The translations under genes and the position numbers were made by a program. This document shows, piece by piece, positions 1 to 64,000 of a stretch of 64,000 bases of DNA. This DNA is from Coptis chinensis. Its lineage: Eukaryota > Streptophyta > Magnoliopsida > Ranunculales > Ranunculaceae. The notes under the pieces were generated by a model. The model did no database searches, was not told the origin of the DNA, and was given only the letters and a program-made list of their open reading frames with translations. The DNA lies in NCBI GenBank assembly GCA_015680905.1, contig JADFTS010000022.1:62001-126000 (forward strand), read 5' to 3'. The stretch's first letter is position 1. Every line of letters begins with the position of its first letter.

Positions 1-30
1 AAAAATGAAAATAAAAGAGAGAGAGTTTAC

Positions 31-364
31 TGGAGCCATGGCTGAAGAGGGTCATCTCCTTGATACTCATCAATTGCCTCGATCAAGCACCTGAAAATGA
101 ATTCAAGAAAATAATCACACGCACAAATAAAATTTATTAAAAAAAAAAAAAAAAAAAAAATGCGTTGAGGGTGGACCTTCTTTGGTGGAGGAGAGATTTG
201 CGTAGTTGATTGTCAGAAAGAGAAATGAGGGATTGGTTGAGGAGATTGATGTTTCGTCCCCTCTTCAAAGGCCTCACGTTCTCCTTGAAAACTTCCCACT
301 CGTTCCCCGTACTTTTATTCGATATCAGAAACTCTGTCTCCGGATCCAACCTCCCCCCTTCCAT
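31..364 (-). CDS. BUBR1: BUBR1/MAD3-like spindle checkpoint protein, exons 1-2 (5' end only)
   Basis: Two exons are visible on the minus strand: exon 1 at 364-177 (ATG at 364-362, donor GT at 176-175) and exon 2 at 90-31 (acceptor CAG at 93-91, donor GT at 30-29). The split codon joins in frame across an 86-bp intron. They encode about 82 residues; the rest lies beyond the window edge. Residues 23-38 contain WEVFKENVRPLKRGRN, the N-terminal KEN box (K27-E28-N29) and PLKRGRN segment typical of the BubR1/Mad3 family. Exon 2 gives LIEAIDEYQGDDPLQPW, the start of the TPR-like BUB1/MAD3 homology region 1. Known role of the family: part of the mitotic checkpoint complex, inhibiting APC/C bound to Cdc20 until kinetochores attach. 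A GA-rich leader precedes the ATG. A family assignment is firm; which plant paralogue (BMF1, 2 or 3 type) is not, although the KEN box favours the MAD3/BUBR1 type over the kinase BUB1. Confidence 0.82.
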
Positions 365-498
365 CTCTCTCTCTCTCTTAATGTTAACGTTGTTTTATTT
401 TATTAATGTTAATGAAGGCTTTTCAAATTTTGAAATGCGCTCCTCGTACCAATGTGGATACCTCTCAACTTGACGTTGATCAGTGGATGTGGACACCC
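365..498 (-). promoter_or_regulatory. Presumed 5' leader and proximal promoter of the BUBR1-like gene
   Basis: Directly upstream of the minus-strand ATG lies a (GA)n tract (plus-strand CT run at about 366-379), a common feature of plant 5' leaders, followed by AT-rich DNA around 385-425. I see no single convincing TATA box. A foldback element begins at about 499, so the intact promoter may be short. Inferred from position only. Confidence 0.3.
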
Positions 499-1279
499 TA
501 GGGGTGATAAAAGGGCCGGGCCTGGCTAGCCCCCACTCAAACCATAAAAGCCTTTAACCCCCCTCTACCCTCATTTTCGAGAGCCAAATGAGGGTCGGGT
601 AGGACCCGGTCTAATTATACTTTATTTTATTTTTTTTTTTTTTTTTTAATTATATTTTGATTATGTATATCAATTTTAATTAAGTAGACAATACTAATTT
701 TTATGTCTTTAGAAAAAAATAAAAAAAATAGATAGAGATGGTGAAAGAGATGATATTCTTAAAACATCAATATTTTTCATACTTAACTATGTTGTTATAT
801 TAGATTTGCTTTTATGTATGACTTATATACCTATCATTAAATCAATTACAAAAACACATATGTTATGCTATGTTCTAATTTATCTCCTATTGAAAACTAA
901 TTTAGTGATTTTTTTTTATACAATTTAGATAATTATAGTATAATACATAAATATAATGTAAAATAACAATAAAACGTATGAGGGTTAAATGAGGGTTAGT
1001 GAGGGCTTAATGAGGGTCGAGCTCATGCTTCATAACCTAGGCCCTAGTCCGCCCCTTATAAGTTTGAGAGCCGGGCCGACCCGACCCGTCTCTCAAATCT
1101 GTGAGGGCCAACTTTTGAAGGCTTGAACATGCAATTTTGAGAGTGGGTCGGGGCGAGTTGAGGGCCAGGCCGACCCGTCCCTCAAATATGTGAGGGCCCA
1201 ATTTTAAAGGATTGAACATGCAATTTTGAGAGACGGATCGAGACGGGTTGAGGGCCTGAGGGCCAAATTATCACCCCTA
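499..1279. mobile_element. Non-autonomous foldback element with hAT-like ends
   Basis: The ends are inverted copies of AGGGGTGATAA (500-510) and TTATCACCCCT (1268-1278). Just inside them the GC-rich GGGCC/GGGTCGGG text of both sides is also complementary, while the centre is very AT-rich (about 610-980). No transposase is encoded. The TAGGGGTG-type end resembles hAT termini, but the flanking 8 bases (GGACACCC and CTTTTACA) do not match, so either the duplication has decayed or the borders are slightly off. Confidence 0.5.
1081..1258. repeat. Two tandem 89-bp copies inside the foldback element
   Basis: CCGACCCGTCTCTCAAAT at 1081 recurs as CCGACCCGTCCCTCAAAT at 1170. The intervening text, including AACATGCAATTTTGAGAG, is repeated with a few substitutions. 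It is a local duplication in the right arm of the 499-1279 element. Confidence 0.75.
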
Positions 1280-2041
1280 CTTTTACACCCCTAATAATTC
1301 GGGCCAACCCACACCTGCTTCTCAACGACGTCACATTGATGACCAAGTGCCAACACACCCACCCTCAACAACTCCGTTCATAGTGGGTATGCTAGTAGTA
1401 TCTACATGTAATAAAGCAACGGTTGATTCTAACAAACAACAAATTGAATTGTAAAATAAACTTAACATATATCGCACACCGAGGAACCAGGATTCAACGT
1501 CTAGGTGGAAGGGCATTAGTAAATATTGTGTAAAAATCTTTGGGGTGCGAATCCTTATAATCTATTAATCTAGACATTTTTCTAGCAAATTACTAATACA
1601 ACTAGAAAGTAGGTTTGTTTATATGCGCATGCTCTTTTGAAAACTTGCTTAATTATCATAACTATGCATATAGAAAATTTTTAATAAATCATTTTAATTG
1701 GGAAAATGATTCCCGTTTTAGTTGATAACTTGTTTTAATTTATTAACAAATTGGTTTAATTAAGTTTTAAAAACCGTTATTTTTTATTTAGAGAGAGATT
1801 CCGTTTTATAGCTAGCTTAATTTAGAAGTGTGATATCCGTTTTAATAAGAGAAATACACATGTTTTAATTAGAATTGGTAGATTTTTTCCTTTTAAATAG
1901 GGAAGCAATTTTCGTTTTAATAGAAGATGGCATAGAATTTTAATAAGGCTCGAAAAATACCTTCTGTGTGAGCTATTAATATTAAAACTAGAAAGTAGAT
2001 TTATTCATACGCACCCGCTCTTTTATAAACTTGCTTAACAA

Positions 2042-2042
<1 letters not shown>

Positions 2043-2088
<46 letters not shown>
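2043..2088. repeat. (CA)23 microsatellite
   Basis: An uninterrupted CA dinucleotide run abuts the left end of a MITE. A TA/CA run continues on the other side of the MITE at about 2483-2507. Confidence 0.98.
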
Positions 2089-2090
<2 letters not shown>

Positions 2091-2482
2091 GGCTGGCTAC
2101 GTCAACATACAGAAATGACATACTGAATTGACATACACAATCCAAAAGCAGACTTGCACATTGCTCTAAGGGCTGATTTTTGGTAGATATTATCTCCCTA
2201 CGATGGATAGTATCTCACTATCTCCACAAAAAATCAGCTCAATCGGATGTGTCTAGTTTTGTCAAAAGAGTGTTAAAATTTTGGATCGTCAAATAAATTT
2301 CTAATTTGAACTCAATTTTTGGTAGGGTTAGACATGTTCAAAGGAGCTGATTTTTTATGGAGATGATCTCCATGTTGTGGAGATCACATCTCCATAAAAT
2401 CAACTTTTAATTCATTATGTAGGTAGGTAGGATTGCGTATGTTAATTCCGTATGTCATTTCTGTATCTCGACGTAGCCAGCC
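2091..2482. mobile_element. MITE with about 45-bp terminal inverted repeats
   Basis: The left end GGCTGGCTACGTC plus ATACAGAAATGACATAC is matched by the reverse complement of the right end, GTATGTCATTTCTGTAT plus GACGTAGCCAGCC, with only a few mismatches over about 45 bp. Each half also contains its own hairpin: GCTGATTTTTGGT against AAAAAATCAGC on the left, and TGGAGATGATCTCCA / TGGAGATCACATCTCCA on the right. The element sits between a CA run and a TA run, so the target duplication cannot be read. The superfamily is uncertain. Confidence 0.75.
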
Positions 2483-2904
2483 ATATATATATATATATAC
2501 ACACACAAATTGTGATTCCTATTTTTGTCGCTAACCCGTTTTAATTTTATAATAAATTGTTTTAATCAAATATTAAAAACCCATTTTAATTTCTGAATAA
2601 ATTGTTTTAATTAAATTTTAAAAACCCGCTTTTAATTGGAGGAGGGATCCCATTTTAATTAGAAATGTGATTCCCGTTTTTAATTGGAGAATGATTATTG
2701 TTTTAATAAGAAGTGCTAGATTTTTATTTTTCAATATGGGATAATTTCTCATTATAATAGGAGAAGGATTCTCATTTTAATTAGAAGTGCTATAATTTCT
2801 CTTTTCAATAGGATATGAATTTCCATTTTAATAGGAGTTGGTGACGTGGAATTTTAATAGAGCTAGAAAAATACCCATTGTGGGAGCTTTAATCTTAACA
2901 AGAG

Positions 2905-3275
2905 TTTGGACCTGGCCATATGGCCAGAATCATTTCTAAAATTCACATCCCCTAAATTTTTGTGAGGAATTCAATGACTGATAATTATTAGCATAAGTTT
3001 TTGGAGTTGATTTAACAATTTTTTTCTTTTTGGAGTTGATTTAGCAATTTCTTCTTATTGGAGTCATATAAAATTTCCTTGTCAGATATTGATTGAATTA
3101 TTAAAGTTGTGTTGTATCAGGAAACTTCTTAAGATTAAGAGTTCATGTTGTATTAGGAAATTTCTTATGTGATTAATTAAGAGTGTCCACGTGGCATACC
3201 TATGTCTCGAGAATTGGCCACCTAGGCAAGAGATTGTCCACATAAGATGTACTCTGCTTTAATATAGAGATAGGC
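2905..3275 (-). mobile_element. Helitron-like non-autonomous repeat, copy 1
   Basis: Read on the minus strand it begins TCTCTATATTAAAGCAGAG near 3273, a 5' end resembling plant Helitrons. It ends near a palindrome, CTGGCCATATGGCCAG (2911-2926). The block from 2965 to 3273 is repeated at 5580-5868, including GAGTGTCCACGTGG and GATGTACTCTGCTTT. No CTRR end could be confirmed, so the Helitron label is tentative; the repeat itself is clear. Confidence 0.45.
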
Positions 3276-3539
3276 GATACCGACTCTTTTAAAAACTTAC
3301 TCAACAATCATAACTATACATATAGTAATTTTATAACAATTTGTCATTTATGTTTTCGTTGCTAACCAGTTTAATTTTCTAACAAATTGTTTTAATTAAG
3401 TTTTAAAAATCCATTTTTTAATTGGGGGAAGATATCCCATTTTAATTTAGAAGTGTGATTCCCATTTTAATAGGAAAATTGAAGGATTTCCATTTTAATT
3501 ATAACAAGGTTTTTTACCCAGCCATTGGTCGGGCTCTTT

Positions 3540-5520
3540 TAGAGATTCACTTTTATTTCCACTTTTAATCTTGCGTGGTTGATATCTTTATAAAAAAACT
3601 AAAACTTAATGTTGTGTTCCCATAGAGTTATCATCTCACCTAGTGTAGTTGCTTCCATATGTGTTTTAGTAAAGGACCATAATCCATTGAATTGGTATCT
3701 CTAATGCATCTTCAAGGTTGTCAAAGTGGCATTTAAATTTGAATTTACCTAGTAACGAACCAATTACTGGATTATTTTCCAAAAGAGAATCTCCATAGCG
3801 TGTGCTTCAAATATTCTTCTTGTTTCGCACATACATTAAATCAACACTCCCCACCATATATAGGATGACATTTAGCTCAATAGTTAGTGTTGATACCCTG
3901 GCTAATCATTTTCCAATGTTATCTAAACCTTCTCTATAAAATGTTAATATTACTTCAAGTCCTAGATTGCCCTCATCAACTCCATCTGTTTTAATCTTGA
4001 CCTCTGACATATTATTATATGCAGTGACAAATCATAGTCACAAATTCGGAATTCAACCTCAATTCGGTAAGGATGAAATCGTTAAGTCGTACAAAATTAT
4101 TAAAAAAATCGGAAAAGCCATAAATAATTAAAACATAAAATAGTATGTAGTATGTGATTATGCATCATGTCAAGGTTACTCCGAGCATATATCAAATTCA
4201 AAATTTGCAAATATATATGTAAAGTCTTGTTATATCTTACGATATCCTACAATTAATTGCAATTTAGAAAATAAAATATTAAAATAAATGAATAGAAAGC
4301 TATCCATCATCAAAAAAATTGCTACAAATTAGTAAACATCAAGAATTATGAGACCTTTATCATTTTTATTTTTTATTCGTTTTGAATTTCGGTAACCTGT
4401 CAATTTGGAGACTTTTTACGTTTTTTTGAAAAAATCAGAGATTTTTGTGACTATGCTCCCAATATACACGAATGTCCTCAAAATTGTTATTTTTGTATAG
4501 GGGTAATTTTGAGCGATCACGGTTCTACTACTAGACAAAGTTTGTAATGGCTCATTGGTTTATTTGATTGTGGCAGCATAGCCTAAACTTTGTGAGTTGT
4601 TTAGGTAAAAATCAAAACCACTCCAATTCAATCAGTTCCGAGTCTTAAATTTTAACCAGTTTATAAAACTCATGATCTTCATACTATACTAAGCTGCATG
4701 TATTAGTAATGACGACCCAATGATCTAGTTACTTTTTGTGCCACAAATTTGCATATGCATAGCGTTGTAGTTGTTGAATTGGCTACATTGCTAACCATTT
4801 TTGTTCTCAATCCGGTATTCATAAGAGACCACAAAGATTGTGGTAGCATTAAACCTAGTAGGACTACAGGAATGCTCCAAATTCTTGTATTCAAAATTTG
4901 CAACTCAATCTCATATGTGAACATTCAGTTCCTAGAAATATATTTTAGCAATAATAAGATTTGTTATACATTAGGAATCCCCTAATTAATATCAACACTT
5001 ATATTATCAAGGATAATGAAATGACACAAACAGACGTACAATAAATACAGTTATAGCATCACAAATCTTTTGCCTGCACCGAAAGGATTATAAATATAAC
5101 ATCACATATATGCATTTTCTTGATCGAAAATCCATATGCTCCATAACCATTCAAGATTTTCTAGCACTATACGTCAATCTCACCTGCCAATATGCATAAT
5201 ATTTTTAGATAGCATCTTCTGATTGAATCCGGTTAAACCCTAATTGTTGCAAGACCAAATGACAATGTAACATTATAACTCAGTATGTAGCTTATTAAGA
5301 TAAAGACTTGCACTGAAAATTTAGAAGTAACAATACCTATAACTGAGAGATTAAAGTGCTTGATAGAATTGATAGAGTATCTATAACAATACCTCTGACA
5401 AAGGATTCATGATTCATCGCGTACAATATAAATCTAAGCAAAACTTGATGAAGAAAAAAAAACGTAAGGGAGTGGTCATCTATTATAGCAAATCATGTAA
5501 AACCAAAAGAATGGGGTACG
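3540..5520. other. AT-rich intergenic DNA, no gene recognised
   Basis: No ORF resembles a known protein and no splice-supported exon series is seen. Reading frames at 4703-4985 are short and overlap on both strands, as expected by chance. A stretch at about 3590-4020 is less AT-rich and could be a decayed coding fragment, but neither strand gives a readable protein. Confidence 0.5.
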
Positions 5521-5577
5521 TTTTGGGGGGATTGCTTGCAAAGGTTGTTATTTGCCGAGTTCTTTAGCTTGTTATTG

Positions 5578-5870
5578 CAAGGAATTCAACGACTGTGATA
5601 ATTATTAGCATAAATATTTAGAGTTGATTTAGCAAGGTTTCCTTATCAGAGTTGTATGAGATTTTCTTGCGAGATGTTGGTTGATTTATTAGAGTTGTGA
5701 TGTATTAGAAAACTTCTTGAGATTAAGAGTTCACGTTGTATTATGAAACTTCTTATAATTAATTAAGAGTGTCCACGTGGTATATTTATGTCTCAAAAAT
5801 GCGCCACTTAGGAAAGAAATTGTCCACATAAGATGTACTCTGCTTTAATATAGAGAGAGGTGATTGCTAG
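5578..5870 (-). mobile_element. Helitron-like non-autonomous repeat, copy 2 (truncated)
   Basis: Diverged direct copy of the block at 2965-3273. It shares GATAATTATTAGCATAA, CTTCTTGAGATTAAGAG, GAGTGTCCACGTGG and the terminal GATGTACTCTGCTTTAATAT. The palindrome found at the other end of copy 1 is missing, so this copy is truncated. As in copy 1, the TTAATATAGAGA end abuts a GTTTTAAT-type repeat. Confidence 0.5.
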
Positions 5871-6454
5871 ATTTTTCTTTTTCAATAGGGGATGAATTTC
5901 CATTATAATAGGAGAATTATTTGCGTTTTAATTAGAAATGCTATAATTTCTCTTTTCAATAGGAGACGAATTCCCGTTTTAATAAGAGTTGATGACACAT
6001 AATTTTAAGAGCGTTAGAAAAATAACCCTTGTGGAAACTTTAATATTAATATATTGATATAGATATGACCGTACTCCATGGATCCCTCTTACCATATATC
6101 ATGACATCTTGCGATATTTTGCATCTAAAACCAATAATAACCTTAATCTCATCACTTTATACTTTCTAGAGAGTTAATGCCACAAAACTATTTGGCCTTG
6201 TCATTCCACCACTAATGGACAATTTTACATAACTTGGAATACTTTCAAAATCCAAATCCTTCCGTGCATCAACCTGTAGTATTATTGAGGCAACACAAAA
6301 CCGATGAGAACAAGAAGCTCCATCGACTATCTATCTAATAAGATAGGGTTTTTTTTCCCGCTACAGGACAAAATTATAATAAAGGACGGTCCAGATCATT
6401 TCTAACATGATCTAACAGTTGATATGTGCGCTAATTTTAATTGTTAGAATCGGG

Positions 6455-6665
6455 ACACTGACGGGAACAACTCCTACTTGGGTTTTTTGGGATTTGTTTC
6501 CATCAGGTCACGAGTTCGACTCACCATATCAATTGATCTCCGAAGAAACACAAATCTTCCGATTTTACATTCTCATCAGTTCAATCGATGACGGGAACAA
6601 CTCCCACTTGGTGTTATTGGGTTTTTGTTCACGTCAGGTCGCGGGTTCAACTCACCGTATCGCGA
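6455..6665 (+). repeat. Tandem pair of tRNA-related SINE-like segments
   Basis: GACGGGAACAACTCC (6460) recurs about 129 bp later (6589). In both copies it is followed about 50 bp on by a B-box-like sequence: CACGAGTTCGACTCACC at about 6509 and CGCGGGTTCAACTCACC at about 6640. No tRNA cloverleaf can be folded, so these are not tRNA genes. They look like decayed pol III-type SINE heads or a local duplication of one. Confidence 0.4.
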
Positions 6666-6727
6666 TTTGTATATTTTTATTTTTTTTGGGAATTAACTCT
6701 ACCAGCTCAACCAATTACCTTTCCTAA

Positions 6728-7635
6728 AAACCTTAACCTTCGTCACTTCTAAAGAAACAGTTTTAAACCATCAGTTCTTCCCAAATTGACGCTGCCCCAA
6801 ATCTCATCTCTTGAAAATTAAACCATATAATCTCATCTCTCTCGAAAATCAAAAGGAAAGCACTTGAAACCATTATTTTAATTTTGATTTTAACCTTGGT
6901 CAAATTCAAATTGTTTCAAGTTGAATATGCAATTGAAGCAATCAAGATATTATTTTCATTGTTTAAGAAATGGGGTTGTGTCAAATTATGATTTGTATGT
7001 GTCTTTTGTGTAGTTGGGTTCCATTGCAATTGGTTTGAAGAAGGTGTTGTGCTTGTTGTCAAAAAACGCATTATTTCGCCATTACTGGTAAAGTTAATTC
7101 ATTGGAATGGGTTTCCTTCCTTATTGAGCTATATGTTAAATTATATAATTTTAAGTGAGATTGGGGATCTCTGTGTATGTATGATATGGTTATTGACTAA
7201 TAAGTTTGGAAAGTTTTTTAGTATAAAAATAAGTTGATTGTTTCATTCAAAAAGCACGAAGATTGAATTTGTTTCATCAGTTTGGTCTTATGGGAATCCC
7301 CATGATTCTAAGAGGTACTGTTGTTTGCCACACCCTTTAATAGTGAAGAAATAGTCGAGTCCTACCACACCTAAGACTTACTGATCTTATAAGCTTTAAG
7401 CTTTATGTGATTTAACCATGGGTTGGGAGATTGCAGTCCAAATTTTATTTTGCTGAGATTTCCATTAAAATTTATGATGAAACATCACTTTTATTATTTG
7501 TGTAAGTTGATTTATAGTTTTCTTCAGATCATTGGTGTTAAATATATTGTATTTTATCCCAAGCGCTAACATAAGTTGATTTATATTATCCCAAGTGATT
7601 GATGTCATTGAATGTTTTCTTTTCTACCTTTTCAG
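6728..7635. other. Non-coding DNA upstream of the RPL10A fragment
   Basis: No recognisable coding sequence. The last part (to CAG at 7633-7635) looks like the original intron 1 of the RPL10A copy, because it ends in a pyrimidine-rich acceptor exactly where the RPL10A exon 2 text starts. Confidence 0.45.
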
Positions 7636-7855
7636 TAAGCTTGTGAGTGATGTATTGCGAGAATGTATCACCCAGATCGTGACTGCTTTAAAGGAAAAAA
7701 AAATGAAAATTTGTGAAAATAGTTGAACTTCAAATTGGACTGAAGAACTATAACCCACAGAAAGACAAGCATTTCAGTGGTTCTGTAAGCTTCCCCATAT
7801 CCCTCGGCGTAAGATGAAGGTCTGCATGCTTGGTGATGCTCAACACGTTGAAGAA
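7636..7855 (+). pseudogene. RPL10A: Ribosomal protein L10a (uL1) pseudogene, exon 2 fragment
   Basis: Conceptual translation gives pieces of the uL1 N-terminal region across frames: KLVSDVLRECITQIVTALKE, then [20 protein letters not shown], then [20 protein letters not shown] ending in VEE. Two frameshifts (near 7700 in an A run, and near 7787 after GSV) and the loss of the start exon make it non-functional. An acceptor CAG (7633-7635) and a donor GTAAG (7856) remain where the intact gene would have introns, so this is a copy of genomic DNA and not a processed retrocopy. The functional family protein is a component of the L1 stalk of the 60S subunit. It lies only about 430 bp from an RPS24 fragment on the same strand, which points to gene-fragment capture by a transposon. 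Confidence 0.85.
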
Positions 7856-8282
7856 GTAAGTATTGGTGTACTTGAACAGATATTTTTTTTATACAGAAGT
7901 AAATTGCTCATGTGTGTGTTATGACTTATGACAAATTGTTTGAGATGCGGTTCCATTAATTATATGTTCGAGACAATTTTATTTTTTTGCCTTTTTTTTT
8001 AAAGACAACTGCTCTAAGGTGAAATTTTTGTGTAGAACTAGAATTGTGCCAATATATGTTCTATGGATATATGCTATGCACACATTTCTATTGCATAAAT
8101 CACATTTGTTGTAGTTTTGGTTTGGGAATGACAGTACTGGGTTAGGTATGTTAAAGAGGATATGAAGCCTCATTTTATTTTTGGTCTGTGATTGAGGTTG
8201 AACTAAATAAGGTGTGGGAGGCTCACATGTAATATGCAGAAAATTTAGAATTTTGTTAAAGTTATTTGACTTGGGGCCACGT

Positions 8283-8492
8283 ATACTTTTGATTCACAAA
8301 ATGGGTTGGATACGAAGGTGGAAAAGTCAAGAACGCAATTGAAGGAAAGGAAGAACAGGGCTAAGGAGCTGTGGAGTTATTGTAATTTCAAATATGTGGT
8401 TGTACAAGACTCCCTATTTCACCTTTGGCATAATTCTTATGTCTTTTCCTGTTTTGCTGACCAAGGCTGAGGATGCTGCCAAGAAGAAGTAA
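8283..8492 (+). pseudogene. RPS24: Ribosomal protein S24 (eS24) pseudogene, 3' fragment
   Basis: The plus strand encodes NGLDTKVEKSRTQLKE followed by RKNRAKE (about 8299-8373), the conserved C-terminal part of plant eS24. After an intron-like stretch the last exon KAEDAAKKK and stop follow (8463-8492). The basic IRGVKK segment between them is corrupted, and the acceptor before the last exon reads CTG where CAG is expected. The upstream two-thirds of the gene is absent. Keeping intron sequence excludes a processed retrocopy. With the RPL10A piece upstream it forms a chimeric pair of ribosomal fragments. Confidence 0.8.
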
Positions 8493-9002
8493 AGGGGATA
8501 ATCAAGATGTGTCTATGGCGCCTGTTTTTGTTGCATTTGGTTTCATTTTCTTTATGAATAGGAAATACACGAAATTATAGTTTTGGTAGTAGAGCCCATC
8601 TGTTAATTCTTAATTTTAAGGTTTTGCATAACCATACCATCTCAATATTTCCAAGTAAGTTTACTCTTTTGAATTCCATTTTGAATCGCATTATTTTTAA
8701 CTTCAATAAGAATTCAGTTATGTTTGTTTTAATTCACGTGGTTTGATTGATTGAAATTTGTAATGTAATTGATTGGAGATGAGGTTTTGTTTGAAGGTGT
8801 AGTAGAGATCGTGTACAATGAATATAAATAAATGAAATGCTCATGGAAGCTACATTTGAAAACCTCATTACATATTTGTATATTACTATAATTTTTCCTA
8901 TTGTTGTCAGGTTTCAAGTGAAACCTAAATTGAGGTCTAAAACTAGAGTTTCCTTTTGTTGTCAGGTTTATTTTGATTGCAACTTAAGAGTGTAGTGTTA
9001 TC
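8493..9002. other. Non-coding DNA between the RPS24 fragment and an unidentified ORF
   Basis: AT-rich. TGTTGTCAGGTTT occurs twice, at about 8904 and 8957, each time near AACCTAAATT/AAACTAGAG text. The first 100 bp may be former RPS24 3' UTR. No gene is recognised. Confidence 0.4.
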
Positions 9003-9004
9003 GT

Positions 9005-9253
9005 CTACTGTAGATATTAGATACCCAGTCAGGTTTGGATATAGTAGGTTTGCATGAGATGGAAACTGGTCTATGCCTATGTGACATTCTAAAAGACATG
9101 ATTAATATCAATCTGATGAAACCTGATGGACTAGATTGTATGTTCACAAGACCTATTCGCCACCATTTGGCTCTTGCTTTAATCTTGAGCTGCCAATACC
9201 TTATAACTGGAAGGTGCCTTAAAGCGAACGACAATGCTCATAATGCATTTTAG
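9005..9253 (+). pseudogene. Unrecognised coding-like fragment (about 80 codons, ends in a stop)
   Basis: An open frame from before the ATG at 9035 runs to a TAG at 9251-9253, reading VGLHEMETGLCLCDILKD early and ending in NAHNAF. Its base composition is less AT-rich than its surroundings and the amino-acid mix is protein-like, so it may be an exon fragment of a cellular gene. I do not recognise the family. It follows the two ribosomal fragments on the same strand and could be a third captured piece. It could also be a chance ORF. Confidence 0.3.
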
Positions 9254-10526
9254 GAAAAAAAATTATATTTGTACATTTATTTGACACGTACTTACTATAT
9301 ATCCTCACTTTATCATACAACAAATGCAACTACTGGACAATGCAATTGCACAAAAATGTGTCGAACTGTTAACCACTTAACATAATACAGCACTCCCTAT
9401 ACTAAAATCGACCATAAGGGATAAAATTAATTAGTTTTATTGGAGCTTAAAACCGAAAGAAACCCTACTCAATATACATATGATTTAGTGAAAAAACCAT
9501 AACAACCATGTGATCCAAGCTTGATAGGATCTGCTATTTCATTGAAATTGGGTCCCGACAATCCTTCAAGTGCGAAATACATTGTCAAAATTAAGAATTG
9601 GGATATTTTCCTTTTGAGAACTAGCCCTTTTGTAAACAAAATGCTAAAGATACTAAGTCTGGAAAAATCATATTTATGTGGTTTGCTTTAATGTACCAAG
9701 TTAAATTGCTAAAAGTTTTCAACAACATGTTAGGAAGTTCGTATAGTCATTGTTATGTGTTATGTGGCGTATTTATCCATAGGGGAGGACAATAGTGTGC
9801 AATCATATGAAGTTGTTCTAAGACTTCCATATCAATATCAAGTTAGTATCAAGTGAGACGCATGAAATGATTATGAAATATAAAACTACTAGAAATGGTT
9901 ATACCATTGATCCATTGCTACATGGAGATAATCTTTTAAAGAGTTATTTAAATGCAATGTATCTTGAGTGACGACTAGCACGGGCATCAACTAGTATTCA
10001 TATATTATAAGGATTCGCACCCTAAGATCTCTACATAAGTTTTATTCGATTTTGGCTACAGATATATTAGTCTACTGAGTCAACTTGAATGTGAACGTTT
10101 CTTTTGATCTTCATATTTTCTTAATGGGCTAAATAACCCTTACGTAATTTTTTTTGAAACTCAATAACTTTACACGTGCCAACATCTTGGAATTAGGATG
10201 GAGCTTTGAATGTTGCTCCTAATGAATCTATTGGTTGATCTATAAGTAACATTTGCTCATATGTTGCTCCAAAATTAAGTAACACTAAAGTCGTCGATTT
10301 TTTACTTTACATACTTGCCAGGTGGTCATTTAATTTGATTGCAAGGAAATTGTATTCGAATTCCAACTCAAAATATAACAAAATTGGTATTAATTAGAGT
10401 TTTACGTGAAAGTCCCGTGAAGCTATTTTGAAAGGGTCGCGGGATTGCCACACCCCTTTGGTAAAATGGTACATGAATAATGGTCATTCCTTATATGTCA
10501 TTTTACATTCCATATGCCTAATAGTT
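9254..10526. other. AT-rich intergenic DNA
   Basis: No gene recognised. At about 9970-9993 the text CTAGCACGGGCATCAACTAGT resembles the 3' terminus of plant Helitrons (GC-rich half-hairpin, then CTAG before T), but its left hairpin arm is degraded. TATTATAAGGATTCGCACC at about 10002 matches, in reverse complement, text at about 1535-1560. Confidence 0.4.
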
Positions 10527-10655
10527 TCTACGACAGTGAGTTGCCGCGAGATCTCACATTCTATGACATCGAGTTGCTACTAGCTAGATCCCACAATCCA
10601 CGACATCAGATTGCTACGAGATCCCATATTCCACAGCAGTGAGTTACCACGGATG
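10527..10655. repeat. Minisatellite, four degenerate copies of about 33-37 bp
   Basis: Copies start near 10531 (CGACAGTGAGTTGCC), 10564 (TGACATCGAGTTGCT), 10601 (CGACATCAGATTGCT) and 10634 (CAGCAGTGAGTTACC), separated by CGAGATCTCACATTC-like text. Confidence 0.75.
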
Positions 10656-11112
10656 ATTTTTTTGTTATGTTTTTTTAAATTCAAATTTTGAACATACACG
10701 GCATACATATACCTCATTTTCTTCTTTAGAGCTTCTTCATACGCTCCAAAACCAATACCAAACCCATGAAAAAAAATGTACAATTAAAACATAGTCTTGC
10801 TATCTCGCGTCAACTCTTTGTTGTGGGTATTAATATAAGCAAAACTTGTGATCAAGTTGATGAAAAAGAGTTTTGATAATTAATATAAGCAAAAACTCCA
10901 TTTTGTAAACACAACTATCTCGCTTGATTTTTTTTTGCAGTGGCCACAAAAAAAATTTGAAAACTTTTTATGGATTTGCTATCCGGACAACTCTTTGTTG
11001 TGGATATTTCCTTTATGCAGCAAAATTATAACTTTTTATATAATTAATACCTTTCGGAAACAAAAAGACAACCGGGCCAAAACAGATGGAGGAGGCAAAC
11101 GGCTGAATACCA
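10656..11112. other. Upstream region of LHCB7
   Basis: Intergenic DNA up to the TATA box. TTAATATAAGCAAAA occurs twice (about 10829 and 10879), part of a short local duplication that includes AAAACTTGTGATC-like text. No further gene was seen. Confidence 0.4.
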
Positions 11113-11120
11113 TATAAAAA
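11113..11120 (+). promoter_or_regulatory. Probable TATA box of LHCB7
   Basis: TATAAAAA in the context CATATAAAAAGTG lies 73 bp before the ATG at 11193, a normal spacing for a transcription start near 11145-11150 and a leader of about 45 nt. Confidence 0.55.
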
Positions 11121-11192
11121 GTGTGGCCAAAAGGCTATTAAGTTAGTGGGGTAGTGAGAAACTGAGAATGTGAGATAGTGTAGATATCGGGA

Positions 11193-14100
11193 ATGGCTGC
11201 CCTTTGGCTATCGTCATCTTCATCTCATTCTTGTCTTTTTGGCTATCGTCTCCTCTCGAAACCATCCCAAAGAAGCCCACCACCAAATACTACTAGTACG
11301 TCATATTCGACTTGCAGAGCTTCATGGCAAGAGGTGATTTGCTTACTCTCTCTCTCTCTCTCTCTCTTTTTTATATCGTTATTATCATTACATAATTCTC
11401 AGCAATTCCGTTACTTTGCAGCTGGCTGGAGTACTAGTATTCTCAGCAATTCCTTTCACTGCCGTCAAAGCCATAGCCAACAGTTCCCTCGGCGCCACGC
11501 TTCAGAAGAGATTGATGGAGACCAAAGCCTCCGCTGTCCTCAATTCTTCCAATTTCAACGCTTCCGCCCAAAAAGCAAGAGAATACAGGTGCATTTTTTT
11601 TTTTATTATTATCAATTTGAGGTATTATCTTTTTCCTTTAAGATTCAAGTCCAATGTTAACTTTGTTTTCATTTACACAAAATGACAGTGCTACATATTA
11701 TACGCTTTCCCATTTTTGGAACCTTAAACAATTGCAGAGTTAGGCTGTGTGATACCCTTGTTCGGAAAATTCAGTCTCCAATTTAATATTTGCTAAACCC
11801 TTTAGGAAAGGGTTCTAGGGACATATATAGCTAAAACACGTAAGCAAACTCATGATCTTTAGGCCATTTCCCCCCTAATATAGGTTATGTCAATTACTAT
11901 GTGCAATCTTTTCTGTTCTTCTAAGAGAATTTATTTTCGTTTTTATGCAGCTTCTGGTATGGAGACGAGCGTCCTCGCTGGCTTGGTCCAATTCCATATG
12001 ACTATCCTGCATATCTCACTGGTGAACTACCTGGTGATTATGGATTTGATGTTTTAGGTCTGAGCCAGGATCCCGTGGCTTTCCACAAGTATTTCAAGTA
12101 TGTTATTATACTTTTAATACGAATCCAGTGTGTTATTCTGGTCTTCATAGTAGACATGGATAATCGACATATAAAGGAATTATTTTGGAGAGAACATTCA
12201 TTCTTCATAATTTCTATGTATGTACTAAAGTGAATCCTAGTCACATTTACCACTTCCGCATTAGGCTCTAAGGCCTCATTAGAAGCTCATTAGATTAGGT
12301 TGTTGAGGAGATTATTTGTAAAGCAAGGCATGTCTACAGGTTGTTCTTTTATTCCTAATGTGATTGCTGGCATATATGGCTAACTAATGTGTGCCACAAC
12401 TTTTCTCTTAGGAAATTAATTTAAATGAAAGATATATTCTAGGAAATAAGGTTAATTTTCTGTTCACCTATGCAGCTTTGAAATATTACATGCTCGTTGG
12501 GCTATGCTAGCATCCCTTGGTGCTCTTGTTCCAGAATTGTTGGACTTATCTGGTGTGGTTCACTTCATTGAACCTGTATGGTGGAGAGTTGGTTATGCAA
12601 AGCTAAAGGCAAGTACCTCGTAGTTTCACGAACTAATCTGGTTTGATTACATGTTCTGTAAAAGTAAATTTGGTATTTGCTGTTGTACTTCACTTCAACA
12701 TACAAAAATAACCTGAATTCAGATTCTTACCATGGTTGACGCTCAAGAGTGAAGACCTTGACCATACACTGCGACAATTTTCTATTTGTAGTGATCCTCT
12801 ACTCTGTTCCATTTTTTAATACAGAGCCAAAAAAGAAAGAAAAAGACATTCAAACTTAAAAAAAAAAAAGACTTTTCAATGTGATCTCTGTACTATAAAT
12901 AACAGATAAACCTAGCTGACTCCTCTTTTACTTCTAAAGAGTGTCTCATGGTTCATGCATGACAAACATATATGTAATACCTTTTTCCCTAATCCAGGGG
13001 CGGATATATGGGGAGGGGGTCGCTGCAGCCCACCCTAGATTTTGTCAAAAAAAAAATCTTTATATACTTTGTACTTGCTAGTTGCTGCTATAAACAGTTT
13101 ACTGTCATAGGCTAGCTAATCTCTCTTAAATTACTAGTAGGACATGCAGTGAGTAAGTGAATAATGAAATGCCCAAGTAAATAAGTTTCTTACCAACTAA
13201 TTTCAAACAATTATACCGTTTTAAATGCTTAAAGTATTGCATCTATACACTACTACACTAGTAAGTAATAATTTACTTATCCTTAATCAATCCCATAACA
13301 TAGTTTGCAAAAGAATGAGTTCAAAGTTCACTGAATTAAGAATAGCATGACCAAATTGAGATTTTAAAGCTGAAATTTTACGATACATATACAAAATATC
13401 AGTATATTGACTAAGTATTACTTATACATCACAATGTATGACACTGTCACATGATTTACTGGTGCACTGGGTTATGCATGCCAAATTTTAAAGGTTGTTG
13501 AAAAACAATTTTTTTTTACTATAAGTAGTGCAGCCCACCATGTTCTGAATTCCCAGATCTGCCCCTGCCCTGATCTTTTTATTTTTGCATTCTAATTTTA
13601 AACAGGGGGATACTCTTGACTATCTTGGCATACCAGGTCTTCATATAGCTGGAAGCCAAGGAGTTATTGTCATAGCTGTTTGCCAAGCCCTACTGATGGT
13701 AAACATTTTATCCCTATCCCCCCACCCCCACACACACACACACCCACCCGCCCACACACCCACACCCACACCCACACCCACACCCATACCTTTTTTTTTC
13801 CGATGCAGTGTAGAATCGGAGTTATACCTTTCATGATTCTTAACCCAACAACTTCTTTTCTCACTTTTATGTTCTGACAACTCATTTTCTTTTTATGTAT
13901 GTTTGAACTGCTTAAAAACTCGTCTATCAGTTTGCGTTGGCATCAATCGACATAAAATTTTGCAATTGCAATCTTCGGATGTAAATCATCTTATATTGAT
14001 TTACTGTTTAAAAAAAATCTCTATGTACTTCCCAAACTGTAAAATCTATTCCAGAGAGTTGCCCAAGTATAAATGTAGTTTTTCTTTTTGGTTTTATTCT

Positions 14101-14974
14101 TCACCCCATTAATCTATGTTCAATTTACTTTGTTAGCTGTTCGCCAATTTTTATAGGTGCTAAGTTATCTCATCTGATCTCTCCATGTGGCAGAGGGTTC
14201 CGTGAGGTTAGTAGGCAAAGTGAACTCCCTATTCCCTCACGTATTAGTTACTAAACTGAATAACTGATCCCATGTCTCTTAAGAGAAAGTAGCATCAACT
14301 CAAGTGAGTTCATCCTTGTAACTGTTGGAGATAAGCAATCTCTCTAAATTGCTCTAAATTGTAACTGTTGGAGATAGGTAATCTCTCTAAATTGATCGTA
14401 TTAGTTTCTCGCAAGTATCCTGGTATAGCAGGTGCCGACTAGCAAAGTCGGTAAAATCTTTGGGTGATGATACTAGAGGTCTGGGACTCGAACCCCGCCA
14501 GCATCAAAGAGTTACTGATCTCATTTAAAACAGGCTTATAGTGATGATATACATGATTAGTCAACAGTTTGAGGGTTAGAAGATCATCCATTAACTTCAG
14601 TTTTCATCCATAAATTTGTAGGGGAAAAATTCTTGGTGTGTTGAGCACTAAGAGTTGAAGATTTAAAATCCACTTTAAAATTGTAGGTGGGACCGGAGTA
14701 TGCAAGATATTGCGGAATAGAAGCTTTGGAGCCTCTAGGAATATATTTACCAGGTGACCTAAATTATCCAGGAGGGATCCTTTTTGACCCCTTAGGGCTT
14801 TCCAAAGACCCAGTTGCATTTGAGGAGCTGAAGGTGAAAGAGATTAAAAATGGCCGTCTAGCAATGATTGCATGGCTAGGCTTTTCTCTACAAGCCGCTA
14901 TAACAGGTAAAGGCCCTATACTGAATCTTCTCGAACACATTTCTGACCCCTTCCACAAAAACGTACTTTCTTAA
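11193..14974 (+). CDS. LHCB7: LHCB7, LHCII-type chlorophyll a/b-binding protein (six exons, 322 aa)
   Basis: Exons are 11193-11333, 11422-11588, 11951-12097, 12476-12608, 13606-13698 and 14687-14974, totalling 969 nt with every phase joining correctly. Residues 1-47 are Ser-rich like a chloroplast transit peptide. The mature part has the three-helix LHC fold: first conserved helix [15 protein letters not shown] (E154, H157, R159) and third helix [11 protein letters not shown] (E279, N282, R284), the Glu/Arg pairs that bridge helices and ligate chlorophyll. [11 protein letters not shown] and [11 protein letters not shown] are the usual pre-helix motifs. Together with [12 protein letters not shown] and the long middle region containing [13 protein letters not shown], this matches LHCB7 and not the standard LHCB1-6. 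It acts as a thylakoid light-harvesting protein. Intron 4 starts with GC (AAG/GCAAGT) and ends AG; reading through a nearby GT would add residues and shift away from KLKGDT. Introns 4 and 5 contain transposon insertions. No disruption is seen, so it is probably functional. Confidence 0.93.
12609..12614 (+). other. GC-type 5' splice site of LHCB7 intron 4
   Basis: Exon 4 ends AAG and the intron starts GCAAGT, the strong GC-donor consensus. The acceptor is CAG at 13603-13605. This junction restores KLKGDTLDY exactly; the nearest GT (12613) would insert extra codons not expected in LHCB7. Confidence 0.8.
12995..13567. mobile_element. hAT-type MITE in LHCB7 intron 4
   Basis: The left end CAGGGGCGGATATATGGG pairs with the reverse complement of the right end, CAGGGGCAGATCTGGG. 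The flanking 8-mers CCCTAATC (12987-12994) and CCCTGATC (13568-13575) form a target duplication with one mismatch. Length is 573 bp with no ORF. The CAGGGGCGGA terminus and 8-bp duplication are characteristic of hAT elements. It ends 38 bp before the exon 5 acceptor and evidently does not block splicing. Confidence 0.88.
13721..13789. repeat. (CA)n/(CCCACA)n microsatellite in LHCB7 intron 5
   Basis: A run of CACACA and CCCACA units begins about 20 bp after the intron 5 donor. It produces spurious Pro/His/Thr-rich and Val/Gly/Trp-rich frames on the two strands. Confidence 0.95.
14431..14535 (+). mobile_element. tRNA-related SINE-like insertion in LHCB7 intron 5
   Basis: An A-box-like TAGCAAAGTCGG (about 14440) is followed about 40 bp later by a B-box-like GGGACTCGAACCCC (about 14486), the internal pol III promoter layout of tRNA-derived SINEs. 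Its left part CCGACTAGCAAAGTCGG is also a small palindrome. No complete tRNA fold is present. The 3' boundary is not clear. Confidence 0.5.
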
Positions 14975-15144
14975 AACTTTTGAGTGTCAATTTTATGTGT
15001 TTGATATATGTAAAGAGTCCTAATAAGGGGAGATCATTCTCTCCTTCAATTAGTGTGCAACTGGTAACAACCGTTCAAACAGAGCTTTGCCATTATCTCG
15101 AGATTCCCGTGTGGCTTATAAAACTAAAAAAATCTGACGAGGCA

Positions 15145-16101
15145 CAGCGGAGCCAGGAATTCTATCGAGAGGGGGAACGGACCTCCAAAAATAACTCTTT
15201 ATATTCTTTGAGTGCACAGCCGCTATAACTACTTCTCTTCTTTGAGTGCACGCCGACAGCAGCTCCATCACGTACGTGCTCCCTTCTCTCATTCCCTCTT
15301 GAAATAATCAAGTCCGTTTATTCTTCTGAACTATCTTTAAACTTAAAAACTCTAAAATAGAACAAATTGCAAAGACAAATTGATTTTGTTTAAATTTTAC
15401 TTCCAAAAAATTTAAAGAAGGGATCTGACATGTTTTTTAGTGTGCGCTACCCTGCTATGTAAGCGAAAATTATATTAGAAAATAAATAAATAAATAATAG
15501 TAATACGTGGGTTTTGGGGGCTATGCAAACTAGGTTGCCTCCCATGGCAAAAAGCCAAAAATCCCATTAGGTTATAACATAAAAAAACAAAAAATGTCAA
15601 CATAGCTAAGCCTAAAACCGGTTATAAACCCAATAGTTCAGCTATTACTAGTTTACTGCAAGCCAAACATGTTTAGGCCTAAGAAATGAGGATCGATCCG
15701 TGCAACCCAAACACTATAATCTTTTTTTGGTTTTTTTTTTTAACCGGGTGTCCGGGCCAGCTTATGCTCACCTCAACTAATCTCGGGGTCCTGGTTGGAA
15801 ATTCGACTGGGTACTGCCTCAAACACTATCATCTCTACCCCTCAAACACTATCATCTCTACCCGCTTGCAAACATCCATCTCCTTCTTCGATGGTTTTTG
15901 TCCCATGTCAAGCTTTAAAATTTCCATTCCAAATAACCAAATTAAACCAATCAGTTCCTAAACCTGCTTACACTCACAACAATTATTGACTTACTTTCAC
16001 ATTTGTAATACTTGATAATTTGCTCTTCTCTATGCTAATATATATATTTTTATCAAAATTTAAGGGGGGCTCTTGCTCGTCCCCCTCGTGGCTTCGCCCT
16101 G
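15145..16101. mobile_element. Non-autonomous hAT-type element with exact 8-bp target duplication
   Basis: ACGAGGCA occurs at 15137-15144 and 16102-16109, exactly flanking the element. The ends are inverted: CAGCGGAGCCAGG on the left against CAGGGCGAAGCCACG (reverse complement of the right end), followed on both sides by a GAGGGGG block. Length is 957 bp with no transposase. It starts 170 bp after the LHCB7 stop codon and may cap the 3' UTR. A GC-rich internal segment at about 15743-15815 (GTGTCCGGGCCAGCTTA) looks like a nested older insertion. Confidence 0.85.
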
Positions 16102-16109
16102 ACGAGGCA

Positions 16110-16582
16110 TCTACAGTAATAAAAAGAGTGAATAAAACACAAAATCTTCTCTTTTCTATTTCTGGAACTCCTATGTCCATTTTTTCTCATCTGTTTTGGC
16201 TGCTCCTATCTCCATCTTTCTCTTTTGCTTTTGTCATGGCCAATGAAAATCGTTGTCGTTCATGGCAAATAATGAAGAAGATGAAGTCAAAGTCGAAGTC
16301 GACTAAGTCTAGATGTAACACAATCTATACAACTATTACTTCTATCCATAGTTCGTGATTTTGACGGAATTCTCCCGCCCAATATTTCAGTTTTTGAGAA
16401 ATTTGGAATTTTGGATTAAGAGTTGAAAATTATGAATTTCAGAATGTACTTAAAATATAGCAGAATAAGGGCTGGAATTCTGGTTTTTGGAATTTTGGTT
16501 TTTGAAATTTTGAAATTTTGAAATTTTGAACTATGCTTCTATCACACAAAAAGAATTACTACAAACATATTGATTATTCATG
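16110..16582. other. Intergenic DNA
   Basis: No gene recognised. At 16380-16530 there is a simple repeat of TTTTGAAATT/GGAATTTTGG units. Confidence 0.4.
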
Positions 16583-17930
16583 CATAGTATAAAATATCAG
16601 GATATAGAGATATATCGACCTCTGAAATCTCAATATATTTTGTCGATATATCCTTGTGTGGGTAGATTTTACATAAAAATATTTGTTAATATCGTTGATA
16701 AATATATAAAAAAAAAATAAAAAAAATAGGGTTATTATTGAAAAAAAAAGATAAATATATATAAAAAAAAATCATCGATAGTTTGGCGATATTTTATGAT
16801 ATATAATTAACAAGTGATTCAAAGTTTCAAACACAAAAAAATAATTGAATTTGATCAAAAGAGAGAGCCAGAGCGCCAGAGAGGGAGAACAGACAATCAA
16901 ACCAATTATTCCTCAAATTCTCTTTTTCCTCAACATTTTACATTTCAAATTGGTATATTTGATGTAGAATTCCATAATTAACAACTATAAGTCACCATAA
17001 AAAATATATATAAATTAAAAGAGGGGTGGGTGTTGGGATTTGGGAATGAAGGTTAACTTGATTCTATTTACTTGTTTGCTCCAAGAGAGGCACTGGTCTG
17101 GATTCCACATCAGGTAGCCTATGAAAGCAACAACCATCAAAACTAAACCAAAAACTAGAACCAAGAAAAAACCAATGTTTCAAAAGAGCCATTTCTAGTT
17201 AGTATATATATTGCGATATTTTTAAATATCAACATTTTGGGATTATATTGCGAAATTTGAGGATATATTGATGATATTTACACTTGCATCAGTTGAATGC
17301 ATAGTTTGAGATTTCGGCTCATGATATAATTTTGATTTCGACAAATTTCGCAATATTTCTACTCTATATTGTTTTTTTCATTTTTTGAAAAACCAAAATA
17401 TCAGGTAGAATTCCGACATTCCGTTCGGAATCATGAACACTGGTTGAATGTTTCAAACTCATATCCTAGATATTATCATCATAGTACAAAATATCGGGAT
17501 ATGAGTATTTATCAATACTCAATTTCTTGATATGTATCGTGAATATATTATCTTTTTTGGAGATATTTGACATTGTTTCATATGTAAATATTGTGGATAT
17601 ATATAAAATATCGACAAATATTGTGGATATTTATTGATATATCATTTATATTTATTTGAAATATAATGATAAATATTAAATAAAATTGTTACCTACACAA
17701 AATATCACCAAATATCTCAAAATATCGTAAATATCATCAAAATATTATCGATATTTGTAGTCTTATACTCTTATATATCTCTAAACATATTGCGATATTT
17801 ATGTATCATTTATTGAAATCTCGATATATATCTCTAAACATATCGTGATATTTCTATAATATGATTATCATATCTTTTTATAAAATCTTAATAGATATCA
17901 CGATATAATATCGTGATATTTTGTACTATG
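16583..17930. mobile_element. Nested TATCGATA-rich TIR elements
   Basis: The outer ends are inverted: CATAGTATAAAATATC at 16583 against CATAGTACAAAATATC (reverse complement of 17915-17930). A second left-type end, CATAGTACAAAATATCGGG, lies at 17480, so at least two related elements are joined or nested. The interior is full of short ATATCG / CGATAT palindromic text in both orientations. The same family occurs cleanly at 19965-20743. No ORF and no clear target duplication for this composite copy. Confidence 0.6.
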
Positions 17931-18282
17931 GATCTATGTACAAAAATTGAAGACCATCGTCATAACCACTTTAATTTTCTTCTTCATTAAAGCCAAACGA
18001 ATTTGACAAGCCAAAAGAATTGGATCTAGACAATTTGTTTCGCATGTAATGATATATAAACAAAAATTAAGGATTTCATATGATTATTGATAAAATATCA
18101 GTTGCCAACTTGCCATTGTTGATGTGAAAGACGAAACTAAAACAATGAATTTGTGGGGGAGTGGGAACGCAATTTTTTTCCCTTGTTTTTTGGGTTGGCT
18201 CAATTTATTTTTTAGGTTTGCCTCGTCAGATTTTCTTGGGCGGTCCTTTTGGACCTTTATAACATAAGGAATGTGCGCACTA

Positions 18283-18645
18283 AGAGGAAGTCCAATGGAG
18301 GGTTGTAAACCCTTGCCACATAGGATTTGTAGGGTTTTTATCTTGTCTGGCCAAATATGGCATACTAAAACTTGAATTTCATTCAAATCGTTTTTTTGTG
18401 TTTTGAAGTGCTAAATGGATACGGACGACACAGTTTCTGCCTGTCTGTCTATTAGTTTGTAACTTAAGTTGAATTTTTTTTAGACAGACGTCACAGTTTC
18501 TGTCGTTTGTTAAAATTTACACAGATGATAGAAACTGTGTTGTCTGTCTCTCAAAACTAATTAGGGCAGCGACTAGACAAGGTCACAAATTTAGCTGGAT
18601 TTATCACACCAGCCAAATTTAGAAGCTTTTTAGCAACCCTATTGG
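18283..18645. mobile_element. Probable foldback element (MITE) with TCCAATGG ends
   Basis: AGTCCAATGGAGGGTTG (18289) on the left is matched by CAACCCTATTGGAAT on the right (about 18632-18646). Inside is a second layer of inverted text: ACGACACAGTTTCTG at 18425, ACGTCACAGTTTCTG at 18487 and, inverted, AGAAACTGTGTTGTCTG at about 18530. No ORF is convincing. Superfamily and target duplication are unclear. Confidence 0.45.
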
Positions 18646-19956
18646 AATAACATTTTGGTTTTTGGAGTTGTCATATGTAAATTGTAACTTGCACGACGTC
18701 CGGTCTTCTTGACATTCTATTGAAGAGGAAAAGAATTTGTACATGTTGTCCTCAAATTTGTTAAATGTAGATATTTTGATTTTTGTTCTCTTTGTTTTAA
18801 CTTAAATTTGTACAGGTTGTCCATGTTAAGATTGTTAGCCTCAAATACATTTTGCGGTAGCTTCTTTTACAATAAAAAAAATACTATTTTAATTCTCAAG
18901 TCATATGAGCAGCCTAGAATCCTAAACCAACCACCACAAATCAGACCAACCCGTTTGGTTCATTTACAAATCAGACTGACTCACTTTTTTGACCTACTAT
19001 TTGGACCATTAATTTACATAGAGATACGTGTTCATATATATTGTAATGCAAACCAACGTTATCCAAATAGTAAGTTGTAATAGTAGGTCTAAAAAGTAGA
19101 TATGTATAACACTACTAATTTTTAACTGGGAAACCCACAAATGATATTGATCGATTGCATTTCAGTTCATTTGAATTTTGAACCAATCTGCATTGATCGC
19201 GTACCAGCGCATCCTCACTGTCGGCATTGACTATCTCATTCTTTATCTTATCCTAAAAATTAAAATTGGAATTTCACGCAAATAGGTCAATATATATAAG
19301 AATAAAACCAGCAGTAATGTCCATACTCCGCGTCTCACCGCAGATCGCCCGCCAGATCTTGTATCTTATAAAAGTGTATAATGAATTAATCCACCAATGA
19401 TGAACGTGTATTACTCTTCACAGTGGGGTATTGCGTAGGCACGATTATCTGTATTTTTTCTTCTGTTCATTTTATATTTATTTTTATTTCTTGAACCGAC
19501 TATATAATTCTAAATGAGATTGTGAATGGCTTATGCTAAGTCCAATTGTGCGACAAAACACAAAATATAATGGAAATTGCGATTCAATAGTGCGTAAAAA
19601 CGCTAATCCGCCAACGTTATCGATATAAGTTTACCTATTTATACTGCCAGTTTTAACGATATAGCGTATGGTATGTATGCCACTAGAAACGGCGGTTAGA
19701 AAATTTATTTCACGAAATTTATTTTCAAAATATTTAGTTTTGATGAATTACGTTTGTATCTTTATTATTTTATTTGTATACTAAAGGAAAAATAGTAAAA
19801 TGGGAAGGAAGGAATTTTTTTTTTCTATATATGACTTTGGGAGTGGTGGCTAGAGAGTTTTTTTTTTGGTTTGTTTACATGCATCGTCAAAGGCGGCTAG
19901 AGAGGTATTTTTGATTTTTTTTTTTTTTTTTTAAAACCATTAAGTCTTCAAACGCT
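18646..19956. other. AT-rich intergenic DNA, no gene recognised
   Basis: The only long frame (18808-19080) is not protein-like. The segment 19320-19380 is GC-richer but does not match anything I know. Confidence 0.4.
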
Positions 19957-19964
19957 ATCCCACT

Positions 19965-20743
19965 CATAGAACAAAATATCGCGATACGGTGAAATATCGA
20001 CTTCTGAAAGTACGATATATATCGTGGATATTTCCCTTTCTTTGTCGATATTTAACACTGCATGATCTGCAAATTTCGACGATATATTAACGATATATGG
20101 ATAAATATCAATATTATCGCGATATTTTGATAAATATCAATCTGGTCGATATTTTCAAACAAATAGAAACGAGGGTTTCAAACTTCCAATCCCTTGAAGA
20201 AATCATGAATAACAATTCCATATTTTTTCCATGTTACAAGTTGAAGACATACCATGGACACGCACCCCAAATCAAAATTGATTCTACTTTCTCCCTCTCT
20301 TCATATAAAAATGTCATCACCATAAAACCATCTCAATTTTTTTCTTTGATTTCACTTCATAGTCTTCCATCTTGCATCTCTTTTCCTTGAAACAAGTATT
20401 AAAAATGAGAAATAAGAAAGGAGGAAGATGAGCTATAGAAGAAGAAGTTTTTTTTATCTAAAAAACTCTTTTCTAGATAGTAGAGCCTAAAAAAACGACC
20501 TGGTTGTAACTTTCTCTCGCAATAAAACATAGTGGGCAATTTCCCAGGTCTTGTTATCAGTTAACAAAGTCAACATATCGTGGATATTTTGAATTTAGTA
20601 GGTTATCGCGAATTTATCGTGATATATCCATATTTATCGACGATATTTACAGTTTTTACATGAGATAATATTTTTGACATATCCTTGACAGAATCATATC
20701 TTTTCTTAAATACTCGATAAATATCGCGATATTTTGTACTATA
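19965..20743. mobile_element. TATCGATA-family TIR element with 8-bp target duplication
   Basis: Ends: CATAGAACAAAATATCGCGAT (left) and TATAGTACAAAATATCGCGA (reverse complement of the right end). Both are flanked by ATCCCACT, at 19957-19964 and 20744-20751. The 8-bp duplication and CA/TA terminus suggest a hAT-related non-autonomous element. The 779-bp interior is non-coding and rich in GATATT/AATATC text. It defines the borders of the family that is nested at 16583-17930. Confidence 0.8.
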
Positions 20744-20751
20744 ATCCCACT

Positions 20752-22164
20752 AATCTTATGAACTATTTTATTGTGGAAACTATTGGACTTAGCATTAAAG
20801 CATCTCAAATTGGGGTGTACACTGTAGTATTGTACCCCTCCATACATGTGCAGGTCAGAGTTTCCTCTCTTTAACATCTCCTTAATTTACTGCCTCGTGC
20901 TCTTCCAACTTGTAGGTCATAAGGCAATTTTGGTTAACTACGTAAAGTCGACAACTCTAATGACATCCGTGTTTCTAATTTCTTCAAACGTCATCACAGA
21001 CTCCACTTGGCAGCTTTAAGAATGAAGAGGAGAAATCTTTTTGCGGCTCATAAGTTCATAGTTTCGTCACTTCATGTAAACGACTAGGGCATCTGGGTGT
21101 AGAGCTAGTGTTACACTTCCACAAAGGGCGCCATAGGGTGTCAATGTGTTATTAGGATTTTATTACTCATTTTACACCTGATGGGTACGTTTGACTCATA
21201 ACTAGAATAACTGCATAGCAGTGGGGAGTGAGCGGAGTCTTTGTGTATCAGCCTATGCTACGGTTATTCGACAAAATTAACAGTTGGCTGGAAAAAAGAG
21301 ATACCTCGGCTGCAAGATATTCGAAGAGAAAAAAAAAAACAATCAGAAAGAATCAATCCTGGTTCACTCAAAATCAATTCAACAAATATTTTCATTAACA
21401 TTAACTAAAATAAAAAAAAAATTCTGATATGCTAAACTTCCAACTTCTTCAAGTTTGTGGTTCCATAAAAACAATTAGCATATTATATTATTAAATTAGG
21501 GGTTAATAAAGTTATTTTTCTAACTTCTACTTGGCGTGTTTATACTCAATGAACTACAGTGTAACTAAGAAAAAGAACTGTGGAATGGGAAAATGGAAAA
21601 AACTCACCTCACTAAGGCAATCTGAAATCCCAGAAAGAGAATCAATAAAAGCCAAATGAAGAATCAATCCACAAAGCATCAAGTGCAAACAGAACAACTT
21701 CTAAAATCCTAGTAAAATAAACCAAAATAGAAACCTTTTGTTGGAATATATAAAAAACAATAGCATCTTCACCAACTTGAAATTCATCCACCACAATCGA
21801 TTTTTTCCATTTTGTTTATTTAAGTGAAGTTCTATCCCGAATTCTACTTAAAACTTGTTGAAATATAAAGGGGGTTGTTGGGATTTCGATTTAAATGGGT
21901 TTTGAAGATGGGTATTTTGAATGGTATATAAAAAGCCAAAAATATTGAATTAAGTAGAACGGTGAGTGAGAGATAAGAGTGGGTTTGAGCAGAGAGAGAT
22001 GAGAGAAGGATAAAATGTAGCAGAGACGAGCGAGAGAGAAATTTTGAGCGAGTTTGTATGAGAATGAGGATAGACGGACAAAAACCAACCAAATACATTT
22101 TTGCGCCCCCCTCCCCCCCCAAGTTTCTGGCCCAGAATGTTCGCTCCGCTCACTTGATTAAAGA
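20752..22164. other. Intergenic DNA between TIR elements
   Basis: No recognisable gene. The short minus-strand frames at 21844-22186 are Ser/Leu-rich and overlap in all frames over a GAGAGA-rich tract, as expected by chance. The GC-richer stretch 21085-21265 was checked for snRNA and tRNA features without success. Confidence 0.4.
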
Positions 22165-22402
22165 GGGACATCACTTGGAGTGACATCTTAACTTATTTTA
22201 TATTATTAGAAATTACTCATTGCAAACTCGCGATGTGGCTCCTCCAAGTGATGTCCTAGTCCTAGTTATAATTAGTCATATTGAAAGAGGAACATCACTT
22301 GGAGTGACTTCCGAATTAATTTTACTTTTATTAGAAATTACTTATTTTAAACTCACGTGTCACTACAAAGTTAGTTGGGCGTGTCACTCCAATTGACGCA
22401 CG
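22165..22402. repeat. Two related foldback segments (ACATCACTTGGAG)
   Basis: GGACATCACTTGGAG (from about 22166) pairs with CTCCAAGTGATGTCC (22242-22256), a perfect 15-bp inverted repeat around an AT-rich loop. A second copy starts AACATCACTTGGAGTGAC (22291) and closes with GTGTCACTCCAATTGACGC (22381). The two share the loop text TTATTAGAAATTACT. Small MITE pair or hairpin duplication. Confidence 0.6.
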
Positions 22403-22420
22403 AGCTTATATATATTTTTT

Positions 22421-23526
22421 AAGTGGAAATTTTATTCTTAAAGATAACGAATTTTACAAATAATTAGGACAAACGTGCAACAAATTGCGCCGCAAGTCCT
22501 TTCTAAATAGCAAATAATGCATATCCTTCTAAAAACAAACTCGTTAGAACCAATTGTCATAACGTTACTGTCCATAACTTTCTGAAGTCTCTTGAGGAGC
22601 TCAACAGATTGTTGTTACAAGAAACTGAAAGTGTCGAAACTAAACGGAATGAAACAATGTTGGTTAGCCCTGCAAGATTCCTCATGCTTCACCATTTTCC
22701 CTGTAGCTGCTCTCTTAGGTGTTTCTCCCACCTCAAAGCCACCATTCCCCAACCCAACCAACGGAGAGACTCCAGTTATATCCACACATGCATGTTTTCC
22801 CTCAGACCAACTGTAAATCAAGACATCTGCAGGGCGAAGTGTCGATCTGCCCTCATTCGGATCAGTGAGAAAGTTAACAGGAACTTCTATTTTCACTTGT
22901 ACTCCAGCCCTCCAAAATGCATCACAAAAAACATGATCATGTTGGTATTTAAAAACCCAGAAAAATGTCTACATGGTCTCCATAAGCATCTAATCTACTC
23001 TTTCTGCATACAGGGCAAATACCACCAACAGAGTACAGAGGAATCATAAGACGGTATCGGAGAATAGCATGATACTCCACCTGTGACATACGCTGTCCAA
23101 GTCCCTCCATCGGAATAACAAGTAGAAAATCTTTTGCATGTTCCGACTGCAAACATCCAATGACTGCTTTCTGACGAGCAGATAACTTAAACTCCCTTTC
23201 AAGACTAACAACAATCATACCGTAAAAAGCTTCTGCCAAAACTTTTTGTGGTTTTGAGGGGACAGTAGCATTCACAGCAATTGAATCAAGGTCAAAATCG
23301 GGAAGACATAGATGCAATGCACTGGTAGCATCATCAAGGATCTCACCCAAAGGCATGACCACAACTCCTAAGAATGTAGTTCTTAAGCTCTAAAGTCTGA
23401 AAACGGGAGGCCACAAAAGCAAAAGCAGATACATCAAATGCATAATAGATACCTAACCCACCAAGGCGTAACGGAAACGTCGCTAAACACTATTGCAAAT
23501 CCCCGAAGCCAGGGCGTAATGGAAAC
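22421..23526 (-). pseudogene. LINE 3' unit A
   Basis: Outermost left copy. In minus sense it encodes the end of the reverse transcriptase-associated region (GEILDDATSALHLCLPDFDLD) and the Cys/His and endonuclease-like C-terminus, but frames are broken: the stretch 23362-22949 is open, and the DVLIYSWSEG portion continues in a different frame (22896-22615). Its Cys motif reads CPVCRKSRLDAYGDH and then diverges. No start or upstream domains, so it is a dead fragment. Confidence 0.85.
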
Positions 23527-23670
23527 AATTTTTTTTTTGTTTTGTAGTATATACTCTTCGAATAAAAGAAAATGTTTTTTTTTTTTTATTTTATTTTATT
23601 ATTTTATTTTATTATTTTTTTTTTGTAGTATATATACACTTCGAATATAAGAAAATGTCCTCTCTTTTTT

Positions 23671-24787
23671 TAAGGGGAAATTTTATTCATAATGATAACG
23701 AATTTTACAAATAATTAGGACAAGCGTGCAACAAGTTGCACCGCAAGTCCATTCTGAATAACAAATCATATCCTTCTAAAACCAAACTCGTTACAACTAG
23801 CCGTCATAACGTTACTGTCCATAACTATCTGAAGTCTCTTGAAGAGCTCAACAGATTGTTGTTCCAAGAAACCGAAAATGTCGAAACTAAACAAAATGAA
23901 ACAATGTTGGTTAGCCCTGCAAGCTTCCTCATGCTTCTCCATTTTCCATGTCGCTACTCTCTTAGCTGCTTCTCCCACCTCAAAGCTACCATTCCACAAC
24001 CCTACCAACGGAGAGACTCCAGTTACATCCACACATGCATTTTTTCCCTCAGACCAACTGTAAATTAAGACATCCGTAGGGCGAAGTGTCGATCTGCGCT
24101 TATTCGGATCAGTGAGAAAGTTAACAAGAGCTTCTTTCTTCACTTGTACTCCAGCCTTCAAAAATGCATCACACAAAATGTCTCTAACATGATCATGTCG
24201 GTATTTAAAACCCGAAAAATGTCTACAATGTGCTGCAGGGTATCCATAAGCATCTAATCTACTCTTTTTGCATCCAGGGCAAAAACCACCATCAGAGTAC
24301 ATAGGAATCATAAGACGGTATCAGAGAATGGCAGGATACTCCACCTGTGACATACGCTGTCCTAGTCCCTCCATTGGAATAGCAAGTAGAAAATCTTTTG
24401 CAACTTCTGACTGCAAAAATCTAATGACCGCTTTTTGACGAGCAGATAACTCAAACTCCCTCTCAAGACTAACAACAATTTTACCGTAGAAAGCTTCCGC
24501 AAAAACTTTTTGTGGTTTTGAGGGGACAGTAGCATTCACAGCTATAGAATCAAGGTCAAAATCGGGAAGACAGAGAAACAATGCAATGATACAATCATCA
24601 AGGATCTCACCCATAGGCACTGGACCATAACTCCTAAGAATGTGGTTCTGAAGCTCTAAAGTCTGAAAACGGGAGGCCACTAACGCAAAGGCAGAGACAT
24701 AAAATGCACAATAGATACCTGACCCACCAAGGAGTAATTGAAGTGTCGTTAAACGCCATTTTAAATCCCCGAAGCAAGAGCGTAATG

Positions 24788-24792
<5 letters not shown>
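23671..24792 (-). pseudogene. LINE 3' unit B
   Basis: Same extent as unit A, starting 1250 bp after it. Two open stretches (24680-24321 and 24311-23766) cover most of the unit, with one interruption near 24315. The second begins just before CPGCKKSRLDAYG and runs through the RPTDVLIYSWSEG motif to the end of the protein. Confidence 0.85.
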
Positions 24793-24823
<31 letters not shown>

Positions 24824-24980
24824 CTACGAATATATATATATTATTATTATTATTTTTTTGTATATTCTCTTTGAATAAAAGAAATTGTTTTTTTTTGTAG
24901 TATATACTCTTTGAATAAAAGAAAATATTGTTTTTTTTTTGTATTATATACTCTTTGAATAAAAGAAAATGTTTTTTTTT

Positions 24981-26097
24981 AAGTGGAAATTTTATTCATA
25001 ATGATAACGAATTTTATAAATAATTAGGAAAAGTGTGCAACAAGCTGTGTTGCAAGTCCTTTATGAATAGCAAATCATATTCTTCTAAAAACAAACTAGT
25101 TAGAACCAGCAGTCATAACGTTACTGTCCATAACTTTCTGAAGTCTCTTGGGGAGCTCAACAAATTGTTGTTCCAAGAAACCGAAAATGTCGAAACTAAA
25201 TGGAATGAAACAATGTTGGTTACCCCTGCAAGCTTCCTCATGCTTCTCAATTTTTCCTGTTGCTGCTCTCTTAGCTTCTTCTCCCACCACAAAGCCACCA
25301 TTTCCCAACCCTACCAACGGAGAGACTCCAGTTACATCCACACATGCATGTTTTCACACAGACCAGCAATAAATCAAGACATCCGTAGGGGGAAGTGTCG
25401 ATCGGACTTCATTTGGATCAGTGAGAAAGTTAACATGAGCTTATTTATTCTCTTGTACTCCAGCCCTCCAAATTGCATCACACAAAATGTCTATAACATG
25501 ATCATGTCAGTATTTTAAAACCGGAAAATGTCTACAATGTGCTGCATGGTCTACATAAGCATCTAATCTACTTTTTTTGCATACATGGCAAATACCACCA
25601 TCAGAGTCAGAGGAATCATAAAACGGTATTGGAGAATGGCACGATACTCCACTTGTGACATATGCTGTCCAAGTCCCTCTATCGGAGTAGCAAGAAGAAA
25701 ATCTTTCGCATGTTCCGACTGCAAACGTCCAATGTCTGCTTTCTGACTAGCAGATAACTCAAACTCCCTCTCAAGACTAACAACAATCTTACCGTAGAAA
25801 GCTTTTGCCAAATTTTTTTGTGGTTTTGAGGGGACGGTAGCATTCACAGCAATAGAATCAAGGTCAAAATTGGGAAAACATAGACGCGATGCACCAGTAG
25901 CATCATCAAGGAACTAACCCATAGGCACTGGACCACAACTCCTAAGAATGTAGTTCTGAAGCTCTAAAGTCTGAAAACGGGAGGCCACAAAAGAAAAAGC
26001 AGAGACATCAAATGCATAATAGATACCTAACCCACCAAGGCGTAATGGAAGCGTCGCTAAACGCCATTGCGAATCCCCGAAGCTAGGGCGTAATGGA
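24981..26097 (-). pseudogene. LINE 3' unit C
   Basis: Same extent as the other units. Frames are broken in several places (open pieces at 25847-25563 and 25341-25096), and the first cysteine of the Cys/His motif is lost (AMYAKK where others have CPVCKK). It is more decayed than unit B. Confidence 0.85.
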
Positions 26098-26189
26098 TTT
26101 TTTTTTTTTTTTTGTACTCTTCGAATAAAAGAAAATGTTTTTTTTTTAGTATATATACTCTTTGCCCTCTATACTCTTTTGAATATAAG

Positions 26190-26766
26190 AAAATGTCTAC
26201 AATGTGCTGCATGGTCTCCATAAGCATCTAATCTACTCTTTATGCATACAGGGCAAAGACCACCATCAGAGTACAGAGGAATTATAAGACAATATCGGAT
26301 AATGGCATGATACTCCATATGTGACATACGTTGTCCAAGTCCCACCATCGGAATAGCAAGTAGAAAATCTTTTGCATGTTCCGACTGCAAACATCCAATG
26401 ACTGCTTTCTGACGAGCAGATAACTCAAACTCCCTCTCAAGACTAACAACAATCTTTCCGTAAAAAGCTTCCGCCAAAACTTTTTGTAGTTTTGAGGGGA
26501 TTGTAGCATTCATAGCCATAGAATCAAGGTCAAAATCGGGAAGGCATAGATGCAATGCACTGGTAGCATCATCAAGGATCTCACCCATAGGCACTGGACT
26601 GCAACTCTTAAGAATGTAGTTATGAAGCTCTAAAGTCTGAAAACGGAAAGCCACAAAAGTCAAAGCAGAGACATCAAAAACACAATAGATACTTAACCCA
26701 CTAAGGCGTAATTGAATTGTCGCTAAACGTCATTGCAAATCCCCGAAGCCAGGGCGTAATGGAAAC
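26190..26766 (-). pseudogene. LINE 3' unit D, deleted of its own 3' half
   Basis: Only the 5' half of the unit is present (open frame 26663-26169). The endonuclease-like C-terminus and the 3' end are missing. The tail sequence joins the body at GAAAATGT (about 26189-26196), a short string found both in the tail repeat and, nearly, in the body (GAAAAATGT). This suggests a deletion of about 530 bp by microhomology. Confidence 0.8.
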
Positions 26767-26900
26767 CTTTTTTTTTTTTTTTTTAGTATATACTCTTCAA
26801 ATGAAAAAAATTGTTTGTTTTTTGTTGTTGTTGTTGTTGTTGTTTTTTTTTTTTTTTTTTTGTAGTATATACTTTTCGAATAAAAGAAAATGTTTTTTTT

Positions 26901-28019
26901 TAAGTGGAAATTTTATTCATAGGGATAACGAATTTTACAAATAATTAGGACAAGTGTGCAACAAGTTGCGCCGGAAGTCCTTTCTGAATAGCAAATCATA
27001 TCCTTCTTAAAACAAACTCGTTAGAACCCGCTGTCATAACGTTACTGTCCATAACTTTCGGATGTCTCTTGAGCAACTCAACAAATTGTTGTTCCAAGAA
27101 ACCGAAAGTGTCAAAATTTAACGGATTGAAACAATGTTGGTTAGCCCTACAAGTTTGCTCATGCTTCTCTATTTTCTCTATTGCTGCTCTCTTAGCTGCT
27201 TCTCCCACCTCAAAGCCGCCATTCCCCAACCCTACCAACGGAGAGAGTTCAGTTACACCCACACATGCGTGTTTTCCATTAGACCAAATGTAAATCAAGA
27301 CATTCGCAAGGCGAAGTGTTGATCTGCCCTCATTCGGAGCAGTGAGAAAGTTAACAGGAGCTTCTTTCTTCCCTTGTACTCCAGCCCTCCAAAATGCATC
27401 ACACAAAATATTTCTAACATGATCATGTCGGTATTTAAAACCCGAAAAATGTCTACAATGTGCTGCATGGTCTCCATAACCATCTAATCAATTCTTTTTG
27501 CATACAACGCAAAGACCACCATCAGAGTACAGAGGAATCATAAGATGGTATTGGAGAATTGCATGATACTCCACCATTGACATACGCTGTCCAACTCCAT
27601 CCATCAGAATAGCAAGTAGAAAATCTTTCGCATGTTCCGACAGCAAACATCCAATGACTGTTTTCGGACGAGCAGATAACTCAAACTCCCTCTCAAAACT
27701 AACAACAATCTTACCCTAGAAAGCATCCGCCAAAATTTTTGGTTGTTTTGAGGGAACGGTAGCATTCACAGCTATAGAATCAAGGTCAAAATCTGGAAGA
27801 CAGAGACACAATGCACTAGTAGCATCATCAAGGATCTCACCCATAGGCACTGGACCACAACTCCTAAGAATGTGGTTCTGAAGCTCTAAAGTCTGAAAAC
27901 GGGTGGCCACAAACACAAAAGCAGAGACATAAAATGCATAATAGAAGCCTAACCCACCAAGGCGTAATGGAAGCGTCGCTAAACGTCATTGCAAATCCCC
28001 GAAGCCAGGGCGTAATGGA
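26901..28019 (-). pseudogene. LINE 3' unit E
   Basis: Standard-length unit, broken into short frames (27916-27716 and 27406-26996 are the longest). The Cys/His motif is damaged (CVVCKKN-like). It directly precedes, with a T-rich tail of about 60 bp, the 3' end of the near full-length copy. Confidence 0.85.
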
Positions 28020-28082
28020 TTTTTTATTTTTTTTTTTTTTTTTTATTTTTATTTTTTATTTTTTTTTATTTTATTTTTTTTT

Positions 28083-28971
28083 AAGTGGAAATTTTATTAA
28101 TAAAGATAACGAGTTTTACAAATAGTTAGGACAAGCGTGCAACAAGTTGTCCTTTCCTTTCGGATGGCAAATCCTATTCTCCTAAATACAAACTCGTTGG
28201 AACCAAATTGTCATTACATTGCAGTCCATAACTTTCTGCAATCTCTTAAGGAGCTCAACAGACTGTTGGGCCAAAAAACCAAAAGTGTCAAAACTGAAAG
28301 GAATGAAACAATGCTGGTTAGCTCTACAAGTCTCCTCGTGTTTCTCAATTTTCCTGCCACCGCTCTATTAGTCGCTTCTCCCACCTCAAAGACTCCATTC
28401 CCAAGCCCTACCAACGGAGAGAGGCTCCAGCTACATCAACACACGATGCCTTCCCTCGGACCAACCGGTAGACCAGACCAATACATCTGCGGGCCAAAGT
28501 GTCGATCTTCCCTCATTGGGATCGGTGAGAAAATTTACAGGAGCTTCCTTCTTCACTTGTACCCCATACCCTCCAAAAATGCATCACATAAAATATCTCG
28601 ACATGATCATGTCGGTATTTGAAACCTGGGAAATACCTACAATATCTTTGCATGGTCCCCCGAAAGCATCTAGTATACTCTTTTTTGCAAACGGGGCATA
28701 GACCACCATCGAGTACAAACGAATCATGAGGCGGTGCATCAAGAATAGAACGATACTCCACCGGCGACATACTGGCCCAAGTCCCTCCATCGAATAGCCA
28801 AGAGAAAATCCTTTGCATGTTCTGACTGCAAGCATCCAATAACTGCTTTCTGACGAGTAGATAACACAAACTCCCTCTCAAGACCAGCAACCATCTTACC
28901 GTAAAACGCTTCCGCCAAAACTTTTTGTGGTTTTGAGGGGACGGTAGCATTCACAAAGAAGAGAGTTAACA
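28083..28971 (-). pseudogene. LINE C-terminal Cys/His and endonuclease-like region (full-length copy)
   Basis: This copy is frameshifted throughout its C-terminus, but the same region is readable in units B and F. There it has C-x2-C-x10-H-x3-C (CPVCKK to HAAHC), a FKYRHDHVRD segment, then RPTD with a second Asp 15 residues later (ACVDVTG). That arrangement fits the CCHC and (K/R)PD-x12-14-(D/E) pattern of restriction-like endonucleases in R2, CRE, NeSL and HERO-type LINEs. The match is by motif only. Confidence 0.55.
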
Positions 28972-30927
28972 TCAAAATCGGGTAGAGAGACTCAATGCAC
29001 CGCTAACAACATCAAGAATCTCATCCACGGGCACCGCGCCACAACTCCTAAGAATGTGGTTCTGAAGCTCAGAAGTCTGACAACGAGAGGCCACAAAAGC
29101 AAAAGTAGAGACATCAGTGGCACAATAAATACCTAACCCACCCAGACGTAATGGGAGTGTCGATAGATGCCACTGCAAATCACCGAGGCCAGGGCCAGCA
29201 GAAACCACAATACCCTGGAGAACACTGCGGAGATGCCAATCAAAACTCTTAGCTGCCTCTCTGAAAAGAGCTGGTGGACAAGTACGAATCGCAAAGACCA
29301 ACTTAGAAAGCCCAGCACAAGCTCGTAAGAGTGCTAACTCACACTGTGGATCTTCCAAAATAGCTAAATGGTCCATCAAACTCATAGCCTTTTCAACACA
29401 CTTGCGAGCAAGGCCCATGACAAAGGATGAACCAGTGCTGACCGCACCTCCAAGCAACTTGACCCCCTGCTGAGGCCGAGACAAATCTGAAGGAAAGAGA
29501 CCAGGAGTGAAGCGACGTGGATCCGGTGATGGCCAAAATATCTCAGTTTTAGCCACATTAAGAATCAACCCGTAAGAAGGTCCTTCTTCCTGAATAATAC
29601 CCAAAGTTGTCGCCACTGCTGCAGATCTCCGTCGAGTCCCGTCATCTAGGTACCAAGCTCAGTAGTAATAACTCCGACAACCGGATCGGATCCGTAGAAT
29701 CGGGATGCAACACTAGTGCAAAGAGAAGGGGACCCAAAGGATCGCCTTTGTTGGACCCCATGCTTGACCATATGTAGCCATCCCCCAAAATATAACCTCG
29801 CAAGTTGACAATACAAGTACTTTCGACCCGCGGGCAATAGTCGGGCAATGGATACGAACCTCTCTTAACATGGTAGTTCGATCAACCATGTTAAAAGCAT
29901 TCTGAAAATCTACAAGTAGCATCGAAAAGAGAAGTACTTGTCCCCTTAGCATAAACTATCACGGTTGACAATAAGCAAAATCGCCTTCTTCGCTCCACCG
30001 TAAACACCAACCCCATGCTGAAAATCCTGTAAGTACCCTACCACATCTTTGGAAACTCCTTTCATTGCAATCTTGGAGACCAAGCGACGCCAAACCATCC
30101 CCACAGCTATAGGACAAATCCTACTGTTATCCGGCTTGAGAAGTGGAGTAAGTGGAGCACTAGCAATGAATTCCGCTAACGGTACGTGGACATCGTCCCT
30201 GTAACCAAAGATTCACCACAGGGGTCAATGCATCTAGCAGATCAGACGATATAGCTGCTGCAGCACCACTCATGGCATCCAACAAATGCTGAGCTCGAAG
30301 ACCATCACGACCACAAGAAGTACCTTTCGGAAATGACCTGATACATGACATTAGGGTGTCTCTCTCTACCACTAAAGGAGGCTCAGCAAAAGGAGTAGAT
30401 GGTCTTACAGGTGGTTGTCGCATCGGGTGCTTCTCCTCTAATGCACATATAGTCTCCGCAGTATTGGAGGCAACTCCTGATGATGACAACACTTTTACCG
30501 CTGCAGCAAAATGTCCATCAGCAACTTTCTGCAAGCATCGGTGCACATTCTGAGAGGGGACAGATCTCTGTGGTGGCTGGATTGAAGGAGGCTCTATTAC
30601 AGACAAGAGACGAAACATCCCACCAGGCTCATTCCATGTCGTCAAAGCATGGAGAACCTCGTTTTCTTTTGAAGGTTTTTCTAGTACCGTAACGACGCGT
30701 TCACGATTACGTGGTTGAAAAACTTGCGAGTACGCCGATGGCGTAAGAAGGAGACGAACCCAAGGCATAATTGAACCAGGATCAGCCGAAATATCCCAAA
30801 GAGCAGATTTCAGTGCACCAGAGAAAGCCAAACGACAAGCCGCGGGTATACTTTTCACAAGATCACGAAAAGGTATAATCAATGCCCTATCAAGTAACGC
30901 CTCATCAAGAGAGGACGCAAAGAACAA
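28972..30927 (-). pseudogene. LINE reverse transcriptase domain (frameshifted)
   Basis: The segment 30927-30160 ends with FPKGTSCGRDGLRAQHL, the usual entry into a non-LTR reverse transcriptase. Motif A, VDFQNAFNMVDR, lies at about 29913-29878; motif B, SNKGDPLGPLLF, at about 29755-29720 but in another frame; motif C, YLDD, at 29652-29641, back in the frame of motif A but 2 codons after a TGA. The thumb-like segment follows (29616-28972) with LNVAKTEIFWPS, VKLLGGAV and LPLRLGGLG. All catalytic aspartates are present in the text, so the element died recently in evolutionary terms or is kept similar by exchange with active relatives. Confidence 0.82.
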
Positions 30928-30987
30928 ACGGATTAGGGTATTATCGTCACCCCTCTCTGTGTGGGTGTAAGATCCGTAGTGTTGGGC

Positions 30988-31404
30988 TTAGGATGTGGTT
31001 GTGGTATACCCAATAATGATACATTCGGGTTCCCCATTCTCCATCAAAACAGGTGGTGGTATGGTATCATCTGGATGACGACATGGTATACCAAATGCGT
31101 GGATGCAAAGACAAATGCCACAAATCCATTTGTCTAATGACTTTAAGGAATCCTCTAGTGACAAAAAAAGTTCACGATCCTCCTTAAGTTCATCCCGTAC
31201 CCTGTCGATACTCAACTGACAATCCATGTGTTGTTTATTGAAATGCGTGAAAATATAGGGAACCGTAAATCCATTACTGTTTACTCCATTGGTGCATCCA
31301 TGACGACCCTGGAAAGGACAGTGAACACGCTTCCTAGGTGTTGGGTCACTAAACCCAGAAGAAGCAACCAAGAGGGCAAACCTTTTCTTCCCTCTCATAG
31401 CCAA
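30988..31404 (-). pseudogene. LINE ORF, N-terminal Cys/His region
   Basis: Starts with an ATG at 31404 and runs 138 codons. Residues about 28-58 contain CPFQGRHGC, then HFNKQH, giving C-x7-C-x16-H-x4-H, an atypical C2H2-like motif. Residues about 93-108 contain CGICLC and a later CRH, a second Cys/His cluster. N-terminal zinc fingers are known in R2-type and related LINEs, where they contact target DNA. The basic start (MRGKKR) fits nucleic-acid binding. The frame closes at a stop near 30988 and the protein continues in a neighbouring frame toward 30927, so this is a broken ORF and not necessarily a separate gene. Confidence 0.6.
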
Positions 31405-32113
31405 ATCCCGTCAAAAACTCAAAAAATCCAATCGAACAAAACCCAAATCCCGAAATCAACAAATCCCAACTCCCTTAGAACAAACCCCAAAACGGCAAAA
31501 CCAAATCCCATCATACAAACGGCACAACCAAATCCCCAAACGGCACAACCAAATCCCGTCGACAGTTCAACAAATCCCAAAACTCATACCACAAAATTCA
31601 AAGGTCCTAAACAATTAATAATAATAAGAATAATAATAATAGTAAGGATGAGAATTAAAATATATATACTTTCAAGAGTGCTGAAAAGGTAGAAAGAGTC
31701 GGGCTAGGAAGTGGTGGGTTCACCGTTGTGATGGAGGTTGGGTATTGGGAGAGCAATGGAAATTGGGTTGTAGTAAGGGTGCTGGTAGTGACAACTGTTT
31801 TGTAGTGGAGGTTGGGTTGTGATGGTGGTACAGGCGATGGGAATGAGGAGATGGTGATGAGGAGAAGGTGGCTGGAGGACGTTATTTAGGAGGTGGTGGA
31901 TTGAAACCAGGCATGGCGAATAAGCAAATTATCTGGAGAGGGTGGTGGTGGACGTAGCGATTCGTGGCGGCAGGTGGTGGTTGTGGTAGTTCAATTGTGT
32001 GCAATGGTGGTGGTGAGAGATGGTGGATAAGCTAAGAGGAGGCAGCCGGGTTGTAGGTGGAGGCGGTGAGAGGCAGTGGTCGATGTGAGGATTGTACTTA
32101 AAGATAGTGGTGG
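31405..32113 (-). other. 5' leader of the full-length LINE
   Basis: In minus sense the region upstream of the ATG at 31404 is C/A-rich with many CCACCA and CAACC blocks (plus strand GGTGGT, 31700-32090), followed by a short AT-rich piece and AAACCAAATCCC-like repeats (31430-31560 on the plus strand). It contains no protein. It ends at about 32113, where the tail repeat of unit F begins, giving the only 5' boundary of a long copy in this window. Confidence 0.6.
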
Positions 32114-32147
32114 CATACTCTTCGAATAAAAGAAAATGTTTTTTTAT

Positions 32148-33263
32148 AAGTGGAAATTTTATTATTAATGATAACGAATTTTACAAATATTTTGGACAAG
32201 CTTGCAACAAGTTGCGCTGCAAGTCCTTTTTGAATAGCAAATCTTATCCTTCTAAAAACAAACTCGTTAGAACCAGTTGTCATAACGTTACTGTCCATAA
32301 CTTTCTGAAGTCTTTTGAGGAGCTCAACAGATTGTTGTTCCAAGAAACCGAAAGTGTCGAAACTAAACGAAATGAAACAATGTTGGTTAGCCCTGCAAGT
32401 TTCCTCACGCTTATCCATTTTCCCTGTCGCTGCTCCATTAGCTGCTTCTCCCACCACAAAGCCACCATTCCCCAACTCTACCAACGGAGATACTCCAGTT
32501 ATATCCACATATGCATGTTTTCCATCAGAACAACTATAAATCAAGACATCCGTAGGGCGAAGGGCCGATCTACCCTCATTCGGATCAGTTTGAAAGTTAA
32601 CAAGAGCTTCTTTCTTCACTTGTACTCCAGCCCTCCAAAATGCATCACACGAAATGTCTCTAACATGATCATGTCGGTATTTAAAACCCGGAAAATGTCT
32701 ACAATGTGCTGCGTGGTCACCATAAGCTTCTAGTCTAATTTTTTTGCATACCGGGAAAAGACCACCATCAGAGTACAGAGTAATAATAAGTCGGTATCGG
32801 AGAATGGCACGATACTCCACCTGTGACATACGCTGTCCAAGTCCCTCCATCGGAATAGCAAATGGAAAATCTTTTTCATGTTCTGACTGCAAACATCCAT
32901 TGACTGCTTTCTGACGAGCAGATAACTCAAACTCTCTCTCAAGACTAACAACAATCTTACCGTAGAAAGCTTCCGCCAAAACTTTTGTGGTTTTAAGGGG
33001 ACGGTAGCATTCACAACAATTGAATCAAGGTCAAAATCGGGAAGACAGAGATGCAATGCACTGGTAGCATCATCAAGGATCTCACCCATATGCAATGGAC
33101 CACAACTCCTAAGAATGTAGTTCTGAAGCTTTAAAGTCTGAAAACGGAGGCCACTAAAGCCAAAGCAGTGTAATCAAATGCACAGTAGATACTTAACCCA
33201 CCAAGGAGTAATGGAACTGTCGCTAGACGCCTTCGCAAATCCCCAAAGCCTGGTTGCAATGGA
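32148..33263 (-). pseudogene. LINE 3' unit F (longest intact C-terminal frame)
   Basis: A single open frame from 32979 to 32098 (293 codons) covers the end of the thumb region, a Cys/His motif with its first Cys lost (FPVCKK), FKYRHDHVRD, RPTDVLIYSCSDG, VDITGVSPL and the full C-terminus, continuing into the tail repeat. The beginning (33095-32730) is in another frame. This is the best template in the window for describing the C-terminal domain. It has no proper start codon context and is probably not expressed. Confidence 0.85.
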
Positions 33264-33480
33264 TTATTTTTTTTTTAGTATATACTCTCCGAATAAAAGA
33301 AAATGTTTTATTTTTTCAGTGTATACACTTTGAGGAAAATAAAATTGTTTTTTTTGTAGTATATAATATTCGAATAATAAAAATGTTTTTTTTTGGTAGT
33401 ATATACTCTTCGAATAAATGGAAATTTTGTTTTGTTTTTTTTGGTAGTATATACTCTACGAATAAAAGAAAATGTTTTTT
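33264..33480. repeat. LINE tail repeat (about 40-bp units), representative copy
   Basis: Between LINE units lies an array of T(n)-GTAGTATATACTCTTCGA-ATAAAAGAAAATG units, here about five copies with private changes. Equivalent tracts are at 23527-23670, 24793-24980, 26098-26189, 26767-26900, 28020-28082, 34599-34803, 35923-36127 and 37250-37451. It is attached to the 3' end of every LINE unit and also appears in the satellite, so it is part of the repeating unit and not random flanking DNA. Confidence 0.85.
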
Positions 33481-34598
33481 TATGTGGATTTTTTATCATA
33501 ATGATAACGAAGTTTACAAATAATTAGGACAAGCGTGCAACAAGCTGCGCTGCAAGTCTTTTTTGAATAACAAATCATATCCTTATCAAAACAAACTCGT
33601 TAGAACCAGCTATCATAACATTACTGTCTAACTTTCTGAAGTCTCTTGAGGAGCTCAACAGATTGTTGTTTCAATAAATCGAAAGTGTCGAAACTAAATG
33701 GAGTGAAACAATGTTGGTTAACCTTGCAAGCTTCTTCATGCTTCTCCACTTTCCCTATCGCTGCTCTCTTAGGTGTTTCTCCCACCTCAAAGCCACCATT
33801 CCCCAACCTTACCAACGGAAAGACTCCAGTTACATCCACACATGCATGTTTTCCCTCAGACCAACTGTAATAAAGACATCCACAGGGCGAAGTGTCGATC
33901 TGCCCTCATTCGGATCAGTGAGAATGTTAACAGGAGCTTCTTTCTTCACTTGTACTCCAACCTTCTAAAATGCATCACACAAAATGTATCTAACCTGATC
34001 ATGTCGGTATTTAAAACCCGGAAAATGTCAACAATGTGCTGCAAGGTCTCCATAAGCGTCTATTTTACACTTTCTGCATAAAGGGCAAAGACCACCATCA
34101 GAATTCAGAGGAATTATAAGACGGTATCGGATAATGACACGATACTCTACTAGTGACATACGCTGTCCAAGTTCCACCATCAGAACAACAAGTAGAAAAT
34201 CTTTTGCATATTCCGACTACAAACATCCAATGACTGCTTTCTGATGAGCACATAACTCAAACTCCCTCTCAAGGCTAACAACAATCTTACCGTAGAAAGC
34301 TTCCACGAAAACTTTTTGTAGTTTTGAGGGGACGGTAGCATTCACAGCCATAGAATCATTATCAAAATCGGGAAGACAAAGATACATTGCACTGGTAGCA
34401 TCATCAAGGATCTCACCCATAGGCATTGGACCACAACTCCTAAGAATGTAGTTCTGAAGCTCTAAAGTCTGAAAATGAGAAGCCACAAAAGCAAAAGCAG
34501 ACACATCAAATGCACAATAGATACCTAACCCACAAAGGCGTATAAGAACTGTCGCTAAACGCCATTGCAAATCCCCGAAGCCAGGGCATAATGGAAAC
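33481..34598 (-). pseudogene. LINE 3' unit G (first of the 1.32-kb triplicate)
   Basis: Nearly identical to units H and I, including shared private changes such as TCTAACTTTCTGAAG (lost bases), CATTACTGTC and TTTCAATAAATCG. The open part 34633-34217 covers the 5' half; stops interrupt the Cys/His and endonuclease-like half. Period to unit H is 1323 bp. Confidence 0.88.
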
Positions 34599-34803
34599 TT
34601 TTTTTTTATTATATACTCTTCGAATAAAAGCAAATGTTTGTTTGTTTTTTTTTTGTATTATACTCTTCGAGTAAAAGAATTTTTTTTTTGTAGTATATAC
34701 TCTTCGAATAAGAAAATTGTTTTTTTTAGTATATACTCTTCGAATAAAAGAAAATGTTTTTTTTTGTTGTATATACTCTTCTAATAAAAGAAAATGTTTT
34801 TTT

Positions 34804-35922
34804 TAAGAAGAAATTTTATTCATAATAATAACGAATTTTACAAATAATTAGGACAAGCGTGCAACAAGCTGCGCTGCAAGTCTTTTTTGAATAACAAATC
34901 ATATCCTTATCAAAACAAACTCGTTAGAACCAGCTATCATAACATTACTGTCTAACTTTCTGAAGTCTCTTGAGGAGCTCAACAGATTGTTGTTTCAATA
35001 AATCGAAAGTGTCGAAACTAAATGGAGTGAAACAATGTTGGTTAACCCTGCAAGCTTCTTCATGCTTCTCCACTTTCCCTATCGCTGCTCTCTTAGGTGT
35101 TTCTCCCACCTCAAAGCCACCATTCTCCAACCTTACCAACGGAAAGACTCCAGTTACATCCACACATGCATGTTTTCCCTCAGACCAACTGTAATAAAGA
35201 CATCCACAGGGCGAAGTGTCAATCTGCCCTCATTCGGATCAGTGAGAATGTTAACAGGAGCTTCTTTCTTCACTTGTACTCCAACCCTCTAAAATGCATC
35301 ATACAAAATGTATCTAACCTGATCATGTCGGTATTTAAAACCCGGAAAATGTCAACAATGTGCTGCAAGGTCTCCATAAGCGTCTATTCTACACTTTCTG
35401 CATAAAGGGCAAAGACCACCATCAGAATTTAGAGGAATTATAAGACGGTATCGGATAATGACACGATACTCTACTAGTGACATACGCTGTCCAAGTTCCA
35501 CCATCAGAACAACAAGTAGAAAATCTTTTGCATATTCCGACTACAAACATCCAATGACTGCTTTCTGATGAGCACATAACTCAAACTCCCTCTCAAGACT
35601 AACAACAATCTTACCGTAGAAAGCTTCCGCGAAAACTTTTTGTAGTTTGGAGGGGACGGTAGCATTCACAGCCATAGAATCATTGTAAAAATCGGGAAGA
35701 AAAAGATGCATTGCACTGGTAGCATCATCAAGGATCTCACCCATAGGCATTGGACCACAACTCCTAAGAATGTAGTTCTGAAGCTCTAAAGTCTGAAAAT
35801 GAGAAGCCACAAAAGCAAAAGCAGACACATCAAATGCACAATAGATACCTAACCCACAAAGGCGTATAAGAACTGTCGCTAAACACCATTGCAAATCCCC
35901 GAAGCCAGGGCGTAATGGAAAC
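34804..35922 (-). pseudogene. LINE 3' unit H (second of the triplicate)
   Basis: Differs from unit G at only scattered single bases over about 1.1 kb and shares its defects. The tail between 35923 and 36127 is also almost the same as that after G. Period to unit I is 1324 bp. Confidence 0.88.
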
Positions 35923-36127
35923 TTTTTTTTTTATTATATACTCTTCGAATAAAAGCAAATGTTTGTTTGTTTTTTTTTTGTATTATACTCTTCGAGTAAA
36001 AGAATTTTTTTTTGTAGTATATACTCTTCGAATAATAAAATTGTTTTTTTTAGTATATACTCTTCGAATAAAAGAAAATGTTTTTTTTTGTTGTATATAC
36101 TCTTCTAATAAAAGAAAATGTTTTTTT

Positions 36128-37249
36128 TAAGAAGAAATTTTATTCATAATGATAACGAATTTTACAAATAATTAGGACAAGCGGAAAACAAGCTGCGCTG
36201 CAAGTCTTTTTTGAATAACAAATCATATCCTTATCAAAACAAACTCGTTAGAACCAGCTATCATAACATTACTGTCTAACTTTCGAGAAGTCTCTTGAGG
36301 AGCTCAACAGATTTGTTGTTTCAATAAATCGAAAAGTGTCGAAACTAAATGGAGTGAAACAATGTTGGTTAACCTTGCAAGCTTCTTCATGCTTCTCCAC
36401 TTTCCCTATCGCTGCTTGCTCTTTAGGTGTTTCTCCCACCTCAAAGCCACCATTCCCCAAGCTTACCAACGGAAAGACTCCAGTTACATCCACACATGCA
36501 TGTTTTCCCTCGGACCAACCGTAATAAAGACATCCACGGAACGAAGTGTCGATCCCCTCATTCTGGATCGGTGAGAATGTTAATGGGAGCTTCTTTCTTC
36601 ACTTGTACTCCAACCCTCTAAAATGCATCACACAAAATGTATCTAACCCGATCATGTCGGTATTTAAAACCCGGAAAATGTCAACAATGTGCTGCAAGGT
36701 CTCCATAAGCGTCTATTCTACACTTTCTGCATAAAGGGCAAAGACCACCATCAGAATTCAGAGGAATTATAAGACGGTATCGGATAATGACACGATACTC
36801 TACTAGTGACATACGCTGTCCAAGTTCCACCATCAGAACAACAAGTAGAAAATCTTTTGCATATTCCGACTACAAACATCCAATGACTGCTTTCTGATGA
36901 GCACATAACTCAAACTCCCCCTCAAGACTAACAACAATCTTACCGTAGAAAGCTTCCGCGAAAACTTTTTGTAGTTTTGAAGGGACGGTAGCATCCACAG
37001 CCATAGAATCATTGTCAAAATCGGGAAGACAAAGATGCATTGCACTGGTAGCATCATCAAGGATCTCACCCATAGGCATTGGACCACAACTCCTAAGAAT
37101 GTAGTTCTGAAGCTCTAAAGTCTGAAAATGAGAAGCCACAAAAGCGAAAGCAGACACATCAAATGCACAATAGATACCTAACCCACAAAGGCGTATAAGA
37201 ACTGTCGCTAAACGCCATTGCAAATCATCGGGGTTCGGTGAATGGAAAC
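36128..37249 (-). pseudogene. LINE 3' unit I (third of the triplicate, with clustered small differences)
   Basis: Same defects as G and H, but it carries a burst of extra small changes between 36180 and 36600, such as TTCGAGAAG for TTCTGAAG, CGGACCAACCG for CAGACCAACTG and GATCGGTG for GATCAGTG, and at its far end (TCATCGGGGTTCGGTG in place of TCCCCGAAGCCAGGGCG). Between these, it matches H almost base for base. Confidence 0.85.
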
Positions 37250-37451
37250 TTTTTTATTATATACTCTTCGAATAAAAGCAAATGTTTGTTTGTTTTTTTT
37301 TTTGTATTATACTCTTCGAGTAAAAGATTTTTTTTTTTGTAGTATATACTCTTCGAATAATAAAATTGTTTTTTTTAGTATATACTCTTCGAATAAAAGA
37401 AAATGTTTTTTTTTGTTGTATATACTCTTCTAATAAAAGAAAATGTTTTTT

Positions 37452-37755
37452 TAAGAAGAAATTTTATTCATAATGATAACGAATTTTACAAATAATTAGG
37501 ACAAGCGTGCAACAAGCTGCGCCGCAAGTCCTTTCTGAATAACAAATCATATCCTTCTAAAAAAAAACTCGTTAGAACCAGCTACCATAACGTTATTGTC
37601 CAACTTTCTGAAGTCTCTTGAGGAGCTCAACAGATTGTAATTCCAAGAAATCAAAAGTGTCGAAACTAAACGGAATGAAACAAGGTTGGTTAGCCATACA
37701 AGTTTCCTCATGCTTCTTTATTTTCTCTGTCGCTGCTGTCTTATCTGTTTCTCCA
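37452..37755 (-). pseudogene. LINE 3' unit J, cut at the inversion junction
   Basis: Only the last about 300 bp of the unit (C-terminal EEACRANQHCFI-type coding text and 3' end) are present. At about 37755, in the middle of the coding text, the sequence changes abruptly to the AAGCACATGTCTCAATTTATG block of the satellite. Confidence 0.8.
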
Positions 37756-37809
37756 GACAAAAGCACATGTCTCAATTTATGTGCTTTCTCTTTCCTATTG
37801 TGTGATAAC

Positions 37810-38068
37810 ACGATGAGGCTTTTAGAGTTAACCAGCATTGTTTCATTGCATTCAGTTTGGACACTGTTGGTTTCTTGGCATAACAATCTGTTAAGCTCCT
37901 TAAGTGATTGCAGGTAGTTATGGACTACAACCTAATGACAGTTGTTTCTAACGAGTTTGTATTCAAGAGGATATGATTTGCAGTTCAGATAGGACTTGGG
38001 TCACAGCTTGTTGCACGTTTGTCTTAATTATTTGTAAAATTTGTAATCATTATAAATAAAATTTCCAC
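37810..38068 (+). pseudogene. First plus-strand LINE 3' fragment in the satellite (reference copy)
   Basis: Reads as the last about 75 codons of the LINE plus its 3' end: equivalents of ACRANQHCFI, FGFLEQQSVELLKRLQ and GSNEF are recognisable, followed by the CCTAATTATTTGTAAAA 3' end (with the shared leader CACGTTTGTC) and AAATTTCCACT. Together with unit J (37452-37755, minus) it forms an inverted pair about a centre near 37755. Later satellite units carry the same segment with more changes, so this copy is close to the ancestral state. Confidence 0.8.
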
Positions 38069-38629
38069 TAAAAAACAACAACAAAACCAACATTTTTTTT
38101 ATTCGAAGAGAATATACAACAAAAAAAAACATTTTCTTTTATTTGAAGAGTATATACTATAAATAAAAAAAATAAAAAAATAACAACAACAACAACAATA
38201 TTTTCATTTATTCGAAGAGTATATACTATTAAAATACCAAAAAAAAAAAAAAAAAAAAACATCATCATTTTCATTTTTTCGTAGATTATCCACTACAAAA
38301 ACAAAAAAAAAAATAAAAAAAATAAAACCCTATAAAAATAAGACAAATAAAAACTCACAAAAGCAAAGCTAACTGAACTTATTCTGCTCAAATACAGTCG
38401 CGTGCACTACTCTAAAAGCACCAAACAACTTCCATTATTGAAGTTTGCGCCATCAATTTAAAATATACGTGTTGGTCTAACTACCTTGTGAAACATTCTT
38501 GCATATGTTCTACCCCATTACAAAGTCACAATCTTCATCTAGGAAATCTGAAGTTAAAAAACCCATATTGAAAAACTTAAGTTTTCACGGACATACCACG
38601 TAAGAGTGTTCAGACAAAAGCACATGTCT

Positions 38630-38660
38630 CAATTTATGGGCTTTCTCTTTCCTATTATGT
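38630..38660. repeat. Conserved hairpin in the satellite unit (representative)
   Basis: AAAGCACATGTC, a short T-rich loop and ATGTGCTTTC (GTGGGCTTTC in this unit) form a stem-loop. It recurs in nearly every unit, e.g. about 39467, 41212, 42928, 47287, 52498 and 62990, and its stem is better conserved than its surroundings. Function unknown. Confidence 0.6.
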
Positions 38661-40808
38661 GATAACACGAGGAGGCTTTTAGAGTTAACCAACATTGTTT
38701 CATTCTGTTCAGTTTCGACACTGTTGGTTTCTTGGCACAATAATCTGTTAAGCTCCTTAAGTGATTGCAGATAGTTATGGATTACAACCTAATGACAGTT
38801 GGTTCTAACGAGTTTGTATTACGGAGGATAGGATTTGCAGTTCAGAAAGGACTTGCGTCACAGCTTGTTGCACGCTTGTCCTAATTATTTGTAAAACTTG
38901 TTATCATTATAAATAAAATTTCAATATAAAAACAACAACAAAACCAACATTTTCTTTTATTCGAAGAGAATATACTACAAAAAAAAAATTTTCTTTTATT
39001 TGAAGAGTATATACTATAAATAAAAAAAATAAAAAAATAACAACAACAACAACAACAATATTTTCTTTTATTCAAAAGTATATATACTAAAAAAAAAAAA
39101 AAAAAAACAACATCATCATTTTCTTTTTTTCGTAGATTATCCACTACAAAAAAAAAAAAAAAAAAAAAAATAAAACCCTATAAAAATAAGACAAATCAAA
39201 AACTCACAAAAGCAAAGCTAACTGAACTTATTCTGCTCAAATACAGTCGCGTGCACTACTCTAAATGCTCCAAACAACTTCCACTATTGAAGTTTGCGCC
39301 ATCAATTCAAAATATACATGTTGGTCTAACTACCTTGTAAAACATTCATCCATATGTTCTACCTCATTACAAAGTCACGATCTTCATCAAGGAAATCTAA
39401 AGTTAAAAATCCCATCTTGAAAAAATTAAGTTTTCACGCACATACCACGTAAGATTGTTCAGACAAAAGCACATGTCTTATTTTATGTGCTTTCTCTTTC
39501 CTATTGTGTGATAACACGAGGAGGCTTGTAGAGTTAACCATCATTGTTTCATTCTGTTCAGTTTCGACACTGTTGGTTTCTTGGCACAAAAATCTATTAA
39601 GCTCCTTAAGTGATTGCAGATAATTATGGACTACAACCTAATGACAGTTGGTTCTAACGAGTTTTTATTCAGGAGGATAGAATTTGCAGTTCAAAAAGGA
39701 CTTGCGTCACAGCTTGTTGCACGCTTGTCCTAATTATTTGTAAAACTTGTTATCATTATAAATAAAATTTCAATATAAAAACAACAACAAAACCAACATT
39801 TTTTTTTTATTCGAAGAGGATATACTACAAAAAAAAAACATTTTCTTTATTTGAAGTGTATATACTATAAATAAAAAAATAATAAAATAACAACAACAAC
39901 AACAACAATATTTTATTTTATTCGAAGAGTATATACTCAAAAAAAAAAGAAAAAAAAAAAAAAACAAAATCATTTTTTTTTTTTTCAGAGATTATCCACT
40001 ACAAAAAAAAAAAAAAAAAAAAAAAAAAACCCTATAAAAAAAATAAGAAAAATCAAAAACTCACAAAAGCAAAACTAACTCAACTTATTCTCGCTTCAAA
40101 TACAATAAGGCGTGCACTACTCTAAAAGCTCCAAACAACTTCCGTTATTGAAGTTTGCGCCATCAATTTAAAATATACGTGTTGGTCTAACTACCTTGTG
40201 AAACATTCTTGCATATGTTCTACCTCATTACAAAGTCACAATCTTCATCTAGGAAATCTGAAGTTAAAAACCCATATTGAAAAACTTAAGTTTTCACGCG
40301 ACATACCACGTAAGAGTGTTTCACAAAAAGCACATGTCTCAATTTATATGCTTTCTTTTCCTATTGTGTGATAACACGAGGAGGCTTTTAGAGTTAACCA
40401 AAGATTGTTTCATTCCGCTTCGCTTTTGACATTAATTTGGTTTTCTTGGCACAACAATCTGTTAAGCTCCTTAAGTGATTGCAGATAGTTATGGACTACA
40501 ACCTAATGACAATTGGTTCTAACGAAGTTTGTATTACGGAGGATAGGATTTGCAGTTCAGAAAGGACTTGCGTCACAGCTTGTTGCACGCTTGTCCTAAT
40601 TATTTGTAAAACTTGTTATCATTATAAATAAAATTTCAACTTAAAAAAAAAACAACAAAACCAACATTTTCTTTTTATTCAAGAGAATATACTACAAAAA
40701 AAACATTTTCTTTTTATTTGAAGAGTATATACTATAAATAAAAAAAAAAAAAAAAAACAACAACAACAACAACAACAACAATTTTTTTTTTTTATTCAAG
40801 AGTATATA

Positions 40809-40843
<35 letters not shown>

Positions 40844-41741
40844 ATCATTTTTTTTTTTTTTTTTTCAGAGATTATCCACTACAAAAAAAAAAAAAAAAAA
40901 AAAAAAAAAATAAAACCCTAAAAAAAAATAAGAAAAAATCAAAACTCACAAAAGCAAAAGCTAACTTAACTTTATTCTCGCTTCAAATACAGTCAAGGCA
41001 AGCACTACTCTAAATGCTCCAAACAACTTCCACTATTGAAGTTTGCCATCAATTCAAAATATACATGTTGGTCTAACTACCTTGTGAAACATTCATCTAT
41101 ATGTTCTACCTCATTACAAAGTCACGATCTTCATCAAGGAAATCTGAAGTTAAAAATCCCATCTTTAAAAAAATTAGTTTTCACGCACATACCACGAAGA
41201 GTGTTCGAAAAAAAGCACATGTCTTATTTTATGTGCTTTCTTTCCTATTGTTTGATAACACGAGGAGACTTGTAGAGTTAACCAACATTGTTTCATTCCG
41301 TTCAGTTTTGACACTGTTGGTTTCTTGGAACAACAATCTGTTAAGCTCCTTAAGTGATTGCAGATAGTTATGGACTACAACCTAATGACAAATTGGTTCT
41401 AACGAAGTTTGTATTCATTCGAGGATAGGATTTGCAGTCGAAAAGGACTTATGCCACACCTTTGTTGCACGCTTTGTCCTAATTATTTGTAAAATTTGTA
41501 ATCATTATAAATAAAATTTCAACTAAAAACAACAACAAAACAAATTTTTTTTTATTCAAGAGAATATACAAAAAAAAACATTTTCTTTTATTTTAAGAGT
41601 ATATACTATAAATAAAAAAAATAAAAAAATAACAACAACAACAACAACATTTTCTTTTATTCATTGAGTATTTACTAAAAAAAAAAAAAAAAAAAAAAAA
41701 AAAACAACATAATTTTATTTTTTTTCGTAGATTATCCACTA

Positions 41742-41775
<34 letters not shown>

Positions 41776-43412
41776 CTATAAAAATAAGATAAATTAAAAA
41801 CTCACAAAAGGAAAGCTAACTGAAGTTATTCTACTCCAATACAGTCGCGTGTACTACTCTAAAAGCTCCAAATAACTTCCACTATTGAAGTTTGCACCAT
41901 CAATTTAAAATATACGTGTTGGTCTAACTACCTTGTGAAACATTCTTGCATATGTTCTACCTCATTACAAAGTCACGATCTTCATCTAGGAAATCTGGGT
42001 TAAAACCCATATTGAAAAAATTAAGTTTTCACGGACATACCACGTAAGAGTGTTTGACAAAAAAGCACATGTCTCATTTTATGTGCTTTCTTTTCCTATT
42101 GTGTGATAACACGAGGAGGCTTTTAGAGTTAACCAGCATTGTTTCATTCCATTCAGTTTTGACACATCGCTGTTGGTTTCTTGGCACAACAATCTGTTAA
42201 GCTCCTTAAGTGATTGCAGATAGTTATGGACTACAACCTAATGACAAATTGGTTCTAACGAAGTTTGTATTAAGGAGGATAGGATTTGCGGTTCAGAAAG
42301 AACTTATAGCATACAGCTTTTTTTGCACGCTTGTCCTAATTATTTTGGTAAAACTTGTTATCATTATAAATAAAATTTCAACTTAAAACAACAACAAAAC
42401 CAACATTTTCTTTTATTCAAGAGAATATACTACAAAAAAAATTTTCTTTTATTTTGAAGAGTATATACTATAAATAAAAAAAAAAAAAAAAAACAACAAC
42501 AACAACAACAATATTTTTTTTTTATTCAAGAGTATATACTACAAAAAAAAAAAAAAAAAAAAAAAACATTTTTTTTTTTTTTTCAGATTATCCACTACAA
42601 AAAAAAAAAAAAAAAAAAAAAAATAAAAAAAAAAAACCCTATAAAAATAAGACAAATAAAAACTCACAAAAGCAAAGCTAACTAACTTACTTATTCTCGC
42701 TTCAAATACAACAAGGCACTAAACTAAAAGCTCCAAACAACTTCCACTATTGAAGTTTGTGCCATCAATTCAAAATATACATGTTGGTATAACTACCTTG
42801 TGAAACATTCTTCCATATGTTCTACCTCATTACAAAGTCACGATCTTCATCTAGGAAATCTGAAGTTAAAAATCCATCTTGAAAAATTAAATTTTCACGC
42901 ACATACCACGTAAAGAGTGTTCGCACAAAAAGCACATGTCTTATTTTATGTGCTTTCTTTTTTCTATTGTGTGATAACACGAGGAGGCTTTTAGAGTTAA
43001 CCAAAGATTGTTTCATTCCGCTTCAGCCGACATCATTGGTTTCTTTCGCACAACAACTGTAAGCTCCTTAAGTGATTGCAGATAGTTATGGACTACAACC
43101 TAATGACAAATTGGTTCTAACGAGTTTGTATTAAGGAGGATAGGATTTGTAGTTCTCGAAAGGACTTCCGGCCACAAATTTTGTTGCACGCTTTGTCCTA
43201 ATTATTTGTAAAACTTGTTATCATTATAAATAAAATTTCAACTTAAAAACAACAACAAAACCAACATTTTCTTTTATTCGAAGAGAATATACTACAAAAA
43301 AAAAAAATTTTATTTTATTTGAAGAGTATATACTATAAATAAAAAAAAAAAAAAAAAAAAACAACAACAACAACAACAACAACAATATTTTCTTTTATTC
43401 GAAGAGTATATA

Positions 43413-43449
<37 letters not shown>

Positions 43450-44287
43450 AACATCATCATTTTCTTTTTTTTTTTCAGAGATTATCCACTACAAAAAAAA
43501 AAAAAAAAAAAAATAAAACCCTATAAAAAATAAGACAAATAAAAACTCACAAAAAGCAAAGCTAACTCAACTTATTCTCGCTTCAAATACAAAAAGGCAC
43601 TACTCTAAAAAGCTCCAAACAACTTCCACTATTGAAGTTTGCATCATCAATTCAAAATATACATGTTGGTCTAACTACCTTGTGAAACATTCTTCCATAT
43701 GTTCTACCTCATTACAAAGTCACGATCTTCATCTAGGAAATCTGAAGTTAAAAACCCATCTTGAAAAAATTAAGTTTTCACGCACATACCACGAAAGAGT
43801 GTTCCCGTTAAAAAAAAGCACATGTCTTATTTTATGTGCTTTTCTTTCCTATTGTGTGATAACACGAGGAGGCTTTAGAGTTAACCAAAGATTGTTTCAT
43901 TCCGCTCAGTTTCACATCGTTGGTTCTTTGGCACAACAACTGCTTAAGCTCCTTAAGTGATTGCAGATAGTTATGGACTACAACCTAATGACAGCTTGGT
44001 TCTAACGAAGTTTGTATTCAGGAGGATAGGATTTGCAGTTCGAAAAGGACTTAAGGCTTATACAAATTTTGTTGCACGCTTGTCCTAATTATTTGTAAAA
44101 CTTGTTATCATTATAAATAAAATTTCAACTAAAAAACAACAACAAAACCAACATTTTTTTTTATTCGAAGAGAATATACAACAAAAAAAAACATTTTCTT
44201 TTATTTGAAGAGTATATACTATAAATAAAAAAAATAAAAAAATAACAACAACAACAACAACAACATTTTCTTTTATTATTCAAAAAA

Positions 44288-44327
<40 letters not shown>

Positions 44328-44354
44328 TTTATTTTTTTCGTATATTATCCACTA

Positions 44355-44389
<35 letters not shown>

Positions 44390-45155
44390 ATAAAAAAATA
44401 AGACAAATAAAAACTCACAAAAGCAAAGCTAACTGAACTTATTCTCGCTTCAAATACAAATAAGGCACACTACTCTAAAAAAAGCTCCAAACAACTTCCA
44501 CTATTGAAGTTTGCGCCATCAATTTAAAATATATATGTTGGTCTAACTACCTTGTGAAACATTCTTCCATATGTTCTACCTCATTACAAAGTCACGATCT
44601 TCATCTAGGAATCTGAAGTTAAAAACCCATCTTGAAAAAATTAAGTTTTCACGCACATACCACGTAAGAGTGTTCGAAAAAAAAGCACATGTCTCATTTT
44701 ATGTGCTTTCTTTTCCTATTGGTGATAACACGAGGAGGCTTTTAGAGTTAACCAAAGATTGTTTCATTCCGCTCAGGCATTAATCGTTGGTTTCTTGGCA
44801 CAACAACTGCTAAGCTCCTTAAGTGATTGCAGATAGTTATGGACTACAACCTAATGACAATTGGTTCTAACGAAGTTTGTATTATTAGAGGATAGGATTT
44901 GCAGTTCTCGAAAGGACTTTAAGGCCACACAAATTGTTGCACGCTTGTCCTAATTATTTGTAAAACTTGTTATCATTATAAATAAAATTTCAACTTAAAA
45001 AAACAACAACAAAACCAACATTTTTTTTTATTCAAGAGAATATACTACAAAAAAACATTTTTTTTTTATTTGAAGAGTATATACTATAAATAAAAAAAAA
45101 AAAAAAAAAAACAACAACAACAACAACAATTTTTTTTATTTCAAGAGTATATATA

Positions 45156-45197
<42 letters not shown>

Positions 45198-46027
45198 TTT
45201 TTTTTTTTTTTTTAGATTATCCACTACAAAAAAAAAAAAAAAAAAAAAAAAATAAACCCTATAAAAAAAAGAAAATCAAAAACTCACAAAAAGCAAAGCT
45301 AACTTAACTTATTCTCGCTTCAAATACAAATACAAAGCAAGTAACTACTCTAAAAGCTCCAAACAACTTCCACTATTGAAGTTTGCCCATCAATTCAAAA
45401 TATACATGTTGGTCTAACTACCTTGTGAAACATTCATCCATATGTTCTACCTCATTACAAAGTCAATGATCTTCATCTAGGAAATCTGGTTAAAAATCCA
45501 TCTTGAAAAAATTAAGTTTTCACGCACATACCACGTAAAGAGTGTTCGCACAAAAAAGCACATGTCTTATTTTATGTGCTTTCTTTCCTATTGTGTGATA
45601 ACACGAGGAGGAGGCTTTTAGAGTTAACCAAATTGTTTCATTCCGCTCAGCTTTGACACATCGTTGGTTTTTGGCACAACAACTGTTAAGCTCCTTAAGT
45701 GATTGCAGATAGTTATGGACTACAACCTAATGACAAATTGGTTCTAACGAAGTTTGTATTCGTGAGGATAGGATTTGCAGCTCGAAAGGACTTCATAGGC
45801 CACAAATTTGTTGCACGCTTGTCCTAATTATTTGTAAAATTTGTTATCATTATAAATAAAATTTCAACTTAAAAACAACAACAAAACCAACATTTTATTT
45901 TATTCGAAGAGAATATACAAAAAAAAAACATTTTCTTTTATTTGAAGAGTATATACTATAAATAAAAAAAAAAAAAAACAAAAACAACAACAACAACAAC
46001 AACAACTTTTTTTTATTCAATATAGTA

Positions 46028-46069
<42 letters not shown>

Positions 46070-46093
46070 TTTTTTTTTTTAGATTATCCACTA

Positions 46094-46133
<40 letters not shown>

Positions 46134-46901
46134 AAAATAAGACAAATAAAAACTCACAAAAAGCAAAGCTAACTGACTTATTCTCGCTTCAAATACAAAT
46201 AAGGCACTACTCTAAAAGCTCCAAACAACTTCCACTATTGAAGTTTGCCATCAATTCAAAATATACATGTTGGTCTAACTACCTTGTGAAACATTCTTCC
46301 ATATGTTCTACCTCATTACAAAGTCACGATCTTCATCTAGGAAATCAAGTTAAAAACCCATCTTGAAAAAAATTAAGTTTTCACGACATACCACGTAAGA
46401 GTGTTCGACAAAAAAGCACATGTCTTATTTTATGTGCTTTCTTTCCTATTGTGTGATAACACGAGGAGGCTTTTTAGAGTTAACCAAAGATTGTTTCATT
46501 CCGCTCAGCCGGACACTCGTTGGTTTCTTTTGGCACAACAACTGTTAAGCTCCTTAAGTGATTGCAGATAGTTATGGACTACAACCTAATGACAAATTTG
46601 GTTCTAACGAAGTTTGTATTAAGGAGGATAGGATTTGCAGCTCGAAAAGGACTTAAGGCCACAAATTTTGTTGCACGCTTTGTCCTAATTATTTGTAAAA
46701 CTTGTTATCATTATAAATAAAATTTCAACTAAAAAAACAACAACAAAACCAACATTTTTTTTTTATTCAAGAGAATATACTAAAAAAAAAAAACATTTTC
46801 TTTTTATTTGAAGAGTATATACTATAAAAAAAAAAAAAAAAAAAAAAAAAAACAACAACAACAACAACAACAACATTTTTTTTTATTCAAGAGTATATAT
46901 A

Positions 46902-46936
<35 letters not shown>

Positions 46937-49900
46937 TTTTTTTTTTTAGATTATCCACTACAAAAAAAAAAAAAATAAATAAAAAAAAAAATTAAAAAAA
47001 TAAAATAAGAAAAAAAAACTCACAAAAGCAAAGCTAACTCAACTTATTCTCGCTTCAAATACAAATAAGGCACTACTCTAAAAGCTCCAAAACAACTTCC
47101 ACTATTGAAGTTTGCTCCATCAATTCAAAATATACATGTTGGTCTAACTACCTTGTGAAACATTCTTCCATATGTTCTACCTCATTACAAAGTCACGATC
47201 TTCATCTAGGAAATCTGGGTTAAAAAAACCCATCTTGAAAAATTAAGTTTTCACGCACATACCACGTGAAGAGTGTTTTAGACAAAAAAGCACATGTCTT
47301 ATTTTATGTGCTTTCTTTTTCCTATTGTGTGATAACACGAGGAGGCTTTTAGAGTTAACCAAAGATTGTTTCATTCCGCTCAGCTTTTTGACAACTGCTT
47401 GTTTTTTTGGCACAAACAACTGTTAAGCTCCTTAAGTGATTGCAGATAGTTATGGACTACAACCTAATGACAGTTGGTTCTAACGAAGTTTGTATTATTC
47501 GGAGGATAGGATTTGTAGCTCGAAGGACTTATACACACAAATTTTGTTGCACGCTTGTCCTAATTATTTGTAAAACTTGTTATCATTATAAATAAAATTT
47601 CAACTTAAAAACAACAACAAAACCAACATTTTTTTTATTCAAGAGAATATACTACAAAAAAAAAAAAAAATTTTTCTTTATTTTTTAGAGTATATACTAT
47701 AAATAAAAAAAAAAAAAAAAAAACAACAACAACAACAACAACAATATTTTCTTTTATTCAAGAGTATATACTAAAAAAAAAAAAAAAAAAAAAACAAAAA
47801 AAATCATTTTTTTTTTTTTCAGAGATTATCCACTACAAAAAAAAAAAAAAAAAAAAAAAAAATAAAAATATAAAAATAAAAAAAAAAAATAAAAACTCAC
47901 AAAAGCAAAGCTAACTGAACTTATTCTCGCTTCAAAATACAAATAAGGCACTACTACTAAAAAAGCTCCAAACAACTTCCACTATTGAAGTTTGCTCACC
48001 ATCAATTCAAAATATACATGTTGGTCTAACTACCTTGTGAAACATTCTTCCATATGTTCTACCTCATTACAAAGGCACGATCTTCATCAAGGAAATCTGA
48101 AGTTAAAAAACCCATCTTGAAAAAAATAAGTTTTCACGCACATACCACGTAGAGAGTGTTCGCACAAAAGCACATGTCTTATTTTATGTGCTTTCTTTTC
48201 CTATTGGTGATAACACGAGGAGGCTTTTGTAGAGTTAACCAAAGATTGTTTCATTCCGCTTCAGTTTCAACATTGGTTTTTTTGGCACAACAACTGTTAA
48301 GCTCCTTAAGTGATTGCAGATAGTTATGGACTACAACCTAATGACAAATTGGTTCTAACGAAGTTTGTATTCGGAGGATAGATTTGCAGCTTCAGAAAAG
48401 GACTTATGCCACAAATTGTTGCACGCTTGTCCTAATTATTTGTAAAACTTGTTATCATTATAAATAAAATTTCAACTTAAAAAAAACAAAAAACCAACAT
48501 TTTCTTTTATTCAAGAGAATATACAACAAAAAACATTTTCTTTTTTTGAAGAGTATATACTATAAATAAAAAAAAAAAAAAAAACAACAACAACAACAAT
48601 TTTTTCAAAGAATTTTTTTCAAAAGAGTATATAAAAAAAAAAAAAAAAAAAAATTTTTTTTTTTTTTCATTTATCCACTACAAAAAAAAAAAAAAAAAAA
48701 AAAAATAAAAAAAAAAAAAAAAATAAAAATAAGACAAAATAAAAACTCACAAAAGCAAAAGCTAACTCAACTTATTCTCGCTTCAAATACAAATACAAGC
48801 TGCACTACTACTAAAAAGCTCCAAACAACTTCCACTATCAAGTTTGCGCCATCAATTCAAAATATACATGTTGGTCTAACTACCTTGTGAAACATTCTTC
48901 CATATGTTCTACCTCATTACAAAGTCAATGATCTTCATCTAGGAAATCTGAAGTTAAAAAACCCATCTTGAAAAAATTAAGTTTTCACGCACATACCATA
49001 CCACGAAGAGTGTTCGCACAAAAGCACATGTCTTATTTTATGTGCTTTCTTTCCTATCAGTGATGATAACACGAGGAGGCTTTTAGAGTTAACCAAAGAT
49101 TGTTTCATTCCGCTCAGCTTTGACATTAATCGGTTTCTTCTTTTGGCACAACAACTGCTAAGCTCCTTAAGTGATTGCAGATAGTTATGGACTACAACCT
49201 AATGACAAATGGTTCTAACGAAGTTTGTATTACTTTGAGGATAGGATTTTGCGCTCGAAAGGACTTTAAGGCCACACAAATTTGTTGCACGCTTTGTCCT
49301 AATTATTTTTAAAAAACTTGTTATCATTATAAATAAAATTTCAACTTAAAACAACAACAAAAAACCAACATTTTCTTTTATTCAAGAGAATATACTACAA
49401 AAAAAAACATTTTCTTTTATTTGAAGAGTATATATATAAATAAAAAAAAAAAAAAAAAAAAAAACAACAACAACAAATTTTTTTTTTTTTATTCAAAAGT
49501 ATATACTAAAAAAAAAAAAAAAAAAAAAAAATCATTTTTTTTTTTTTTCAGATTATCCACTACAAAAACAAAAAAAAAAAAAAAAAAATAAAACCCTATA
49601 AAAAAAAAACAAAAAAAAAAAACACAAAAGCAAAGCTAACTCAACTTATTCTCGCTTCAAATACAACAAGGCACTACTCTAAAAGCTCCAAACAACTTCC
49701 ACTATTGAAGTTTGCGCCATCAATTCAAAATATACATGTTGGTCTAACTACCTTGTGAAACATTCTTCCATATGTTCTACCTCATTACAAAGTCATGATC
49801 TTCATCTAGGAAATCTGAAGTTAAAAAAACCCATCTTGAAAAAAATTAAGTTTTCACGCACATACCACGTAAGAAGAGTGTTCGCACAAAAGCACATGTC

Positions 49901-50369
49901 TTATTTTATGTGCTTTCTTTTCCTATTGTGTGATAACACGAGGAGGCTTTTAGAGTTAACCAAAGATTGTTTCATTCCGCTCAGCCGCCATTAATCATTG
50001 TTGGTTTTCTTTTGGCACAACAACTGTTAAGCTCCTTAAGTGATTGCAGATAGTTATGGACTACAACCTAATGACAAATTGGTTCTAACGAAGTTTGTAT
50101 TCGTGGAGGATAGATTTGCAGCTCAGAAAGACTTGGCGCCACCTTTTTTTGTTGCACGCTTTGTCCTAATTATTTGTAAAATTTGTTAATCATTATAAAT
50201 AAAATTTCCAACTTAAAAAAAACAACAAAACCAACATTTTTTTTTTTCAAGAGAATATAAACAAAAAAAAAAAATTTTCTTTTTATTTTGAAGAGTATAT
50301 ACTATAAATAAAAAAAAAAAAAAAAAAACAACAAACAACAAACAACAACTTTTTATTCAAGAGTATATA

Positions 50370-50420
<51 letters not shown>

Positions 50421-52109
50421 ATCATTTTTTTTTTTTTTCAGATTTATCCACTACAAAAAAAAAAAAAAAAAAAAAAAAATAAAAAACCCTAAAAAAAAGA
50501 CAAATAAAAACTCACAAAAGCAAAGCTAACTCAACTTATTCTCGCTTCAAATACAAATAAAGCAAGCACTACTCTAAAAGCTCCAAACAACTTCCACTAT
50601 TGAAGTTTGCACCATCAATTTAAAATATACATGTTGGTCTAACTACCTTGTGAAACATTCTTCCATATGTTCTACCTCATTACAAAAAGTCAATGATCTT
50701 CATCTAGGAAATCTGAAGTTAAAAATCATCATGAAAAATTAAGTTTTCACGACATACCACGAAGAGTGTTCGCACAAAAAAGCACATGTCTTATTTTATG
50801 TGCTTTCTTTTCCTATTGTGTGATAACACGAGGAGGCTTTTAGAGTTAACCAAAGATTGTTTCATTCCGCTCAGCTTTGACAATCGTTGGTTTCTTGGCA
50901 CAACAACTGTTAAGCTCCTTAAGTGATTGCAGATAGTTATGGACTACAACCTAATGACAGCTTGGTTCTAACGAAGTTTGTATTCGGAGGATAGGATTTG
51001 CAGTTCAGAAAAAGGACTTATACCACAAATTTGTTGTTGCACGCTTGTCCTAATTATTTGTAAAATTTGTTATCATTATAAATAAAATTTCAACTTAAAA
51101 AAACAACAACAAAACCAACATTTTTTCTTTTATTCAAGAGAATATACAACAAAAAAAAATTTTTCTTTTATTTGAAGAGTATATACTATAAATAAAAAAA
51201 AAAAAAAAAAAAAACAACAACAACAACAACATTTTTTTTTTATCAAGAGTATATATACAAAAAAAAAAAAAAAAAAAAAAAAATTTCATCATTTTTTTTT
51301 TTTTCAGATTATCCACTACAAAAAAAAAAAAAAAAAAAAAAAATAAAACCCTATAAAAAAATAGACAAATAAAAACACAAAAAGCAAAGCTAACTCAACT
51401 TATTCTCGCTTCAAATACAAATACAAGGCACTACTCTAAAAGCTCCAAACAACTTCCACTATTGAAGTTTGCACCATCAATTCAAAATATACATGTTGGT
51501 CTAACTACCTTGTGAAACATTCTTCCATATGTTCTACCTCATTACAAAGTCAATGATCTTCATCTAGGAAAATCTGAAGTTAAAAAACCCATCTTGAAAA
51601 ATTAAGTTTTCACGCACATACCACGTAAGAGTGTTCGCAAAAAAGCACATGTCTTATTTTATGTGCTTTTTTTCCTATTGTGTGATAACACGAGGAGGCT
51701 TTTAGAGTTAACCAAAGATTGTTTCATTCCGCTCAGGCTTCGACAATCGTTGGTTTTTTTTGGCAACAACAACTGCTAAGCTCCTTAAGTGATTGCAGAT
51801 AGTTATGGACTACAACCTAATGACAAATTGGTTCTAACGAAGTTTGTATTCAGAGGATAGGATTTGCAGCTCGTAAAGGACTTTATATCACAAATTTTTG
51901 CACGCTTTTGTCCTAATTATTTGTAAAATTTGTAATCATTATAAATAAAATTTCCACTAAAAAAACACAACAAAACCAACATTTTTTTTATTCAAGAGAA
52001 TATACAACAAAAAAATTTTTTTTATTTGAAGAGTATATACTATAAAAAAAAAAAAAAAAAAAAAACAACAACAACAACAACATTTTTTTCTTTATTCAAG
52101 AGTATATAC

Positions 52110-52143
<34 letters not shown>

Positions 52144-52163
52144 TTTTTTTCAATTATCCACTA

Positions 52164-52200
<37 letters not shown>

Positions 52201-52981
52201 AAAAAAAAAACCTAAAAAAAATAAAAAATCACAAAAGCAAAGCTAACTCAAACTTATTCTCGCTTCAAATACAAACCAAAAGCAAGCACTACTAAAAGCT
52301 CCAAACAACTTCCACTATTGAAGTTTGCACCATCAATTCAAAATATACATGTTGGTCTAACTACCTTGTGAAACATTCTTCCATATGTTCTACCTCATTA
52401 CAAAGTCACGATCTTCATCTAGGAAATCTGAAGTTAAAAAACCCATCTTGAAAAAATTAAGTTTTCACGCACATACCACGTAAGAGTGTTCAAACAAAAG
52501 CACATGTCTTATTTTATGTGCTTTCTCTTTCCTATTGTGTGATAACACGAGGAGGCTTTTAGAGTTAACCAAAGATTGTTTCATTCCGCTCAGCTTTGAC
52601 ACACCGCTTGGTTTCTTGGCACAACAACTGTAAAGCTCCTTAAGTGATTGCAGATAGTTATGGACTACAACCTAATGACAAATTGGTTCTAACGAAGTTT
52701 GTATTCGTGAGGATAGGATTTGTGCAGTCAGAAAGGACTTATAGGACTTACAAATTTTTGTTGCACGCTTTGTCCTAATTATTTGTAAAATTTGTTATCA
52801 TTATAAATAAAATTTCCACTTAAAAAACAACAACAAAACCAACATTTTTTTTTATTCAAGAGAATATACAAAAAAAAAATTTTTTCTTTATTTGAAGAGT
52901 ATATACTATAAATAAAAAAAAAAAAAAAAAAAAACAACAACAACAACAACAACATTTTTTTTTATTCAAGAGTATATACTA

Positions 52982-53018
<37 letters not shown>

Positions 53019-53042
53019 TTTTTTTTTCGAGATTATCCACCA

Positions 53043-53079
<37 letters not shown>

Positions 53080-53839
53080 AAAATAAAAACAAATAAAAAA
53101 AACACAAAAGCAAAAGCTAATCAACTTATTCTCGCTTCAAATACAAAAGCAACACTACTACTAAAAAGCTCCAAACAACTTCCACTATTGAAGTTTGCTG
53201 CCATCAATTCAAAATATACATGTTGGTCTAACTACCTTGTGAAACATTCTTCCATATGTTCTACCTCATTACAAAGTCACGATCTTCATCTAGGAAATCA
53301 AGTTAAAAAAAAACCCATCTTGAAAAAATTAAGTTTTCACGACATACCACGAAGAGTTTCAGAAAAAGCACATGTCTTATTTTATGTGCTTTCTTTTCCT
53401 ATTGTGTGATAACACGAGGAGGCTTTTAGAGTTAACCAAAGATTGTTTCATTCCGCTCAGGCCGACAATCGTTGGTTTCTTGGCACAACAACTGTTAAGC
53501 TCCTTAAGTGATTGCAGATAGTTATGGACTACAACCTAAATGACAAATTGGTTCTAACGAAGTTTGTATTCGGAGGATAGATTTGCAGTAGCTCGTAAAA
53601 AGACTTAAGGCACAAAAAATTGTTGCACGCTTGTCCTAATTATTTGTAAAATTTGTTAATCATTATAAATAAAATTTCCACTTAAAAACAACAAAAAACC
53701 AACATTTTTTTTATTCAAGAGAATATACAACAAAAAAAACATTTTCTTTTATTTTGAAGAGTATATACTATAAATAAAAAAAAAAAAAAAAAAAAACAAC
53801 AACAACAACAACAACATTTTTTTTTATCAAGAGTATATA

Positions 53840-53876
<37 letters not shown>

Positions 53877-54705
53877 AATCATTTTTTTTTTTTTTCAGAT
53901 TATCCACTAAAAAAAAAAAAAAAAAAAAAAAAAAAATAAAACCCTAAAAAATAAGAAAATCAAAAACTCACAAAAGCAAAGCTAATCAACTTATTCTCGC
54001 TTCAAATACAAGGCACACTACTCTAAAAAAGCTCCAAACAACTTCCACTATTGAAGTTTGCCATCATCAATTCAAAATATACATGTTGGTCTAACTACCT
54101 TGTGAAACATTCTTCCATATGTTCTACCTCATTACAAAGTCAATGATCTTCATCTAGGAAATCTGGGTTAAAACCCATCTTGAAAAAATTAAGTTTTCAC
54201 GCACATACCACGAAGAGTGTTCGCACAAAAGCACATGTCTTATTTTATGTGCTTTTTTTCTATTGTGTGATAACACGAGGAGGCTTTTGTAGAGTTAACC
54301 AAAGATTGTTTCATTCCGCTCAGCCGACACATCGCTTTGGTTTCTTGGCACAAACAACTGCTAAGCTCCTTAAGTGATTGCAGATAGTTATGGACTACAA
54401 CCTAATGACAAATGGTTCTAACGAAGTTTGTATTCGGAGGATAGGATTTGCAGCTCGAAAAGGACTTATATCACAAAATTGTTGCACGCTTTGTCCTAAT
54501 TATTTGTAAAATTTGTTAATCATTATAAATAAAATTTCAACTTAAAAAACAACAACAAAAAACCAACATTTTTTTTATTCAAGAGAATATACTAACAAAA
54601 AAAAATTTTTTTTTTATTTGAAGAGTATATACTATAAATAAAAAAAAAAAAAAAAAAAACAACAACAACAACAACAACATTTTTTTTATTCAAGAGTATA
54701 TACTA

Positions 54706-54750
<45 letters not shown>

Positions 54751-55573
54751 TTTTTTTTTTTTTCATTATCCATCCACAAAACAAAAAAAAAAAAAAAAAA
54801 TAAAACCCTATAAAAATAAGACAAATCAAAACTCACAAAAGCAAAGCTAAACTGAACTTATTCTCGCTTCAAATACAAATAAAGGCACTACTCTAAAAGC
54901 TCCAAACAACTTCCACTATTGAAGTTTGCACCATCAATTCAAAATATACATGTTGGTCTAACTACCTTGTGAAACATTCTTCATCCATATGTTCTACCTC
55001 ATTACAAAGTCACGATCTTCATCTAGGAAATCTGGTTAAAAAAAACCCATCTTGAAAAAATTAAGTTTTCACGCACATACCACGTAAGAGTGTTCGCAAA
55101 AAGCACATGTCTTATTTTATGTGCTTTCTTTCCTATTGTGTGATAACACGAGGAGGCTTTTAGAGTTAACCAAAGATTGTTTCATTCCGCTCAGCTCAAA
55201 TCATTGGTTTTTTTGGCACAACAACTGCTAAGCTCCTTAAGTGATTGCAGATAGTTATGGACTACAACCTAATGACAAATTGTTCTAAACGAGTTTTGTA
55301 TTCGTGAGGATAGGATTTGCAGCTCGAAAAGGACTTGGCCACAAAATTTTGTTGCACGCTTGTCCTAATTATTTGTAAAATTTGTAATCATTATAAATAA
55401 AATTTCCAACTAAAAAAAACAACAAAAAAACCAACATTTTATTTTATTCAAGAGAATATACAACAAAAAAAAAATTTTCTTTTATTTGAAGAGTATATAC
55501 TATAAATAAAAAAAAAAAAAAAAAACAACAACAACAAACAACAACAACATTTTCTTTTATTCAAGAGTATATA

Positions 55574-55606
<33 letters not shown>

Positions 55607-56458
55607 ATTTTTTTTTTTTAAACAATTATCCATTTTTTTTTTTCAAAAAAAATCCACTAAAAAAAAAAAAAAAAAAATAAAAAATAAAACCCTATAAAAA
55701 AGAGAAAATAAAAACTCACAAAAGCAAAGCTAACTCAACTTATTCTCGCTTCAAATACAACAAGGCACTACTCTAAAAGCTCCAAACAACTTCCACTATT
55801 GAAGTTTTGCGCCATCAATTCAAAATATACATGTTGGGTCTAACTACCTTGTGAAACATTCTTCCATATGTTCTACCTCATTACAAAGTCACGATCTTCA
55901 TCTAGGAAATCTGGGTTAAAAATCCCATCTTGAAAAAAATAAGTTTTCACGACATACCACGAAGAAGAGTGTTCGAAAAAAAGCACATGTCTTATTTTAT
56001 GTGCTTTCTTTTCCTATTGTGTGATAAACACGAGGAGGCTTTTTAGAGTTAACCAAAGATTGTTTCATTCCGCTCAGCCGACAATCGCTTGTTTTCTTTT
56101 GGCACAACAACTGTTAAGCTCCTTAAGTGATTGCAGATAGTTATGGACTACAACCTAATGACAAATTTGGTTCTAACGAAGTTTGTATTCGTGGAGGATA
56201 GGATTTGCAGCTCGAAAAAAGGACTTAGGCCACAAAATTTTGTTGCGCTTGTCCTAATTATTTTTTTGTAAATTTGTAATCATTATAAATAAAATTTCCA
56301 CTTAAAAAACAACAAAAAAAACATTTTTTTTATTCAAGAGAATATACAACAAAAAAACATTTTCTTTTATTTGAAGAGTATATACTATAAATAAAAAAAA
56401 AAAAAAAAAAAAACAACAACAACAACAACAACAACAACTTTTTTTTCAAGAGTATATA

Positions 56459-56493
<35 letters not shown>

Positions 56494-57328
56494 TTTTTTC
56501 ATTTTTTTTTTTTTTTTTGAGATTATCCACTACAAAAAAAAAAAAAAAAAAAAATAAAACCCTATAAAAATAAGACAAATCAAAAACTCACAAAAAAAGC
56601 AAAGCTAACTCAACTTATTCTCGCTTCAAATACAAAAACAAAGGCACTACTCTAAAAGCTCCAAACAACTTCCACTATTGAAGTTTGCCATCAATTTAAA
56701 AATATACATGTTGGTCTAACTACCTTGTGAAACATTCTTCCATATGTTCTACCTCATTACAAAGTCACGATCTTCATCTAGGAAATCTGGGTTAAAAAAA
56801 CCCATCTTGAAAAAATTAAGTTTTCACGCACATACCACGTAAGAGTGTTCGCAAAAAAAGCACATGTCTTATTTTATGTGCTTTCTTTCCTATTGTGATA
56901 AACACGAGGAGGCTTTTAGAGTTAACCAAAGATTGTTTCATTCCGCTCAGTTTTGACAATCGCTGGTTTCTTGGCACAACAACTGTTAAGCTCCTTAAGT
57001 GATTGCAGATAGTTATGGACTACAACCTAATGACAATTGGTTCTAACGAAGTTTGTATTCGTGAGGATAGGATTTGCAGCTCAGAAAGGACTTATGGCCA
57101 CAAATTTGTTGCACGCTTTGTCCTAATTATTTGTAAAATTTGTAATCATTATAAATAAAATTTCCACTAAAAAAACAACAAAACCAACATTTTGTTTTAT
57201 TCAAGAGAATATACAAAAAAAAAACATTTTTTTTTTATTTGAAGAGTATATACTATAAATAAAAAAAAAAAAAAAATAAAAAAAACAACAACAACAACAA
57301 CATTTTTTTTATTCAAGAGTATATACTA

Positions 57329-57361
<33 letters not shown>

Positions 57362-58159
57362 AACATCATTTTTTTTTTTTCAGATTATCCACTACAAAAA
57401 AAAAAAAAAAAAAAAAAAAAAAATAAAACCCTATAAAAATAAGACAAATAAAAAAACTCACAAAAAAGCAAAGCTAACTCAACTTATTCTCGCTCAAAAT
57501 ACAACAAGGCACTACTCTAAAAGCTCCAAACAACTTCCACTATTGAAGTTTGCATCCATCAATTTAAAATATACATGTTGGTCTAACTACCTTGTGAAAC
57601 ATTCTTCCATATGTTCTACCTCATTACAAAGTCACGATCTTCATCTAGGAAATCTGGGTTAAAAAAAAACCCATCTTGAAAAAAAAAATAAGTTTTCACG
57701 CACATACCACGTAAGAGTGTTCGCAAAAAAGCACATGTCTTATTTTATGTGCTTTCTTTTTCTATTGTGTGATAACACGAGGAGGCTTTTTTAGAGTTAA
57801 CCAAAGATTGTTTCATTCCGCTCAGCCGACACACTGGTTTCTTTCTTGGCAACAACTGCTAAGCTCCTTAAGTGATTGCAGATAGTTATGGACTACAACC
57901 TAATGACAAATACTTGGTTCTAACGAAGTTTGTATTCGTGAGGATAGGATTTGCAGCTCAAAAGGACTTTAGGCCACAAATTTGTTGTTGCACGCTTGTC
58001 CTAATTATTTGTAAAATTTGTAATCATTATAAATAAAATTTCCACTTAAAAACAACAACAAAACCAACATTTTGTTTTATTCGAAGAGAATATACAACAA
58101 AAAAAAAAATTTTCTTTTATTTGAAGAGTATATACTATAAATAAAAAAAAAAAAAAAAA

Positions 58160-58191
<32 letters not shown>

Positions 58192-58217
58192 TTTATTTTA
58201 TTCAAGAGTATATACTA

Positions 58218-58258
<41 letters not shown>

Positions 58259-59142
58259 TTTTTTTTTTTAGATTATCCACTACAAAAAAAAAAAAAAAAA
58301 AAAAAAAAAACTATAAAAATAAAAAAAAAATAAAAATCAAAAAAAAAGCAAAGCTAACTCAACTTATTCTCGCTTCAAATACAAATACAAGCACTACTAC
58401 TAAAAAGCTCCAAACAACTTCCACTATTGAAGTTTTGCCATCAATTCAAAATATACATGTTGGTCTAACTACCTTGTGAAACATTCATCCATATGTTCTA
58501 CCTCATTACAAAGTCACGATCTTCATCTAGGGAAATCTCAAGTTAAAAATCCCATCTTGAAAAAATAAGTTTTCACGCATATACCACGTAAGAGTGTCAT
58601 TAAAAAAGCACATGTCTTATTTTATGTGCTTTCTTTTCCTATTGTGTGATAACACGAGGAGGCTTGTAGAGTTAACCAAAGATTGTTTCATTCCGCTCGC
58701 TTTTTCGAATCGTTGGTTTTTGGCACAACAACTGTTAAGCTCCTTAAGTGATTGCAGATAGTTATGGACTACAACCTAATGACAACTTGGTTCTAACGAA
58801 GTTTGTATTCGTGAGGATAGGATTTGCAGCTCGTAAAAGGACTTATACACAAATTTTTTGTTGCACGCTTTGTCCTAATTATTTGTAAAATTTGTAATCA
58901 TTATAAATAAAATTTCCACTTAAAAACAACAACAAAAAACCAACATTTTATTTTATTCAAGAGAATATACAACAAAAAAACATTTTTTTTTATTTGAAGA
59001 GTATATACTATAAATAAAAAAAAAAAAAAAAAAAACAAAAACAAAAACAACAACAACAACAATTTATTTATATTCAAAATAAATAAAACAAAAAAAAAAA
59101 AAAAAAAAAATCATTTTTTTTTTTTTCGTAGATTATCCACTA

Positions 59143-59188
<46 letters not shown>

Positions 59189-59939
59189 AGACAAATCAAA
59201 AAAACACAAAAAGCAAAGCTAAACTTAACTTATTCTCGCTTCAAATACAATAAGGCACTACTCTAAAAGCTCCAAACAACTTCCACTATTGAAGTTTGCC
59301 CATCAATTCAAAATATATATGTTGGGTCTAACTACCTTGTGAAACATTCTTCCATATGTTCTACCTCATTACAAAGTCAATGATCTTCATCATCTAGAAA
59401 ATCTGGGTTAAAAATCCCATCTTGAAAAAAATTAAGTTTTCACGCACATACCACGAAGAGAGTGTTTCGCACAAAAGCACATGTCTTATTTTATGTGCTT
59501 TCTTTCCTATCAGGTGATAACACGAGGAGGCTTTTAGAGTTAACCAAAGATTGTTTCATTCCGCTCAGCCACAATCGTTGGTTTCTTGGCACAACAACTG
59601 TTAAGCTCCTTAAGTGATTGCAGATAGTTATGGACTACAACCTAATGACAAATTGGTTCTAACGAAGTTTGTATTCGGAGGAGGATAGATTTGGTAGCTC
59701 GAAAAGGACTTGGGCACAAATTTGTTGCACGCTTGTCCTAATTATTTGTAAAATTTGTAATCATTATAAATAAAATTTCAACTTAAAAAACAACAACAAA
59801 ACCAACATTTTGTTTTATTCAAGAGAATATACAACAAAAAAAAAACATTATTTTTTTTGTATATATAAATAAATAAAAAAAAAAAAAAAAAAAAACAACA
59901 ACAACAACAACAATTTCTTTTATTCAAGAGTATATACTA

Positions 59940-59973
<34 letters not shown>

Positions 59974-60802
59974 AATTTTTTTTTTTTTTAGATTATCCAC
60001 TACAAAAAAAAAAAAAAAAAAAAAAAAAACTATAAAAATAAGACAAATCAAAAACTCACAAAAAAAAGCTAAACTCAACTTATTCTCTTCAAATACAACA
60101 AGGCACTACTCTAAAAAAGCCAAACAACTTCCACTATTGAAGTTTGCCATCAATTTAAAAAATATACATGTTGGTCTAACTACCTTGTGAAAACATTCTT
60201 CCATATGTTCTACCTCATTACAAAGTCACGATCTTCATCTAGGAAATCTGGGTTAAAAAAATCCCATCTTGAAAAAAATTAAGTTTTCACGCACATACCA
60301 CGAAGAGTGTTTCGCATAAAAAAGCACATGTCTTATTTTATGTGCTTTTTTTCCTATCCTATGTGATAACACGAGGAGGCTTTAGAGTTAACCAAAGATT
60401 GTTTCATTCCGCTCAGCCGAACATTAATCGCGGTTTTCTTGGCACAAACAACTGCTAAGCTCCTTAAGTGATTGCAGATAGTTATGGACTACAACCTAAT
60501 GACAAATTGGTTCTAACGAAGTTTGTATTCGAGGATAGGATTTGCAGCTCAGAAAAGGACTTTATACACAAACCTTTTTTGCACGCTTTGTCCTAATTAT
60601 TTGTAAAATTTGTAATCATTATAAATAAAATTTCCAACTTAAAAACAACAACAAAACCAACATTTTGTTTTATTCAAGAGAATATACAACAAAAAAACAT
60701 TTTCTTTTATTTGAAGAGTATATACTATAAATAAAAAAAAAAAAAAAAAAAAAAAACAACAACAACAAAAACAACAACATTTTTTTTATTCAAGAGTATA
60801 TA

Positions 60803-60848
<46 letters not shown>

Positions 60849-61691
60849 TTTTTTTTTTCAGATTATCCACTACAAAAAAAAAAAAAAAAAAAAAAAATAA
60901 AACCTATAAAAAAAATAGACAAATCAAAAAAACTCAAAAAAGCAAAGCTAACTCAAACTTATTCTCGCTTCAAATACAAATAAGGCACTACTCTAAAAGC
61001 TCCAAACAACTTCCACTATTGAAGTTTGCCATCAATTTAAAATATACATGTTGGTCTAACTACCTTGTGAAACATTCTTCCATATGTTCTACCTCATTAC
61101 AAAAGTCAATGATCTTCATCTAGGAAATCTGGGTTAAAAAACCCATCTTGAAAAAATTAAGTTTTCACGCACATACCACGAAGAAGAGTGTTCGTATAAA
61201 AAAAGCATGTCTTATTTTATGTGCTTTCTTTTCCTATTGTGGTGATAACACGAGGAGGCTTTTAGAGTTAACCAAAGATTGTTTCATTCCATTCGCTTTC
61301 GGCACATCACCGGTTTTTTTGGCAACAACTGCTAAGCTCCTTAAGTGATTGCAGATAGTTATGGACTACAACCTAATGACAAATTGGTTCTAACGAAGTT
61401 TGTATTCGGAGGATAGGATTTGCAGCTCGTAAAAAGACTTGCGGCCACAAAATGTTGTCAGACGCTTGTCCTAATTATTTGTAAAATTTGTAATCATTAT
61501 AAATAAAAAATTTCCAACTTAAAAAACAACAACAAAACCAACATTTTTTTTATTTCAAGAAATATACAACAAAAAAAAAAAAATTTTTTTTTATTTGAAG
61601 AGTATATACTATAAATAAAAAAAAAAAAAAAAAAAAACAACAACAACAACAACAACAACAACATTTTCTTTTATTCAAGAGTATATATATA

Positions 61692-61728
<37 letters not shown>

Positions 61729-62573
61729 TTTTTTTTTTTTCAGAGATTATCCACTACAAAAAAAAAAAAAAAAAAAAAAAAAAATAAAACCCTATAAAAA
61801 TAAGACAAATCAAAAACTCACAAAAGCAAAGCTAACTCAACTTATTCTCGCTTCAAATACAAATACAAGCAAGCACTACTCTAAAAGCTCCAAACAACTT
61901 CCACTATTGAAGTTTGCATCCATCAATTTAAAATATACATGTTGGTCTAACTACCTTGTGAAACATTCTTCCATATGTTCTACCTCATTACAAAGTCACG
62001 ATCTTCATCTAGGAAATCTGGTTAAAAAATCCATCTTGAAAAAATAAAGTTTTCACGACACATACCACGTGAAGAGTGTTCGCACAAAAGCACATGTCTT
62101 ATTTTATGTGCTTTCTTTTTTCTATTGTGTGATAACACGAGGAGGCTTTTAGAGTTAACCAAAGATTGTTTCATTCCGCTCAGCCACATCATTGTTGGTT
62201 TTTGGCACAACAATCTGTTAAGCTCCTTAAGTGATTGCAGATAGTTATGGACTACAACCTAATGACAAATTGGTTCTAACGAAGTTGTATTTCGGAGGAT
62301 ATAGGATTTGCAGCTCAGAAAAGACTTGGCCACAAAAAATTTGTTGCACGCTTGTCCTAATTATTTGTAAAATTTGTAATCATTATAAATAAAATTTCCA
62401 ACTTAAAAAAACAACAACAAAAAACCAACATTTTTTTTTTATTCAAGAGAATATACAACAAAAAAAAATTTTTCTTTTATTTTGAAGAGTATATACTATA
62501 AATAAAAAAAAAAAAAAAAAAAAAAACAACAACAACAACAACAACATTTTCTTTTATTCAAGAGTATATACTA

Positions 62574-62606
<33 letters not shown>

Positions 62607-63452
62607 AAAAAACATTTTTTTTTTTTTTGAGATTATCCACTACAAAAAAAAAAAAAAAAAAAAAAAAAAATAAAACCCTATAAAAATAAGACAAAATAAA
62701 AAAATCAAAACACAAAAGCAAAGCTAACTCAACTTATTCTCGCTTCAAATACAAATAGGCACTACTACTAAAAAAGCTCCAAACAACTTCCACTATTGAA
62801 GTTTGCGCCATCAATTCAAAATATACATGTTGGTCTAACTACCTTGTGAAACATTCATCCCCATATGTTCTACCTCATTACAAAGTCAATGATCTTCATC
62901 TAGGAAATCTGAAGTTAAAAATCCCATCTTGAAAAAAAATAAGTTTTCACGACATACCACGTAAGAGTGTTCGCACAAAAAAGCACATGTCTTATTTTAT
63001 GTGCTTTCTTTTCCTATTGTGTGATAACACGAGGAGGCTTTTAGAGTTAACCAAAGATTGTTTCATTCCGCTCAGCCACAATCGTTGGTTTCTTTGGCAC
63101 AACAACTGCTAAGCTCCTTAAGTGATTGCAGATAGTTATGGACTACAACCTAATGACAAATTGGTTCTAACGAAGTTTGTATTCGGAGGATAGGATTTGC
63201 AGCTCGAAAGGACTTTAAGGCACACAAAATTTTTGTTGCACGCTTTGTCCTAATTATTTGTAAAATTTGTAATCATTATAAATAAAATTTCCAACTAAAA
63301 AACAACAACAAAACCAACATTTTTTTTATTCAAGAGAATATACAACAAAAAAAAACATTTCTTTTATTTGAAGAGTATATACTACTATAAATAAAAAAAA
63401 AAAAAAAAAAACAACAACAACAACAACAAACAACATTTTTTTATTCAAAAAA

Positions 63453-63483
<31 letters not shown>

Positions 63484-64000
63484 CAAAATCATTTTTTTTT
63501 TTCAGATTATTATCCAAAACAAAAAAAAAAAAAAAAAAAAAAAATAAAACCCTATAAAAATAAGACAAATCAAAACTCACAAAAAAAAGCTAACTCAACT
63601 TATTCTCGCTTCAAATACAAATACAAATAAGGCACTACTCTAAAAGCTCCAAACAACTTCCACTATTGAAGTTTGCCATCAATTCAAAATATACATGTTG
63701 GTCTAACTACCTTGTGAAACATTCTTCCATATGTTCTACCTCATTACAAAGTCAATGATCTTCATCTAGGAAATCTGAAGTTAAAAATCCCATCTTGAAA
63801 AAATTAAGTTTTCACGCACATACCACGTAAGAGTTCGTGACAAAAGCACATGTCTTATTTTATTTATTTGCTTTCTTTTCCTATTGTGTGATAACACGAG
63901 GAGGCTTTTAGAGTTAACCAAAGATTGTTTCATTCCGCTCTCGGCCGACACATCATTGGTTTCTTTTGACAACAACTGCTAAGCTCCTTAAGTGATTGCA

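Follow-up and report, generated by a model that had tools for sequence, protein, structure and literature searches.

A composite satellite with a LINE 3′ end and an A-rich minisatellite in Coptis chinensis

An 870-bp satellite of Coptis chinensis carries the 3′ end of a LINE, fused to unrelated DNA and to a short A-rich minisatellite, and lies head-to-head against an array of LINE copies, not in line with it. The LINE tail of the satellite apparently does not come from this adjacent array. We consider it reasonably probable that the satellite and the LINE arrays both arose from LINE copies that landed repeatedly in the A-runs of the minisatellite, followed by amplification through unequal exchange.

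Results

The window, a stretch of 64,000 nucleotides on scaffold C13, contains the following features; reference positions are those of a dispersed LINE copy, L029.

22,424–28,009, minus strand: five truncated LINE units with a common 5′ breakpoint near reference 2451
28,086–32,112, minus strand: near-full-length LINE copy that falls in a different clade on the same side of the LINE tree as the satellite, with a cut motif at its 5′ flank
32,151–37,754, minus strand: five further truncated LINE units with motif arrays between them
37,458–37,754, minus strand: the last LINE unit, cut at the inverted junction and facing the satellite
37,755/37,756: inverted junction, minus-strand LINE unit against plus-strand satellite
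37,756–64,000, plus strand: 870-bp composite satellite array, continuing to C13:142,202 (self-comparison and LINE alignment)
38,360–38,664, plus strand: non-LINE part (about 305 bp) of one complete unit, 90% identical to a 1.52-kb repeat on C1 and unlike the LINE
38,666–38,922, plus strand: LINE 3′ end of the same unit, reference 3297 to 3553
38,938–39,170, plus strand: minisatellite of the same unit, an A-run with a 29-bp motif, earlier described as a 40-bp tail repeat

The original prediction of a tandem array of about 30 units reaching the end of the window agrees with our count of 49 LINE pieces between C13:99,756 and 142,202, 31 of which start within the window. Self-comparison gave a unit length of about 0.85–0.89 kb; the 49 LINE-bearing units are arranged head-to-tail and are about 85–92% identical to one chosen unit. 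Each holds some 260 bp of LINE 3′ end, close to the 250 bp proposed, followed by A-rich motif repeats, and this LINE part is 72–83% identical to a dispersed LINE copy. The rest had been described as about 390 bp of unrelated DNA: it measures about 305 bp, and it is indeed unrelated, as comparison with five LINE copies showed no similarity at E ≤ 1e-3; on this ground we reject the reading that it is an unreported part of the LINE. Since the monomer joins a true LINE 3′ end to unrelated DNA, the satellite has incorporated the end of a retrotransposon. A search of Rfam returned no match, and five short open reading frames of the window gave only Pfam matches below the curated cut-offs. Outside the window, three inverted satellite units at C13:22.9–25.3 kb adjoin a 1325-bp satellite.

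The predicted head-to-tail LINE units at 22.4–37.75 kb are present and lie on the minus strand; with the satellite on the plus strand, the junction is inverted. Nine of the ten truncated units share a 5′ breakpoint at or a few bases from reference 2451, the tenth being cut at the junction, so that they look like duplicates; the unit at 26,190–26,753 is shortened on its 3′ side as well. The alignment of the near-full-length copy ends at 31,491, and its 5′ limit near 32,112 was judged by eye. Beyond the satellite, a second LINE array of the other orientation lies outside the window at C13:142.2–148.5 kb, and its LINE pieces start at an A-run or within about 20 bp of one. The 5′ ends of the LINE pieces differ: the left array breaks at reference 2451, most of the right array at 2792, a longer relative of the satellite at 2995 and the satellite itself at 3297, and a further breakpoint is at 3118.

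The LINE is dispersed, with 150 scored matches bearing a reverse transcriptase (RT) over C1–C9 and C13. Its RT matches RVT_1 (E = 2.4e-12) and, among PDB profiles, R2 (1.8e-7) far better than L1 (0.038); on these matches it is predicted to be of the non-LTR type and closer to R2 than to L1. An RLE-type element (R2 group and relatives) would lack an APE domain ahead of the RT and carry a C-terminal CCHC motif and a PD-(D/E)xK endonuclease. A 262-aa piece upstream of the RT in one copy matched no Pfam family at E ≤ 1, and the 588-aa piece of a second copy, comprising the upstream part and the RT, matched RVT_1 only. By eye, the C-terminal region contains the motif-like sequences CxxC..GDHAAHC and RPxDV..VDxTG; profile searches gave no match to them, and a structure model of this domain was unusable (pLDDT 29). 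A PDB search with the single sequence of a 228-aa piece returned no hit. The element may be of the restriction-endonuclease (RLE) type, which would be unexpected in a plant.

In a tree of LINE 3′ ends (261 columns, 64 of 97 rows, including 19 of 52 satellite units), the satellite forms one clade with L054, the repeat of about 1.52 kb on C1 (support 100/97), within which it groups next to one of L054's two rows (95/69). The truncated neighbours are separated from it by the deepest split of the tree, and the AU test rejects joining the satellite with the left array (p-AU 1e-7). The near-full-length neighbour falls on the satellite's side of this split, in another clade, so the LINE copies around the satellite are not all remote from it. 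Its rejection as a partner is weaker (p-AU 0.001 alone, 0.007 with L054), and these tests were made after inspection of the tree. In the right array, the final unit has the 5′ breakpoint of its neighbours yet groups with other copies, which points to conversion or exchange. Similarity to the LINE along the satellite, with one short LINE piece dropped, averages 79.2% in the first five units, 74.8% in the middle and 78.5% in the last five. The earlier view that the first units are closest to the LINE is thus true relative to the middle ones, but the last units match it about as well, and the resemblance peaks at both ends.

The 1.52-kb repeat, found on C1 and on unplaced contigs, is the closest relative of the satellite among the 40 of 2034 candidates scored. 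The 870-bp unit matches an L054 unit minus about 700 bp and is a deleted form of it. The longer relative also occupies 23–86 kb of contig C15, which starts with telomere repeats (canonical TTTAGGG). Weak T-rich matches beside that telomere do not represent the motif, of which the stretch concerned (L057) contains no copy. The non-LINE part or the motif occurs in both orientations on C1, C2, C7 and C9, and unit types alternate in one stretch of C1 (L053). For the non-LINE part, 40 of 1529 candidates were scored; with 40 scored in each search, copy numbers are lower bounds. By assembly position the satellite appears to be subterminal, many of its copies being on unplaced contigs.

The minisatellite consists of an A-run and about 29–36 bp ending in GAAGAGTATATACTAC. 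Its exact 40-mers number 93, all of them listed; 32 of the 35 placed on chromosomes are no more than 4 Mb from an end, and the reversed-pattern control gave 0. The exact 18-mers number 587, and from the 100 of them listed we estimate that a motif cluster spans about 0.1 Mb per chromosome. The motif had been taken for the LINE's own tail. We read 23 of the 150 scored copies, 22 of them from the top 23 similarity rows (the top row is the window's own copy) and L029 from a lower rank; in 21 the motif is missing after the 3′ end, which rules it out as a general LINE tail. Judged by eye, a poly(A) or A-rich tail terminates 19 of these 21 copies and is lacking in L043 and L044. The two motif-bearing copies are at C4:54 kb (judged by eye) and in the C1:1.78-Mb cluster. 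On C4, one motif separates a near-full-length LINE from the 1325-type satellite that comes after it. A LINE-free repeat on C1 (L052) holds 17 motifs, two of them reversed.

In four C13 arrays where LINE and motif do occur together, their strands agree for 28/28, 29/29, 137/137 and 9/9 motifs, against 0 in the control with the motif reversed; these counts do not represent independent events because the copies are in tandem. In the places read, the A-run of the motif and the poly(A) of the LINE share a strand. The LINE pieces that lie in or beside the motif belong to both sides of the tree and show at least four 5′ breakpoints, and in the simple arrays read each unit consists of other DNA plus one motif array. 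In the truncated C13 arrays the motif follows most LINE 3′ ends directly or shortly afterwards; the near-full-length copy at 28–32 kb has it on the 5′ side only, and at L048 clear motifs are about 250 bp distant. Counted by eye, motif clusters contain two of the 17 RT-bearing copies listed for C1 and two of the 18 listed for C2, and each pair may go back to a single insertion that was duplicated. When up to four errors are allowed, only a single motif can be recognised in the C13 1325-bp array, so the kinship of that array rests on weaker similarity and on L052. The locus C2:86.05 Mb has a single motif, embedded in poly(T) within an inverted A/T-rich repeat.

Discussion

In the origin that we favour, the A/T runs of the minisatellite would serve as priming sites for target-primed reverse transcription, which would also fix the orientation of the LINE. 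With each insertion, the motif array would be divided into a pair of direct repeats, and unequal sister exchange between these could then multiply the segment they bracket in tandem. On this view the satellite and the LINE arrays would have arisen independently through one process acting at the same chromosome end, and neither would be the parent of the other. No target-site duplication is demonstrable, because the target is itself repeated. More tentatively, the poly(A)-rich subterminal minisatellite might be a satellite factory, whose A-runs draw in LINE insertions of one orientation and from which exchange makes several composite satellites. If the motif is both landing site and bracket, the first steps of satellite formation could be tested by comparing accessions.

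The main competitor, which we think rather unlikely, sees the motif as an exchange junction where LINE pieces and other DNA were joined by ectopic recombination or gene conversion instead of insertion. It would account for a motif common to otherwise unrelated repeats, for the alternating unit types on C1 and for the misplaced right-hand unit; insertion, however, would be expected to leave LINE pieces starting within about 20 bp of an A-run, as in the right array, and a nearly complete LINE ending at the motif, as on C4. A young LINE subfamily that had the motif array as its 3′ tail and later spread at chromosome ends would fit the position of the motif at or just past most LINE 3′ ends in the truncated C13 arrays. 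We regard this as improbable, as the motif also occurs in the LINE-free repeat and beside LINE copies from both sides of the tree, and the sampled dispersed relatives lack it.

A transposon array adjoining a satellite is not in itself evidence of descent. The birth of the satellite from the adjacent array, as originally predicted, drew on this adjacency and on the common LINE 3′ end and motif, and the somewhat greater LINE similarity of the first units and the near-full-length neighbour on the satellite's side of the tree are in its favour. Against it are the opposite orientation, the different 5′ breakpoints, the AU tests (p-AU 1e-7 for the truncated neighbours, 0.001 for the near-full-length copy), the about equal similarity of the last units and the longer relative elsewhere in the genome; on these data we therefore reject a parent–child relation, the least probable of all the readings. 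Hardly more credible is that the arrangement, above all the inverted junction, reflects misassembly of a small unplaced scaffold. Such repeats are difficult to assemble, and C13 is a piece of 675,000 bases, a round figure, but both orientations of the satellite's non-LINE part or of the motif are also found on C1, C2, C7 and C9, and the sequence relations do not depend on order.

Transposon ends within satellites are already known, and as in other transposon-derived composite satellites the units here are similar and head-to-tail, with the transposon segment dispersed elsewhere. In the double-insertion model of McGurk and Barbash from 2018, repeats that bracket a segment reportedly allow its tandem amplification; our proposal likewise invokes bracketing repeats, but the bracket is a minisatellite array and not two transposon copies. 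Zepp copies are known to insert each into the poly(A) tail left by a previous one, and in clusters of this type the LINEs replace the telomere repeats. Zepp of Chlorella and Coccomyxa forms nested LINE clusters, earlier reported at chromosome termini (PMC3446292). The clustering of LINE copies near a chromosome end is similar in Coptis, whereas most copies here look like duplicates of a few truncated founders with minisatellite between them; the breakpoint near 2451 in nine of ten left-array units differs from insertion into a preceding poly(A) tail. In Lathyrus, satellites grow from short internal tandem repeats of Ogre elements (PMC7004042); there too a retroelement supplies the monomers, but our tandem motif lies outside the sampled LINE copies. 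The common cetacean satellite has a monomer that contains the 3′ end of L1, and other LINE-derived satellites exist (PMC9659126). The Coptis monomer shares the LINE 3′ terminal part and differs in adding about 305 bp of other DNA and a minisatellite common to several repeats. Less usual among such systems is the sharing of one short motif, near chromosome ends, by a LINE-free repeat and several LINE captures that look independent.

Results

The satellite and the LINE arrays beside it

The assembly comprises 935.6 Mb in 116 contigs, C1 to C9 being 85–125 Mb each; of our contig, C13 (JADFTS010000022.1; 675,000 bases), positions 1–250,000 were obtained in full, the window occupying bases 62,001–126,000. 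From window position 37,756 to C13:142,202, plus-strand units of ~870 bp follow each other in tandem and contain 49 LINE pieces, 31 of which start within the window, which confirms the predicted satellite with a LINE 3′ end. In one unit, ~305 bp of non-LINE DNA precedes a LINE 3′ end of ~260 bp, and A-runs carrying a 29-bp motif make up another ~280 bp. Compared with five LINE copies, the non-LINE part showed no similarity and thus does not appear to be an unreported stretch of the LINE, an objection that the original prediction had itself raised. LINE units lie on both sides:

Window 22.4–37.75 kb, minus strand: left array, ten truncated LINE units
Window 28.1–32.1 kb: near-full-length LINE copy amid the left-array units
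C13:142.2–148.5 kb, plus strand: right array, a second LINE array past the satellite, six units

Given these strands, the left array and the satellite are head-to-head. Nine of the ten truncated left-array units have their 5′ breakpoint at position 2451 of the reference copy L029 or a few bases from it (one of them is also cut at the 3′ side), and the junction truncates the tenth. Right-array units start at 2792 (four), 2795 (one) and 2824 (the first). One unit there, L018 (C13:147,718–148,478), has the 5′ breakpoint of its neighbours, yet its 3′ end groups with other LINE copies.

The LINE (window 22,424–37,754; copies L029, L030 and L031) may be of the restriction-like-endonuclease (RLE) type, which we regard as a lead and not a result. 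Among solved structures its reverse transcriptase matched R2 best (profile E 1.8e-7, versus 0.038 for L1), and visual inspection of the C-terminus showed CCHC- and PD-xK-like motifs. In one copy, the 262 aa upstream had no Pfam match at E ≤ 1, hence no APE family was found there. Genome-wide, 150 RT-bearing matches were scored. In flowering plants, a LINE of the RLE type would be unexpected. Papers retrieved on the subject concern Utopia and oomycetes and plants, and a further set of literature titles named no such case; the abstract on Utopia lists Amoebozoa, SAR and Opisthokonta.

Descent of the satellite

In a tree of 64 LINE 3′ ends (261 columns), all 19 sampled satellite units formed one clade (100/98), joined by two units of L054, a repeat at C1:2.716 Mb (100/97). 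Nine left-array rows formed a separate clade (98/91) across a 100/99 split. Constraining the satellite to group with the left array cost 66 log-likelihood units (p-AU 1.0e-7); grouping it with the right array, last unit excluded, was equally costly and was also rejected. The near-full-length neighbour (28–32 kb) does lie on the same side of the split as the satellite, where it belongs to a clade that also contains L031, L032, L033, L038, L045 and L048 (99/93); this position counts in favour of an origin from the adjacent array. Joining it to the satellite nevertheless cost 44 units (p-AU 0.001), and to the satellite plus L054 18 units (p-AU 0.007), the weakest of these tests. By the tree and these tests, the claim that the satellite was born from the adjacent LINE array fails, and we consider such an origin highly improbable.

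The first units had been described as closest to the LINE. Their LINE pieces are indeed more similar to a dispersed LINE copy than those in the middle (79.2% for the first five, 74.8% for the middle), but the last five are about equal to the first (78.5%). Identity did not change steadily with position in the array (Spearman 0.09, p 0.55) and correlated with distance from the nearer array end (−0.66, p 2e-7). Weaker homogenisation at the array edges would produce such end-high identity; the right edge has no contact with the left array.

L054 is a ~1.52-kb repeat that begins with the same non-LINE DNA as the satellite (90% over 305 bp), after which come another ~400 bp of non-LINE DNA, a LINE piece that is longer (starting at 2995) and finally the motif. 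The LINE sequence runs further in L054 than in the satellite, for which reason we interpret the 870-bp unit as the deleted form, with ~700 bp missing. The extra segment has at least 41 matches (40 of 2034 candidates scored), including on C1, C18, C85, C64, C96 and C15, the last of which starts with telomere repeats.

A minisatellite that also occurs without the LINE

The motif had been taken for the LINE's own 40-bp tail repeat, a reading that does not hold for the LINE in general: the motif is absent after the 3′ end in 21 of 23 LINE copies examined, 19 of these 21 ending in poly(A) or an A-rich tail. The two copies with it lie at C4:54 kb and in a cluster at C1:1.78 Mb. On C4, a near-full-length LINE has one motif no more than ~20 bp past its end, and 1325-type satellite comes next. 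L052, a LINE-free stretch of C1 related to the 1325-bp satellite of C13:1–22.9 kb, holds 17 motifs (15 on one strand, two on the other); the C13 array itself has only one recognisable at ≤4 errors. That array (L009–L011, C13:1–22,913) stands at the contig start with units ~92–95% identical, and the C1 relative has well-preserved motif copies. Throughout the four LINE-bearing C13 arrays, motif strand equals LINE strand.

The exact 40-mer occurs 93 times (control search, 0). Of 35 occurrences on C1 to C9, 32 are no more than 4 Mb from an end, with the other three at C2:86.05, C6:92.05 and C8:88.46 Mb; C4 and C5 have none. At the C2 site (L055, 86,047,000–86,049,000), one motif sits in a poly(T) tract inside an inverted A/T-rich repeat, in which poly(T) links copies of a different short unit. 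The C6 match lies ~60 kb from an interstitial telomere-repeat match at 92.11 Mb, which may point to an earlier chromosome end or to a misjoin in the assembly. L053 (C1:1,752,900–1,757,300) is a ~1.97-kb higher-order repeat with two LINE pieces sharing the 5′ breakpoint 3118 in unlike flanks.

Discussion

We somewhat favour a formation in which LINEs would have inserted at the A/T runs of the motif and exchange between the flanking motif arrays would have given rise to the satellites. Since the T-rich strand would be able to prime on the LINE's poly(A), such insertion would fix the orientation of LINE and motif. The insert would, moreover, end up flanked on each side by a motif array, and such direct repeats could recombine to build a tandem array. 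The LINE-free 1.3-kb repeat would fit as well, provided that DNA other than a LINE can be bracketed in this way. Target-site duplications are unreadable where the target itself is repeated.

Three observations fit this model imperfectly: a right-array unit with mixed tree affinity, L048 with its clear motifs ~250 bp off, and the near-full-length copy with a motif on one side only. The motif may instead have served as an exchange junction rather than an insertion site, which we regard as an unlikely though serious alternative. Because the tree places the near-full-length neighbour on the same side as the satellite, our confidence in insertion followed by exchange is slightly lower, and that in the adjacent-array origin slightly higher, than at first; the exchange-junction alternative gained slightly as well.

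We are not aware of an earlier description of this minisatellite. Satellites with LINE 3′ ends have been published (review PMC9659126), as have satellites that arose from tandem repeats of retrotransposon origin (PMC7004042) and LINE clusters of the Zepp type (PMC3446292).
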